Positions 1-64,000 of a stretch of 64,000 bases of DNA are shown here, one piece after another. Made by a program: the position numbers and the translations under genes. Under the pieces are notes generated by a model. The model searched no databases. It was not told the DNA's origin and saw only the letters and a list, made by a program, of their open reading frames with translations. Source of the DNA: Echinostoma caproni (Eukaryota; Platyhelminthes; Trematoda; Plagiorchiida; Echinostomatidae); the NCBI GenBank assembly GCA_900618425.1, contig UZAN01039718.1:13703-77702 (forward strand), written 5' to 3'. Numbering within the stretch: position 1 is the first letter of the stretch; each line of letters begins with the position of its first letter.

Positions 1-143
1 CTCCATTTCCTGTTCGACTATACTTTGAACTGGCTTGTCTTCTCCTATTCTTCATCCAAATGGGCAGCCAAAAGACAGTAACCAAGACCGGCGCACGAAA
101 GTACATGGTAAATGGTTGTACAAACTGAAAACTGAAAATGTCT
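1..143 (+). mobile_element. RTE-like retrotransposon 3' untranslated tail
   Basis: This is the non-coding 3' end of an RTE-type non-LTR retrotransposon, cut by the window edge. It matches three other tails here, at 2710-2875, 34720-34850 and 37681-37812. All share a block around ATCCAAATGGGCAGCCAAAA, then a 'gcacgaaa' block, then a run of short ACTGAA-type units. This copy ends 'actgaaaactgaaaatg'. RTE elements typically end in short tandem units. The RT gene body would lie upstream, outside the window. No coding capacity remains in this piece. Confidence 0.7.
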
Positions 144-199
144 GACAGTGCATCATTTGTACGCTATTGAATACTGAATTAAGGAGACCGAAAGCTAAT

Positions 200-560
200 A
201 GATCAGACGACTTTGACGATGTAACGCTTGGCGACCGCGCCAGTAATATTCTATCGTGAGTGTTTGTGTTTCACTAGACCTTTTCGATGTATGGCGTTTT
301 GTTTGCTCTGCCTTGCAGATTTAACCTCAACCCCGACCTGCGGAAGACCTGTCTGTCACTGTTTCCTCGCCAACCCCGTGTCCCGCATTCCCACTGCTGT
401 TCTCCGCCGTCGTTCGTCATTCGTCACCCGTAATGCCTAGTTNCCCGCTGCGAGAATACGAGCCGAAGGACATCCTGTCGCGCATATCCGTTCATTCCGC
501 TGCTCTGCGAGAGCCCGGAGTACGTTCGTATTGCAATGATATTCACTTTATTGATATTTT
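200..560 (+). repeat. Unclassified interspersed repeat, copy 1
   Basis: A GC-rich island in AT-rich surroundings. It contains blocks such as AATACGAGCCGAAGGACATC, then a 'cccggagtacgtt' block. The same order of blocks occurs inverted at 33590-33850, there as 'aatacgagccgagggacatc' and 'cccggaatacgttt'. Two diverged copies in opposite orientation mean an interspersed repeat, not a unique exon. A short frame (433-693) and tempting splice-like sites exist, but the second copy does not keep them. I cannot assign a family. One undetermined base lies at 443. Confidence 0.6.
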
Positions 561-2345
561 GGAATCTTTTAGAGCAAGGCATGAATGTTCTCAGACCCAC
601 TATCTGAACTCAATGAATGTTAGTCCCCTGAAGCATATATATATATATTTCGTGAGAAATGAAATGCAAAATTTGTTCTTCGTTCATCCATGAAGGTTTC
701 AACAAATTTTTAATCTCTGCAGGAGATAAAATGTAGAAAGTTCAACTGTGATTCTTTATCGGATATTCCACAGGATTCTCTTTCAGTGCAAGTGGAGTTT
801 TCTTTCAGAGCTAATCCCGTTTTTTAAAGAGTTGTGTTTTTGACGCATTTAGTATTGGTTGCACTGGTCAACGACTATCCGTTCCATTGAAAGCACATCA
901 TTAACACTAATTCGGTCGTGGTGAATAATGACCAAGCTCCCGTGTCACCCGCAAACGTCACGTGGACAGCACACGCCTCAACCGATAATTTTGGATTGTT
1001 CACGAACGGCATTTGAATCGATTCAAACTTCGAGATTATTGTCGGAATACACCAAAAAAACACCTCATTTGCGCACAATAACAAAGTTCATTAATCCCGA
1101 TTATGTTGAATATTTGCTTCCGCCAGCCGCATACAGTCGCAAGATTAGATAACACTGAACAAGAATCGTGGAACATTAAAATTTATCACTTCTTCTCAAT
1201 AGTTTCTGCATCTATTTATACAAACACAACTGGAAAATTGCTGTGCAAGCCTTTCTCTCTACTTCCTGGTCCTGGAGTCACTTCACCGTAACTGAGAAAT
1301 ACACCGATTTGATGTGCTTCATGTCAGGCAAACAGTATGCTGCTTAAGTAAAACTATATTCCAATGAGAAAGCATATGAACTAGATCATTCACTCATTCA
1401 CTCATGTAACAATCCTCAAGTATAAAAATAAAAGTTGTTTTCCGATATCGTTTGACTAATGGTTTTTCCAAGCAAATTTGAATGCTATATCATTTGCTTT
1501 TTCTCCTCTACTCAAGAAAGTTCAATCAGACACACGCAAACAAAAAACAAAAAACCCAGGAAGTGCATCAACAATCAAGCCTACTTCCGATCGCCATTCG
1601 AACGGGGTTGCGTGTTCTGCTTTCTCCGTGCTTGCCACTCCTCTTTTGTCTGTTTGCAATTAGAATCCCCAGAAGCAAGCTGAAACGATGGAGTTGGGTG
1701 GATAAAGTTTAAATTGGGAATTCATTCAAGAACAAAATACCCCATCAGTTTTTCAATTGGGGATGGGAATTTTCTCAATTCATCAATAATACGTTTTACA
1801 CTGGGATTATTTTAAAAAAGTCGTTCATCACTGCGGAGAAACAAAATCTACTGCAAATGTGCAGCAAAGTAAGATTCTAGCAGCAATGGCGGGAGTCGAA
1901 CAAACGACACTGAGTCCGTGATCACGATTTACTTGCATTGTATAATTTTTCTCAGTTAGATGATGACTCAAGGATAACGCACGAACTTCCCACCAACATT
2001 TGTTATTTCCCATTAAGGTTCATGACAGAAAACAATTTGACCTCCATTTAACCATATTGACGTAAGAACCATGAACTAAACATCACGCTTTGAATTTTTC
2101 GGATACCTTATCAAGTACAAGTTCACTCAAATAAAATGATCTAGTTATTTGTGTATCGGCTTTTACAAAACGTATTCAACAGACCACACACGGATGAGAA
2201 AAAGGTGGAAAGCGTCATCATCAAATTGATCTCCTTCACACGGAGCAAACGTTTGATCGTCGTAGGCTTCGTGTAGTTAAACAACCTTCCTTGTGGGAAG
2301 ACAAAATCTTGTTCGCGTTTAAAGAAATGCTTTCACAAAACAGAT
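561..2345. other. No gene recognised
   Basis: AT-rich sequence with only short chance frames. It holds a small (AT)n run near 638-650. A B-box-like motif lies on the minus strand near 1885-1900 ('gttcgactccc') and could be an old tRNA-derived fragment, but no A box is visible. Confidence 0.5.
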
Positions 2346-2349
2346 TTGT

Positions 2350-2875
2350 GTAACATGTTGAGGTTAGGCGTAGAGTTTTAGGCAGTCGCGGTCGTTCGCT
2401 GGAGCAAGTGATTGACCTACATAAATTACGTTAGTTGGGACATGTTTGACGCATGTCACCAAACAGGCTGCCACGGGTAGCGATGTTTGTTGAGGTAGAC
2501 AGCGGTTGGAAAATGATCAGTAGTGGTCAAACGAAGACCTGGCATGAGGGTATAAAAGCTCCAACCGGGAGACCAGGTCACATAAACCCCGTTATTCTCC
2601 CTGGCTGGGGACCTCGGGATGATTTTCACCGATGGTTAGAGACACTGAGGGATATGGCTGGATGTCGCAAACAGTGGCGCTCGTGCATCCACTCAGTATT
2701 CCCCTAACACCACTCTATACGAATTCTCCATCTTCCGCTTGAATTTGTTCTTAACATTCCATTGTTCACTCTGCTCTTTTATCCAAATGAGGCTCCAAAA
2801 GACAGCAACCAAAACCGATGCACGAAACTGCAAGGTTAGGGGTTGTAAAAACTGAAATGAACTGAACATATCCTT
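2350..2875 (+). mobile_element. RTE-like element, 5'-truncated 3' end
   Basis: This is the last part of an RTE-type RT protein plus its 3' untranslated region. The translation begins with an EVRRRVLG-like block, then LGHV, RMS and LPR, and keeps the C-terminal 'GWGPRDDFHRWLETLRDMAG' block before a stop near 2705. The arrangement (WLGH..RM ... GWGPRD ... W.ETL.DM) is the C-terminus of trematode RTE proteins and matches 34355-34674 here. Two in-frame stops fall in the LGHV region, so it is dead. The 3' untranslated part runs to about 2875 and ends in ACTGAA-type units. Its 5' truncation is typical of incomplete target-primed reverse transcription. Confidence 0.8.
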
Positions 2876-4637
2876 GGGACTACGGCTTTTGTCTTATTTT
2901 ACTGAGTCTTTTCAAATCTGTCCGGTCGAAAGCATCAATACCGGAACTGTACTCGAGCCGCGCAACCACAGGAAGCTAGATACACTGGATTAGGAAATCC
3001 TCTCCAGCGCTCCAAAAAGAACGTTTATTATATTTGCTCCATGATCCTCAGAGTCAAAGCATATTGAATTAGTCGGTCTAGCAGGTGTATTAAAAACCTG
3101 CGGCGGGTGAACAGCAACCTCAAAGCATTGATCGAAATCATTTCTCCAGGGTTGATATTTTGCCAGTAGCAACGCTCTACATTCCAAACTCTGGAGATAA
3201 GTAATCTCCGGTATTTTCGAATTCTCGGGACTAGCACGAACAAAAGAACTGCTTCGGAAATCTGTCTGATGAATGAGATTATCTCAGGCTTTCTTGGAAC
3301 ACTGTAAACCTTAGACTATGTGGCTTCGAAAGTCCTCAATGTATTCATGAATGACGTGCAACTTATCAATACGCCTCACACTATGAAGTGGATAGTCGGC
3401 TGCCGAACAGAAAGCGTTGCATTCTAAGTTCTATGCATGCTACCATTTATTGAGAACACCGCTTTTCACGGACTCAACATTTTGCGATGCGTAAATAATT
3501 CACTTGTTTGAAAGCTGACACCGTCACCAAACAGACATTTTCGTTTAATTGAACTAAACAGTTACCAAGCTCGATGTTATCCAAAAATGCTCACTTTGTC
3601 CCTCCTTTGGGATAAATTACTTTTAGATCAATTTGGTTTTCTTTAGGTTTGCCATAAAGTTAAAAAGAAATTATCGCTTAAGTGAGAGAAGCCTCAGCTG
3701 ATGGGTTAAACACCGAAATGGAACCAAATCGTTGCTTTCCGATCCTCATTCTAACCACTCAGAATCGCAACCATGCGAAACCGATGGTACGTATCCCAAT
3801 CAACTGAGTGGCCTTCAACTGGCAACCAGCTCACCAACCCCACCCCTTCTTCATCAGTGAAATACTTGGCTGTGGGAATTCCTGTCATTCATGTAAACTC
3901 AAGTTATTCAAAGTCGATCCCACAATACCATGTTTAATTTTCCACTGACCCCTAAGCACAATCAGTCTTCTTTCTGTTTCACATGGAATTAGACGAGGTA
4001 ATACTTTCCCGGGAATGTTTTAGGAACAAGTAGTTGGCAAAAGTCATCTTCCAGTTTTATCATTGTAAGTGTATCAAACTGTAACGGGAATTCGTACAGC
4101 TGAGCTGATATATGCAGCTTGTGAATGCGATCCACACGCAAGTCCCAATTCGGCTGCGCTGTTATTCCCGTTGCAATCACACTATGGTGCAGGTAAGCTC
4201 ATACACCGAGACGCAAACATATATGCCGATTACTGAGTAAATAGATTCAACCGGGTGACCAGTGACACTGGACTCAAACTTGTCTTTGTCTGAATCGTAG
4301 CGATCGCTGTAACTGCTCGAAAAAGTTGTCAACAATGGGAAATTTTCAGATTAACCGCTACGGCTAGCTCCGAAAGATTGATTGCCCACATACCTTCGGG
4401 ACATATTTGGTGATTGTGGGATAAACCGCTCTTAGTGGGAGGGGGAGGAGATTCAACAGCCATTCTAATAGAACGTTGAATTTAGACGGTGAATGTTTGG
4501 AGAAGACTAATCGATTTTTGACATTGGCACCAGACACAAAGTACCAGTCCCCCTGCCTGTGTCAAAAAACCGAATGGGCTAACCCAAACAATCACCATCT
4601 ACATTGATTAAGCCAATCACACGCATGATGATGACCG
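2876..4637. other. No gene recognised
   Basis: Mixed AT-rich sequence with short frames on both strands that match nothing I know. An open stretch of 93 bases at 4100-4192 sits between plausible splice sites (see findings), but chance explains it equally well. Confidence 0.45.
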
Positions 4638-4800
4638 TCGACCGTGTAGCTCAGGGGTAGGTGTTTGATGCCCCGATCCGAAGGTTCGCGGTTCGAGTTC
4701 CGGCAGGGACAGAAAACAAAGTAAGCACTGTTGACGAGTCCCAAACAGAACAAAACAGCTGTCGGTTATCACAAACATTTCCATCGCATTTAAAAGAAAT
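4638..4800 (+). mobile_element. tRNA-derived SINE with hammerhead-ribozyme remnant, copy 1
   Basis: The head is tRNA-like, with an A box at 4645-4661 (TGTAGCTCAGGGGTAGG) and a B box at 4690-4701 (GGTTCGAGTTCC). These form a type 2 RNA polymerase III promoter. Thirty bases on, at 4726-4770, is a hammerhead-like core: 'ttgacgagtcc', then 'caaacag', then 'aacaaaac', followed by AGCTGTC. Stem III (ACA/TGT around GC) pairs well. The core is damaged: CTGA is now TTGA and GAAA is CAAA. The 3' strand of stem I is deleted. The body continues 'ttatcacaaacatttcc', shared with the copies at 39.8, 40.1 and 23.9 kb. This resembles the schistosome Sm-alpha ribozyme SINEs. Confidence 0.75.
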
Positions 4801-5410
4801 CTGAATCCTTTAAAAGTCTGCAGTATGATTGCGTAGAGCTTGATGTGATCCACAAAATATCTGCTATCATTGCTAACACACCAGATTTCGGCAGAAGACA
4901 ACTCAACCACATTGTAAAGAAATCTGGAGCTTGATGCTGTCATGTTGGATATCTTATTTATTTGCTAAAAACTGCTCTCCTCGTTGGATAATATGAAAAC
5001 TCGCTCAAAGCCTGTTGGATATTAAAAAGAATATCGTTCATTCGAACACCAATTTCGCGGACAAAAGGCCTGTGTTCTAGTGGATTAGTTTTCTGTTTTT
5101 TTTTAAATTGCTTTCACTCAATATATCATGTTTATTGTCGCATACATGGAAAAGTTAAATATCTTTTTTATATCCCATACAGATTATAGTGATCGCCCCG
5201 TTCGGTAAGTGAACCTGTTCAGTACCAGCGCTGCTTATAAAAGAATCGTTCTGGCAATTAACAATTGTCTTTTTCAATTGCAAATTAAACTGGAATTACT
5301 TAAGTTGTGTTGCAGTCTGATAAATAAACTGTTGGTTTTGTTTCTGCATAACCCGACTATGTGAAACTGCTTGGCTAATGGTATATCTAAAATGAAAAAC
5401 GATTCGATCA

Positions 5411-5590
5411 GTTGTCCGGTAGCCCAGTGGGTAGTACGCATGCGTTCTACCTGCAAGATCCCGGATTCGATCCCCATTTGGGTCGATGGACTTACACTGT
5501 TGATGAGATCCAACCAGGTGGAAACAGCTGTTTAGTGCTTCCCAGCTTTTGAGTTCACGCCTCGTCTATACAACGAATTCATCATGTAAC
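5411..5590 (+). mobile_element. tRNA-derived SINE with hammerhead-like core, copy 2 (subfamily B)
   Basis: The tRNA-like head has an A box at 5418-5434 (GGTAGCCCAGTGGGTAG) and a B box at 5463-5475 (GGATTCGATCCCC). A hammerhead-like segment follows at 5494-5538: 'acactg', then 'ttgatgag', a short stem II around 'atccaaccaggt', then 'ggaaac', and a stem III of ACA/TGT. Stem I can partly pair ('cact' with 'agtg'). The end contains 'cgaattcatcatgtaa', which also appears in the 6.9-kb piece, so these two form a second SINE subfamily. The core has a C-to-T change at its first base, so activity is doubtful. Confidence 0.7.
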
Positions 5591-6604
5591 CAAATATCCA
5601 TTGTATTAGGATTGTAGACAAATAGACCTACTTACATTTTATGCTGTAAACTAGGACAGATTCAAAACATTTGCTTTCCCGTATAGGTTGATTGATATTT
5701 ACACTTCAGACAGGCAAAAGGAATGACAATTTATTTCTTCTGAACCATTTCGACTGGCTGGTCTTTATTCAGACTTCACTGTCACGCACAAAACTCGGAC
5801 GATTCAGTCAAGCGTGCACTCTCTCATTTTAGACTCAATCTGATTTGCCTATTCGCAGGCCCCTTCGAGCCCTTTGATCCCAAAGAGAAAGGCGTGAGTT
5901 TGTCGATTGAACTGAGGAAGACATATTGAAGACATATAATGAAAGATAGCCAAACAAGCCCATCATACAGCATCATTCATAAATAGTGACGAATCAAGTT
6001 CAAATGTCGGCGGAATGCTTTACACAAACTAGAGTAGGCAGTCATTAACAGCTGATATCGTTAACTGTGGAACGATGAGAACCCACACAATAACTATCAT
6101 TTTCGCAAAACATCACAATGTGTATGAATAAATATACGCGAATGAAAACGCGATAGATCGAACGGATAAAACACAAGCCAGAAATGCTCAACTTGCTTTT
6201 ATCCCAATGCTCATGCTCTGTCGGATAATTTCAATCCGCTTGTGATAGAGGCCCGTTTCTTGATTCGATCAAAAACCAATACTGGGGCTCATGGTAATAT
6301 TATTTGCTCGCGAGCTGTGATCAAATTTAGATAAGCTTCCACATGACGTGTTAAATCATATTCCAAACAAGCTACCTTTCTTCAAGTTCCGATTTGGTCT
6401 AAGAGGCAAGCCATAAGGCTGTCGTTTACCAAAAACACCTCCACGCATGCATGAACACATGACAGAAAACTGCTAACGTTATTAGGTAAATGTATTTATG
6501 TGGGGGCACATTTTCGTTGACATAAAAGAGAGAACGTGTGCATTTAACCAAATATTTCGTTTCTCTTTTCTTTTATACGATCAAATGATCGTGTAAACTA
6601 AGTT

Positions 6605-6765
6605 TGAATTAAAAATTGTGAAGTAATGAGTAACTGTTTGGACCTGATTGGGTCTCACCAGCAGTGCGAATTCATCGATCTAAATGGGGATCGAACCCGA
6701 AAGCGCACAAAAAGAAAGCAAGCATACATCTCGCTCGACCATCAGGCAGCTGATCAGACCACTTT
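6605..6765 (-). mobile_element. tRNA-derived SINE with degraded hammerhead, copy 3
   Basis: Read on the minus strand, this has a B box (GGGTTCGATCCCC, plus-strand 6686-6698) followed by 'gcactg' and a core of CTGGTGA, stem II GACC/GGTC around 'caatca', then CAAAC. Stem II pairs perfectly. Both catalytic blocks carry one change each (CTGATGA to CTGGTGA, GAAA to CAAA), so it should be inactive. An A-box-like stretch lies near 6745-6765. The body beyond the ribozyme is short. Confidence 0.6.
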
Positions 6766-6837
6766 TCATTTTAAATGTACACGATATAGTACAACCCATC
6801 TCTGCGAGGTTGTTGCAGACATCGCGTGTCTCTGATC

Positions 6838-6985
6838 TGATCACTAGCCACTGGGGTTCTAATTCAGTTGGGAACTTTCACAATCTGACTATATGTTGCA
6901 TGAGAGCATTGGGGGATTTGATTTCTTCATACGATGAATTCGTCGTGTAAATGAGGTGCCAGCTGAAAAACTGAGAACTGAATAG
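6838..6985 (+). mobile_element. SINE 3' tail fragment
   Basis: This segment shares 'acgatgaattcgtcgtgtaa' with the end of the 5.4-kb SINE. It then ends in 'ctgaaaaactgagaactgaa', resembling the ACTGAA units of the RTE tails in this window. I infer a 3' SINE tail that copies the RTE end, so RTE machinery could mobilise it. No tRNA-like head is visible next to it on this strand. Confidence 0.45.
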
Positions 6986-9900
6986 ATGTTTTCACTGGGT
7001 GTCGTCTCATGACGTGTGCAGAGCGCTTGATCAGTATTTATTCCTTCTAAACTAGGGGACCACTATTTTAGTGATGGTACATATTCATGAACGTGTTAAA
7101 GTATTTCCGCAGAGAAGAGAAGAGAAGAGAAGAGAAGAAGTGAAGAGAAGCGTTTAATCAGAATTATTTCTATACTCATTACTTTTGTGTATTTTACAAA
7201 ACTTAAAAGTGCTATCAGACACCTGGCAAAGATTGGAGTGGAAAAGTGAAAAATCACTGAATAAAAAATTGAAAAATATTTCTGTCGCTCATGAGTTCAA
7301 ACCACAAATTGGTAAAGCTCATTGAAAATTAAATAATTGCTTCGGAAACCAATAATTATTCTCAGTACAAGCCTCTTGTTTATACCGCATAGTTTTGCGT
7401 GCTCTTCTATCTCACAGACACTGTCCCATACTAGATTCGGTATCCTCAGCAGATGTGCTAAATTGAAGCTGCTAACACAACCAATATACTAGAATGAGAC
7501 TGGCGAAATATATGCGTGACCAAAATAATTGTTTATCGTCTCAACATTGAAGTGATCAGAAGACAATCATACAACAAATTTGGTTAATGGTACAGAATGT
7601 GGAGCCGAGTACATGAATTGAATGTGAACCATTTTCAGTTCACAGATTCTTGGATAGAGTGATTAACCACTTTACGGTGCAATTGAATTTCCAGTCATGG
7701 GGTTTCTATGTTCACGGAAAATTTTGTTCAATATGTGGTTGGATACACAACAATATCAAACGTGAGCAATTTGTAGGTTCGATCACTACCGTATCTTACT
7801 GAGATTCTCGGATTCCAAGCTCAAAAAACCTCTTTCAAACCGCGCCACGTTGAATACCAAACTCCCGATGAGTATATGTAGAATTGTTTCGGGCATTAGC
7901 TCTATCCCTATCCTCAGAATATGCCTCCAAATGGGGAGCCAATAATCAATACTTTGAGGACTACCTCAAACTTGCAAAACAAAACAACATTTGGCTTGAT
8001 ACCCTTGTGAAATGACTTCAGAGAATAGTAAATCTGTAGTACATGCATGTGCATTGCCTGAGCTAGTAACTCATCGGTTTCGAAGCTAGCATGAAAACTC
8101 TAGTTTACAAAGAATCAACTATTCGTTCACGGTGTCAAATGAAAACATTTACGCATGAAGAAATAGTCAATGAATAAGTTAATGTTAAAATAATTTTGAA
8201 ACGGTTATTATAAGACGACAGACGTGCTGTATCAATATCTCCTTTGAAACCATGATAACTAATTGCAAACTACGAACATATTCACCTTAGGATCGGTACA
8301 CCTTACTCCATCATTGAGAATGTGTAATCATTAATTACACCCAGTAGACAAGACACACACGAGTCGGAGTTTACTGAAACACGAGTATTCTCTACTTTGA
8401 TTAACTGCAAACCGATAATTTTATAAATCAGTCTACATGGGTTGGACGTCAAACACTATGTGAACTGGACAACCTAGGACGACATTTGTAGTTAGATATA
8501 GTGTTGCGCAATCTCTGAAATAATTCTAATATTCCTTAGGTGCATTAGCAAATGGTGTGCATTTTCCGGTGTTTTTGACTCGATCACTCTGCACAAATAT
8601 GACCCTGTCATTCTTTTTGTTAATTTAGACGCTTGTAAAGAAGTCTTCACTTTAACTAACAGTTACTTTCACGTTCCGAGTGTCCTCGTGGGAATTTATC
8701 TGAGAGGTGAAATATAACATGGAATCCAAATGCTTTTTTACATAGAATACTATTAAGTGTTCCGAACGTTGCCTACCAGCCAACGCTGCTTGATTGTAGG
8801 ATTAATCATCGTTGAGAGCGAATCAGGTCATAGTAATTATCGTTCAAATCAAGCAACTTTTGTTGTTAGCAATGGATCATTGAGGCGATACTTGTTCATT
8901 AGATTGTGAACTCACCACCGTTTGATGCCGATCAAAGTGATACCACGCAATAATGCAAACTTAGTGTCCAAACATAGACAATAAATTAGAGAATTTGTTT
9001 TCTGCTTAGTTTAGCTAGTAAACATTTTTATATATTCTTTTCTATTGCGTTTATATTGCAAACAGATAAGGCAATTGGCTGACAACTAAAGTGAGTAAAA
9101 ATTGGTTGAGAGAGTATTTACAGACAGCGATTACTATCACACGATTATGGATTAAAAACACATAAGAATACCTAGTTGTGGTACACAACGCCTTCGCATA
9201 TGTAATGTTTTCATTTATCCAGTAAATTAGTTCCATACTAATTTTTACCTTCACCAGTGGCATATTAAAGGTAGTACTGAATTTTTATTTTAGCTGCCAC
9301 GATCCAAACAGTCAAGCAGATGGGATTTTATCGATTAGTGCATTAAGAAGATTGTGGTGAAAAACCTACGAACCGTAATTCCGTGCCCGAAGAAAGCTAT
9401 CCCACCTCCTAATGCCTAATCACAATAATGATCCCATTTATTTGAACCTATTTTGGTTCTGCTTTCCAAATCTCATTTCTTTGATTCTCTACAATTATGC
9501 GATCTCTTCGAGAAGCTTAGTTTTGATGCGATCATGCAGCGAATATGATCCTCAAAACCGAATGATCGTAAAGCAAAGCACATTGGTGAGTCTGATCAGA
9601 CTTTCCGGTTGTACATTTTCTGTGAATTAAGAAGTAAGTAGCGAATGAAACGATGCCGTCTTCGATTTTACATGCATTATACTTGTACAACTACACGTTC
9701 CGACAAACAGTGGTGGACCGGATTGAGGTACAGGAACAGTTGCATAGGAAATTTCATTGATTTCCCGCACCGTTCTTGTTTGAAGTTGGTCAGAGAACCG
9801 CAAACGCGCCCCACGTTATCACTGAATTACAGCTGACCGCATTTTGGGTGTAGATTTCACCCAGACAGCATCCCCACATACTCAGATTACTAAATCAATC

Positions 9901-11109
9901 GCTTTGAACAAATTTTCCTTCGACTAGCTGTGCACTTACTTAGGTGAATTCGCATCAAATAGGTTCGATATTTTACGCCGCTTGAATTATCTCTCCAGTA
10001 AAACTGAGGTAATCAATCAAAAGATTGAGATATTCCGGGGAGCACACACAGTTCAGAATGCAAATGGTTCCAGGGAGGTTCGTCTTTATTTGTATCCCAG
10101 CAACCCGGCGTAATGAATATTAATCAAACATCGGGAAAATTTGCTCCCTTCTGTGAGTCGAGTCGATCCCTTGGGTGGTGTCATCTGGCATATGAGAAAT
10201 TGTCAATTCTTCGCATAACCAAATATGTGAACGTGTTGTTATGGCATCTTGGTTTACGCATGAACTGATACAGCTACGCTTTTCATCGGGGAGAGGTAAA
10301 TCTTCAATCTCGATCGATCGCCTATAATTGACCGTCGGTTGTAGAAGATTGATGGAATCACTTTATTGCTTCTCTCTATTTGTTTAAATCAATACCAATG
10401 ACATGCCATACGGGACATTCGAAAACTATCCCAGATTGCTTTGCTAATCGAGAGTACCAGCATCAATTCTCAAATCTTCTTTCTTCTCTTTACAAACCGT
10501 CATCACTTTCAATTCTGAGTTTTCACTTTTATTTATGAAATAGCTCATCGAACATGCCCTTCTTTTATCTTCATCTCAATGCGTCTACGTTCTCCGGCAC
10601 CCTCGTTATAGTAGAATGTATATGACCGATGCAGTGATCAGTAATATTATGAACAAATTTGAGCTGAATAGATGAGACCCAAAACCCTATTTTATTTAAA
10701 TAGACCAGCTGGCAAGGGCAAATATTTTAATTGCACAACCCGGGAATGATGACGGATTAAAGGTGAGATGATACTGNGTCCACCTACAAATCAATAATCT
10801 ACCAGTAAGCAAAGCAGTCCTTATTCCAATTTTGTTTGCGTGTAGTGAATCACAGAATTGATGTTGAAAAAATCCAGTGAAAAAATAGATGAGAGGCAGT
10901 GAATCAGCGAGCATTGAGTTCAATACGCGGAGACGAGCGACAACAGTCATCCAACTAACCGATTCCGAAGGAATGCTCAGTAAGAGGGAGAAAGGCTTTC
11001 TATGACGTTTGCCTGGCCAGATCTGTGTGTGGGGAAGGGGTTGCATGTATTGATCCGCATTCGTTTGTCAGACTTGCTATCCGACCCACCCTATTGCTAT
11101 TTACTACCA
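6986..11109. other. No gene recognised; short microsatellite
   Basis: AT-rich sequence without recognisable coding. A (GAAGA)n run lies at 7111-7150. Several short open stretches between splice-like signals occur (8629-8706, 9521-9585, 9944-10065). None resembles a known domain, and such stretches are expected by chance. An undetermined base lies at 10777. The CR1-like element starting near 11.1 kb may extend upstream into the last few hundred bases. Confidence 0.5.
7111..7150 (+). repeat. (GAAGA)n microsatellite
   Basis: About seven pentanucleotide units of the GAAGA type with one interruption near 7141. It is a simple-sequence tract with no flanking gene. Confidence 0.85.
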
Positions 11110-11129
11110 TATACAGACAGCACTGAACA

Positions 11130-11564
11130 TTGTTCGGATACGGTAACGCTTGTGTTGCTTTAATTGAGGCAATCCCTGTTGAGACATTGCAATGCTCATT
11201 GAGCAATAAACCCATTCAGGTCGGTTACTTAAGACGATTTTCTAATACTGTAGTAACACAATTCGCCAGTTTTATTGACCAGTCCTTGTGTATTGCTGCT
11301 GGTGACTTTAATCGTTTTGATACCTCCTTTCTAACCACTCTAGGCTTAGAAAACCATGTCAATTTTTCAACCCGTACCAATGTCTTTCTCGATGGTATTT
11401 ATGTATATAGTCCCAATATGGTTCACGTTTTTGAACGAGCCCCAATTAGCACTTCTGACCACCGTACCATTATTCTTTACCCCAAAATATTTTGTAAAAC
11501 TAATCAGTTACTTCATACACAACCCACCTATCGTACGCTATTGGAAAAGAAATTGTTCTCCTGA
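11130..11564 (+). pseudogene. CR1-like endonuclease domain remnant
   Basis: A frame of 144 codons holding the C-terminal half of an apurinic/apyrimidinic-type endonuclease, the enzyme that nicks target DNA so that RT can prime. Visible landmarks are GDFN at residues 58-61, 'FLDGIYV' near residue 87 and SDHR at 109-112. The last is the catalytic Ser-Asp-His signature of this fold. The N-terminal half, with its Asn and Glu metal ligands, is missing or degraded upstream. Another copy of the GDFN region lies at 53.9 kb. The frame ends well before the RT, so the protein is not continuous. Confidence 0.75.
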
Positions 11565-12065
11565 AAACTTGTCCCGACTGCGGAACTCAGTTTCTTCCAC
11601 TACATTTTCTGTGTTCTTCCATAACCAGCTGTCTTCTTCTTGTGAACACCTTACCGTTTATCTTAATTTCTGCTATGACCAATGCTGTCCGGTTGAAACT
11701 ATTTATATTCGAACCGACAGGTGTTCCTCCCCCTTGCTTAGGCGACTTCGTCATGCTAAAGGGACGGCATAGATGGCCGGCAGGCGTCACAGTATCAAAG
11801 AGCTCTCTGTTCTGATTAAGACGCCGGAACGGGATGTACGTCGAGACTATTTTGGGCAATAAAAACTTTTGTGAGATGTGGACTACCTTGCGGAAACTCT
11901 GTGGCTCACGCATCAGTTCTTGTCCGAACGTTGAGGAACTTAACCGTCAATTTGCTTCTGTACCTGCACCTAGCTCCCTCCCACCTCCTTTTACTAACCA
12001 TGATACAATTAACCCTGTTTCTCCGGACGAGGTCCTCCAAGTTTTGAGGAGATCCAAGGCCAATA

Positions 12066-12506
12066 NNNNNNNNNNNNNNNNNNNNNNNNNNNNNNNNNNN
12101 NNNNNNNNNNNNNNNNNNNNNNNNNNNNNNNNNNNNNNNNNNNNNNNNNNNNNNNNNNNNNNNNNNNNNNNNNNNNNNNNNNNNNNNNNNNNNNNNNNNN
12201 NNNNNNNNNNNNNNNNNNNNNNNNNNNNNNNNNNNNNNNNNNNNNNNNNNNNNNNNNNNNNNNNNNNNNNNNNNNNNNNNNNNNNNNNNNNNNNNNNNNN
12301 NNNNNNNNNNNNNNNNNNNNNNNNNNNNNNNNNNNNNNNNNNNNNNNNNNNNNNNNNNNNNNNNNNNNNNNNNNNNNNNNNNNNNNNNNNNNNNNNNNNN
12401 NNNNNNNNNNNNNNNNNNNNNNNNNNNNNNNNNNNNNNNNNNNNNNNNNNNNNNNNNNNNNNNNNNNNNNNNNNNNNNNNNNNNNNNNNNNNNNNNNNNN
12501 NNNNNN
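12066..12506. other. Assembly gap (Ns) inside CR1-like RT
   Basis: A run of Ns between the endonuclease-RT linker and the RT fingers of the CR1-like copy. Gaps at high-copy repeats are common in short-read assemblies. Translations spanning it are meaningless. Confidence 0.95.
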
Positions 12507-13765
12507 GAATTGTTTAGTACTTGTTTGTCATCTGGAACGATCCCCAACTGTTGGGGGTCAGCCTGAATCAGACCAATCCCAAAGAAAGGATCGTCAAAGT
12601 ACCGTCCTATTGTCCGCACATCTGTGTTGCCGAAGGTTTTTGAAAATGTTATGCTGCACCGCATGATACCCCAGTGTAACTCCCATTACCTTTTACAATT
12701 TGCTTATAAACCCCGTTTATCCACACTTGACACCGTTGATCATATTGTTCATTCTGTTGCTTCTGTCTTGGACAATGGCACTGGAACCACTCGTTTAACT
12801 TTTCTTGACTATACAAACGCTTTTGGTTCTCTCGATCGAAGACTGCTGATTGAACGCCTTTCTGAGTGTGGTCTAACTCCTGAAGTCTTGGATGTACTAA
12901 TCGACTACTTCACTTCACGACTTCTTCACTCACTGGTGTACAATCTTCTGCTATTACCATTGAAGTCGATGTTTTTCAGGGTGCCATTTTGTCCCCTTTC
13001 TTGTTTTCTACGTATATACAAAATCTCCCCATTCCAATCAACTTTATTGCTTGTAAGTATGCTGATAATATTGTGATTCGTTGCCCAGCCTCTATTTCAG
13101 ACAGTTTTCGACCTCTCCAGGACAGTCTTAATGAACTTCACGATTGACCTGTGACCCGATCCCTTGTACTTAACATCAGTAAGTGCATTGAAGTTCCATT
13201 TTGTCTTAAAACCGGTTCCCGTTATTTTTCATTAGTTACTCATCTCCCTAATCTTAGAGTGAACAATCAAAGCATTCCAAAATCTGCATCTGTTAAATGA
13301 CTTGGTGTCACCCTAACCCATAACCTGTCCTGGTCTGCTCATTTCATCGACGTTTTCACGAAAGTTCGAAAACTGTCTTTCTATGCCTACAGACTCAGGA
13401 AACTGGCCGTATCACATAATATTATACTTAAATTTGTGATTGCTTGCATTCTTCCACACTGACTATACAGCTCCCCGATTTTGATCCCTGGACTGAAAAA
13501 AATCTCTTTATTTTCGAGATCCCCTAAACCTTTTTCCCACTACAGTGGAGTTGATAGAGTTGTTTTAGTTGATTTATTTATTTCCAAGCACTTTGACGCT
13601 TGTGATACATTCATTGACAGGATAACGCATTGTCAAGGGCACTGTCTGCACCAAGATATCGCGAAATCCCTGTCAAATCCCCGAACACGATCCAAATATC
13701 AACTCCATTCTGCGCGGACTTCCAGATATCGAAACAGTGTAATTCCATATTTAGCTGTTTTTTAG
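12507..13765 (+). pseudogene. CR1-like reverse transcriptase remnant
   Basis: RT palm and thumb in several frames. From 12624 a 150-codon frame carries the fingers (QFAYKP...STLDTVDH) and box A (FLDYTNAFGSLDRR), where the first catalytic Asp is kept. The frame then shifts before box C, 'VFQGAILSPFLF'. The catalytic YADD box reads YADN at 13058-13069, a loss of the second Asp (GAT to AAT). After it come the primer-grip and thumb, with 'LGVTLTHNLSWSAHF' and 'FYAYRLRKLA'. In-frame stops interrupt it at about 13147 and 13298. The protein would have copied the element's RNA at the nicked target; it cannot do so now. Confidence 0.8.
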
Positions 13766-13904
13766 TAAATCGTCAGAATATTCACACCCACCTCAGGGAA
13801 AAAAAACTCTTGCCTAATTTTTCTCTCATTTATTAAAGTTTAGAACTCCTTATATTGTCTTTTTCGCAATTGTTTTACTTATCCAATGTAAAAATCGTAA
13901 ACTG

Positions 13905-13952
13905 CTGAAAATTCACCCCTTGGGTGCATACAGCTTTTCTTGACTTGACTTT
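13905..13952 (+). repeat. CR1-like 3' terminal hairpin and tandem tail
   Basis: A small hairpin (CACCC at 13914-13918 with GGGTG at 13922-13926) is followed by a CTTGA-type tandem (about 13934-13952). This marks the 3' end of the element. The other CR1-like copy ends in the same way, with a hairpin at 33152-33170 and an ACAAT-type tail. CR1/L2-type elements commonly end in a hairpin plus short tandem units that their RT recognises. Confidence 0.55.
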
Positions 13953-14099
13953 GTACTCATGGGGGAACTCGATGCATAATCCTTATCGAATGCTCAGGTC
14001 AAGTTTTTCAACCACAGTCCTATGTCCTCATTGCCATCAAGGCGTTCATATTCTGTTTTTAAAGAATAAGTTTAAAATTCAATTTCAATTATGGTAATT

Positions 14100-14850
14100 T
14101 CTTACAGTCTCAAGCATCCCTTGTCTCCGTAGATTATGTACGCAAGCAAATTGTTTCTCGGCAACAAATGATAAAGTGTCTCAAAGAGTTCCGGGTGGGA
14201 GAAAACACATAATGTGGTCTCCAAAGAATTTGCGTTTTTCTCAGTTCTGTAAGAATGTAATATGTGCCCGGCTTCCATGAAGTCCCTGATTGAAAGATTC
14301 AGCACTTTTCATTATGGGAATCACGTATTCATTCTTCTCTTGCCCACGCTTCTTTCTGCAAATGATGATGATAAAATGATAAAAAAATTGATAAAATCTC
14401 ACATGTCATAGTGTGCGTTCTTTTAGTTGTGTGGAATGTGAGATGCTCCAGAGTTTCATGAAGTCTTCGCTTGAAATATTCAATAGTTGGTGCACAAACG
14501 ACGTGAGTTAAAAGGGTGTTCCAACTGCTGCACACTCCGAGTGTAAAAGATCGACGCCGGCATTCCTGTCGACACTTTGGGATCAGTAAATTTAAATAAT
14601 GTATCCTAAGTTTGGTTGAAAGTGTGTGCAGCGATCAAGGTGGATATTTTCGGTTCTGCAGTATTCGAAACACCAAAATCCAGTCTCCTTGAATTCGCCG
14701 GTGCTGAGCAGAATATAGTCTCATTTATGGTATTCTCTTCTCATATGTCCAAATCCTTGTCCATTTTTGTGGGAAAACTTTGTGGACGCTCTAGCAACTT
14801 ACAACTGGGATCTTTAGGCTTGTACTCCGTGTACCGTTGGGCGTAGCACA
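14100..14850 (-). pseudogene. CR1-like RT C-terminus remnant with partial tandem duplication
   Basis: On the minus strand, 14535-14405 encodes 'RRRSFTLGVCSSWNTLL', then 'APTIEYFKRRL'. This matches the conserved CR1 C-terminus (R..F..RV...WN.LP..VV.A....FK..LD). Further upstream on that strand (14850-14560) a decayed 'LLERVQ'-type segment is visible. A second, shorter block at 14160-14305 repeats the last part: 'catgaagtccctgattgaaagattca' corresponds to 'catgaagtcttcgcttgaaatattca' near 14455, so the tail is tandemly duplicated. It is a different CR1 subfamily from the 11-14-kb copy and lies in the opposite orientation. Confidence 0.65.
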
Positions 14851-15839
14851 CGTGGGAGCAACACTGGTTCAATTCGACTAAAGATTCGCGTATAAAGGGA
14901 AACGAGAGTTAAATTTGTGAAGAGCTTTTACTTTGCACAATATCGTATCATCTTCATCTGAACTGCGTATACACACGTCAGACATTTGAACAAAGTAATC
15001 TCATAAATATCACGCATGTAACCAATGGACAGAGCAAATCAGTCAGTTGATTGCTGGTACTCGAACGCAGCTACCCAGCTACCCAGGATGACTTTTCGCC
15101 GCTCGCAAGTCACAACACTAAAATTAAGCTGCCGAAACCAGACATAATTTCCAATAGTGACAAAAGGCTACTATGAACATGGCCAGGGTGAACAATTTTC
15201 CATCTTTGATAATGAAATATACTTCTAATCGGAGTAATAAATTGTCCAAGCTTAAACCTTCATTTGACTGACGTAAATATTAATTAAACTAATCGGGATA
15301 TCTAAATCGACTGTGTTTACGTTCCCATCAACATATTAACTATACCCTCATTGTGACATTTGAGCCAACCACTTGGTTGCAGATTCTAGGATTTCACAAA
15401 TAAAAAAGCAGTCATTTGAGTTTGGTATATTACGTGAAGTTTTACGTTTACACTAAGAGAGTCATGCGGAATATATTTTGTGCAAGGGGCCCACGAAACG
15501 AACTGAAAAAGTGGATCGACTTAGAGGCTACTGTTGCAGGGTGGTTCCTCTAATTGGTCGTTGTCTGGGAACAATCGAAAGGATCACACATGCAGCATTA
15601 CAGCCAATGAAATTGTCATAATTCCACTCAACCCTACACAATATCCATTCCCGAACACCTAAACACAGTAAAATCCGGAATATTTGATATTTGATCTAAT
15701 ACTTCAAACAAATATATTTATAATCATTCAAGTAAATGTATAAAGCATTTTTTTACAATACCGTTGGTTACGTATCAACGCCGGGTTTTCCAACAAACAA
15801 TTTTGGGGATTTTCGTATTACATAATGTTGTGTGATAAA
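14851..15839. other. No gene recognised; one tRNA-like B box
   Basis: AT-rich sequence. On the minus strand a B-box-like 'gcgttcgagtacc' occurs near 15063-15075, next to a tandem of 'agctaccc', suggesting an old tRNA-derived fragment. No ribozyme core and no coding frame are seen. Confidence 0.45.
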
Positions 15840-15849
15840 CAGCAAACAG

Positions 15850-16085
15850 GTTAAACCCCAGAGTCACGAGGGCCTGATGTTTAGTGATGGAAACCGGTAT
15901 CCTAAACTCCGGGACTTGTAGTGATGAACCACATAAGACCCCGCTAGGTTGGGTGTGATATTGAATCGGACGAAATCAAAGCCGCCTACCAAATAAGGCG
16001 GGTGGCGGTGGTGGAGTTCGAACCTCGGACCATGGTGTCCAAATCACGCCTATAACAGCGACTAAACCACTGCGCCACCACCGGC
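15850..16085 (-). mobile_element. tRNA-derived SINE, second family (no ribozyme)
   Basis: Read on the minus strand, a tRNA-like head starts with an A box (TGGTGGCGCAGTGGTT, plus-strand 16065-16080) and has a B box (CCGAGGTTCGAACTCC, 16013-16028). A body of about 150 bases follows, including 'aggcggctttgatttcgtcc' and 'tcccggagtttagga'. The head could fold as a tRNA, but the anticodon region is unclear, so a SINE is more likely than a functional tRNA gene. No hammerhead core is found downstream, unlike the 4.6- and 58.7-kb SINEs. Confidence 0.6.
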
Positions 16086-16099
16086 ATACCGTCCTGTTT

Positions 16100-18035
16100 T
16101 GTGGCTTATCTGGAAATGTCGGTTGACGATCATCATCCATTTGTTATGGCCCGCAATCATACATCTGTCAGGAGGTTATCAGTTCAAATATTACAAACTA
16201 TTTTGGGATTTATTTCAGTTTCCATTGGGAAAGAACAATCAGCTAATTTTGATATTTGTAATAGAGAAAAGCACTAGCATTTTGCGCGGTTGAAAAATAA
16301 TTCGCTTCCGTGGGTTCACATAGAAACGTTCAAATAAAACATGGTTAGAAGTAATAGTGTTTCAAAGCGGTGCAGTAAGTGGTTCACCTCCTGTTCTAAT
16401 TCAGTAGAACAGACGGGTCACTTGATCCCCTCAATCAACTGCGGCTGCAACTGGAATCTGTCATGAATATTCATTTCAGACTGTTGTAGATTAAATTGCC
16501 AGCGTTCATGTAAGACTTCTCAATACGGTCCATAAAAATACGATTCGGTATCATGCCGGTGTTTTTTTGGCCTAAGCCCCATAAATAATAATTAAACAAA
16601 CTACCGATGTGTAATAATAGGATACTAGACTGAAATGTTTTTATTTCGGTCACATAGAAACCAACAATACTAATAATCACAAAAAATAACGTTTTTCTTT
16701 TCAATTCAACGTACTGTTCTCTTGATAAATATTGGTCAGGAACGGCAAAACAAACGGATAACAAAAATAACTCAAAAATGAGTACCGGCTATCCGACACA
16801 GACATAAAAATGGACCATTGCGAAACAACAACAACAACAACAAAAACAAAAACAACTTATAAAATAACAAATGACTATCAAAAGGTAGACAACCAGAAAT
16901 GCCAGTCTTCCGTCTGAAACAGAAAACTATGATCAGAATTTCCCAGATGTTTGCATCAACGGCGATTATTTGCTTACCCCGGATTTGGGTAGTTGTCCAT
17001 GGGGACCTATTTAGAAACAAGCCATCCGACGCAAACAAAAGACAGTTTTCAAATAAAACATTCCATTTTTATTTTCTGATAATCATCAGTTATCCTCATT
17101 TAGTTACACTGATTTTGCAAAGCAACGTCTATGCGACACGTGATGCAAACGTTTAACACCTGAAAAACATGTTCAATCCACAGAACTGACTAGGACTCAA
17201 TCGGAGTCTTTCGATGATTTATCCCAAAACGGGTAAACGCTGACCAAGCCAATCGGGCGGACATGCAATTCACTGGAACACATCCATTGAAAAGTACACA
17301 AGTGGTGAAAAGAAGAGCAAACTCCATCTAGGTGATGGGAGCACATGATCAGAAAATAAAACGCTTAGTGTAACTCCAATCAATCAGTTAATCGATTCTG
17401 GTGCAACTAAATTGTTCTTGTGATTTGCCTTACTTTAGTTTGCTTTTCTATTCGATCTCATCCGAATTTATCCTTCACGTGTTCTTTATAATTCCGTTTC
17501 TTTAAATTCGTATTCCAAATTATGACTTATGAGGTTTTTTTAACTAGCTTTAACTCGCTGTACGCTCTGTGTATAGGAAAGCATCTCCACCGATCAGTAA
17601 GAGGACATCAAGTCACCGATTTGATCAACGGTTTGTTATCACCTGTTAGGATGTCAGATAACTAAATTCGAAACAACTACCACGAAACATTTTTCGAAAC
17701 TCTATTGAAGTCAGCCATTTGGATTATTGCATACACAAGTGATGGAGAATGTGCGAGTTCATATTGCTCACACGGTGGTTTTCTTGTCATCGTTTACAGT
17801 AACCACTAAAGATTATAGTCTATTCTAGATAACAGTAAAACCACAAGCTAACCGTGTTGTAGATAGGAAGTATCTGCTTGATCAAGATTAATTCGAGTAA
17901 GTGAACATTTTCCTCTATCCAAACACCTCAACTGGGAATGATGAATTTGTTATCATTGGAACCGAATAATCTTATAATTTAAATAATGCATTATTGTCAT
18001 TTTACTCATTTAATAAAACTCAGCGTAATAACATA
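16100..18035. other. No gene recognised
   Basis: AT-rich. A (CAA)n/(CAAAA) tract lies at 16822-16855. A 97-codon hydrophobic minus-strand frame (16471-16764) has no recognisable domain, and its base composition is like its surroundings, so I do not call it a gene. Confidence 0.5.
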
Positions 18036-18039
18036 TCCC

Positions 18040-18420
18040 GGCGTGTAATGCATGTGAAATCTTTAAATGGCTCCGGGACCAGGGTAATCACGGACGCCCT
18101 GGCCCCACGTGCAGGCTTGCTTCTGCACTCTGGAGGGTTGAGGCCTGCAACGATCTCTAATCGGGCTGGCTTAAGTGTGTAAGTTTTGCCAGCGGGGGGG
18201 GGTCTTCAAACCATCCCTAGTAGGGCAGTGGTGGCCAGGTGGTTAGGTCACCAACTTGTGCCCTGTTAGTCCCGAGTTCGAATCTCTTTACCGCCACTCG
18301 TGTTCCTAATTTCTGTATTCTCCCAGGCAGCCTGTGTATGGCCGCGGCCCTCCTTCCTGAATGTTGACTGTACAGTTTTGTATTCAATAATTTAAAAAGA
18401 AGTAAAAAGACTATTATTAT
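18040..18420 (+). mobile_element. tRNA-derived SINE, third family
   Basis: A GC-rich block (18060-18200) is followed by a tRNA-like unit with an A box at 18230-18247 (GGTGGCCAGGTGGTTAGG) and a B box at 18274-18286 (GAGTTCGAATCTC). Flanking 'ggtgg' and 'ccgccac' could form an acceptor-like stem. After the tRNA-like part come 'cccaggcagcctg' and an AT-rich tail that passes into a (TTA)n run. I read this as a SINE with a simple-repeat tail. The GC-rich leader may belong to it or to another repeat. Confidence 0.55.
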
Positions 18421-18475
18421 ATTATATTATTATATTATATTATTATTATATTACTAGTAGTAGTAGTTGTATAAT
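18411..18475 (+). repeat. (TAT/TTA)n then (TAG)n microsatellite
   Basis: An irregular TAT/TTA tract is followed by four to five TAG units. It directly trails the tRNA-like unit and probably grew from its tail. Confidence 0.8.
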
Positions 18476-18479
18476 CGTT

Positions 18480-21400
18480 GTGAGTTTAGTCTCTACGTTA
18501 CATGAATACCCTACAAGTATGTGTAGGCCATTTTGCTCCACGTCTCAACCGCGTATTACGGCACTCATTTGTGTAGAGAGGCTAGTTATATGACTAATAT
18601 GTTTTCTTTCACTAGATTGAAATAGTCGATGCATTAGGTCGCATCTGTCATCTTCTGATCTGTAACGTATTTATGGATTAGAAACGAGCGTAAAACTCCT
18701 TTCTTCTTTGGTAGGTGTATGTAATGCTGGCAAAGCATTTCTTTGTCAATTCCGTGTTCCAAAGATTGGGTACGTTAGGCAGATCGTTCAATACACATAG
18801 TGTGACTAAGTGAACTTAATATATCGATTTGGGGGCATATCTTGAGCTACAGACTACAGGATTAATATTGGGTTTGTTAGAGAAATCCACAGTTTCGCAC
18901 AGATGCCTGTTTTTTAGGCGAGGCCAAGGTCGACTCTCCTGATGTGTTGGATGTTGGTCAATGCCTGGATACTGATGACTAACGGATGCAGCAGATCGTC
19001 ACCGTTTTAGTTCACCTGTTGAACATAATCGAGTGATCATACAAAAGAGAATGATTCCGTATTCCTCGCTTCACTGGGTTTGAGAGGAAAAACCGGGTAA
19101 TAATAATAATTCTGTTGGAGGCCGCTGGTTTTATAAAACAGTTCATACCATAGCTCAAGCCTCACAAATTTCTAGTCACTGCTGAAAAGCAATGCAAGTG
19201 TTTCAGGTGATACGCTGTTTTGTGCGTTGCGGAACTCATCAGGATCGATGGTCGAATAAATAGTTCCATTGTAAGACTCGAAGGCAACGCACACCAGTTT
19301 GTTATTGCGTCACACAAGCCGGTTATTACTGTTTAAGGATAGAATGATATCCATACACTAGCTATTTATTTCAAACAATGTTGCATACCGCTCTTCTAAC
19401 TAAGTCTAATCCAACTTCCGTCCGGATCATATTAATTTGGAAATATAAACACAGGGTAAAGAAGTGAAATCGTAAAAGGGGGGATAAATAGAAAAGTTGT
19501 CACTACTAGATTGGTTAATTCACAATAAGCAAAGCAGTCATGGAGGGGGTAATGTTCGCAGTTGAAAAGACGCACAACTTTTATTCCAACTGGTGATTAA
19601 AGAGAAAATTCCCAGAAATTCTGGAGGATGGTTTGCGAAAATATTTCATACTGTATCCAGAACGCATCAATTCACCAAACACGATCTAGCAATGGATCAT
19701 ATCGTTTGCGTCTAGTTTCCTAACCATCAAATTCAACATCGAATAGAACAAAACATATGTATCCATATTGCTGTTTATCTGTTGTTTGATTCGTTTCTAG
19801 GTGATTTGGATCACACTGGTCATTCAAACCTACTCCCTACCCCCTTCCCTCAGTTTCCCGCCTCATTTATGGCTGACTACAATTGTTCCTCGGCTGCCGG
19901 AACGCAACAACATCTATACATCTGTTTTCAATAGCATTTTATTAGGTAACACAGCAAAGAAAACCAGCTCGCAAGTTGCCATGGCACCACAATTTATGGG
20001 ACTGGCAACAGATTTGTGTTTTGTCTCAAAATATATTTTTCAAGTCTAACAAGCTCAGTGCTGTCCATTTCTGCTGTTTGTGGACTTAATCTTAGTGTTC
20101 CCATTGCGGATTAAAATGAACTGCTTGAGAACACTTTGCCTCAGGTACAATGTGCTAAATTTGTGGAGTAAAATGGTTGTTCACTAGGTACGGATAACAT
20201 AGTGTACAGTAATTGGAGTATCAGGGAGGAATGCGTGAATTTGCGTGAATATGGTGCAGCGTTTATGCAAATCTGCAACGAGGTGGAATTCGCTCCCCTG
20301 CGAATTAATCTTTTCAGAACGGGTCTGTTAAACTGGCTTTTGAATGACGCCAACCGAATTTTTGCTGCTCAGCGCCTATCCGTGTTAATTGAGAACGTTT
20401 TGAATAAAGAATTGTTGAACTAGCAAAACGCAAGATTCGGAATGCCTGGAAACGTTCTATTTTTCCGGTGTGCATCAGACGTTCTCAATCCGAATTAGTC
20501 TTGGAACCGATCCAATATGTCAGATTACGTTTTCTGACGAACGACCCGTTTTGAACATCGGGTGGTTGGGCCGTGACACCCTCGTCGTAGCCAACTTGAT
20601 TTTTAAGCATTGGCATTCAATCACTAATTCCTCGTTCTACAGTGATCAATTTTAGATTTTAGAACACTCTTTCTTGTGTTCCACGGCAAAAAAGTATCTG
20701 CGGTGCTCTAAAGTTTCGTGTGCGATAAGGAAGAATGATCCGGTCTGTTTCCTATTGTGATCAACAACAGCACTGTGTGCTGTGTTGAAAACCCTGACGG
20801 GATATGGGTCATATAGTTTCTGTTTGTTCTTGTCCTCAACCCCCGAACAAATTTGCAGCCTGTGTTGTACTAGTTGTATGGTTCTCACTCCTTAAAGATT
20901 CGTTTATTCCCTCGTATTTGTAGGATTGCACGGGACTACAAAGAAGTGTATATATAAATATATTTAAACAACATATACTAGGAACAAATATCGGTCAGTA
21001 AACTCTATTACACGATAGGTAGTCCCGTCACTACATTGCTACGAGTATTCATGGAAAAAAGATCGTGAGAGATAGGCAGTGTTCGCATATTTGGGTCCCT
21101 TTTTCTTTCCTCGCTCAAAAGAGCGGGCCTGAACGAGAGCCCGGAATCTGAAGTTGAAGTGGGTTGAAAATTGGTAACTTGTGCGGATTTCGACCAGGGA
21201 ACCCCAGCAGTCACGTAAATTTATTTGAGTAGCACAAAAGAGATGAGCTGTTCGGCTGCCAGAAGCTGATTGTCATTTCGGGGACTCGTATACGATTCCC
21301 TGGTTGCCTGGTCCACGCGCTCATACCTGTGTCCACCCGTGGAAACGCTACGCTTGTGACTGAGCTGATAATCATATCTGTCAGACAAGTATATACAACT

Positions 21401-22845
21401 AGCCTTTCCATCAGCTTAATGTGATTAAAAAGAATTGGCCAATGGGCAATTATGGAAAGAGGTAACAGAGGTAGACCTGAAAAGTGTTGGTACTCAAATA
21501 TACTGGATATCAAAGAATTGTGAAGCCTAGTCAAGGAAAACACATTCTCGATTTCGTATGTGTGTTTGTGCCACAAAGTCACTCCAGAATAGAGGAGACA
21601 TTTTGATATTCATACAAAGAAGAAACGTTACCGTTTCAAGTTGTTCAGGTGGAAATCGATGTGGAGCATCAAGAAAGATGTTAGTATTTTTGAGGCATGT
21701 AGATTACTATTACTTTTAAAGTCAGTCAATATCAATCACTGAGTCGTAAACCAATTTCTGGTAAAAACGCCTGGAATAAGCAACCTTGTCATGAAAACGT
21801 TTTAAATAACAGTTGTAAACAAATCAAATGACGTGGTAATGCTATCGTCCATATACCACCACATCCTCAAAACATACTCGCCCGACGGACCCCAAGTAAT
21901 GATCGCGGTAGAGGTACGTCTTCCCCTGGAACGATCAATTGTATCATCCGCCTAGTCCTGGCAGCAGACAATATATAAAATCCACCGAACCTTGGTGAAG
22001 AAAACTATCTGCGCCCAAATGCAATTAATTTTTATAGCTCCGTTTTGTTTGTTTTATTCCTGAGTCAATCAGGTTGCTTGGAACTGCAATGTGCAAATAT
22101 ATTTGATGAACGTTTCTATCACAAGCACATACAGGGGTGGATAGGAATGACAAAGAACGCCAGGTAATCCAATTTCAGACACGACTCCAATCAAATGAAC
22201 ATGAATTCCGATTTAAAAGTAACCAGTGCTTTTCTAATGAAGGTAAAATGTTTCAGACAACCTTCAGGTCAGATAGCTGCAGAAAATATAGATTTGTCTG
22301 GGTAAAAAGTGAAAATAAGCAAGTTAGGAGAAAAACCTGAGATTCCAACACACCACCCCTGGAACTAGGTCGTCGTGTTGTTACCCATCGAATCAAATCC
22401 ACCGTGTCCAAAATACACAGCGCATTCCTTCTTGTTCAGGGTGAAACGAGAATACAATCCTACACGAGTCCTAGTATACCTTCACCATGTTACCCTTACC
22501 ACATCAAGACCGAAAGAAGACGTATGTCGTGAGATGCTAACATTTGCTTTAATCTTCTCAATCGCCGACGTGAAACAGACAAGCACATTCATATCAAATT
22601 GGATTTGTAAATCCTAATGAACAGACAGACACAGAAGGCTTAGAAAATTTGGCAATATCTTTGCAACGGATGTATTCGATATATGCGAGTTTCCTTTTCA
22701 CCCCCGTCCCTTGTCACGAGATGGTTGACGTTTAATGTGCTTCTATTTCGACAGGTATAAGTTGCCTTTCTATCCCTCGAGAATACTTAAGAGAACTGAT
22801 GTTTCCATGCTACAAAATCAAGCGTTTTTTATTTCAAGGAGCCAC
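18480..22845. other. No gene recognised
   Basis: AT-rich sequence with short frames (for example 19801-20049, 20202-20423 and 21211-21582) that show no known domain. One stretch, 19801-19934, follows a good acceptor-like signal ('cgtttctag') and stays open for 43 codons, but nothing supports expression. Confidence 0.5.
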
Positions 22846-22849
22846 ACAC

Positions 22850-23640
22850 AAATAGATTGATGGCGCAGCCATGGGCATTCCGTTAGGCCATTTCGAACCA
22901 CTTTGACACTGTTCGTCCACATGTTGCCGGATCCCATGAGGAGGAAACCAACGATTCCCTAACATTTTTGAATAGTGGACTTACGAGGTGCTGAGAAGGC
23001 ACAATGCAATGTTTTATCCACAGAAATGCAGCATGGATCGGTCAGAATCTACAGTTCTCCAGCTTGTCACTCTTGACTTACAAACGTGAACTCGTAAAAC
23101 TTTTGTTTAATTGGGCCAGATACATTTGCTCCACGAACACACCATGAGAAGAAGAATTCCTCAAGAAAACGTTGCTACGAATCGGCTACTCCGAACGACT
23201 CGTTGACCTCTATGGTAAACAATTTCAAGAAAAAAAGATAACGCATCCCCAACTGTTTTCCAGGAAGCTGTATACATCAAGCTATCTTTTAAGGACGATC
23301 GCTTTGTTAACGATTTGCGACAAAAGTCAAATTGCCTCAGAACCCCACATTTATAGGTGTTCAACGTCGACTTACTGTCACTAACCTTGGAATGGATTTC
23401 GACAAACGTATACGTGGTTGGGAATCCCGGTCTCTCTCACGCACTGTACACCAGTTTTACCTGCAGTTCCTGTGACACATAGATAGACAAAACCAACAAC
23501 GGGTGGCTGAAGACATTCCAAAGTGTGTGAGGAAGTCGATGACGCAACCCATAGCCAGAAATCAGATGGTCACACGTAACCCGGGACCATCAGTTGCAAA
23601 ATAGGGCATGATAACCATACCAGTAACCGATCCCGCTTCC
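22850..23640 (+). mobile_element. Penelope-like element A, degenerate RT and GIY-YIG
   Basis: Translation in shifting frames gives the PLE RT signature 'IDGAAMGIPLG' near 22857 (family form G.AMGSPLGP), then the thumb/linker 'TWIGQNLQFSSLSLLTYKRE' near 23035. After these comes an 'EEEFLKKTLLRIGYSERLVD' block at about 23150-23210. A GIY-YIG endonuclease remnant starts near 23440 ('FTCSSCDT', then a broken YIGRT). PLEs combine an RT with this C-terminal nuclease. Stops at the nuclease Tyr region and before 'EEEF' show it is dead. The part between the RT core and the thumb is shorter than in the family, so an internal deletion is likely. Confidence 0.75.
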
Positions 23641-23837
23641 TCTTTTAAACCGTTGTTACGTAACTGTAATGCAAAACTGTTGGTAATAAGTGAGATATTG
23701 TCAATCAGATTACAACATCCCATTCTATGAACCCAAAAGTTGTTGACACGATGAGCTCCCTAACAAAATAACTCAACTCTTCTTTTTAAGTCCATAGTAG
23801 TTCCTGTGTATTTTCCTTTAATTAACAATTCCAAAGT

Positions 23838-23915
23838 GCTATAAATTCAGGTGGAAATGTTCGTCATAATAGAAAAAGAGTACTGGGCAGCTGTTTCGTC
23901 CTGTCTGGGATGTTA
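23838..23915 (-). mobile_element. SINE fragment with half hammerhead core
   Basis: On the minus strand this reads 'cccagacaggacgaaacag', the second half of the SINE hammerhead (stem II 3' strand, GAAAC). After it come 'ctgcccagtact' (stem III and stem I 3' strand) and 'ttatgacgaacatttcc', the same body as the 4.6- and 40-kb copies. The first half, including CTGANGA, is replaced by unrelated sequence, so it cannot cleave itself. Confidence 0.6.
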
Positions 23916-24239
23916 ATATATTGATGCGATGGATAAAGTGGTGAAGAAACGGTGTCGAAACTAGCTGGTCAGAGAACGAATAATTACGGTGAGACATTGT
24001 TCCAATTCATGTACAAATTATCCGAGGGTTTATACCCACAATGCTTTGCTTCATGCGACTTAAATAAACCGGCCAAAACTGATCACCTCTTTGGGATGAT
24101 AAATATAGACCAGTTCACCATAAGCCTTGCGTATATTCATATACTCATATTCGGTCAGTGCACCGATCAGATAATTCATTTAACCGGGTCACATGTGTGT
24201 GTGCGTGCGTGCGTGTGTTCAAGTGGAACAGAGGTCACA

Positions 24240-25465
24240 ATCGACTGAACTGCCTTGTTCCCGAATTTGTACAACACATGGTCAGTGCAAAGGAGAAAAG
24301 TAACAATCTCACAGCACGTTTACTGTGCCAATGCATGGTAACTTTGCGTGCGTGGGAAACAACTGAGAAGTGCAAAGTGATCGACACTTTTGGGATGAGT
24401 GCGTGTGTAACAGCAGCTGACAAAATTTGCTTCCGCTTTGGCTAAAATACCACATCGAACTTTTTCTTGATAGTCGACGACGAACCTGATACAGGGAACG
24501 GAATGCCTCGGTCACATTCACAGTGTGATTTGTTTCACATAGGTGTGAAACCACTGTACTAATCAGTGAGTGACTTAATCGTTCCTATGTTTAGCCATGC
24601 GGCTTGGTGTTCACGGATTGGTTTAGACAAACACCTTACCGTGCGGCCTATGTACATTGTTCCCCAGGAACACATAAATGAGTACACACAAAATGAGACG
24701 GCAAAATCCGGCAATTTATCGTAAACACACCATTGGCTGGGACGTGAACAAAACATTGAGCTTTGCTACGTAGAGGGTATTACTAACTATATCAGATAGT
24801 TTCCTTTGTATTACCTCTGCAGATCTGTCCTCTCTGAACGGCAAGATAGTGTACGCCGACTTCTTTCGGACCTCAGTCTTCTTCACAATATCTCCACTGC
24901 ATTGAATCATCATGTTAACCAGTCGTTCTTGATAACCATTATGTGTGAAGATAGTACACAAGAACCGGAGCTCTTCTTCTATTGTGTCCTCACTGCAAAT
25001 TTTCCATGCACTATCTGTTAGGCAGCGCACTAAATTTCTCTTCACTTTGAGCAGTACAAAGCTGCGAAAATGAATATATTGGCCCATCCAAGTCGCCTTT
25101 CTATGCGCTAATCGTTGCACTGAGCTTTCCGACCAATGAACTCAGTTGGACGTCTAGAAATGTCAGTTTGATGTCGTTTCCCATTTCTCATGTGAATCTT
25201 ATGTTCTGGTGAGCAGCACTGAATTTGCTCATTTGCTCGTTTGTTCCTAATGTCTTGCTGACCACATGCAGAATATCATCCACATGTTGTGTGCATAACA
25301 CACAATCCTGAATGGAAGATTTGAGTTGGTTATTTTTTCAAGTTTCGCCATGAACACATCCACGGATATGTTGCCGATGTGTTCATGGCGAAACTCGAAA
25401 ATAACCAACTCCAATTTTCCATTCCGGATTGTGTGCTGTTCACACGACCCCCCTCTTTGTGCTCA
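24240..25465 (-). mobile_element. Penelope-like element B, RT thumb and GIY-YIG endonuclease
   Basis: On the minus strand an RT C-terminal region runs from about 25395: 'VFMAKLE', a degraded catalytic region, then 'KATWMGQYIHFRSFVLL', 'KRNLVRCL' and an 'EEELRFLCTIF' block (25120-24716). A GIY-YIG nuclease follows, with 'CSWGTMYIGRTVRCL' at about 24670-24625, where YIGRT is intact at 24654-24640. After it comes 'REHQAAWL', and in another frame 'VVSHLCETNHTVNVTEAF' (24554-24480). The nuclease is frameshifted between these halves. RT box A lies outside the recognisable part. It sits about 600 bases from PLE A, in the opposite direction. Confidence 0.8.
25289..25445. repeat. Long inverted repeat (about 70-bp arms, 15-base loop)
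   Basis: The left arm is 25289-25360 and the right arm 25376-25445. The right arm is the reverse complement of the left with about nine mismatches and a small indel. The shared core 'gttcatggcgaaact' encodes the PLE 'VFMAKLE' segment in both directions. This is therefore a fold-back of the PLE's own RT sequence at the 5' end of PLE B, not an independent element. Confidence 0.85.
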
Positions 25466-25469
25466 AAAA

Positions 25470-28400
25470 ACAATTTGTGCCGGTGCTTAAGCTCCCCTGC
25501 CCCCTACCCCATATTCCGAGTGGTCCCAGCGATCGGATGACCTAACAATTATGTGATCATTGAGAATTCCATATCCGGTCCCAAGACGAAATTAGCCCCA
25601 GATAACCTATGAGCTGTTTTTTCCTTTCCAAAACAATTGTTTGGTATTTTTGGTTGAGTACTGATTTTTATATAAACAGCGGAATAGTTATTGTGATACA
25701 TTTGGCATAACTATGAATCACCAAAAACCGAACTTTTTCACCATTCTGTGTTCTATTTGCAGTATGTATCTATCGTTAAAGATCTGTTCAAAATTTCGTA
25801 TACCTTTTGTGAGTTTAGTGCCTAGTAAAACACAATTACCCACAGACTAGAACGTTACAGACTGAAAAACACTTTCCTCGGCACAGCTAGCTTCTTATTC
25901 ATGTCCCGGTCGGCATTTTTGTGTTTTCCGTTTTTTCTGCGCCTTCTCGAGGGTGATTTTCATATTCACAAATCAGTCTACGGTCGAAAAAAATAAAACA
26001 TGCCGAGGGATCAGATGGAGGAACATATAGGCGACTAGAATTTGGGAAAATAAGGATTTTCATCCGAATCGATTTCTTCGGAAAGCCGGATTGCTTGTTT
26101 GCCATTTGATGGATAAAATGGAGGCAGCAAAGGGAAGAGTTGGTTACGCCGTCTTGTTTCATTCGTTTTAGTGACACGAAAACGTGATTCAGATCACTTC
26201 AGTCAGGTGAATTACAAAAGTGTTGTGTTTCTGCGGCGCATCAAACCAAAGTCGTGAACCCAGGGGCTAGATTGAGTCACGCACAGCTACGTCCTCGAAT
26301 CGGGCCGACTACTGAGGCCGACAAGATTGATGGGCAGCGGGGGTTGGGGGCTGTAGTTAGATCGTGACAGTGAACGGATTATTTATGTGCAGAAACGTTC
26401 TATCACGCACACACACTTAGTAGCAGCAATAACGAAATCCAGGAGGATTTCACACCTACTCGACTCTTATCCGGCAACCCAATTCTCTACTCGATACACA
26501 TCTGTTCAATCCAGTTTCTCGGGGATAAAACCTCATCGAACTTGCTTTCGTTGTCTTTTTGCAAAAACAAAATAACCAATGTTGAACGTTTCTGTACTAG
26601 CTTTGCGTACCGTTGTATTGATGCCGCGACATTTCACTCATAACTCGGTTAAATAAAACAAAGAAGTAGGGTAAATATCTTGTAATTATTTCTCATTCGA
26701 TTTCATTTGATCCACGGATCTTCTAAAGAACCTACGTTTCCAAAATACCAAGCATACCGTCTACATCCATTATATACATACCATCAGTTAGGTTATTATT
26801 ATAAGCTGGTTAGGTGTCAAATCGACGACATACATTAGTATTCCGCACCCATACATTGCCAGTTCTTTTCCGATTTCCGTCATGCAGTTCAGCGAACGTT
26901 GCACACCCCTGTTGTCGATTTTAGACTGAACCCAACTAAACCGGATTCCCTGACATAAATGAGATATATTGATCACAAAGTGAATAAATAATGGAGAATA
27001 AATCCCTACTTTCACGGACGGGTTTATTGCGTACTGGCGTAGACCATTGATATCTTCAACATTTGTAGGTTTCACCTGTTGGCCAGATCGCTAGGGAGTT
27101 GAAACTGCCGGCACCCGGGTGTGTTTCATGTTTACAGTGACCGCCGAAAATCAAGAGAGCAAGTGATTGATGACTCCAAATGAGATGAGAATGAACGAAC
27201 CATTTCCTGACCGGATGCGTGTAAAATCCATTTGTGAATAGCACAAGTGGTGCGCAACTGTGGAGACCTTTCCAAGTGAATATCTTTGTTTATCGTGAGC
27301 TGTGAACTTCACATTTTGTGTTCTCCCTCGACGAGTTCCCATGAAAAGCCCTTTTACAATCTGCCTCGAAGATTAAACATTTCAAAAGGCATGAGTTCAC
27401 AGGGGTTTGTAATAAACAACCAACTAACCGGGAACGTTCTCTCTGATAATAGTGTCCTGATATCGGACTACTTGGCAGAGAGAAACAAAACTAAGAGATA
27501 TTTTTCGAATCAAACGGATAGTGCCTGATACGCAATGACAAGGCGGCGGATTTGTTTGCATTGCAATGTGAGAATGAGAAACGGTAATCAAAAACACCAG
27601 TCCGCATCGACTGAGCTGCCACCAGCTAATGCGGGGTACACAGCATTTGTAATCCGAAAAATAAGATGTTCTTCAAAATGAAAAGAACATCAGAACCACA
27701 TTTTTATACTATCACATTCTTACTTCAGTGTATTATGAATGATAAGGAGCGTTTATGTTATCAAAAAATCATAAAAGTTAACTAATCCATATATACGGAT
27801 ACCTGATGATACCTTTGAAATGCGCTTTTCAAACAAATTGAAATTTGAACTCGACTGGACCGCATGGGGTCATTTGACAGAGGAGCGAAAGTTCGGAGAA
27901 CATTGTCCCTGAACTGCAACGTGGTTACGTTGCAAATCAGTTTATTTTCAATGTGAAAACAACTTTGTCCCTTTGCATGACTAGCTGTTTAAAAACAAAC
28001 ACTTTACGGTTTTATCTTGCTCGCCAATTCATCATGAATAAATCATTTTGATCACCTTACTTTTAGCAATGGGATGATTTGTCCTTAACCGTTCAGTCTC
28101 GTTCACTCCGGATAAAAACTCACTTATATTGGGAAAATTTATTTAAATAAGCTTTCTGGTACATAGAGAGAGAGAGCAGGTGAATAACTCGAAGTAATTA
28201 GCGTCGAGATACTTTCCTAAAGAAAATTCGAGTCAATCGTATCAAAGACCCAAGTAGCGGACGGACATAATCTCTTTTGAGGAACAACCAAGACCATATC
28301 ACGAATTGATTGAACATCCCGAAGAGGATTTTGTTTGCGGCATTCTGGCAGCGCTATCTGCATCACAAATTCGGATCATGTTACNCATGTTACCCGAGAT

Positions 28401-28630
28401 GGATCCCTTGCAGTGTATTACGAATCAGTGGTAGTTGTGGGTTTTTCTCCTGCAAGCTACATCTGGCGTCGCGGGCAGAATTCGAATGGACCCCAGAAGC
28501 TTTCTTTGGTATTTGAGTGCAGATACTCATGGTGAACTATTTCACAAGGTATTTTTGTTGACCGTGTTGACGGGTGGAGCTGTGTATAGTAACCGAGTGA
28601 TATGGAACACTGAGTACAGTGTTCTTCCGT
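25470..28630. other. No gene recognised
   Basis: AT-rich sequence. A GC-richer block at 26230-26380 may be an unidentified repeat. An (AG)n run lies near 28164-28176. A single N at 28385 is flanked by the same eight bases. The frames at 28310-28630, upstream of the possible LTR, resemble nothing I can name. Confidence 0.45.
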
Positions 28631-28641
28631 AGGAGGGGCAG

Positions 28642-28944
28642 TGTTACGTTAGGCACGTTGAACACGTCACCGCCATTTCGGATAGAGTGTGAGTCGTGTG
28701 CATGTCTGACTGGATCTTTTGTTTCATGGTTGCTTTGTATTTTCCCTTTCTTGTAGTTTGTTTGGAAATACCCTCTCCACGGAGAAACTATCGTCCGAAG
28801 CGTCTCCTACCCGTGCACGGAATGCAGCTGTGCTGCTAACTATTGTCTGTTTTGCCTCCTGTAACGTTTGTACAGCTACCACAAAGCGATGCGATTGACT
28901 GCTACGGGTTACCGCTGTTAACCTTCTCCCCGAATTGAAGTACA
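28642..28944 (+). mobile_element. Possible solo or 3' LTR
   Basis: A purine-rich run (AGGAGGGGCA, 28631-28640) directly precedes TGTTACG, the usual look of a polypurine tract followed by an LTR start. A TG...CA unit of about 300 bases would end at 28944. The region is GC-richer than its flanks. I see no integrase or RT upstream and no second LTR in the window, so family and boundaries are inference. The Ty3/gypsy elements of liver flukes would be the first comparison. Confidence 0.3.
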
Positions 28945-30599
28945 AATGTAGTTAAACGTTTGAGAATATCTGAAGGAAACAATTGTCAAAAAGGGATACA
29001 AAAATGAAAGATTATTATAACCGTAATAACACAAAATAATATAATTCAAGAAGGAGAATTCAGCTCTCGGGGAAATGTGTTTTCTGTTTTGAGTCCAACT
29101 GTGACCCGAACCGGAATATTTGTCACATTATTGTGGGCCTCTTGATTGTTATTATCGATGGGGCCTAGTCAGAAATGATGAGCAATATCGTGCATTCATG
29201 TTAAACTCCTGAATTACCACTTAGATGATGAATGAACGAGTGGTGACACATGTGTTTGATGCTCGGCTAGTCCCGGGATTCACTCGGCCGGAATGTACAA
29301 ATGTATCTTGGCTTACGATAAGATCAAGAGTCATTTATAATGTTCACCTACTATTCACTTCATATGTTTATCGCTATCTAAAAGAATAACTTCACTGAAG
29401 TATCAGTGAAGAACCAGATGCTTATCGTTAGGCTGACGTTGCGAGTGATGCTAATGATGCTGATGATGAAGGGGAAAGGGATGACAACGTTGGAAGGAAG
29501 CAAACCATTTTTAGGCCATGAAACAAATTAAAGAGGAACAAACAAACACAGGGAGTAGCATATAACACAACCTACACGTTTGTCAGACTAATCTGTCAAC
29601 AATAACAACAACAACAATGTGCCCAATTCAATTTCGCTTGTTTGAAACGGTAATCGGATACCTTTCACAAAAACAATGAGCTGTCCACATTACAAATTGT
29701 TTTTCTCATCTGTTTCAGATGAAAAGGGGTCAAATTACTTGGAAACGTCGCACCCCTCCTTCCCGTTCCTCACTGAGATGCGATGTGATCTCGTCTGAGC
29801 TGTCCCAGCCTTCTGACTCAACATCCACTACCCACCGCAGAAAATTGTGGATGACACGGTGGGGTAAGAAAACAAATTTTGCATTAGATTTCCCATTCAC
29901 ATAACCCAATGAAAATAAGCGGAAATAAACTATAGACAAATTAGAACTAGAACGTTGTTTCTGTTCCGTTATTAACTCATTATTCATTTACTACGTTTAT
30001 TCCTTCTTTACATTAATCGAGATCAAAATGAGAAAGCGCTGATGATAATAATCCATCAGTTGTCTGGCTATCCGGTTCTTAGACTAAAACATGACATGCT
30101 TGACTGAAACAGATGTTGAACTGTTAACACCTGTGCTCGTTCCTAGAGGCCAGGCAAAATGAAATTACAGATAGTTATTCTCTTCTTTGGTGGCGTATGG
30201 ATCAATCATTACTCGTTGGATGATCAGTTCTCATCTCGGTGAAGTGAGTAAATCAGTTAGGTGAATAGAAAAGTGAAAACTGGTGGGGTACCCATAAACC
30301 TTCCGTCCATGGTACAAATCGATCAACAGAGCTGAGGAACGAATTCGAAATCTGAGGCACAGCGGCAGCCAGCTGTTTCACTCACTTGAACAAATGAAAA
30401 CCGTTCAATTTTATCGAATATTTCATACGCAAAATTTGTTTGAAAATTGACATGCCCCTGCTCATCCTCAATGAACTCAGCTTTGCCCAATGGAATAGTG
30501 ACCGACTTCCTCGGGTGGGTCCCAATCGGGACCTAATCGTGGCCTACAAACAGATAGTTTCCAGTAGGCAAAAGGCTGAAAATACAACTAGGTTGGACT
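28945..30599. other. Mostly no gene; one exon-like segment
   Basis: AT-rich sequence with a (CAA)n-like tract near 29600-29617. The only stretch that looks exonic is listed separately at 29719-29863. The last part (30440-30600) may be the decayed 5' portion of the CR1-like element that follows. Confidence 0.45.
29719..29863 (+). CDS. Candidate internal exon of an unknown gene
   Basis: A stretch of 145 bases begins after a strong acceptor-like signal ('catctgtttcag') and ends at a strong donor-like signal ('GGGGTAAGAA'). One frame is open throughout and gives a basic, Ser/Thr-rich peptide of 48 residues with 'WKRRTPPSRSSLRCD' and 'THRRKLWMTRW'. It is clearly GC-richer than its flanks, and I see no second copy in the window. 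There is no recognisable domain. Intron phase would be 0 on entry and 1 on exit. It could equally be a chance open stretch, or part of an unrecognised repeat. Confidence 0.25.
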
Positions 30600-30605
30600 T
30601 CGGTC

Positions 30606-31259
30606 GTGTCTGCCATGATGTTGTGTCGACGGCTTTACAATCATTACCAACTTATACTTAGCTCCCTTTTTACCCAGTCTCACATTTCATCCTTCTTCAA
30701 TGCATTTATTTCGTCTTTCGTTCCCCTCTTAGGCGACAGTCTTCACATCATTGTTGGTGACTTTATTCATGCAACCCCCTATCCCATGACCTCTTTTGGC
30801 CTAACCGATAGTTGCTCATCCCCCGTAAGATGTGATTCATTTTTAGACAAAGTAATTACTAACCACCCAGAACATTTTGTCCTAAAACTTACAGCATCTA
30901 TTCTCATTAGTGATCATGCACTGATTCTCATAAGACCCATAGTGTACTCCCATCCCATTCACAATACACTCACAAGAACCAACCAAATCACAATTCTCTC
31001 CCCAAGAAACACCCTACCTCTTGATCGTTCCATCAGTGTCATTGCTTCGTGGTTGTCTTCATATCCCTCTTTACGCAACGCAGTCAACTTATTGACTAAA
31101 ACACTTAAACACACGTTTAACCTATGCTGCCCTTTTGAAACTACATTTGTTTGTAACGGTAAAATAGAATCTCCACAGCTGAAACTATTCAGAAGGAACA
31201 GAAGGAACGATCGTACAAATCCGGAAACTCAGCGGCTGTCAAGCATTACACCGACTTGA
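30606..31259 (+). pseudogene. CR1-like endonuclease domain remnant
   Basis: A frame of 217 codons contains 'LHIIVGDFIHATPY' (residues about 46-59) and 'ISDHALILIRPI' (101-112). These correspond to the GDFN and SDHR signatures of the AP-type endonuclease of non-LTR retrotransposons. The Asn of GDFN, which helps bind metal and phosphate, is Ile here. The N-terminal part of the fold is not recognisable. After residue 120 the frame is a Ser/Thr-rich linker toward the RT. Confidence 0.7.
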
Positions 31260-31349
31260 TCAAAGCTGAAATCAAACGCCTCTCTGCCTCTTACGCCTCC
31301 CAGCTTCTACTATGTAACAACAGTAAGCGAAATTGGCAAATTTGTCAAA

Positions 31350-32075
31350 TTGCTGTGTGGGACCAAATCCAAAATGTCGGATTGTACAACGGATTTGGAC
31401 AGTGTTAGTACCGCATTTATCCACCTATCAAACGATGGCAGCAAGCTATTTGCTCTGGATGATGCCGTTCAAGTAGAGGCCGTCTCGAAAGAAGAAACTT
31501 TTGAGCTTCTGCGTACCGTGAAAACCATGTGCAGTGTTGGTCCCCATGGTCGTTTATCTTCCCTTCTGAGATATGAGGCCTATTCTCTCAGTTTAATATT
31601 TACTTCATCTTTGAACAATTCCTTAAAAACCTGCTCCATACCAGACTGTTGGAAATCAGTATCAACTGTTCCCATTACCAAATCCTCTACTTCAAACGTT
31701 TTAACCAAACATTTTCGTCCTATCGCTCTAACCTCTGTTCGACTTAACCCAACAGAACGTGTTGGCCATACATGCATTCAATTCTCACTTAATGTCCCGT
31801 ATGGTTCTCTTCTGTTTGCTTATAAACCAAACAGATGCACGGTATATAAAGTTTTCTTTCCTTTACATAATATTACGAAATACTTGAACGGCTCTGCGAA
31901 ATCTGTCCGTTGTGTGTTTCTGGACTACTCATCTGCTTTCCATTCTATTCCGCGCTCCCTTCTTCTTCGTATACTGGAGACCTTTGCTTGTTCTAGACAG
32001 TTATTAGCTTGGCTTGCCGATTACTTCTCCGGGAGAACTCAGTGTACCAGGTTGGGTCGGAAGAAATCCAACCAT
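31350..32075 (+). pseudogene. CR1-like reverse transcriptase remnant
   Basis: The open frame runs until the N gap. Recognisable RT segments are 'IPDCWKSVSTVPITKS' (residues 97-112), 'HFRPIALTS' (121-129), 'LLFAYKPNRCTVYKV' (about 154-168), box A 'VFLDYSSAFHSI' (189-200, from about 31914) and 'WLADYFSGRTQCTRLG'. The spacing matches RT subdomains 0, 1, 2 and 3. The catalytic YADD block would fall in the gap. Upstream the frame is separated from the endonuclease by stops. The function in an active element is copying its RNA at the target site. Confidence 0.8.
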
Positions 32076-32845
32076 NNNNNNNNNNNNNNNNNNNNNNNNN
32101 NNNNNNNNNNNNNNNNNNNNNNNNNNNNNNNNNNNNNNNNNNNNNNNNNNNNNNNNNNNNNNNNNNNNNNNNNNNNNNNNNNNNNNNNNNNNNNNNNNNN
32201 NNNNNNNNNNNNNNNNNNNNNNNNNNNNNNNNNNNNNNNNNNNNNNNNNNNNNNNNNNNNNNNNNNNNNNNNNNNNNNNNNNNNNNNNNNNNNNNNNNNN
32301 NNNNNNNNNNNNNNNNNNNNNNNNNNNNNNNNNNNNNNNNNNNNNNNNNNNNNNNNNNNNNNNNNNNNNNNNNNNNNNNNNNNNNNNNNNNNNNNNNNNN
32401 NNNNNNNNNNNNNNNNNNNNNNNNNNNNNNNNNNNNNNNNNNNNNNNNNNNNNNNNNNNNNNNNNNNNNNNNNNNNNNNNNNNNNNNNNNNNNNNNNNNN
32501 NNNNNNNNNNNNNNNNNNNNNNNNNNNNNNNNNNNNNNNNNNNNNNNNNNNNNNNNNNNNNNNNNNNNNNNNNNNNNNNNNNNNNNNNNNNNNNNNNNNN
32601 NNNNNNNNNNNNNNNNNNNNNNNNNNNNNNNNNNNNNNNNNNNNNNNNNNNNNNNNNNNNNNNNNNNNNNNNNNNNNNNNNNNNNNNNNNNNNNNNNNNN
32701 NNNNNNNNNNNNNNNNNNNNNNNNNNNNNNNNNNNNNNNNNNNNNNNNNNNNNNNNNNNNNNNNNNNNNNNNNNNNNNNNNNNNNNNNNNNNNNNNNNNN
32801 NNNNNNNNNNNNNNNNNNNNNNNNNNNNNNNNNNNNNNNNNNNNN
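32076..32845. other. Assembly gap (Ns) inside CR1-like RT
   Basis: A run of Ns interrupts the RT after the 'DYFSGRTQ' segment. The sequence after the gap contains (GTT)n and a frame with no RT similarity that I can see, so the palm and thumb are probably missing from the assembly. Confidence 0.95.
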
Positions 32846-33151
32846 TGAGTACGTTTTCCGCGCTTTACTTTGTTGTTGTTGTTGTTATTGTTTCAATTCT
32901 CCCAAAGAAAGAGTTTAAACGGCTACACGCATATCTAATTTCCTGTTGTTCCCATCCTTCAACTAGATCACTATATCGTTGTGTTCCCTCTCGAAGAAAC
33001 ATGTATTGTAACTCCAGAGTACCTTCATTAGCATGTATTCTAGTTACCAAAGAACAGGTTTTTGCACACTTTGTTAAAAGTTTTTTTAACACTTTTTCAT
33101 TATTATCTTTTATTTTCTCCCTGGCTCCAATCTGTAGATTTTTAACTGAAA

Positions 33152-33209
33152 TGTAGGCTTTATGCCTACAGAAGTTATTACAATACACTACAATACAATA
33201 CAATACAAA
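33152..33209 (+). repeat. CR1-like 3' hairpin and (ACAAT)n tail
   Basis: A perfect hairpin (TGTAGGC / GCCTACA, 33152-33170, loop TTTAT) is followed, after eight bases, by four to five ACAAT-type units to about 33209. This defines the 3' end of the second CR1-like copy and parallels the hairpin plus CTTGA tail at 13.9 kb. Confidence 0.6.
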
Positions 33210-33589
33210 CGCACCATTTCACCCGCCTACAATAACCTTGACCGCTACAATGTTGCATAACACTGGTCTCCAGGGGTATGTTTCATTTGACTGTGCTAGT
33301 CATTCACCAGTTCATTTCTACATGTTACCGGTAACGCGTATAAATCAAATTGAATGGATGCGGATTTTTGTTTAGTTTGAGCAAGGAGCCTATGATGAAT
33401 TCGATAAAACTTTGAAATCCATTCAATACCCTGTATGAAAATAGTACAATTTGAGAATTCTTCTCATTCTACAATATACAGATGTACACGTATCGTGCAA
33501 CATGTATCCCATTTCAGAAAGTCATTTCAGATTTCAATTTTGTTCATGAACATCGATAGCTATGGGGGGAGAGTATTCATTCCGAACCT

Positions 33590-33850
33590 TGTATCCCACT
33601 GCAGTGGAATTCGTTCTCTTGCATTGTAACGCAAACGTATTCCGGGTTTTGATACCGAAGCGTAGGAAACAGGGATTCACGACAGGATGTCCCTCGGCTC
33701 GTATTCGAGACGATTAAAGGCTGACGGACGACGACGGCAGGGCGACAATAAGAAGGGGACAGGGGGTGGAAAGGACACACTGGCAGGCACGTCCTGCATG
33801 AGTCGAGGCTCAAGCTAACCCTGCGAGACAAAGCAAATGAAAAGCCATGA
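33590..33850 (-). repeat. Unclassified interspersed repeat, copy 2
   Basis: The minus strand aligns with 320-560, with shared blocks 'gccgtcgt', 'aatacgagccgagggacatc', 'cccggaatacgtttgcgtta' and 'caatg'. Differences include indels and a TGA within what was an open stretch in copy 1. It is GC-rich compared with its surroundings. No coding domain is recognised. Confidence 0.6.
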
Positions 33851-34119
33851 CCAATAAAGTTTCAGTGAGATACAAGCCATCACGATAGGATATTGATGGT
33901 GCGGTTACCAAGCGGTTCAGTATCACCGTTTGAGTTTACGCGATCTTGAATGCTGTGATAAAATTTGCATTAGTTTGAAAGTAACAGTTCAGAATTGTAA
34001 TAAACTTTATACAAAATAGAATAACATTTTCTTGTTTCTACCAAACTGATGCAGCTTATTTAGGTTGCCGACCTTATTTAGTTTCTTAAAATCAACTCAT
34101 AATCTAACACCATCTCAAT

Positions 34120-34860
34120 TACAGCATTACAGAGCTCTGTTGGCATTTGATAACTTGAGACATCTGTGGCGCCGTCGCGACATCCGGCTGTCTGTGAAGG
34201 GTCGAGTATATGCTGCAGCAGTTCGATCAGTGCTGCTTTAGGGCGCAGAAACTTGGCCACCAAGAAAACAGGATAACAATAGACTGTCGGTGTTCGAACA
34301 CCGCTGTCTACGTAGCATTGCACGAGTCTGTTTGGGGAAGCCGCACAAGCAATAATGAAGTTAGACGCAGAGTTTTAGGTAATCGCGGTCGTCTACCGCA
34401 ACAAATAGTCGACTTCTATAGATTACACTGGTTGGGACATGTGCTACGCATGTCACCAGAGCCATGGCGAGCGATGCTTGGCGAGGCGGGTAGCAGTTGG
34501 AAAAAAATAAAGAGCGGTCAGTCTAAGACCTGTCATGAGGGTATGAAAACCCTAACCAGGAGACTGGCTCACATAGGTCCCGTTAGGCTCTCTGGCTGGG
34601 GACCCAGAGATCATCGTCACCGGTGGTCAGAGACACTGAGCGATATGGATGGGTGTCACAAAGAGTGGCGCTAATGCATCTACTCATTATTCTTGTAACT
34701 TCAGTCTTTGAAAACGTGCTGTCTTCCGCTTAAATCTACTCTCAACATTCTAACCATCATTCAGCTATTTTATCCAAATGGGCAAGCAACCGGTGCACGA
34801 AAGTGCATGGTTTATGGTTGTAAGAACTGAACTGAACTGATTACAGAGTTTGAGTAAACA
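34120..34860 (+). mobile_element. RTE-like element, 5'-truncated, most complete C-terminus
   Basis: From about 34125 the translation gives 'ALLAFDNLRHLWRRRDIRLS', 'GRVYAAAVRSVLL', a stop, 'GAETWP' and 'LSVFEHRCLRSIARV'. After a frameshift come 'NNEVRRRVLGNRG', 'LHWLGHVLRMSPEPWRAML', 'GWGPRDHRHRW' and 'ETLSDMDGC' up to a stop at 34674. This is the RT C-terminal region of a trematode RTE element. A 3' untranslated region follows and ends 'gaactgaactgaactga' near 34843. One nonsense codon (about 34242) and one frameshift (about 34340) inactivate it. It is the least decayed of the four RTE pieces in the window. Confidence 0.85.
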
Positions 34861-37640
34861 ACTGAAAAACATCACAAAGAGATAAAACAAATTTTTGAAG
34901 TGGATTTGATAGCAACCACCGTAATTGTCATTCTTGATGTCGTGACCTCATTTCTTCTCATTTTACTTCCTTCTATTCAGTACCTAATGGTACTACGTTC
35001 AGGAACGGAAAACGGTCAATCACAGGGCTGCAAGACAACATAAAGTGAGTGAGGGAAATCGGGCGGACGCGGTGGGACTCGAACTCACCTACTCCGGGGT
35101 GAAAGGAAAACACTCTGTGGGTTCAAATGAAAATTGTTGAGGTTTTCAGACTGCCATGGTCGTGTTTCTTTTACGTAACGTCCAAAGTCACCAGTATCAG
35201 ACATTGGAATATTGGAAAGACGGGTGCGACTTTTCACGCAGTAGTCTTGTATTTCAGCAAGCCCCAGCCCACAAATTTTGTTGTTTAGTTTTTCATTCGT
35301 TTATTTTCATTGACGTATACACGCATGATTCAAAACTCAGGTGATACCGGGATTTTCTTAAGATTGCTTTTTCTCCACGTCTAGCTGTTGGTGTTGCACC
35401 GGTTTACAGAAAACGAAACACTTGTAGGAAAACAGTCATGCGGATACCTATAAATGTCTCATGGGGACAACAGAAGCAAAATATTTTTTTTAAATTCCTA
35501 TAACTTGTGTTCCCTCATCTATTTTTAGCAGTGTGGACCCGTCGTTTTGACACGGGATACATCAACTTGGCAATCGATCCGTATTTATCGTACCCTGTCC
35601 ACTGACGACCAATATTGAAGTAGCTAAATTATTTCCACCTTAAACACAGATGACAAGTTTTTGTGTGCACCCAGATCCGATCCGTTTAGCGGGGAATTTG
35701 AGTGTATTTGACGGAGGAACTTGACGGCTTGAACACGGTGCAGATGTGAATAAAAAAATACAAATTGAAATTAAAAACATTCCTGCGACCCACCTCGAGT
35801 GATATAGGAGATGAAGCTTTTTTATTGAAAACTTATGGCATTATTTTAAACATTTTGAGAGTGGCAGTCGTTGAAGACCTGCTTCATCAGTGCACCAAAT
35901 TTAGCACTATAACGATTGCCGCGGGGGCTGTCCAACATAAGATGCTTTGGGTGTTTATTTGCTTTCCAACCCACCGAACGGGACAACGATTTGCCCTTTG
36001 TGACTGGCGAAATTGATATATTCGGAAAACCAAATCAATGCGTCATGTAGGTGTACCGTCATCATCCAGGTATCATACTCGTTAACCGCTGGATATTCGT
36101 ATGATAAGCGCAATTTCAATTCCAATTTAGCCAGCATTTTACCCGCGGTGAAATCAAACACATTGCGTCTACCTCACCCGGAAACTCTTCGATATAGGTT
36201 ATGTGTAGTAGCTCTTAACAACAACTGAATGTGATTAGATCAGTTTTCTTCGTCCGTATTACTTTCCTGCTGAAACAATTACCCTAATTAGGCACAAAGT
36301 AGGGCTTGTGATTACATTGAAGGTTACTCAGTTGAGTAATGTAGACGTCGGATTTTTTGCACTTCTAGAATACGTTGGTGTTCTGCCTCAGTTGTATGCT
36401 GAGAACTCTTGGATGTTTTATTCAGCTGGCTTAAACAACGAGCCACACACCTCAAGGTCAATTTTAAAGGTCATTTTTCACCGTTCTACGAGTATATTTT
36501 ACTCCATTCATATCGACATATTTTACGTGAACAGTCTGTAGCTACCTAGTTTGGTAACAGTTCGACTGAGCAGAATAAAGAAGAATGAAACTCCATGGTG
36601 CTGCGCATCAAATATGTTTAACTGTCGAGCTGTAAGTTTCGAACTATCAGGTTAATGAACCTTATTTCATGATGCTCGGTAACTATGGCTTGATGAATTA
36701 CACTGGATAACGAAATGAGTATGACAACCAATCATGTTAGTAAATAAATTGGAATATTGAAGATTAACAAAGGGTGGCAAAAAAACCCGCTCAACCTCAA
36801 GTCATGATTAAGAAGAACAGGAAGATGCTCAATAAAATGGTTATGCCACATGGGAACTGTTTTTAACTGTTATTACTCGGCAAATGCTTAAAACATTTTA
36901 TCTTTTCTGGACGTGATAAAATAATATCTTTATTTGGGTAAATTGTATGGAATTTCCCAATTTTAAATGAATAACTGCTCACCAAATTTGCATGCCCATT
37001 TCCACTAGAGAAGTGAGTAATTAGGCAATATTTCTGATATAATATATATATATATATACATATATATATAATTAAAACCAATACCTATATGCCCACAATT
37101 ATTACTGATTATTATGGTGTTGGGAAAATTGTCGGGTTGGCATCCTGTATACTCTCAAGCAATGTTGTTAGATGTTTTCACATTCTTTCTTGACGAGATG
37201 TCATATGTGTGAAACGACAGCTATTCTATTAATTGTCCAGTTGTCCAGTTACTGATCGTTTTAGGCGAACCCTGGGCCTGAAGAAACTTGACAAATTGGT
37301 TAGCGCTTTAAAAGGAAACCGCAAATGCTAGTGTTGAATTTGCTTCTCGGCTACCCGTATCTCTGTAAGGCTTATTTGCCAACCGTATTTATATTTCAAG
37401 CGTACCAACTGACATTACCAAGACTAGCTTTTACGCGGATTAACACATATTTGTTATACATTTTCTGCCCTATGACTATGCTCAGGTTCCTCCGAATGTT
37501 TTTGACGGCAACGAGCACGATGCTTGTGAGAATGTTGAGGTGATAGAAATAGGAAGCTGAACATTCAGTGTGTTGTGAGGTACTACTAACACTCCCATTT
37601 GTGTGTAAGAAGAAGCGATTGTTGGATTCCCACAGCATAC
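34861..37640. other. No gene recognised; one tRNA-like fragment
   Basis: AT-rich. On the minus strand, 35065-35090 reads 'ggtgagttcgagtcccacc', an intact T-arm-like hairpin with a B box, but no A box follows at the right distance. It is a tRNA pseudogene or SINE scrap. A (TA)n tract lies at 37041-37072. No protein domain is seen. Confidence 0.5.
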
Positions 37641-37644
37641 GCAA

Positions 37645-37684
<40 letters not shown>

Positions 37685-37812
37685 TCTCCATCTTCCGCTT
37701 GAATTAGCTTTTAAAATTGCAATCTTCACTTTTCTCTTTTAGCCAAAGCGGCTTCCAAAAGACAGCAACCAAAATCGAAGCACGAAAGCTGTAAAAGCTG
37801 AACTGAACTAGA
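37645..37812 (+). mobile_element. RTE-like 3' untranslated tail preceded by (TA)n
   Basis: A (TA)n tract (37645-37680) abuts an RTE 3' tail ('attctccatcttccgcttga', then 'ccaaaagacagcaaccaaaa') that ends 'gctgaactgaacta' at 37812. The piece is nearly identical in order to the tail at 2726-2875. Only the untranslated region was copied, an extreme 5' truncation. The (TA)n may mark an AT-rich insertion site. Confidence 0.75.
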
Positions 37813-37814
37813 GT

Positions 37815-39045
37815 CAGGAGATTAACGTCCTCGATGATGGTGATGATGACAAGTATACGGACCTCACCGCTTGGACGTATTGTCCCGAACAAAGGGTTGA
37901 CTTTGTGAATCTCAATCACTGAACTGGTGATCAAAAACAAGGGCAATTATTTAACACGTGCCAAGTGAAACCTTGGAGGATGATAAAATGTGTGCAGCTT
38001 AATTACCAAACGAACGAGGTGTTTGTTAACAAAGGCACTTAAATTGGTTTTAAAGCACCAATGTAATTAATGGAAAAAATGAAAGAAAATAATGGTTTTG
38101 CAAATCATTTTCCTACTAATACTACTGCTACTACAAATACTACTACTACAAATCAACACCACCCATCAACACCACTACCGCGTGACCAAAATTATTTTGA
38201 AATCTAACCGATTCAAATAAAATTGTTAAGGCCAGAATCAAGTTTCTGGAACTGAAAAGGACAGTTGTACATCTGGAAATGATGTACTGAAATGCAAAAA
38301 AGCTTTTAAGGGCTTCAAGCAAGAAGGGAAAAGACGACACTAGTTGGGGCTCACTACAATTAAAGCGAAAACAGATGTGGAGAAACGAAAGCTTTCATAA
38401 CTACTTCATGATACTCGGTAAATGAGATTTCAGAAAATGTGTCCTACTTTCTATGAGAGAAGTAATTTGATTATGTGGCCAGCAGTTGATGTGAAAATTC
38501 CCGTATGTATTTTGAGAACACTGAACAAGCAATGAAACCAGATTTAAGTGCGTGCCACATTTAAGAAAATTAAACTCTTTTAGTCCNTTAGTCCCTTTGT
38601 ATAATAACTTTGGGAGGAAAAGATGGTTTTAGTCAAGTATAATATTGAAACGCAAAACTCGAGGGTGTAGAGAAACGTTTGTGCTCAGTTCCGTGAACAG
38701 ATGTTTAATGCTCCCGGAGTGCAGTATTCATTTGTTCAAGCTTCTAGGTGTACTTATCATTTCCAATTCTGAAGCCAATCTACTCGCATGTTTGCCGTTT
38801 GCCCCAAAACAATGATCTCCCTTTCTCATGGTCATAGTGGTCTAGTGGTCTCTTGAAAATATTGCACAAAACAAAAAGGCTCTGAAGTTGAGAACAATTA
38901 CCGATCTGACCCAGCAAACTACAGTCTTTTGTTCACGTATCTATTTCATCTAATCTAAGTTACTTAGTCGATAACGTTAATCTATCAAATCGTATGCTCT
39001 AACCACATGGCAAACAATTTGGCAGTTTACAAACACACACTTCGG
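37815..39045. other. No gene recognised; (TAC)n tract
   Basis: AT-rich sequence with an ACT/TAC-type trinucleotide tract at 38115-38150. A single N at 38587 is flanked on both sides by 'ttagtcc'. A stretch near 38833 ('tagtggtctagtggtct') resembles a tRNA A box, but no B box follows. Confidence 0.5.
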
Positions 39046-39741
39046 CACAGACATTTGTGCACTTGATGGTCTGTCGATGTTTTAACACCCAGCTTGTAAG
39101 CTCTCATCACTTATGAATGAATTGTTCAGCATGGGTTTGTCATCCGGAACGATACCCGATTATTGCAGGTCAACTCAGATTAGATCAATCGTGAAAAAGG
39201 ATAATTAAAATGCCATCGCACGATCTGCAAATCTACGTTACTGGGAGCTTCTACGTACGATATGCCCTCCGGCATAATAATTCCATGTGACTACCAAAAT
39301 TTCCTACAATTGGCCTACAAATGCAGTGCGACCACACTGGCCACTGATTCCTGTATTGTTCACTCTGTTGCATTTGTCTAATACAAAGATGCATGTATTG
39401 CTCTTCTGACATTTTTCATAATTCCAATACCAATCAGTGCTTGTTGAACTTCGTTTTTTGAGTGTTGTCTGACATTTGACAATTTGAAATGTTTTAATAG
39501 ACCAGTTCTCCTGTAGGACCTAGTTTACTTCGTTCAAAGTCACACAGTCCTCTTCGATAGATATCGATTCCGTGTTTTTCAAGGTGTCTATTTTGTCCGC
39601 TTTCTTATTCTCTGTGTACGTGGAGAATCTCCCAACTCCTCGTAACTTTATTGTCTACAAGTATGTTCATGATATTGTGATTGGTTGGCTATCCCCTAGT
39701 CCAAATTTTTTTCACCCTCCTCAAGGAAGACCTAGTTGATT

Positions 39742-39922
39742 TCATGGTTACATGCGATGGAAATGTTTGTGATAACCAACAAAGAGCACTGGATAGCGGT
39801 TTCGTCCTGTTTGCTGCTCGTCAGCAGTGCATACTATTTGTGTCCGGGTCAGGACTCGAAACAGCGATCTTTCGGATCGGGACATCAGACCTTTACCCCT
39901 GAGCTGCACGGTCAACGGTGAT
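39742..39922 (-). mobile_element. tRNA-derived SINE with near-complete hammerhead, copy 4
   Basis: On the minus strand an A box (GTGTAGCTCAGGGGTAAAGG, near 39914-39895) and a B box (GTTTCGAGTCCTG) precede a 45-base hammerhead at 39830-39786. Its stem I strands GCACTG and CAGTGC pair perfectly. CTGACGA and GAAAC are intact, and the cleavage site would be after TATC. Stem II is spoiled on its 5' side (GCAG instead of GTCC opposite GGAC). The body 'ttatcacaaacatttccatcgcatg' ends the unit. Catalytic residues are better kept here than in any other SINE copy of the window. Confidence 0.8.
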
Positions 39923-39982
39923 CACCTTGTGCGATTAGCTGCTTCAATTTTACGGTAGCATGCTTAGATTAGCCAAATCTAT

Positions 39983-40150
39983 TGTTAAGAGACACCAGGC
40001 ACTTATGATGGTCTGATGAGTCCCAAATAGAAAGAAACAGCTATCCAGTGTTTTTTGTTGGTTATCACAAACATTTCCTTCGCATGTAAATGCATTAACT
40101 TCTGAGGAGTAAACGATCTCCCAAGCAGTGAAACCCTCAACCAAGACCAC
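39983..40150 (+). mobile_element. SINE 3' part with hammerhead core, copy 5
   Basis: CTGATGA (40013-40019), GTCC, 'caaatag' and GAAAC (40034-40038) are followed by 'agctatccagtg' and the SINE body 'ttatcacaaacatttccttc'. The tRNA-like head is missing. An extra eight bases separate 'cacttatg' from the core, so stem I is displaced. Stem II is GTCC against AAAG, so unpaired. This copy shares the body end 'gtaaacgatctcccaa' / 'agcagtgaaac' with the 58.7-kb SINE. Confidence 0.7.
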
Positions 40151-40264
40151 CAAGCGTGCCTGTTGCCTCTTAACCATTGGATGGGCTAATACAAGCTTAC
40201 TACAGTAAACACGAATCCAAGATTAGTCCATTGATAAGGTATTGAGAATCGGTTCTCGTAGCTC

Positions 40265-40330
40265 GGGTGAACTGGATTCCATTTCGCTTGTTCGCCGAGC
40301 TTGGCAATTTGTGTGCAAACGTTCCGTTCG
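40265..40330 (-). ncRNA. PLE-type hammerhead, 3' half, inverted
   Basis: On the minus strand this reads 'aacgtttgcacacaaattgc', 'caagctcggcgaacaa' and 'gcgaaatggaa'. That is the segment downstream of the GAAAC block in the PLE hammerheads at 40.4, 44.1 and 61.7 kb. The CTGATGA half is absent. It faces the complete copy at 40400-40490 head to head, about 70 bases apart. Confidence 0.55.
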
Positions 40331-40399
40331 GTTATAATGATATTAATAATAATAGTCGGTGACGAAGAACACATAAACGAACGGGTACAAGCAGAACAC

Positions 40400-40490
40400 T
40401 TCCATTTCACAAGCTCTGATGATATCACCTCAGCTGGTGATAATACGTTTGCAAACAAATTGCCAAGCTCGGCGAACAGGCGAAATGGAA
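40400..40490 (+). ncRNA. PLE-type hammerhead ribozyme remnant with long stem I
   Basis: CTGATGA at 40416-40422 and stem II ATCACC/GGTGAT around 'tcagct' are intact. The next block reads AATAC where GAAAC is expected, which should abolish cleavage. A nine-base perfect stem I forms between TTCCATTTC (40400-40408) and GAAATGGAA (40482-40490). Between them is 'gtttgcaaac', a small palindrome in the stem III position. Hammerheads of this kind are known in the terminal repeats of Penelope-like elements. Confidence 0.65.
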
Positions 40491-41249
40491 AGATAAGTCT
40501 ATCCCCCAGTTATGTGTATCTGACATCATTAAGCGTATCGATTTTCCCTTCGGTCTTAAAACCGATTCCCGAATTCTTCCACAGCCAAGTAACCTTTTTG
40601 ATGTTACGATCAATGATGAAGCATCCCAAAATCAAATTCTGTCAAATACCTTGGTGTCAATCTCACTCATAACTTGTCCTGGGCTGTTCATGCTATTGGG
40701 GATTTTACACGAGTTAAAATATTCTCCTTTTATACACACAGGCTCAGGAAACTGGCTGATCAACGTAAATTTAGCCCGTTGTTCCCCAAAATGAATTCCT
40801 GTTTAAAGAAAAATTATTAAACCTCGTTTTCGAAATCCTTAAACTTTTGTTCCCATTTGATGGAACTGGTAAAATTGTTTTGACCACGTTTTTATCTTTC
40901 TAAGGATTTTGATGTTTGTAATATCTATTTCACTAGATGGCATATGTTCACAAGCATTTGGCAAACTGAAAGTGCAAAAGCCGTGCCAAACCCATTAATT
41001 CTTTCCAAATATCGGCTCCTTCCCATTCAGCATGCATGCTCAAGTAAAACACGGAAATTTTAAACGTGGCTTGGCTCCTGGTTAATCATAAAAGCAATCG
41101 TCACACACCTTGAGAATATACTATTGCATTATAAGTTATTCATCCGCGACTACGGTATTGGATTTACTTTCTGTTTTATTTTTCTAACGCAATTTTCAAA
41201 TATCCATTGTACAAATTCTTAAATTGCTGAACATTTGTCTTTTCGAGCC

Positions 41250-43385
41250 AAAGCGTTTCTTTACTTGTATTCACAATAAACCCACTGAATCGATTAGACA
41301 CATTATCGGCACACCATCAAATAGAACATAAACAAATATGCACACATGATGTTTTAAAAGGCTTATGGTGTTTAAATCGTTGGAGTCATGGGAAAGTTGG
41401 CTGGAATATCATGTTTTGCAATCCTGTTCCCTCTTCCCGGCTTTCCAGTTATCTATGTTTACAGGAACTTATTGATTAGTCAGGAGCCGATCTCCGATGA
41501 CAGCATCTCAGTCTTGTTGACAAAATTGCGAAGACCACCAAACATTTATATAGGCTTAAAACACATCAATTTTGTTCCTTCCTGGAGGAAGCCTTCACGG
41601 AATTCAATTGCGACAGAAAAAACGCACCGCAATACCGCACGATTTATGTCCAGGACGATTTGGCCGCGTTTCAACATGGTTAATGACGCAGAAAACACAA
41701 TGTTGATGTAGAGTTTTAGCATGGCAACAAAGAAAGGACAAATCACATCAAAACAGATAAGTACAAAAGGAGGGATGGGTAAAAGGACCATGCCACAAGG
41801 GTAAGTACAAGGTAACAAAGTTATTTTTGTTAATACAAAGGGAGCTCTGTGTCGACCGATAGCAATCGCGTCTGCAATCTTGCTATTTGTGACTTGTATA
41901 TAATCTGAAACGCCCTGCTTCGATCGATCTGGTGGTGCGTCATGTCTAGGTGCGACTGATGACGGTCCATTCCTGTCAAGTTTATAAGCAAATACCATAA
42001 CTCCCAGGCAACCAAGAACTAACGTGGTTCACCCAAAAACCTAGCGGTTACAGCAGTCGTGTAATAACGTGCCATGGCAGAACGAGTGAAAATATATGTT
42101 TAAGATATAATACGAAGATGATAAAAAACCATTGGAAGCAGTGGCTAATAAACAACCGAAATCAAAAGTCTATCCTAGGTTAAGCAAATGTTGCCATAAA
42201 TTTGTTCGCACAGGGGAAAGACGTTATTATATATGCATATATATAATTGATAAAATGTGTCATTGGCAAACTTGCCAACCATTAACAAAATTTCACCGTT
42301 CACTCGGTCGCCTGGTGTCGCATGGTACCAAAATAGATCGATGGTGTTCCGTCGTGTCTTTTTCTGGAATCAACCAAATGCATTGTCAAACTACTGGCTT
42401 CCAGATGCAAGTGATCGCTTAGTTTTAACTATACTATATTTGAAAAAATCTTTTCAGTGGCTGTAACCAAATCGGAACGGACAATAGCATCTGTGTTATA
42501 CCCCTTCTGATTTGATCTTCTTTGCACAAGCAAGCGAAGAACTTCAACTAGGCAGTTGTATCACGTGACTCAATAACACCACTTTATCTCTTAATCAAAT
42601 CCAATCGAGCAGGGAATTCAGAGGAGTGGATGAAGTAAACAGAGTTGTGGTGCATCTTAGAAGATTTCGTGGTAAATCTTTTACGATAAAGTGTGATATA
42701 CACTTTGGAACAGGAATGTCAGCTAGTCACGTGGTTTGTTCACTTCAAATAGAAATCGTAATTCCAAATCTAGGGGTGCATGTAGAATACGTTTGCAATT
42801 GCAGTTAAAGAAACGGTGGTGGTGATGCGTACGCGGGAGAAAAAGCACTTCATCGGTCACGCAAATTGATCATGGACAAAATAGAACAGGACAAAATTGT
42901 CTCAGTTGCTATCTTGTCTTTCAAAAAAAACGTGATCTCCTCCCAAAATGACTGACAGCTTTTTATTTTTTCCATTTAATGTTCAGATCTAGGATATCTA
43001 TTCTGACGAGAATCGCTTCCCCCAAACGTATCACCCAGGAATTCGAAACATACTTTGCTTCAAAATAGCCATTGGGGTTTGGTGGTGAACGAGGTGGATG
43101 GAATGTTTACATAACTGGCGTGTTTAAAAAATCTTTATTGTATTCTAAAAATCAAATCTATTTTATTCGCAACAATCAAATGCACTATGCTTCTCTATGG
43201 TCAAATAAGAGATAATCAGATAGTCAAACCGCTTATTTTTCGATAAAAGATCACTTTTTTGAGCAACAACAGAGGGTTTCATCGGTAAGTGATAATTGAA
43301 CGCGAATCGCATATGCGAGGTTTAAAACTATATATGCACATATCAGGCAGTCCGTAAAGTTGTTTTCGAGACACCAAAGCCCGTA
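41250..43385. other. No gene recognised
   Basis: AT-rich. Small AT-rich palindromic tract near 42230-42248. The frames at 41388-41711 (plus) and 41546-41998 (minus) overlap and resemble no known protein. Confidence 0.5.
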
Positions 43386-43389
43386 AATT

Positions 43390-44120
43390 TCCCGCCTTGC
43401 TATCGATATGGACCCTACCGCAAACTTAGAAAACAAATTCAACATCACATTAAAACGCCTGGAGGAACTACATCAAATAACCAAAGAGGAGCAATGGAGA
43501 ATGAGAACAAAACCTCCTTTATCCACTGCCAAAAGTACACAAGGAAAGAATTCCCTTGAGACCGATCGTCTCTCTTCCAGGAACAGCCACATACAAAGTA
43601 GCAAAGGAGTTATGGAAATGACTGAAGTCGCTCATTGCTGGACACGAGTATAGCGCCATGAACTCAAGGCAATTCCTGGACAAGCTCAAAACTGTCAACA
43701 TTGAAGAAGACGAAATAATGGTCTCGTTTGACGTCACCGCCTTGTTTACTTCCGTCGACTTGGACTTGGCAAGATCAAATTCGAGGGTGAAATCTACGTA
43801 CAACTGAAAGGAACACCAATGGGATCACCAATTTATGGATTCATAGCCGAAGCCGTAATGCAAAAGTTGGATAAGGAGGTACTACCAAGAATCATGCCAA
43901 AACTTTGGCTGTGATACGTTCATGGCACATTCGTTATCTTGAAGAAGTCCGAATTGGAAAGAACACACAACATCCTCAATAACACGTTCAATGGCATCAA
44001 GTTCACAATGGAGACCGAGAAGACAAGCAACTGGCCTTTTTGGACATTTTGATCCTCAGACCGTCATCAGAAAAACTGGAGACAACGGTCTACCGCAAAG
44101 CAACGCATAGGCCACTTCAC
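43390..44120 (+). mobile_element. Penelope-like element C, RT remnant
   Basis: Translation shows PLE RT motifs in order. 'LPKVHKERIPLRPIVSLPG' starts near 43523, 'MVSFDVTALFTSVDLD' has FDVTALFTS at 43727-43753, and 'LKGTPMGSPIYGFIAEAV' has GTPMGSP at 43810-43830. YVHGTFVI at about 43915 replaces the catalytic YVDDTFVI. 'NNTFNGIKFTMETE' and 'TVYRKATH' follow near 44085. About 50 residues between the A and B motifs are deleted with a frame change. Both catalytic Asp of the D-D pair are lost. The linker and GIY-YIG part expected downstream is replaced by a hammerhead at 44.12 kb. Confidence 0.85.
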
Positions 44121-44200
44121 AGGCACTGATGATGTCACCTCGGCTGGTGATGAAACGTTTGTAAACAAACTTCCAAGCTCGGCGAACAGGCGAAATAGAA
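44112..44200 (+). ncRNA. PLE-type hammerhead ribozyme motif, intact core
   Basis: CTGATGA (44126-44132), stem II GTCACC/GGTGAT around 'tcggct', and GAAAC (44152-44156) are all intact, so the conserved core is complete. Downstream are 'gtttgtaaac' (stem III position), 'caagctcggcgaacagg' and 'gcgaaata'. Stem I pairing with 'cacttcac' upstream is weaker than at 40.4 kb. It follows directly on the truncated RT of PLE C in the same orientation. The fold and activity are inferred from the core only; the exact cleavage site is not clear to me. Confidence 0.7.
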
Positions 44201-44214
44201 AAATGGTTACCTAG

Positions 44215-47200
44215 CAGACAGTTCATTCAGTGGCTTCAGGCACTTTAATCGGACAAAAAATTGTCTAAAACTCTTTTATCGTAGTTGCAAAGTCGGAATC
44301 GGATCCTGCCGAGGAGTTGCGCGTGCATCCAGCAGTCGAGCACTGATCGGTTAGTATCGGGTGTAGTTTTCAACAATAGTGAGGAGTGAGAGGTAGATGC
44401 CATCTGGCGCTGACATGTACAAATCAGCTGAAAGCCAGCCCGTCCTGCCCGGGTTCAAATCTCAGTGAATTCGAGAAGTACACATAGTGAATGTGATTCT
44501 CTCCAAAAAGATAAAACAGTTGTACAGTTCTTCTAAGGAGATTCAACTTTTTTTGAAGATGATGAACAGTTCTCAATAAAATAGCCTCAATCTCATTAAA
44601 TGATCTCAATTACCCTTTCAATCAATGGACAATCATACAACCAAATTTTACACGAGGAAAGCGTTTAATTCATAGGCTGCTATTGGTATTTAGACAAACG
44701 GTCGGCCAGGAGTATTACGACCTCCAGGGTAGTGTGATGATCACGATTACCGCTTATGCGCAGTCAATGTTGACTTCTCAAGAAAAATCACTTTCTGAAA
44801 ATGTTTGGTATTCAGGAAAATCCTCTGCATTGGTCTCTATTAGAATTTCACGAATACAATTGTTAGTATATTTGAAGACAGTACAAAAAATGTTTATTCA
44901 TGGAATATAATAATGGAAAATGTCGGTGATACCGTTTTCTGATCTCTGGCCTGCAAGGGAATCCACAATCAGACCGGAAAGAACAATGACTATACATACA
45001 CACAATTTGTATATGAATCGCATGCGCAGCGTTAAATCACACATCAGACACGATTTATCGGCCTGATCTAATCCTCTTATAACCCACTAAGTTTGCCAAA
45101 AGTCGAACAATGGATAAGGAAGGCAATCGAAGCACATCAATCCCCTGAGCGCCGAGAAGTGTCCAAACCGGACAGGTTTAATCCGCTTTGAGCATTACGG
45201 CCGCTCCGTCGACCGTACCACGTGACTTGCCAAGTTTTGATCAGACGGTCAAATGCAGTGCGTTGAGGAGTTGTAAAAGTAAGCTAAAATTAGAACAGGT
45301 TTCTTTGTTTGTTTCTCGTTCCGTTGGACGTGATTTCGAAAGTAGCAAAGCGGATTTCAGATGTTAAAATGTATGCATGATCCTATCGACTAGATAACAT
45401 TCAAATGGCGGTTAACTTTTCGGAGGTAAATTAAAATTATCTTTTCGTAAGATACGAACAGCGGAAAGTATTTATTTCCTATCCTAACGCAGAATGTTGG
45501 TTGTTTCTCTTTCAAGAACTCCTCCGAGCACCGAGTACTAATGGGGTTTTTGTAAGCAGTGAGTTGCATGATCAAAATGGACATTATGATTAAAACTCAG
45601 TCACAGACCATTAAACCGAGGCAGTGAGTGTTAGGAAAAGCCCATTTCAGCGGGAAAATCATTGCGTCTTCAGGGTATACTACTCAATTTTACTTTCATA
45701 TTTTACTCAACTGTCACTTTTGACCGCAAGAAACTAACGCGTCCATCAGTAGCCTTACTGACGCATTAGATCCTTAGCGAAGCGGCTTATGGCATGTGAA
45801 GACATCTACTTCGTGTTGTGTGTGTTTGTGTTGTGTTGGGCGAGACTTATTTTCCAACCCAACAAGGTTTAAGTAAGTCTGCCTAACGGGTGCGCATGAA
45901 ACCGGCAATCAAAATCACTGGAATAATGGATGATCTGCTAGTGAGCCACGGGTAATAAACTACTAACACATACTGTTGCATTGTAGTGTGCACGCGGCTG
46001 GTCAAACGTTATAAGGCTATCCTCCTCGATAAAGGCCGATGACAACGGGGACACCTTTTGCAATAAACTGCGAAGATTGCATATGAGCCTCGTGTAGCCA
46101 GCTGTAGAGAATTGAAATCATTTAACGCACATCCAGATCCATAGATAGAATGTCAACCAGTTGAACCAAATTCACCCGTCATCTCTTTTGTTACTTTCCA
46201 CCTTAAAGGAGAATTGAAAGTTTAGGAAAAAGGGGTTTTCTCTCACAAGTGTTCTTTCATGAATAATGAACATTGTTTCAGCTAGACAAGTAACTGTGAA
46301 ACACATATTAGTGAGCTTTCTCACGTTCAACCTAGGAGTATGGAGATCTTGGCGTTTTGGTAGGGATTGCAGGAGTTTCGGTAACGGTCAAGAAAGTTTG
46401 CATAGTTTCGTTGACAATGAACAGAGAAGTATCCAATTCATCGGCAGTTCATACAGCCTGTGTTGAGCTTTTAGCACCCAATCTAATCACGTGACATTTC
46501 TACAAGTAATCCATGTGCCTCAGTGTGTGTGCATTATTCCACGCACGCTGTTTTCTATTGTGGCCAGATCCAAGTTTAACGCGTTATCCAGTCTCCTCTC
46601 TGCTTGGAAAAAAGTACATTTGTAGAGCCCATTGGATGAACAAAACCAGAAAGTCAATCGATAACCGGCTCAAACCACTCATTGGTTTGATATTTTAGGG
46701 TTTTACCACGGAAATTCCCATGATTTTCCTCGATCCAGTGAACCAAGTAACTCAATGGTCATTGATTATTTCGAATCACGGATATGAAAGTATATTATTA
46801 AAGAGCNTAACAAATTTACTTGAGATAGGAACTACGAATGAACGCATCCCTACAAAACACGGTATGCGCACTGAGGGTACTGAACGCTCGAGCAGTTAAT
46901 GATATTAGTTACTTTCGTTTCTATTTGTAGAAGCTGACTTCCACAAAGATCTTGGCTTTACTGAGGATAAACTTCCATTCTGGAGATATCAGTGATGTTA
47001 GGGATTTTACAGNGTGAATCAACAAAGACCTTGTTTCGTTTTTCTGAATCCGTAAGTTCCCGTTCATGGATGCGTTGTGCCAACTCTCGGTCGATGTACC
47101 TTTCCTCCGAATATTAATGGTAAATCAGTTGAGCGGAAGTAAAACCAATCATAATTTATCTACTGTTCCAAATGAGACATGTGTATATAAAAACTACATA

Positions 47201-47575
47201 ACTCTTACATCAAGTGAACTACTCCAATAGTTGATAACACGGTACTACCCCAATCACAGAAAAACGGGGCAATTTTACCGGAATACATAGACGTATGTCA
47301 TCAAACTGCCGCCATTTTTAAAGTCACGGAATTCATTGTGATCGGTTATTTCGAGAAGCACAATCTATTCTACTAGACTCCGAGTGATTTTCGCCAGAAT
47401 CGATCTCGCACAAGTAAATTGCTTCTGTAATGAACAGAAACCATGAACGCAGTGTGCCTGGAATTTTATTGTAAACCAGGAATTACTACTGCGGGAGTTC
47501 TATAACCGAGGGACGCGATCACGGACGCGTGGAAGATTATTTTCCACATATTGCAATTCTAGTTTCACTTCCTGA
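44215..47575. other. No gene recognised
   Basis: AT-rich sequence. A B-box-like 'gggttcaaatctc' at about 44452-44464 could be a tRNA-derived scrap. Single Ns lie at 46807 and 47013. No known domain in any frame. Confidence 0.5.
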
Positions 47576-47579
47576 CTTT

Positions 47580-48170
47580 CTGTCCAGCCCTGTCAATTTT
47601 GTTTACGGTGGACTACAAGTATCCGTTCTTGTTCTAGACCTGCTCAACCTAATATATCAATCAAACATACCTTGAACAATTGGAATGTTGCTTGCCGATG
47701 ACTTCGAAATCTGCGGTTAAGAAAAGTGAGGGCACAATGGCTTCTCAGTGAACATTCGACGGAGCTCATCAACAATGATCATCTGGGAATGAGGTTTAAA
47801 TGAATACGTCAAAAGCTACAATCCTATCACTGCGTTACAAGAATCGATTCACACGCTCTCTTGAACATCAAGAGGTGTCCGGTGTTTGAAATGAGAATGA
47901 CTTTGTTGTGCTATTTCAAGCAGTGCTCTTCCCTAAATTACTGCAAAGCGTTAAATGTAGGCTTGTCTCTGATAGATTAGACTGGGCACCTTTATGATTT
48001 CTGTTTATCCGAGCAAGCCATTAAAACGTGTGCAACAAAACACATACTTAACAAGAAAAGCAACAGCTCGTAGGGTTTTATATTGATACACGAGTATAAA
48101 CTGTTCGCACGAAGACTACTGCGTTATATGTTTCTTACTGGGCACTGGTATCTGTGCTACAGTATGATAA
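47580..48170 (+). pseudogene. Old CR1-like RT remnant (boxes C and D)
   Basis: One frame from about 47597 reads 'FVYGGLQVSVLVLDLLNLIY', a stop a few codons on, then 'IGMLLADDFEICG'. This keeps the order and roughly the spacing of RT box C (GVPQGSVLGPLLFLIY) and the catalytic box (LLFADD.KIWG). The two Asp are still present, but the first residue of YADD is Leu-Ala-type and stops surround it. Weak thumb-like similarity continues to about 48170. It belongs to a different CR1 lineage from the 11- and 30-kb copies. Confidence 0.55.
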
Positions 48171-51100
48171 ACTAAAACAATGATAGACGGCTTCAGCTTT
48201 TTAGGAATGATGGTTTACATGGTGCCCAAACAATTGGCAAAAAGCCAGTTTTTCTTTGGAGGAAGGCAAATTGTTGTCTTGTGCAATGCGAATCTCATTT
48301 GAAGCTCACGGAGGGGATTTGAGATGAACAAGTCCCTGATAGAATCATTGCAATGATTCTGTATGTCAGGTGTTTCGAAGTAGATGTGTCTAACCTCAGC
48401 CATACACTAGGACTGATTTTCAGTGTTTTCATAATAGCGAGTGACGTGTAGCCAAAATCAATAATGAAACATTATGAAAACGATTAATTGAGCAAAATGT
48501 CTACAATACTGCAACAGTGAAAGATCAAATAAAACACTCACATATGAATAAACCTTAAAATGATCCCAGAACACCTCAAAAACGGGAGCTAAGTGTCCCG
48601 GTCAGCTCAAGTCACAGAATCTAAACAACCGAAAGGAGCCTCGACTAAAATAGCACACTCATCGTCACGTTGTACTCCATCCAGTTAAATGTGAGCAATC
48701 AGGTAGCGAGTAAAACAATTTCGGTCCAGGCGAGCATTACACATAGTCAGAGAATGGGACTGTAGTTTAAAAATACCATTGAGGTAGAAAGACAAAGTTT
48801 GTGAGTGTGTATGGGGGTAACTGGTATTGAACCAATGAAACGTGCAAATTATGAAATAGAATTCAGCGTGGTTCGCATCTGAGTAGTTTGAAAAGGTTTT
48901 CACAAATCGATTACCACAGATATTTCACAGGATCGTTCGGTGATTTAGGGACGTAACAGGGGTAAGTTTTCACTTTTCAATTAGCTATTTTGACAACGAG
49001 AAGATTGACAGATGTTTTCAAAAGATATTTTGTTACCGATCTCATGCGCCCAGCAATCAAGAGTGTACGCAAACAGAGTATTTTGAATTATCGAATGCAA
49101 GTGAGGGGGGCGTTGATTGAGATTACTTAAACACACGACTAGTTCGAAACTAGCTTCGATATTAGACAGCTGAGCAGCGAACTCATGGAGAGATCACTCA
49201 ACGCCTTTGGGTGCACACATTGGCAGACCAGTCGCAGAGAAAATCCAGAAATCCCAATTGAACGTACTTTCAAATTAACACTACTAAAGCCGAAGGGTCT
49301 TTTTTGTTTTTTCCAAAGAAATGCATTTTTAGGCGAGTAAATATTTTTAATGATTTTTCCTAAGATGAACTAGCGACCACGAAATTTGGCTTGAATCGGA
49401 TAAAAAGTATTCGGTCTACAAGCAACAAGGTCCTTTATTAAGGGAACCAGTCGAATTCACAAAAGAATTCAGAGAAATTAGAGGAGTTGCCTTCTGCTAG
49501 AGTTGTTGTGAACAATGACTGAATGTCAATCATCCGAAACTTGTGTCAATATTAAACTTCCCAAACGCAATCGCGAGACGAGGAAAGTTATTTATTCAGA
49601 GAACAGCATCGTGTAGTAGTGAATAAGATTACATAGAACTAAATTAACAGCTTGCAACAGTTTATTAGTATTTTTGTGATCGCCTTTTCATCGGTGGTCA
49701 TCAGCCTGAGAGTCTGTTTGATGTTCCCTTGATTGCAATTATGAATCGTTTAGATCACTCACGCATGCCGTGGGAATAAGACAACTGTTTTGATGAGCCT
49801 AAGCTACTCATCAATGTGAGTAGTACCTCACAAGAAAATGCGCGTTACGTAGAACACAGCAATCAATGGTATGTTTTTCAGTACATATTAGCATCATTAA
49901 TCTCTCATGTACCCCGTCGGCGTTATTCTATAGTGATCAATCCGTTGTGAATGTGGCTGAACAGAGGCGACACTTCACGTTTTAGGTACATCGAGCGCTA
50001 ATGCGTGCACTCCATTTCGATAAGACTAAGGGTTCCACGAGAGAACAATATCCACTTACCGGCCGTATGGTACCGGTTTTTCGTAATGTAGCTTCAATAA
50101 AACGATTGCCTTGTTTTCACGTGTGTTGTTGCTATTCTGATGAATGGGGGAATCCTGTTTGGAACAGCAAGAAAGGACATTGCGGAGATTTGTGAGCAAT
50201 TCGTGAAACGAAAACTAACCATTCTTGGACGCCGGATAGTTCCCGCTTTTCTATCTAACCGGGTTGGCGTTCATTGATGCGTTCTGATAAGGTCCTAGCT
50301 TTCCACTCTACGTAACTGGTATCACAGATGTGCTCGAGTTACTATATGGTCGTGGATGAAATCAACAAAGGTGAGTTTTTCCTGTTCGGACATCTATTTG
50401 TCAGTGATGTAGAGAACGCACACACCCGACTTTGGCGGCGTTCAATTTAGCTTTTATCTTGACATTGAGAAATGTGTTTATCCAGTCATTTGCGGTATCT
50501 CAATTGAAAGGGACTTTGATGAAGAGTGATTTTAATTTTTTTTTACCTGCGATGTTTTTGTTGGTTTGATCCATCCGGTCCAGTTACTATGGGCGAATTG
50601 TTTGGAATAAGCGCTGTGATATGACACTTCCGCTTCGACTGTATCTGTTCCACAGAGTTGTCTTACGCCGTACCAAACTGAGCGTATCAGATTTTGCTGG
50701 TTGCAATGTGAACGTGGTTTCCAGTCGCTTTTGATACATCCTCCGCTTAGTTGAATCGCAGTAGTGTATGTTTAGAATGATGTAAATAAAGTGTAAGAAA
50801 TTTTTCTCTGAGGAATATGATGGCCCGGTGATAGCAATGAAGTTTCTAGTGATATTCTATTTTTTTCAATTTCAGATACAATATCTTACACACTTCAGTT
50901 TTAGTTTCAGTTTGATTTTTTGCTTGTGTTGTTTCTGTTTCCACTTTCGTCATAAATATCTCTACCAGGATTGGTCCCAGGAGTTGACCTGTAGGGTAGA
51001 AATCTAACGTTTTGGAGAACGTTACCACAAAAATTGCTTTCCTATCCTTTCACATACGTACTCTTGCCGCCCTTCGCATTTGAAAGTCCATCACAGATCA

Positions 51101-51487
51101 AAGTAAATGCCTTTACTGGTTAACCCTCTCCGACTCACCATTGCACCTAAACCAGAGCCCTATTCTTCCACATGACTCCAACAGGATTTGACTTTGGTTA
51201 TCACAATATAACTCATGCACCCCACACTTTCAGTACTCGATTCGGTATTCCGGTGCTTTCATTCTGCCCCCTTTCTGGATCAATAGATATTCTGATACAC
51301 TTTGATGAACTCTTGGTGACAGTAAAACCGCAGGCTCTCACGACGTGTTTGATTACAATCTATTCCGAAACAATCTCGAAGTCACGTAGTTTTTGTACCG
51401 ATTGGTCCCCTCGGAACTTTGCTTTATTCACCAAAATCATTATCAGTAAACAACCACGAGCATTATTTCATTGGCTGTGATTCGCCT
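48171..51487. other. No gene recognised
   Basis: AT-rich sequence with short frames (for example 51172-51480, 102 codons, without a known domain). Nothing resembling RNA genes or repeats of the families seen elsewhere in the window. Confidence 0.5.
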
Positions 51488-51998
51488 ATGCAGCGTTTCC
51501 AATGTATTGCTCCTTCAAATACTCCTCATTNNNNNNNNNNNNNNNNNNNNNNNNNNNNNNNNNNNNNNNNNNNNNNNNNNNNNNNNNNNNNNNNNNNNNN
51601 NNNNNNNNNNNNNNNNNNNNNNNNNNNNNNNNNNNNNNNNNNNNNNNNNNNNNNNNNNNNNNNNNNNNNNNNNNNNNNNNNNNNNNNNNNNNNNNNNNNN
51701 NNNNNNNNNNNNNNNNNNNNNNNNNNNNNNNNNNNNNNNNNNNNNNNNNNNNNNNNNNNNNNNNNNNNNNNNNNNNNNNNNNNNNNNNNNNNNNNNNNNN
51801 NNNNNNNNNNNNNNNNNNNNNNNNNNNNNNNNNNNNNNNNNNNNNNNNNNNNNNNNNNNNNNNNNNNNNNNNNNNNNNNNNNNNNNNNNNNNNNNNNNNN
51901 NNNNNNNNNNNNNNNNNNNNNNNNNNNNNNNNNNNNNNNNNNNNNNNNNNNNNNNATGCAGCGTTTCCAATGTATTGCTCCTTCAAATACTCCTCATT
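51488..51998. other. N gap flanked by identical 43-bp direct repeats
   Basis: 51488-51530 and 51956-51998 are identical over 43 bases (both start ATGCAGCGTTTCCAATGTAT). The Ns (51531-51955) lie exactly between them. The simplest reading is two overlapping contig ends that the scaffolder failed to merge. Frames across this gap are artefacts. Confidence 0.9.
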
Positions 51999-52715
51999 CT
52001 TTGGTCTGGTCCGGTGGTGCCCTGTGAATGGCTTCACTGGTGTACAGTTCCATTTTGACATATCTTGTCCGGTTTCTGGGCCGGATCGCTCAGGACCTAA
52101 GGTATTTTGCACAGGTTGCAGGTTTGTCTGTATCTCAGTAAACGAGGATTAAAGAAATCTTGTTCTATTTTCACCTAGACGTGGGCGTGCATATTCTACG
52201 CGTTTCCCTACGTCCATCCAGTCTACTTAGATACCTTAACTTTTGATGTTGATAAGTGTTTTAATACATGCTGCATCTAGTGGAAGCATTTACGGTGTTA
52301 CTGGATCTGTGCAAATAGAAAGACGCTCAGGCATCGTACTCTTAACCAGCAGAATAGTATTGCACCCCCGACTACTGTGTTCGGAAAAAATGTGCCACAA
52401 CATCAACTGTCAGTTCAGGCTTTGAATCAGAATTACAGGAATGCATTTTGAGAATACGTGGAAACGGTTGACCATTGCAGATCCGAAGAGAAATCCATGT
52501 TACTTAATTACACACTGAGCCCTCACTTTCCACAAGGAAGTTTTCCAAGTCATCCTGAACAGTGCGTGCACAGTATGCTCTGTATTTAATTAAGCCATGT
52601 TCCGATTGAAGCACTATGACTTGGGTCCACATTTGTTTGTCTTCATCGCAAGAAACGTCAGATTGATTTAAACATACTATTTGAGAACCTAGTAGGGAAA
52701 ATGAGTGATCTTTGG
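51999..52715. other. No gene recognised
   Basis: AT-rich sequence following the gap. Short frames only; no repeat family recognised. Confidence 0.45.
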
Positions 52716-53165
52716 AAGATCTGCAGCGTTTCAAATTGTTCCTATCAATAACGACATTACCTAACTCGCATCAAAGGATCTTTAACGAAAAACCACATTA
52801 TTGCTGGAGAGAACTCCGACATAACGCTGGAATCGTCTTCAGTAAATCGGACAAACAGAATGGCATTTGGGGCATAGATCTTGCTGATCACGTAGCCGAA
52901 GTTTTCTATTCGATCAAGCCAAGTTCACCTGCGATTCCTTGTAAAAGGATTAAACAGGAAAAACTGAAAGACAAATTGCTAAAGCGGCTTAAAGATCGAC
53001 GCTTCATATCATCTTGACTGTGTAAAGTTTCAAAACTCATCTGCTCCAACTTACACCGCTTATATTGTTTGCCCAAAATACTCAAACCTGGTTTATCAAT
53101 ATGTCCCATCATTTCAGTGAAACCTTTGCCTAACCAAGCAACTGCCCCTTGGTTTCACTAGGCTT
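52716..53165 (+). mobile_element. Penelope-like element D, RT N-terminal part
   Basis: A frame of 101 codons (52712-53017) contains 'ELRHNAGIVFSKSDKQNGIW', which matches the PLE block 'LR.N.DIV..KSDKGN'. A frameshift follows. From 53048 comes 'LHRLYCLPKILKPGLSICPI', the PLE 'YGLPK.HK.G.PLRPI' fingers motif. The catalytic palm is not found downstream. Instead a CR1 endonuclease fragment follows at 53.57 kb and the C-terminal half of a PLE at 54.4 kb, in the same orientation. Confidence 0.7.
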
Positions 53166-53569
53166 TTGGAATTAATGCGTAAAGGTAGGATGTTCGAATT
53201 CATTCAGACATTCGCTAACATCGGATATTACTCCGCCATTTTTGAGTGGAAAATTTCTCGACATTCATTCAATTTGAAGGTCAAATGATATCCTGCGGTC
53301 TCACACTTTTGAAATCTTCGTATTTTCTCGCACGTGAACAATAATCGTTCTGTTTTTCGCATTGTCTGTGAGAAATCGCTACAACCGATTGCGGAATTAG
53401 AGACACGGAATGGAAATAAAACATTGTTCTACTTGGAAGATCACTCTTAACCGGCATGCCATCAACGGACGGACTGTACTAGTTATTATTTTCAGTAAGA
53501 CCCGTTCATTCATTGGGAAAAGTCGATGACGGCAATAGCTGGATACATGAGAACGTGTGCAAAAGCGCT

Positions 53570-54010
53570 GGGAATATGATGCTTCAGGATCGTTTGTTAC
53601 ATCCCGGAATAGAAGGCGGTTTTTTCCAGCCTACTGGATTTGATACCTCTCGAAGTGATCAAGATGTGATCTTAAACAATAAAGGTGGTATAGTGGTCAC
53701 ATTTGTCAACCAAGTGGGATGTAACAGCTCTTATCTTTTGTTTCATTTTAATGATTCAAGAAAAAATAAAGGAATTGTCGTTCAACGTTGGGTCCGCTTT
53801 TATCATAATCTGCCAGCAAACGTTCACATTTTCCCCACACACGCCCGCTTCCGATATCCAAATGCTCTCCGAATCTTACTCGAAACAATTCGTGACAGAT
53901 AGTCATTATGCATTGTAGGTGTTGATTTTAATCGATTCGATATTGCTATCTTGATAACTTTAGGTTTTGTTAATCTTTTGCAATTTCCTCCTCGTTCGGA
54001 GGCATAACGT
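53570..54010 (+). mobile_element. CR1-like endonuclease fragment
   Basis: A frame from 53513 carries 'NNKGGIVVTFVN' near 53675, like the endonuclease K.GG..+YV strand. In the next frame comes 'SDIQMLSESYSKQFVTDSHY', matching the helix before GDFN. From 53918 comes GVDFNRFD, followed by 'ITLGFVNLLQF'. The last part aligns with 11290-11370 of the first CR1-like copy (GDFNRFD...TTLGLENHV). Gly of GDFN is Val here. It is a short piece without RT, and it ends near 54010. Confidence 0.65.
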
Positions 54011-54399
54011 GACGGTAATTTCTACTAACCCGTCTTCCTGCATTTCTTTCCCGGTTTGAAATAAAATACTTTCATATTTATTTCCAGATCCATCAAACTC
54101 CTTTCACGTAGGAGTGATGAAACCATCCGTGTTCTGCTTAATTTTATCGTGTGCCAGCATATGACAGAATTGTGAATAGAACCTTGAACAACAAAGATCA
54201 CTGCTTGCACAACGAACCTGTGAACTTTGTGTCCTCCCCCCATCAGTCCTAAGTACCTGCTCTCATTATAAGCTCCTTTTTGCAACGGTAGCAGTACATA
54301 CGGTAACAGTATTTTTAGTAAACCGAGCACTAATTATTGCAGGTATGGTCTAATATCTCTAGAATAGCGTAGACTGTTTTTTTCTAAACTTTTGGATCT
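54011..54399. other. No gene recognised
   Basis: A short AT-rich stretch between the CR1 endonuclease fragment and the next PLE part. A 101-codon minus-strand frame (54025-54330) resembles nothing known. Confidence 0.4.
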
Positions 54400-55275
54400 A
54401 ATGGAAATCGAGTAAGATACATAAGTATTTCTTCCATCTTTCCGACATGATCTTCCTTATTGAGAATGATAAGTTAAACTTATTGCATCCTGGCATCAAA
54501 CTGATATAGGAATATGAATTGAAATCGAAACTACCATTCCTTGACTTACTACTTAATCGTCTGTCAAACGGGAAGCTACGGATATCTATGTATGGACAGG
54601 ACAGAATTTCCATTTCGGGAGTTTCTGCCCTGTGAGTCTGGTACGCACCCTGTTTCACAAAGTTCGCCGATTATGTGGTACGTAGATCATGCCAGATGAA
54701 CTTGACCAATTGACCCATGCTTTACTAGACAGTGGTTATCCCATCACATTCATCCACAAGTACAGCAAACCGATCAACGCCAAGCTTATTTTCCAATCGG
54801 CTAAGAAGAAAGATGTCTGTATAGCACTGCCTTTCAAGGGAGATGAGGTAACAACAACGATATCTCGACGTTTAACACACGCCGTCGAAAAGGCGTACAA
54901 TGCCGCAGACTAATGTTTGTCTACGGAATGTTTCGTTGTCTCAAAAGCACTAATCTGGATCGAAAAGATGTTGCTGTTACTGGTCAAATGTGCATCGGGA
55001 GGACAGAACGTCGATTATCAATAAGGATATGTGAACATATTCCGAAACACCTTGATCTTCGCGGAGGGAAGTTACCAGCTATAGTGCGATTGCTCGTTAT
55101 TTGTTAGATTTCGGTCACCATGTAGACGCACCCCAAGCGTTTCGAGTCATTGCAAGGCCTCGAAGTTCACGGACTTTGCGATTCTTAGAAGCGATAATTA
55201 TTCATCGCTTGAAACCGCAATTATGTGTTCGAAAACCCTTTGTGACGCAACTGGTATTGCTTTGGTAGTGATGAT
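54400..55275 (+). mobile_element. Penelope-like element E, RT C-terminus and GIY-YIG endonuclease
   Basis: 'LLHPGIKLI' then 'KSKLPFLDLLLNRLSNGKLR' (about 54480-54580) matches the PLE region after the catalytic box (F..E.E....LPFLDVL..R...G.L). After it come 'VRTLFHKVRRLCGT' near 54640 and a 74-codon frame (54689-54913) with 'LTHALLDSGYP' and 'ALPFKGDEVTTTISRRL'. The GIY-YIG domain has CIGRTERRL at 54991-55017, where the conserved Tyr of YIGRT is Cys. It continues with 'RICEHIPKHLDLRGGK', then, in another frame, 'DFGHHVDAPQAFRVIA' and 'EAIIIHRLKPQLC'. The order is that of a canonical PLE C-terminal half. Confidence 0.8.
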
Positions 55276-58200
55276 GTCATACTCGATACCATCCCGTCAT
55301 AATGGGTGACATGATCTGTCTCCACCTTCCTCCATCACATTTATCACATTCATCGTTTGGACTCGTTCACATCCGTATAACTTGACCTCAACTCCTGACC
55401 AAACNGTTTACAGCTGAATGAAAGCTCGCGAAACTGATGACCAATATCAATTCTGCACCACATATATCTTTTTGTGTTGATGAAAAGCATAAAGGGTAAA
55501 AGATTGTTTCATATACCCTTGTGTTTTACTTCTTATTTTCACTGTATTTGCGTCCAAAATGCTAAAGATTAACCGTTTTGGGTGCACAAAGCATATTTTG
55601 ATATAAGACAACAAGAAAGACTCGCCAAGCATACGTTTAGAGTCACTTTACAGTTTGTTGAAATAACTAACAATTTGGGCATTTACAAGCGACTGATTTT
55701 CTCCTTGGATGTTCTTTCCGTGGGCATTCCAGTCACAAATCGCATAGATCTACAACTCATGCGCAAACAAAACGCCCAATTTTGTTTATTAACACATTCT
55801 AGTGGTGTTTATATGGTTTCGGCCCTTGAATCTGTTCTTGCATATGAATTCATGTCCGAATGTGAGATAACTTCCTTATCCACCATATTACAGTCACGTA
55901 GATCTGCCTGATGGAAAAGAACACCAGCTACGACCATTATGAGTCAGTCTTCTTGTGTTGATAAGATGGTTCGTTTCTGTACATCCGTGACATTTGTGGC
56001 CGACTTTTTTGGGAGTTCACGCAAATCGGAGTCACTTCAGAGGTTTACATATACATATACAGTAGAATTAATAAACTCTTTCCATAAGCTTTTCGCACAT
56101 GATCAAACCGATCAATAAAATAGAAACACCGTTCAACGAACCAACCGGGATAAATTTTCGGCGGTTTGAATTGCACAGCTTATTTTCTTTAATCGAAACA
56201 TCTACATACCATGGACCGAGTTGTGCGACCACACACCAGTACTGACAACACCAAAATGATCAAGAGTGTAGGCAAACCGGAAAAAAAATTGATTCAACAC
56301 TGTTCTCTTTTTCAACGGACAGAACACTCCAATTTTGTTCACAAAACCAATGATTGTTATTCTGTCTTTCTCTCTCTCAGTATTTCAGCTATCAGTCGAT
56401 CATCTAAAGACAACACACTGCTCGTCGTCTCCCTGAAAGAAAAAAACACTATTGTTTACTATTCCCCCGCGAGTTCAAATTAATTGAGTCCGCCCAAGTG
56501 AACAGACGCGGATAGTTGGTTGATGGTTGGTTCATTAAACCCCACTGTATGATTGATTAGAACAGCTCAGTTTGCGCAATGCAATCGTGTGTGTGTGTGT
56601 GCATGCATGCCTTCGTGCTTGCATTGGATGCACATGGATATTCGGGAAACGATGCGTCCACATTTTGTGCACCGGCGGATGGGCCCGGATCGTTCCCGGT
56701 TTTTCATCNTCTCCGCCGTCTTCGGCAAAGATTTAGTTGCGTCAGTTCAAAGGATCCTTTGCAGGATGAACCTAAACAGTTGAATTGTTAGCAAACAGCC
56801 GTGGATGAATAAAAAGGTATTCGGCAGATCACCTGGAAGGAATCAACACTCAGAAGAGGTCCCGTATTCGCGAGATGTTCCACCATGACATCGGAGATGG
56901 TTTTGCTGTTCCCGGTAATCAGTGGAGGAATTTATTGAAAACGAGCTTGTTCGCCATTTGGCGATCTAGATACAGGTGAAACCAATCACTCACAGAACTC
57001 CAGGCTCCTTTGCAATCCATGATGGCAGATGTTTAAAGAGATTCATTCACAATTTACCTTCAACATTCTGAAGTCAAACAGTGTACTCATGAATATCGAT
57101 AACGAATTAGTCGCAAAAATTACAAATTCGCGACTTCAACATCCAAAGCTTCCAGTAAACAAACAATTTCGGATAGATTTTTGATCAGGTAATAACTGTA
57201 TACAAACGGGCAGTGTACTTCTCGTTACACAGAAACCACAGTGGCTGACTTTTGCAAATAAGTGGGATATTGATGACCTGATTCATAATTCATTATTTGT
57301 CATCCAGTCTGTACAATCAAATCGAAAGCAGCTGTTGAATCTGAGTCTACCAAAAAGTGAAACACTCTCCCAATATTGTCCTTAGAATGAATGCAAGCAA
57401 ATCGAGGAATCGAGAGAGAGATAACAGAGTCTGATAAATCCACTGAACCTCGTCTCGCTTCAGTACACCTTACTGGGTTTTGGTCTGCTGAAAATCTCTT
57501 GAGCTCAGTTCAGGACATGATGGTCCTTGTACACGTAGAGCGCTTGTATTCGGAGCACTGCAGGCTTAAACAATATCCCAATTGGTCACGTCGAGCCGGT
57601 TTGGTTATGAGACCAAAGTCCCTTATTAGTCTGTTCTCTGCACCCGTTACGTTTCTTGAAATTAGACACACAAACACACACACGAACAAACTAGATTATC
57701 ACAGCAGCACAAAATGATTCAGCGAGCTAATGGAACTGTGAACTTTATAACTAATTCCACATAATCCCGAAGAAAGAGATTAGAAGTTCATTTTTCTGAA
57801 CAGGTCGACCGTTCTGGGGAAACCACGTCGGTCTCTCAGGCTTCAGGATGCATTTCGCCTCGGTTCTTGCACGCGGGGTTCCATGACCCAAGTTCCTTTG
57901 GTTGTCAAGTTCAATCAGGCGATTTCTTACTTCTCGTTACCCCATTTTTATTCTCAGATAGTCCTCTATCAAGCGGGGTCCGGTCTCCGTAAATTAATTT
58001 TGCTTTTATTCTGTTTGCGACGTGAATCAAATCTCAATTAATTTTAATCACAGAAAGCTTTCCAAAATTTTTTTTATTATGCTCAAAGAATACTAACTAC
58101 TGATACAATGACGACTTGTGTGGCTGGTGCATCAATAGAGACTTTCAAATGACACCGGCTTCAGCGAGTGTACCCGGAGCTCGAAAAGATGTTCCGTCTA

Positions 58201-58699
58201 AAGTAAACAAAGTTTCCAGTGTTTCTCACTCACTGTGCGACCTTCCTGGGGCTGACATTGGTTTCTTTCGAAAAGTGTTGTTCAAATACAAGAGTGATCG
58301 AAACGTGAGATGTGATCATCGATTCCTTACCTCAGTAAAGAGCAAGAATTGTTGTGACCCAGAATTCCACATACTTGAAGTTAAGTATGTATCTGCAGAC
58401 ATAGACAAACATTAAAAACAATGAAGAAATTATTTAGTGACTTCACTATCCCTTTTCATTAATTGTTTTGTAAAACAATTAATGTTCGTGATCTGGGGCC
58501 TCCTGTTTGACGAAAAATCAATCAGTAACTGCAAGCTGTTCGTCGGTAATGGTGGGTCGCTGAATCGATGCGGTAAAATGGGATATTCCAAACGGGACTG
58601 AACAATTTTCGGCGCAAAAAAATGAAAATTCATTCGCGACCGGTATGGAGAACAGGGGTTTCTACGCTGTGAACTGTAGTAAAGTATACTATAAATTAA
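55276..58699. other. No gene recognised
   Basis: AT-rich sequence with a (GT)n run at 56586-56602 and single Ns at 55405 and 56709. Frames of about 100 codons at 55582, 57391 and 58116 show no known domain. Confidence 0.5.
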
Positions 58700-58960
58700 C
58701 CACCAGGCCAGGGACAAGGGTTCGAATTCCCAAGTCCATTGCTCGCGGTTCGACTCCTGACGGGAACACATTAGGTGCGCACTGCTGACGAGTCCCACAC
58801 AGAACGAAACAACTGTTCCGTTGGCTCCGTGTCGGTCATCACAGATATTTTTCAGCATAATCAAAAGCAATTCATCTAGCGGGGGATGGGGAGTAAGGAT
58901 CTCCAAAGTAGTGAAACTCACACCGTGGAAACAGTCGAGTATATTGATACAAACACATTC
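58700..58960 (+). mobile_element. tRNA-derived SINE with hammerhead core, copy 6
   Basis: Two B-box-like sites occur, at 58718-58731 (GGGTTCGAATTCCC) and 58747-58759 (GGTTCGACTCCTG), so the tRNA-like head may be rearranged. The hammerhead starts at 58779 ('gcgcactg'), with CTGACGA at 58784-58790, GTCC, 'cacacag', AAC and GAAAC at 58805-58809, then stem III ACA/TGT. The core is intact and stem II has one mismatch. The stem I 3' strand is altered ('ttccgttg'). The body 'gtcatcacagatatttttc' and the end 'ggatctccaaagtagtgaaac' match the 40.1-kb copy. Confidence 0.75.
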
Positions 58961-61689
58961 CCCGGAAAGGTAATTGTAAAGCCTTAAACAGCCTTTATTC
59001 ACCTAAAACATAATCGTGTTACCTGTTGTGTTCCTAATCAATGGAAATATACCGCGGATAGAAAAATTGTCAGATGAAATTAAATGTATTGATCTAAAGT
59101 ACACTGGTTGATGATGAAACAACTCTTATGAAGCACTTTTATTTTCCTTTAATAAGTGTATTTCTTATGTTTCTTATTTCTTATAATGTGGAAAATATCG
59201 CAAAGCGTGTCTGGCGAATCTTTGTTTCATTAGCAAAATCGAATTCTGTGGCTTTTTAGAATTATTTACTATTACTTGTTGCTTTGTTTAAATAGGGATT
59301 TAAATATACGGTACCAAACAGTCTTTGTGTATCGGAGGAGTTGCAATCTGTGTACGATGCCCTCAGCTTTTCTATTTGGTCAGTGCTCGGTTGCAGTTTA
59401 AATGGTCTATTTATCCTGAAAATATTGATCTTTCCCCAAGGGAATTTCACTAAACGCAGTTCCCCTATTACAATTCGAAATACTTCTCAATTCCGTGGTA
59501 ATGTGTGGTTGACCACAGAATTGAGTACATGGCATCCACCGTCATCTAAAATGGTTTTGGGCTTAATCGTATACGAGAAATACTCCACGATTAACGATTT
59601 ATACTATAACAGGTGATGCTGTAACGTAATTCACGAAGTGTAAGTGCATTGACTAAACATAGCCAGAAGTGCAATAGACCCATTTGATCCAGGTAATCAT
59701 CATCTGGATAACCTTTGGTTAGTGAACAGTTCGTCAGTGCCCTAGGACAAAGACATGCACCATCATCTTTCACTCACTGGCACCGGCGCGTCGCTAGGAT
59801 GGTTGATATCGATCGATTAGAGATCTTATTCCACTTTCCCGCTTGCCAGCTAGATCAACCGCGATTATCGTTCACAGGTTAGCACGTTTAGTTCAATGCT
59901 CCCATTATCAAGTTAATCTCGCGGCCGCAATCATGCTCTGGACATTGTTATCTCCTGTAACTAAAGGTTTATTCTGCAAGCTGGTTTTAATAAGAAGCTG
60001 TTTGCTGGGCACATTCATAGGTCAACTGTGGTAAACGCATGTAAATCTCGTCTAATGCATCATCTAAGACCGTCAAACGATACCCCCCAAACCTACAACT
60101 TAATACACGAGAGTACCTCTGTCTCCTCAAGGGGTTGAGGACCGCGTCTGTCTATCTAACCCAGAGCAAAACCGACCTTTGGAAGCTTTGAAGTCACCAT
60201 GGGGCATGTTTGTGCTAACATTAAAGTGATGAGGACTTCGGGTGTCCTGGCAAAAACACGGAAACAATTGCAAAAAAGTCATCATATTTCATTTACATGC
60301 ATTCATAATTTAGAACGATCGAAAGAATGATGGATACATTTCGAGTCATAATTGCACTAATATCTTGGTTTACTGACTTCTTTGCAGTTTGTGGGTTCCT
60401 TTTCTCATGCACTAAATCCGCCATTCTCTCGAAGGCAGTGTGCCAGATGAATCGATCATGATTGGTCAATATACGCATCAGTGTTGGCCAGATCTGTAAC
60501 TACCCTGTATGACCCTTGCAGATTACATTCCATCTCTGTTTTGCCGCCACAGAAGCACCGACAAAATTCTGTCCTTCAAGTACTGAACAATCGAAATAAA
60601 GATTTTGATCATATATCCAGGACGGAATGGAATATCTTTATTAAAATAACTGCAATTGAAAATTTTATTAAGGGCTGTCGAAATATACCAAAAATTTCAT
60701 TTTAGTTAAAGAATGCCATAAGGAATTATGAATTCAAAAATTGGGATGTTTCTGAAAAATGCACTTTTCTGAGTACGGGCTATGAATTTGATAATCTCTA
60801 TCGCTGAAATCACATGGTCCTGGTCAAACACTTAACAACACAAAGTAAGCCGGTTGAATTAAGACCAAGGTATGACAATGATACCGTCAAATGAGGCTAG
60901 CCGATTACCGGAAATGATGATGCCCGGTTATCTAGAAATAATATTCGGACAACTTGAATTGCAAAAAGATATGGCTAACTTAGTGAACACGATCAATCAA
61001 ATATGTCTGGTGTGGCAAGTTTAGAGGTTGATCTAACAATGCGAGAGCACCATGTTCTATGATACTGATTGGGTAGTTTATTGTGATAACAAATTAGTGA
61101 AGGACTGTACAATACGCAAACCGATGGATTAAAGCCATGATCAGCATGACCTTTTTAAACATATGTGAGCCAATATTATTTGAAACATAATTAGTCAGTT
61201 TTCTTTTTGCTAGTAGCTTCTCGGGTTTTCGTAATCGACCGTTTCAATTATTCATATTCATTTAGAAATTAGTGAACTTGTGTTATCCTCCAGATAGAAT
61301 TCATCAATGATTCTACTACCTGGTCTATCTGCATTATGATTCGGGAGACCCTTATCTCAATGGCACATGCCTTATGATGAAACACGACCAGTCGTGTGCA
61401 TAGTATATAAATCATGTCTTTAAAACTACGGAACCATTGTAAGCCGTTTAGGCCGGACGGATAGCAGTTTGATCAGCTTGCGGAGGTCAGGTAGGTTTGT
61501 CAGTGGAGTCTGGGCCCGTGATTCTCAGTTGGGTCGATGACAGAAAGCAATGATAATCAACTATAGATAAAAACTGCAGCACATTGCTGCCCCGCGTTTT
61601 AGTTCACCCTTTACTTGGTCTGTATAAAATGGTATTTACCTGATAATGTTCCAACTTTGATGAATTAAATGAACATTGAGAAACCAATC
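58961..61689. other. No gene recognised
   Basis: AT-rich. The frame at 59300-59609 is open for about 100 codons between an acceptor-like and a donor-like signal (AACAGgtgatg), but it has no recognisable domain and ordinary base composition. Confidence 0.45.
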
Positions 61690-62260
61690 TACAAACACTC
61701 ATGATGTCACCTGGACTGGTGATGAACCATTTGCAAACAAATTTCCAAGCTCGGCAACAGGTGAAATGGAATTACATTCGGAATCTATCAACCTCGGGAA
61801 ACCTCAGTATGGTCGGGGATGGGTGCCTGTGTTTATGGTTGGTCACCCTTCTCCTGGACCTCGCGAAATACTCACATACGACCAAGTGCCTCAAACAGCC
61901 TCTACTGGGGACGTCCCCGTGCAGGACGAAAAGTCAACATCCCGGGGTTATAGCCGGGTCTGTAAACTACCGGCAGTTATCCTGTAGGAGTCGGCTAAAA
62001 TCCATGACTCCGAACCAACCATGAAGGGGCGTTCGAACCACACACCTCCATCCCTTCTGTTTATGACAATGGTCACTGACTTGATTGGGTATCGAAGTGT
62101 TTTAGGCACCCAGGGCGTTTAACGCCCTCAGAATTGCGTATGATCCGATGAACCGACACCCCGATAGATTACGGTTTTCACACACCGCCCCATCGCCTTG
62201 CGGGTCAGGCTTTGGCTAACCGAAGGTTCCGGTTGTGAATTCCAAAGAAAGTTGACCTAT
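61690..62260 (+). mobile_element. Penelope-like element terminal region with degraded hammerhead
   Basis: 61694-61770 aligns with the PLE hammerheads at 40.4 and 44.1 kb: CTCATGA (should be CTGATGA), stem II GTCACC/GGTGAT intact, GAACC (should be GAAAC), then 'atttgcaaac', 'ccaagctcggc' and 'gtgaaatgga'. A GC-rich non-coding stretch follows ('ctactggggacgtccccgtg', 'ttatagccgggtc', 'agtcggctaaaatccatgac'). I take it as the rest of the PLE terminal repeat, because it adjoins the ribozyme, but no second copy of it lies in this window. No RT is attached here. The overlapping 103- and 107-codon frames are not protein domains. Confidence 0.5.
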
Positions 62261-64000
62261 CTTGGTCTGAGTAACCTGGCAGTAATCCGCCCACATGCAA
62301 CTCGTGAAAGTATTTTTTCTTTGTAGATGTATCAACTTCATTTTTAAAGTAGCATTAGTTTTGATATATATCCTTTTGTTCATCTAGGTTTATTTGGCAA
62401 ATACTTGTTGGTCACATGATGTGATCGTTTGTCAAGAATGAATTACCTATATTATCCGTGATTAAAATAAAATTCAGGGTACAAAATCAATTGGTTCATC
62501 GGATTAAATTCCGTCGTGTCAGGAATACTGACTGTTTTGTCAGCAATGTGCCAATCTTGTGGGACAACTTGATTTATCGATCAATTTGCACAACTTAGTA
62601 GATTATTCCATTGTTCTCTTCCACCCACTCCCATCTGATCGGGGACTTCGACTGAATGAACGATGGAAGCTGGTCACCTTTTTGATGATTTAGTTTCCCC
62701 TGATTGGTCAATCTAGTTCAACAAACATTTTGGGGATTGCAGATAAAATTAAAATTTAATCTCCACCTAGCATTACCTCACGGTATTCAGGTAAATTTTT
62801 GAGTAAAAACGAAAAGCTTTTGATACTTAAAAGGGTTATAAATGCCTGTCTGAAGTTAGATGGGAAGAGGATGAACAAATATGACATTTTCATCTTTAAT
62901 TTGATCATTTAACTGCATCACTAAAACGATCATTTCATGCGAAAACACCATTGTATTAATTTCCCCGAATAAGCAGGCATTTGACCTGAAACAATATTCC
63001 ACACACCGAATGAAATCAATTAAATGGGTAGTTTTCAATGTGTTACTGCTCGTCTCTTGCACCAGGCCTTTGATCCCGATCGTACTGAATGGATGACAAA
63101 CAAATATTGACATTATAACAGACTGGCAAACACAATCGTATTTTATGTTACACAATAAACTGGTAGTCATAACATGACTTTAGCTGAATCAGAAATAGAG
63201 AACGTTTCATTTACCCTCGTGACTTCTTGACCATCCTCGTCCTATAAATCGACGCTTTTGGAAAACTTGAGAAGATTTGGGTTGAGGCACAAAATACACA
63301 CCATAGGCATAAGTCACAGACTTAATGAGTAATTTGTCCGGGAAGACTTTTTTCTGTCGTGAGATGCTGGACAGTAAGTGCATGATCTTTCCTCGGGTGT
63401 TTAAAGGAAGAACTAGGATCAATAAAGGACGCAATCTTCGTGTAACGGGTTGAAGCGCGGTGTCAAGTTAATCAGAACAAGGCTTTCATAATGGTCTAAA
63501 TGCCCCATACCAAATTCGAAGACTTTCAGTTGTGCACGTTTGTCATTTCATTGAAGGCTAGAACTTCCGGTTCGTGATTAAGGGAGGTGTACGTGTTACC
63601 ACTTTTTCAACCAGTTCGCATAAAGACTGTTCCAAATTACCAACTTCCGCTTATTCAGACATGGACCTCAGACAGTATGGGATTTGTTGACAGAAATGGG
63701 AGCCTCTGAACGGAGCAGGTTTCCTTAAATGGGTGATAACGCTCACACCTTCCATATAATGGGTCTGAAGTTCGAATCCCGGAATCGACGGTGGTCATAC
63801 CTCATAGATGAACTCAACTAATATTTCAATTACTTTTGAATTTATTTTATTGTTTAGTATACATATGCACAAAATATTTTCAGGAAGGAGGCAGCAGGTA
63901 TAAGAAAACAACATGTGGAAGTACCGAAATTCGNTGGCACATTTCGAACTCAGACGGTGGCACATTTCGAACTCAGATCGACCAAGTCGCTATTGTGATG
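62261..64000. other. No gene recognised; tRNA-like scrap and small tandem repeat
   Basis: AT-rich. A B-box-like 'gaagttcgaatcccgg' lies at about 63769-63784, with a possible A box 35 bases upstream, so it may be a short tRNA-derived SINE piece. Near the end, TGGCACATTTCGAACTCAGA occurs twice (63935-63954 and 63958-63977), next to an N at 63934. Confidence 0.45.

Follow-up and report, generated by a model that had tools for sequence, protein, structure and literature searches.

The closest described systems are the Sm-alpha repeats of Schistosoma mansoni and the Sj-alpha repeats of S. japonicum, which are reported to combine a tRNA-like part with a type I hammerhead ribozyme (PMC8490949, PMC2770079). 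The Sm-alpha unit is given as 335 bp (PMC8490949), and its ribozyme is described as active. Animal retrozymes have been described as tandem units near 300 bp, in which helix III consists of two pairs and a tetraloop (PMC7229834). As a rule, they are presented as devoid of a tRNA part, the schistosome repeats being named as the exception (PMC4918200). Minimal type I hammerheads are also reported in Penelope-like elements and Terminons, which are autonomous and coding (PMC7229834).

The stretch of DNA analysed here (64,000 nt, hereafter the window) contains about nine worn SINE copies with a tRNA-like beginning and what is left of a hammerhead ribozyme. Like Sm-alpha and Sj-alpha, these copies associate a tRNA-like part with a type I hammerhead, in units inferred at about 321 and 352 nt for two subfamilies, compared with about 335 bp. 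Unlike them, they fall into two subfamilies whose heads and bodies differ, are decayed and are few in the window; the likeness is drawn from the layout and the ribozyme letters. With the non-LTR retrozymes of mussel, coral and axolotl they share the type I hammerhead, an inferred unit near 300-350 nt and a short stem III with a palindromic tetraloop, and they show hints of a tandem or permuted order; they differ by the presence of a tRNA-like part with A and B boxes. Penelope-like elements and Terminons likewise represent type I hammerheads within retroelements, whereas the units of the window are short and carry A and B boxes.

Copies in the window and their layout

The first-pass annotation had listed copies or pieces at 4.6, 5.4, 6.6, 23.9, 39.8/40.0 and 58.7 kb, and all of these are present (Table 1). 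Further elements absent from that list are the subfamily 2 piece C2, the weak copy H, and the leader and X parts, which lie outside the tRNA-ribozyme-body block. Another addition is that the copies at 39.8 and 40.0 kb (D and E) lie head to head. The inverted leader-like piece adjoining copy A is found by BLAST as well (75% over 52 nt, E 4e-5).

Table 1. Coordinates of the copies, pieces and candidate remnants in the window.
Feature	Subfamily	Position	Strand	Parts and matches
Leader-like piece, inverted, adjoining copy A		4476..4537	-	nhmmer E 4.7e-4
Copy A	1	4542..4804	+	leader 4542-4637; tRNA-like head 4638-4712; A box 4647; B box 4690; hammerhead core 4731-4763; body to ~4794
Copy B	2	5381..5589	+	leader 5381-5404; head 5405-5485; A box 5420; B box 5464; core 5500-5532; then body
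Copy C	2	6573..6780	-	A box 6741; B box 6697; core 6661-6629; body
Piece C2	2	6928..7020	-	degenerate core 7013-6981 and body
Copy F (fragment)	1	23850..23909	-	ribozyme GAAAC side and body
Copy D	1	39737..40013	-	leader 40014-39949, continuing to head; A box 39906; B box 39862; core 39824-39792; body to ~39748
Copy E	1	40013..40209	+	core 40013-40045; body to ~40090; X 40103-40139, then leader copy 40144-40209; head to head with D
Candidate degenerate copy		44448..44541	+	nhmmer subfamily 2 E 0.028; ribozyme model E 0.025
Copy G	1	58705..58922	+	head with B box 58747; core 58785-58817, every core letter kept; body; X 58887-58922
Copy H (weak remnant)	2	61463..61612	+	nhmmer E 2.9e-6

The proposed common layout, in which an A box and a B box are followed by the hammerhead core and the body, is borne out by the presence of both boxes in all five copies that retain the region. 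When at most two mismatches in total are allowed, A and B boxes occur together at six distinct sites in the window, five of which are copies, while 12 simulated windows yield a mean of 0.17 sites and at most one. The hammerhead lies 25-35 nt downstream of the B box. The case for tRNA-derived heads is made by the A and B boxes: ARAGORN finds no tRNA gene in the window, and no tRNA family is among the Rfam matches listed.

Among 27 ORFs compared with Pfam, a cut-off is passed only by the two that encode reverse transcriptase. Protein searches give one named match, to Echinostoma caproni (66% over 31% of the query), which is the basis for the apparent fluke origin of the window; the other matches are two unnamed proteins.

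Hammerhead remnants

A ribozyme profile was built from eight stretches (4.7, 5.5, 6.6, 7.0, 23.9, 39.8, 40.0 and 58.8 kb), which it recovers by construction with E-values of 2e-17 to 8e-10. The first match beyond these sources, among 20 rows up to E 5, is 44,489-44,541 (E 0.025). The Rfam model for the type I hammerhead, RF00163, is independent of this window-built profile. Its cut-off of 34 bits is exceeded at one place, 58,781-58,821 on the plus strand, which is copy G (34.6 bits); matches below threshold coincide with copy A (29.6 bits at 4,732-4,763), copy B (26.4 bits at 5,494-5,538) and copy D (20.3 bits at 39,786-39,830, minus strand). The first-pass reading, in which SINE heads of tRNA-like type precede the remnants of type I hammerheads, is supported. 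So is the likeness to the Sm-alpha ribozyme that had been noted, through subfamily 1, whose core through stem and loop II is nearly letter-equal to the Rfam consensus. This consensus rests largely on schistosome sequences. Stem III is of the short type, with two pairs capped by self-complementary AGCU, and its palindrome reads ACAGCUGU, compared with ACGcgCGU in the Rfam consensus.

Expectations for the core motif were derived from 200 simulated windows. The pattern CTGANGA...GAAAC has five sites in the window, three of them within copies (simulated mean 0.75, maximum 5), and TGANGAG...AAACAGC has four, again three within copies (simulated mean 0.015, maximum 1). The bare core motif is weak evidence, and the common layout is stronger evidence. 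In a window of this kind, chance should produce several sites for the loosest core patterns, as would suit hammerhead-like motifs arising at random within unrelated repeats. The constant place of the motif behind A and B boxes, the over-threshold Rfam match and the co-alignment of the flanks speak against this reading, which the layout common to the copies refutes in practice, leaving it a negligible probability. Exact ribozyme or body patterns have no match in viral and prokaryotic contig collections, a result that says little because of the very nature of these collections.

The statement that no copy is perfect while each catalytic part is intact somewhere proved accurate. None of the seven scored copies has a complete core together with three stems, so the window copies are remnants, yet each part survives undamaged in one or more of them. 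The core is changed in four, and the other three (D, E and G) combine an intact core with broken stems. Stem I, given as GCACTG with CAGTGC, is perfect over 6/6 pairs in the 39.8-kb copy, and only there; in copy A its 3' arm is deleted, leaving a 14-nt gap relative to that same copy. In three of the five subfamily 1 rows (A, E and G), one base produces a C-A mismatch in stem II. Minimum-energy folding gives a hammerhead in none of five single copies. Of three merged 45-nt sequences, two fold into stem I (5 pairs) and stem II, but a competing helix takes over the position of stem III; in the merged sequence that carries the A-E-G mismatch, stem II does not form. Judged from their sequence, the window copies are predicted to no longer self-cleave.

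Order of the pieces

In copy E, X and then the leader come after the body, whereas A and D have their leader in front of the head. The leader of E matches that of D with 75.8% identity over 66 nt (E 1.6e-11), and in copy G, too, X comes directly after the body (81% over 37 nt, E 2e-5). In subfamily 2, the cores of C2 and C point the same way at a distance of 352 nt, with C2 upstream. The order of pieces varies between copies, which gives the unit lengths of 321 and 352 nt inferred above and suggests a tandem or circular template behind them; the plain linear-SINE picture is thus probably incomplete. The link between X and leader is known from one copy, E, whose head-to-head setting could reflect a local rearrangement. 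The linker of subfamily 2 (6920-6781) has no second copy in the window and no likeness to the X and leader of subfamily 1, and Tandem Repeats Finder lists no array of ribozyme units of about 300 bp in the window.

Signs of insertion were sought in five copies, target-site duplications of more than 4 bp being expected of animal non-LTR retrozymes. Target-site duplications of at least 7 nt are absent from A and B, and those of D and G (7 nt) and C (9 nt) are near chance and unconvincing. A LINE partner, sought through a common 3' tail, was not identified, the matches being weak and at chance level. Derivation of A and D/E from one inverted-dimer source was considered, both having an inverted leader piece, but was not adopted, since the identities among the four leaders do not support that grouping.

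Two subfamilies, one ribozyme and a proposed cycle

The division into two subfamilies stands, and concerns not only the body but also the leader and part of the head. Across subfamilies, leaders are not alignable (z -0.3 to 0.8, 4 pairs), bodies barely so (z -0.6 to 2.6, 6 pairs), and heads in part (z -0.4 to 5.4, 6 pairs), the pairs D-B (0/400 shuffles) and A-B (3/400) standing out. For the ribozyme stretch, z ranges from 8.4 to 13.1, with 0/400 shuffles in 6/6 pairs; on this alignment evidence, it is the clearest part common to both subfamilies. By the yardstick of the first-pass annotation, under which ribozyme function would be unsupported if copies genome-wide kept their cores no better than the flanks, the ribozyme stands out only between subfamilies (6/6 pairs). 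Inside a subfamily the core does not do so consistently, being better kept than the head in three of four pairs and than the body in two of four. Compensatory stem changes, sought among the aligned window copies, appear at one stem II pair (21-32), which reads U-A in four rows of subfamily 1 and A-U in each of the three rows of subfamily 2, with one row unpaired. No other signal emerges: pairing in the eight rows equals that of shuffles (61.7% vs 61.6%), and the covariation score is reached by 195 of 500. Since it is alignable in every cross-subfamily pair and shows this switch in stem II, the ribozyme seems to have been retained while other parts turned over.

These copies could instead be linear tRNA-headed SINEs in which the hammerhead, acquired once, is a passenger without part in the spread, and the odd orders are later rearrangements. 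Copies A, B, C and D do end near one TGTAA-like point, similar to a LINE-recognised SINE tail; conservation within subfamilies is no better in the ribozyme, and the D/E arrangement could arise by rearrangement. A passenger would, however, be expected to erode like the leader and body, and the cross-subfamily alignability and the double change in stem II make such a history rather unlikely. It has also to be considered that two unrelated tRNA SINEs each captured the same hammerhead module, or passed it between them by template switching, in which case the ribozyme would record capture and not selection. The poor or absent alignment of heads, leaders and bodies across subfamilies fits such a double capture; the heads that stand out and the similar distance between B box and ribozyme in both subfamilies instead suggest common descent, and we regard the double capture as improbable.

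Altogether, the best explanation, held with good confidence, is that these are old and decayed copies of an Sm-alpha-like, non-autonomous retroelement in two subfamilies; for its live sources, a tandem or circular cycle is proposed. The element would comprise a head that resembles a tRNA and bears A and B boxes, then a type I hammerhead, then a short body without coding capacity. Tandem units would be transcribed by Pol III from the internal boxes, or by read-through. The hammerhead would then cut on the 3' side of the H17 base, between stems III and I, to give unit-length RNA, as its structure and the measured activity of Sm-alpha would predict. By analogy with other animal retrozymes, for which this step is shown, tRNA ligase may circularise the RNA. 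RNA in linear, multimeric or circular form would finally be copied into the genome by a LINE or Penelope-like reverse transcriptase; the resulting copies would begin at varied points of the unit, a feature that the piece order supports. A broader proposal, which we hold only tentatively and consider somewhat doubtful, is that a fluke tRNA-headed element spreads via self-cut circular or multimeric RNA, that SINE and retrozyme form one continuous kind, and that the hammerhead has been its constant part, amid changing heads, leaders and bodies in the subfamilies, since before schistosomes parted from other flukes.

Two subfamilies with little in common besides the ribozyme argue that a retroelement of this kind needs it for spread. 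The permuted order of the pieces would connect such SINEs with retrozymes. If the genome is not that of a schistosome, the tRNA-plus-hammerhead layout would be older and wider in flukes than the papers cited here state.

Copies, subfamilies and their tRNA-like heads

The copies are decayed SINEs with a tRNA-like head, a type I hammerhead remnant and a body. BLAST of each against the window found all those named in the first-pass annotation, at 4.6, 5.4, 6.6, 23.9, 39.8/40.0 and 58.7 kb, and separated two groups, subfamilies 1 and 2, both confirmed by profiles of two rows each searched against the window. The A and B box layout holds for every copy that keeps its head region: six window sites carry both boxes, allowing two mismatches overall to the Pol III box consensus, and five of these are such copies, compared with 0.17 sites on average in twelve simulated windows. 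Since ARAGORN reported no tRNA genes and the Rfam searches listed no tRNA match, it is the A and B boxes alone that support the term 'tRNA-derived'.

SINE copies and other features of the window
Feature	Position	Strand	Remarks
A, subfamily 1	4.6 kb		
D, subfamily 1	39.9 kb	-	
E, subfamily 1	40.0 kb	+	
F, subfamily 1	23.9 kb	-	
G, subfamily 1	58.7 kb		
B, subfamily 2	5.4 kb		
C, subfamily 2	6.7 kb	-	
C2, subfamily 2	7.0 kb	-	further piece
H, subfamily 2	61,463-61,612 (61.5 kb)		weak copy; E 2.9e-6 (two-row profile)
Direct repeat, 29 nt	4775-4803 and 4898-4926	+	76%, last 11 nt identical; at and beyond 3' end of A
Another tRNA-like SINE head	16090-15700	-	sixth A + B box site; A box 16077, B box 16024; GC-rich acceptor-like stem; no hammerhead seen; single copy in window
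Reverse transcriptase ORFs (12.6 and 31.3 kb)	11127-13073 and 30558-32072	+	Pfam RVT_1; broken, non-LTR-like; run of N inside each
U1 snRNA-like sequence	18059-18220	+	62.3 bits (cut-off 69.5); perhaps a diverged copy or pseudogene
Near-perfect inverted repeat, ~95 nt	25319-25413	-	weak microRNA-precursor scores; probably a small inverted-repeat transposon
44-nt repeat	40276-40319; 61772-61730	+; -	89% identical; with the next row, another repeat family alongside the SINE copies
Inverted pair	near 40277-40300 / 40467-40490		

Order of the pieces

Homology between A and D takes in roughly 100 nt preceding the head, a stretch termed the leader (71% over 111 nt, E 8e-13). E carries this leader downstream, beyond its body and a further stretch, X (75.8% over 66 nt against the D leader, E 1.6e-11), and the body of G continues into the X of E (81% over 37 nt, E 2e-5). 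Because the leader precedes the head in A and D and follows body and X in E, while the G body runs into X, the subfamily 1 pieces would form a ring of head, ribozyme, body, X, leader and head again, with a predicted unit of 321 nt. In subfamily 2, 352 nt separate the C2 and C cores (the catalytic hammerhead letters), which share an orientation, and the repeat spacing of their tails is 354 nt. Copies A to D end near one TGTAA-like point, as SINE tails recognised by a LINE would, and E and G run past it. A tandem or circular template would best account for piece order, core spacing and copy ends, and we put this part of the reading at slightly better than even; against it, the X-leader link occurs in E only, E and D are arranged head to head, A is also flanked by an inverted leader piece, and the subfamily 2 linker has no second copy. 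There is moderate evidence for retrozyme-like units.

State and conservation of the ribozyme

Only G exceeds the Rfam hammerhead cut-off (34.6 against 34 bits), A, B and D reaching 29.6, 26.4 and 20.3 bits (E 1.3e-5, 1.2e-4 and 0.012 with the search limited to their own stretches). A ribozyme model built from eight stretches recovers these by construction, and its next match lies at 44.5 kb (E 0.025). Seven copies were scored against the core and twelve pairs, with the usual hammerhead position numbering; F, which has no CTGANGA side, was left out. D, E and G retain all core letters but have broken stems, and A, B, C and C2 carry one to three core changes each. As claimed earlier, every copy is damaged, here all seven, and each catalytic part is intact in some copy: stem I is complete in D only and stem II in C only, and three copies (A, B, G) have a complete stem III. 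None of five single copies folded as a hammerhead, and given these defects, the ribozymes of the window copies are probably dead.

Inside subfamilies, the core is not consistently better conserved than its flanks, whose alignments had free end gaps and were thus favoured (core, head and body identities: A-D 25/33, 69/87, 39/41; A-G 28/33, 55/76, 30/41; D-G 24/33, 58/84, 40/51; B-C 24/33, 61/88, 39/62), which is the expected outcome of neutral decay of dead copies. Between subfamilies, the shuffle test, which left out E, F, C2 and H and used region borders chosen after the motif had been seen, gave z of 8.4 to 13.1 for the 39-nt ribozyme stretch (matched by 0 of 400 shuffles in every one of the six pairs), -0.4 to 5.4 for heads (six pairs), -0.6 to 2.6 for bodies (six pairs) and -0.3 to 0.8 for leaders (four pairs). 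This is good evidence that the ribozyme was the part retained between subfamilies.

As for compensatory stem changes, four subfamily 1 rows have U-A at a stem II pair where all three subfamily 2 rows have A-U, a single event, yet as predicted for a working stem; overall pairing across eight rows, however, equals that of shuffles (61.7% vs 61.6%), though slid structures pair only 22-39%. Against a working stem II, the base behind a C-A mismatch recurs in three of the five rows of subfamily 1, and stem II may therefore have been weak in one of the source lineages. PMC7229834 likewise describes one axolotl group whose helix II is weak.

Relation to known hammerhead elements

Hammerheads are described in the SINE-like Sm-alpha and Sj-alpha elements of S. 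mansoni and S. japonicum, with >38,000 and 5,000 motif matches and, in S. mansoni, a tRNA-Gln link (PMC2770079). A 335-bp family is given as representative of Sm-alpha, whose ribozyme is active and whose core mutants are inactive (PMC8490949). Animal retrozymes are reported to include those of platyhelminths in general (PMC7229834), and the schistosome repeats are presented as the exception, with a full tRNA (PMC4918200). For the window itself, three protein searches yielded a single named match, to an Echinostoma caproni protein (66% over 31% of the query), modest evidence that the host is a fluke and perhaps not a schistosome. Among the matches listed from searched titles and parts of abstracts, no non-schistosome fluke with such elements was found; subscription journals were outside this scope and absence is unproven. 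The elements described here are a real new, older member of the Sm-alpha kind.
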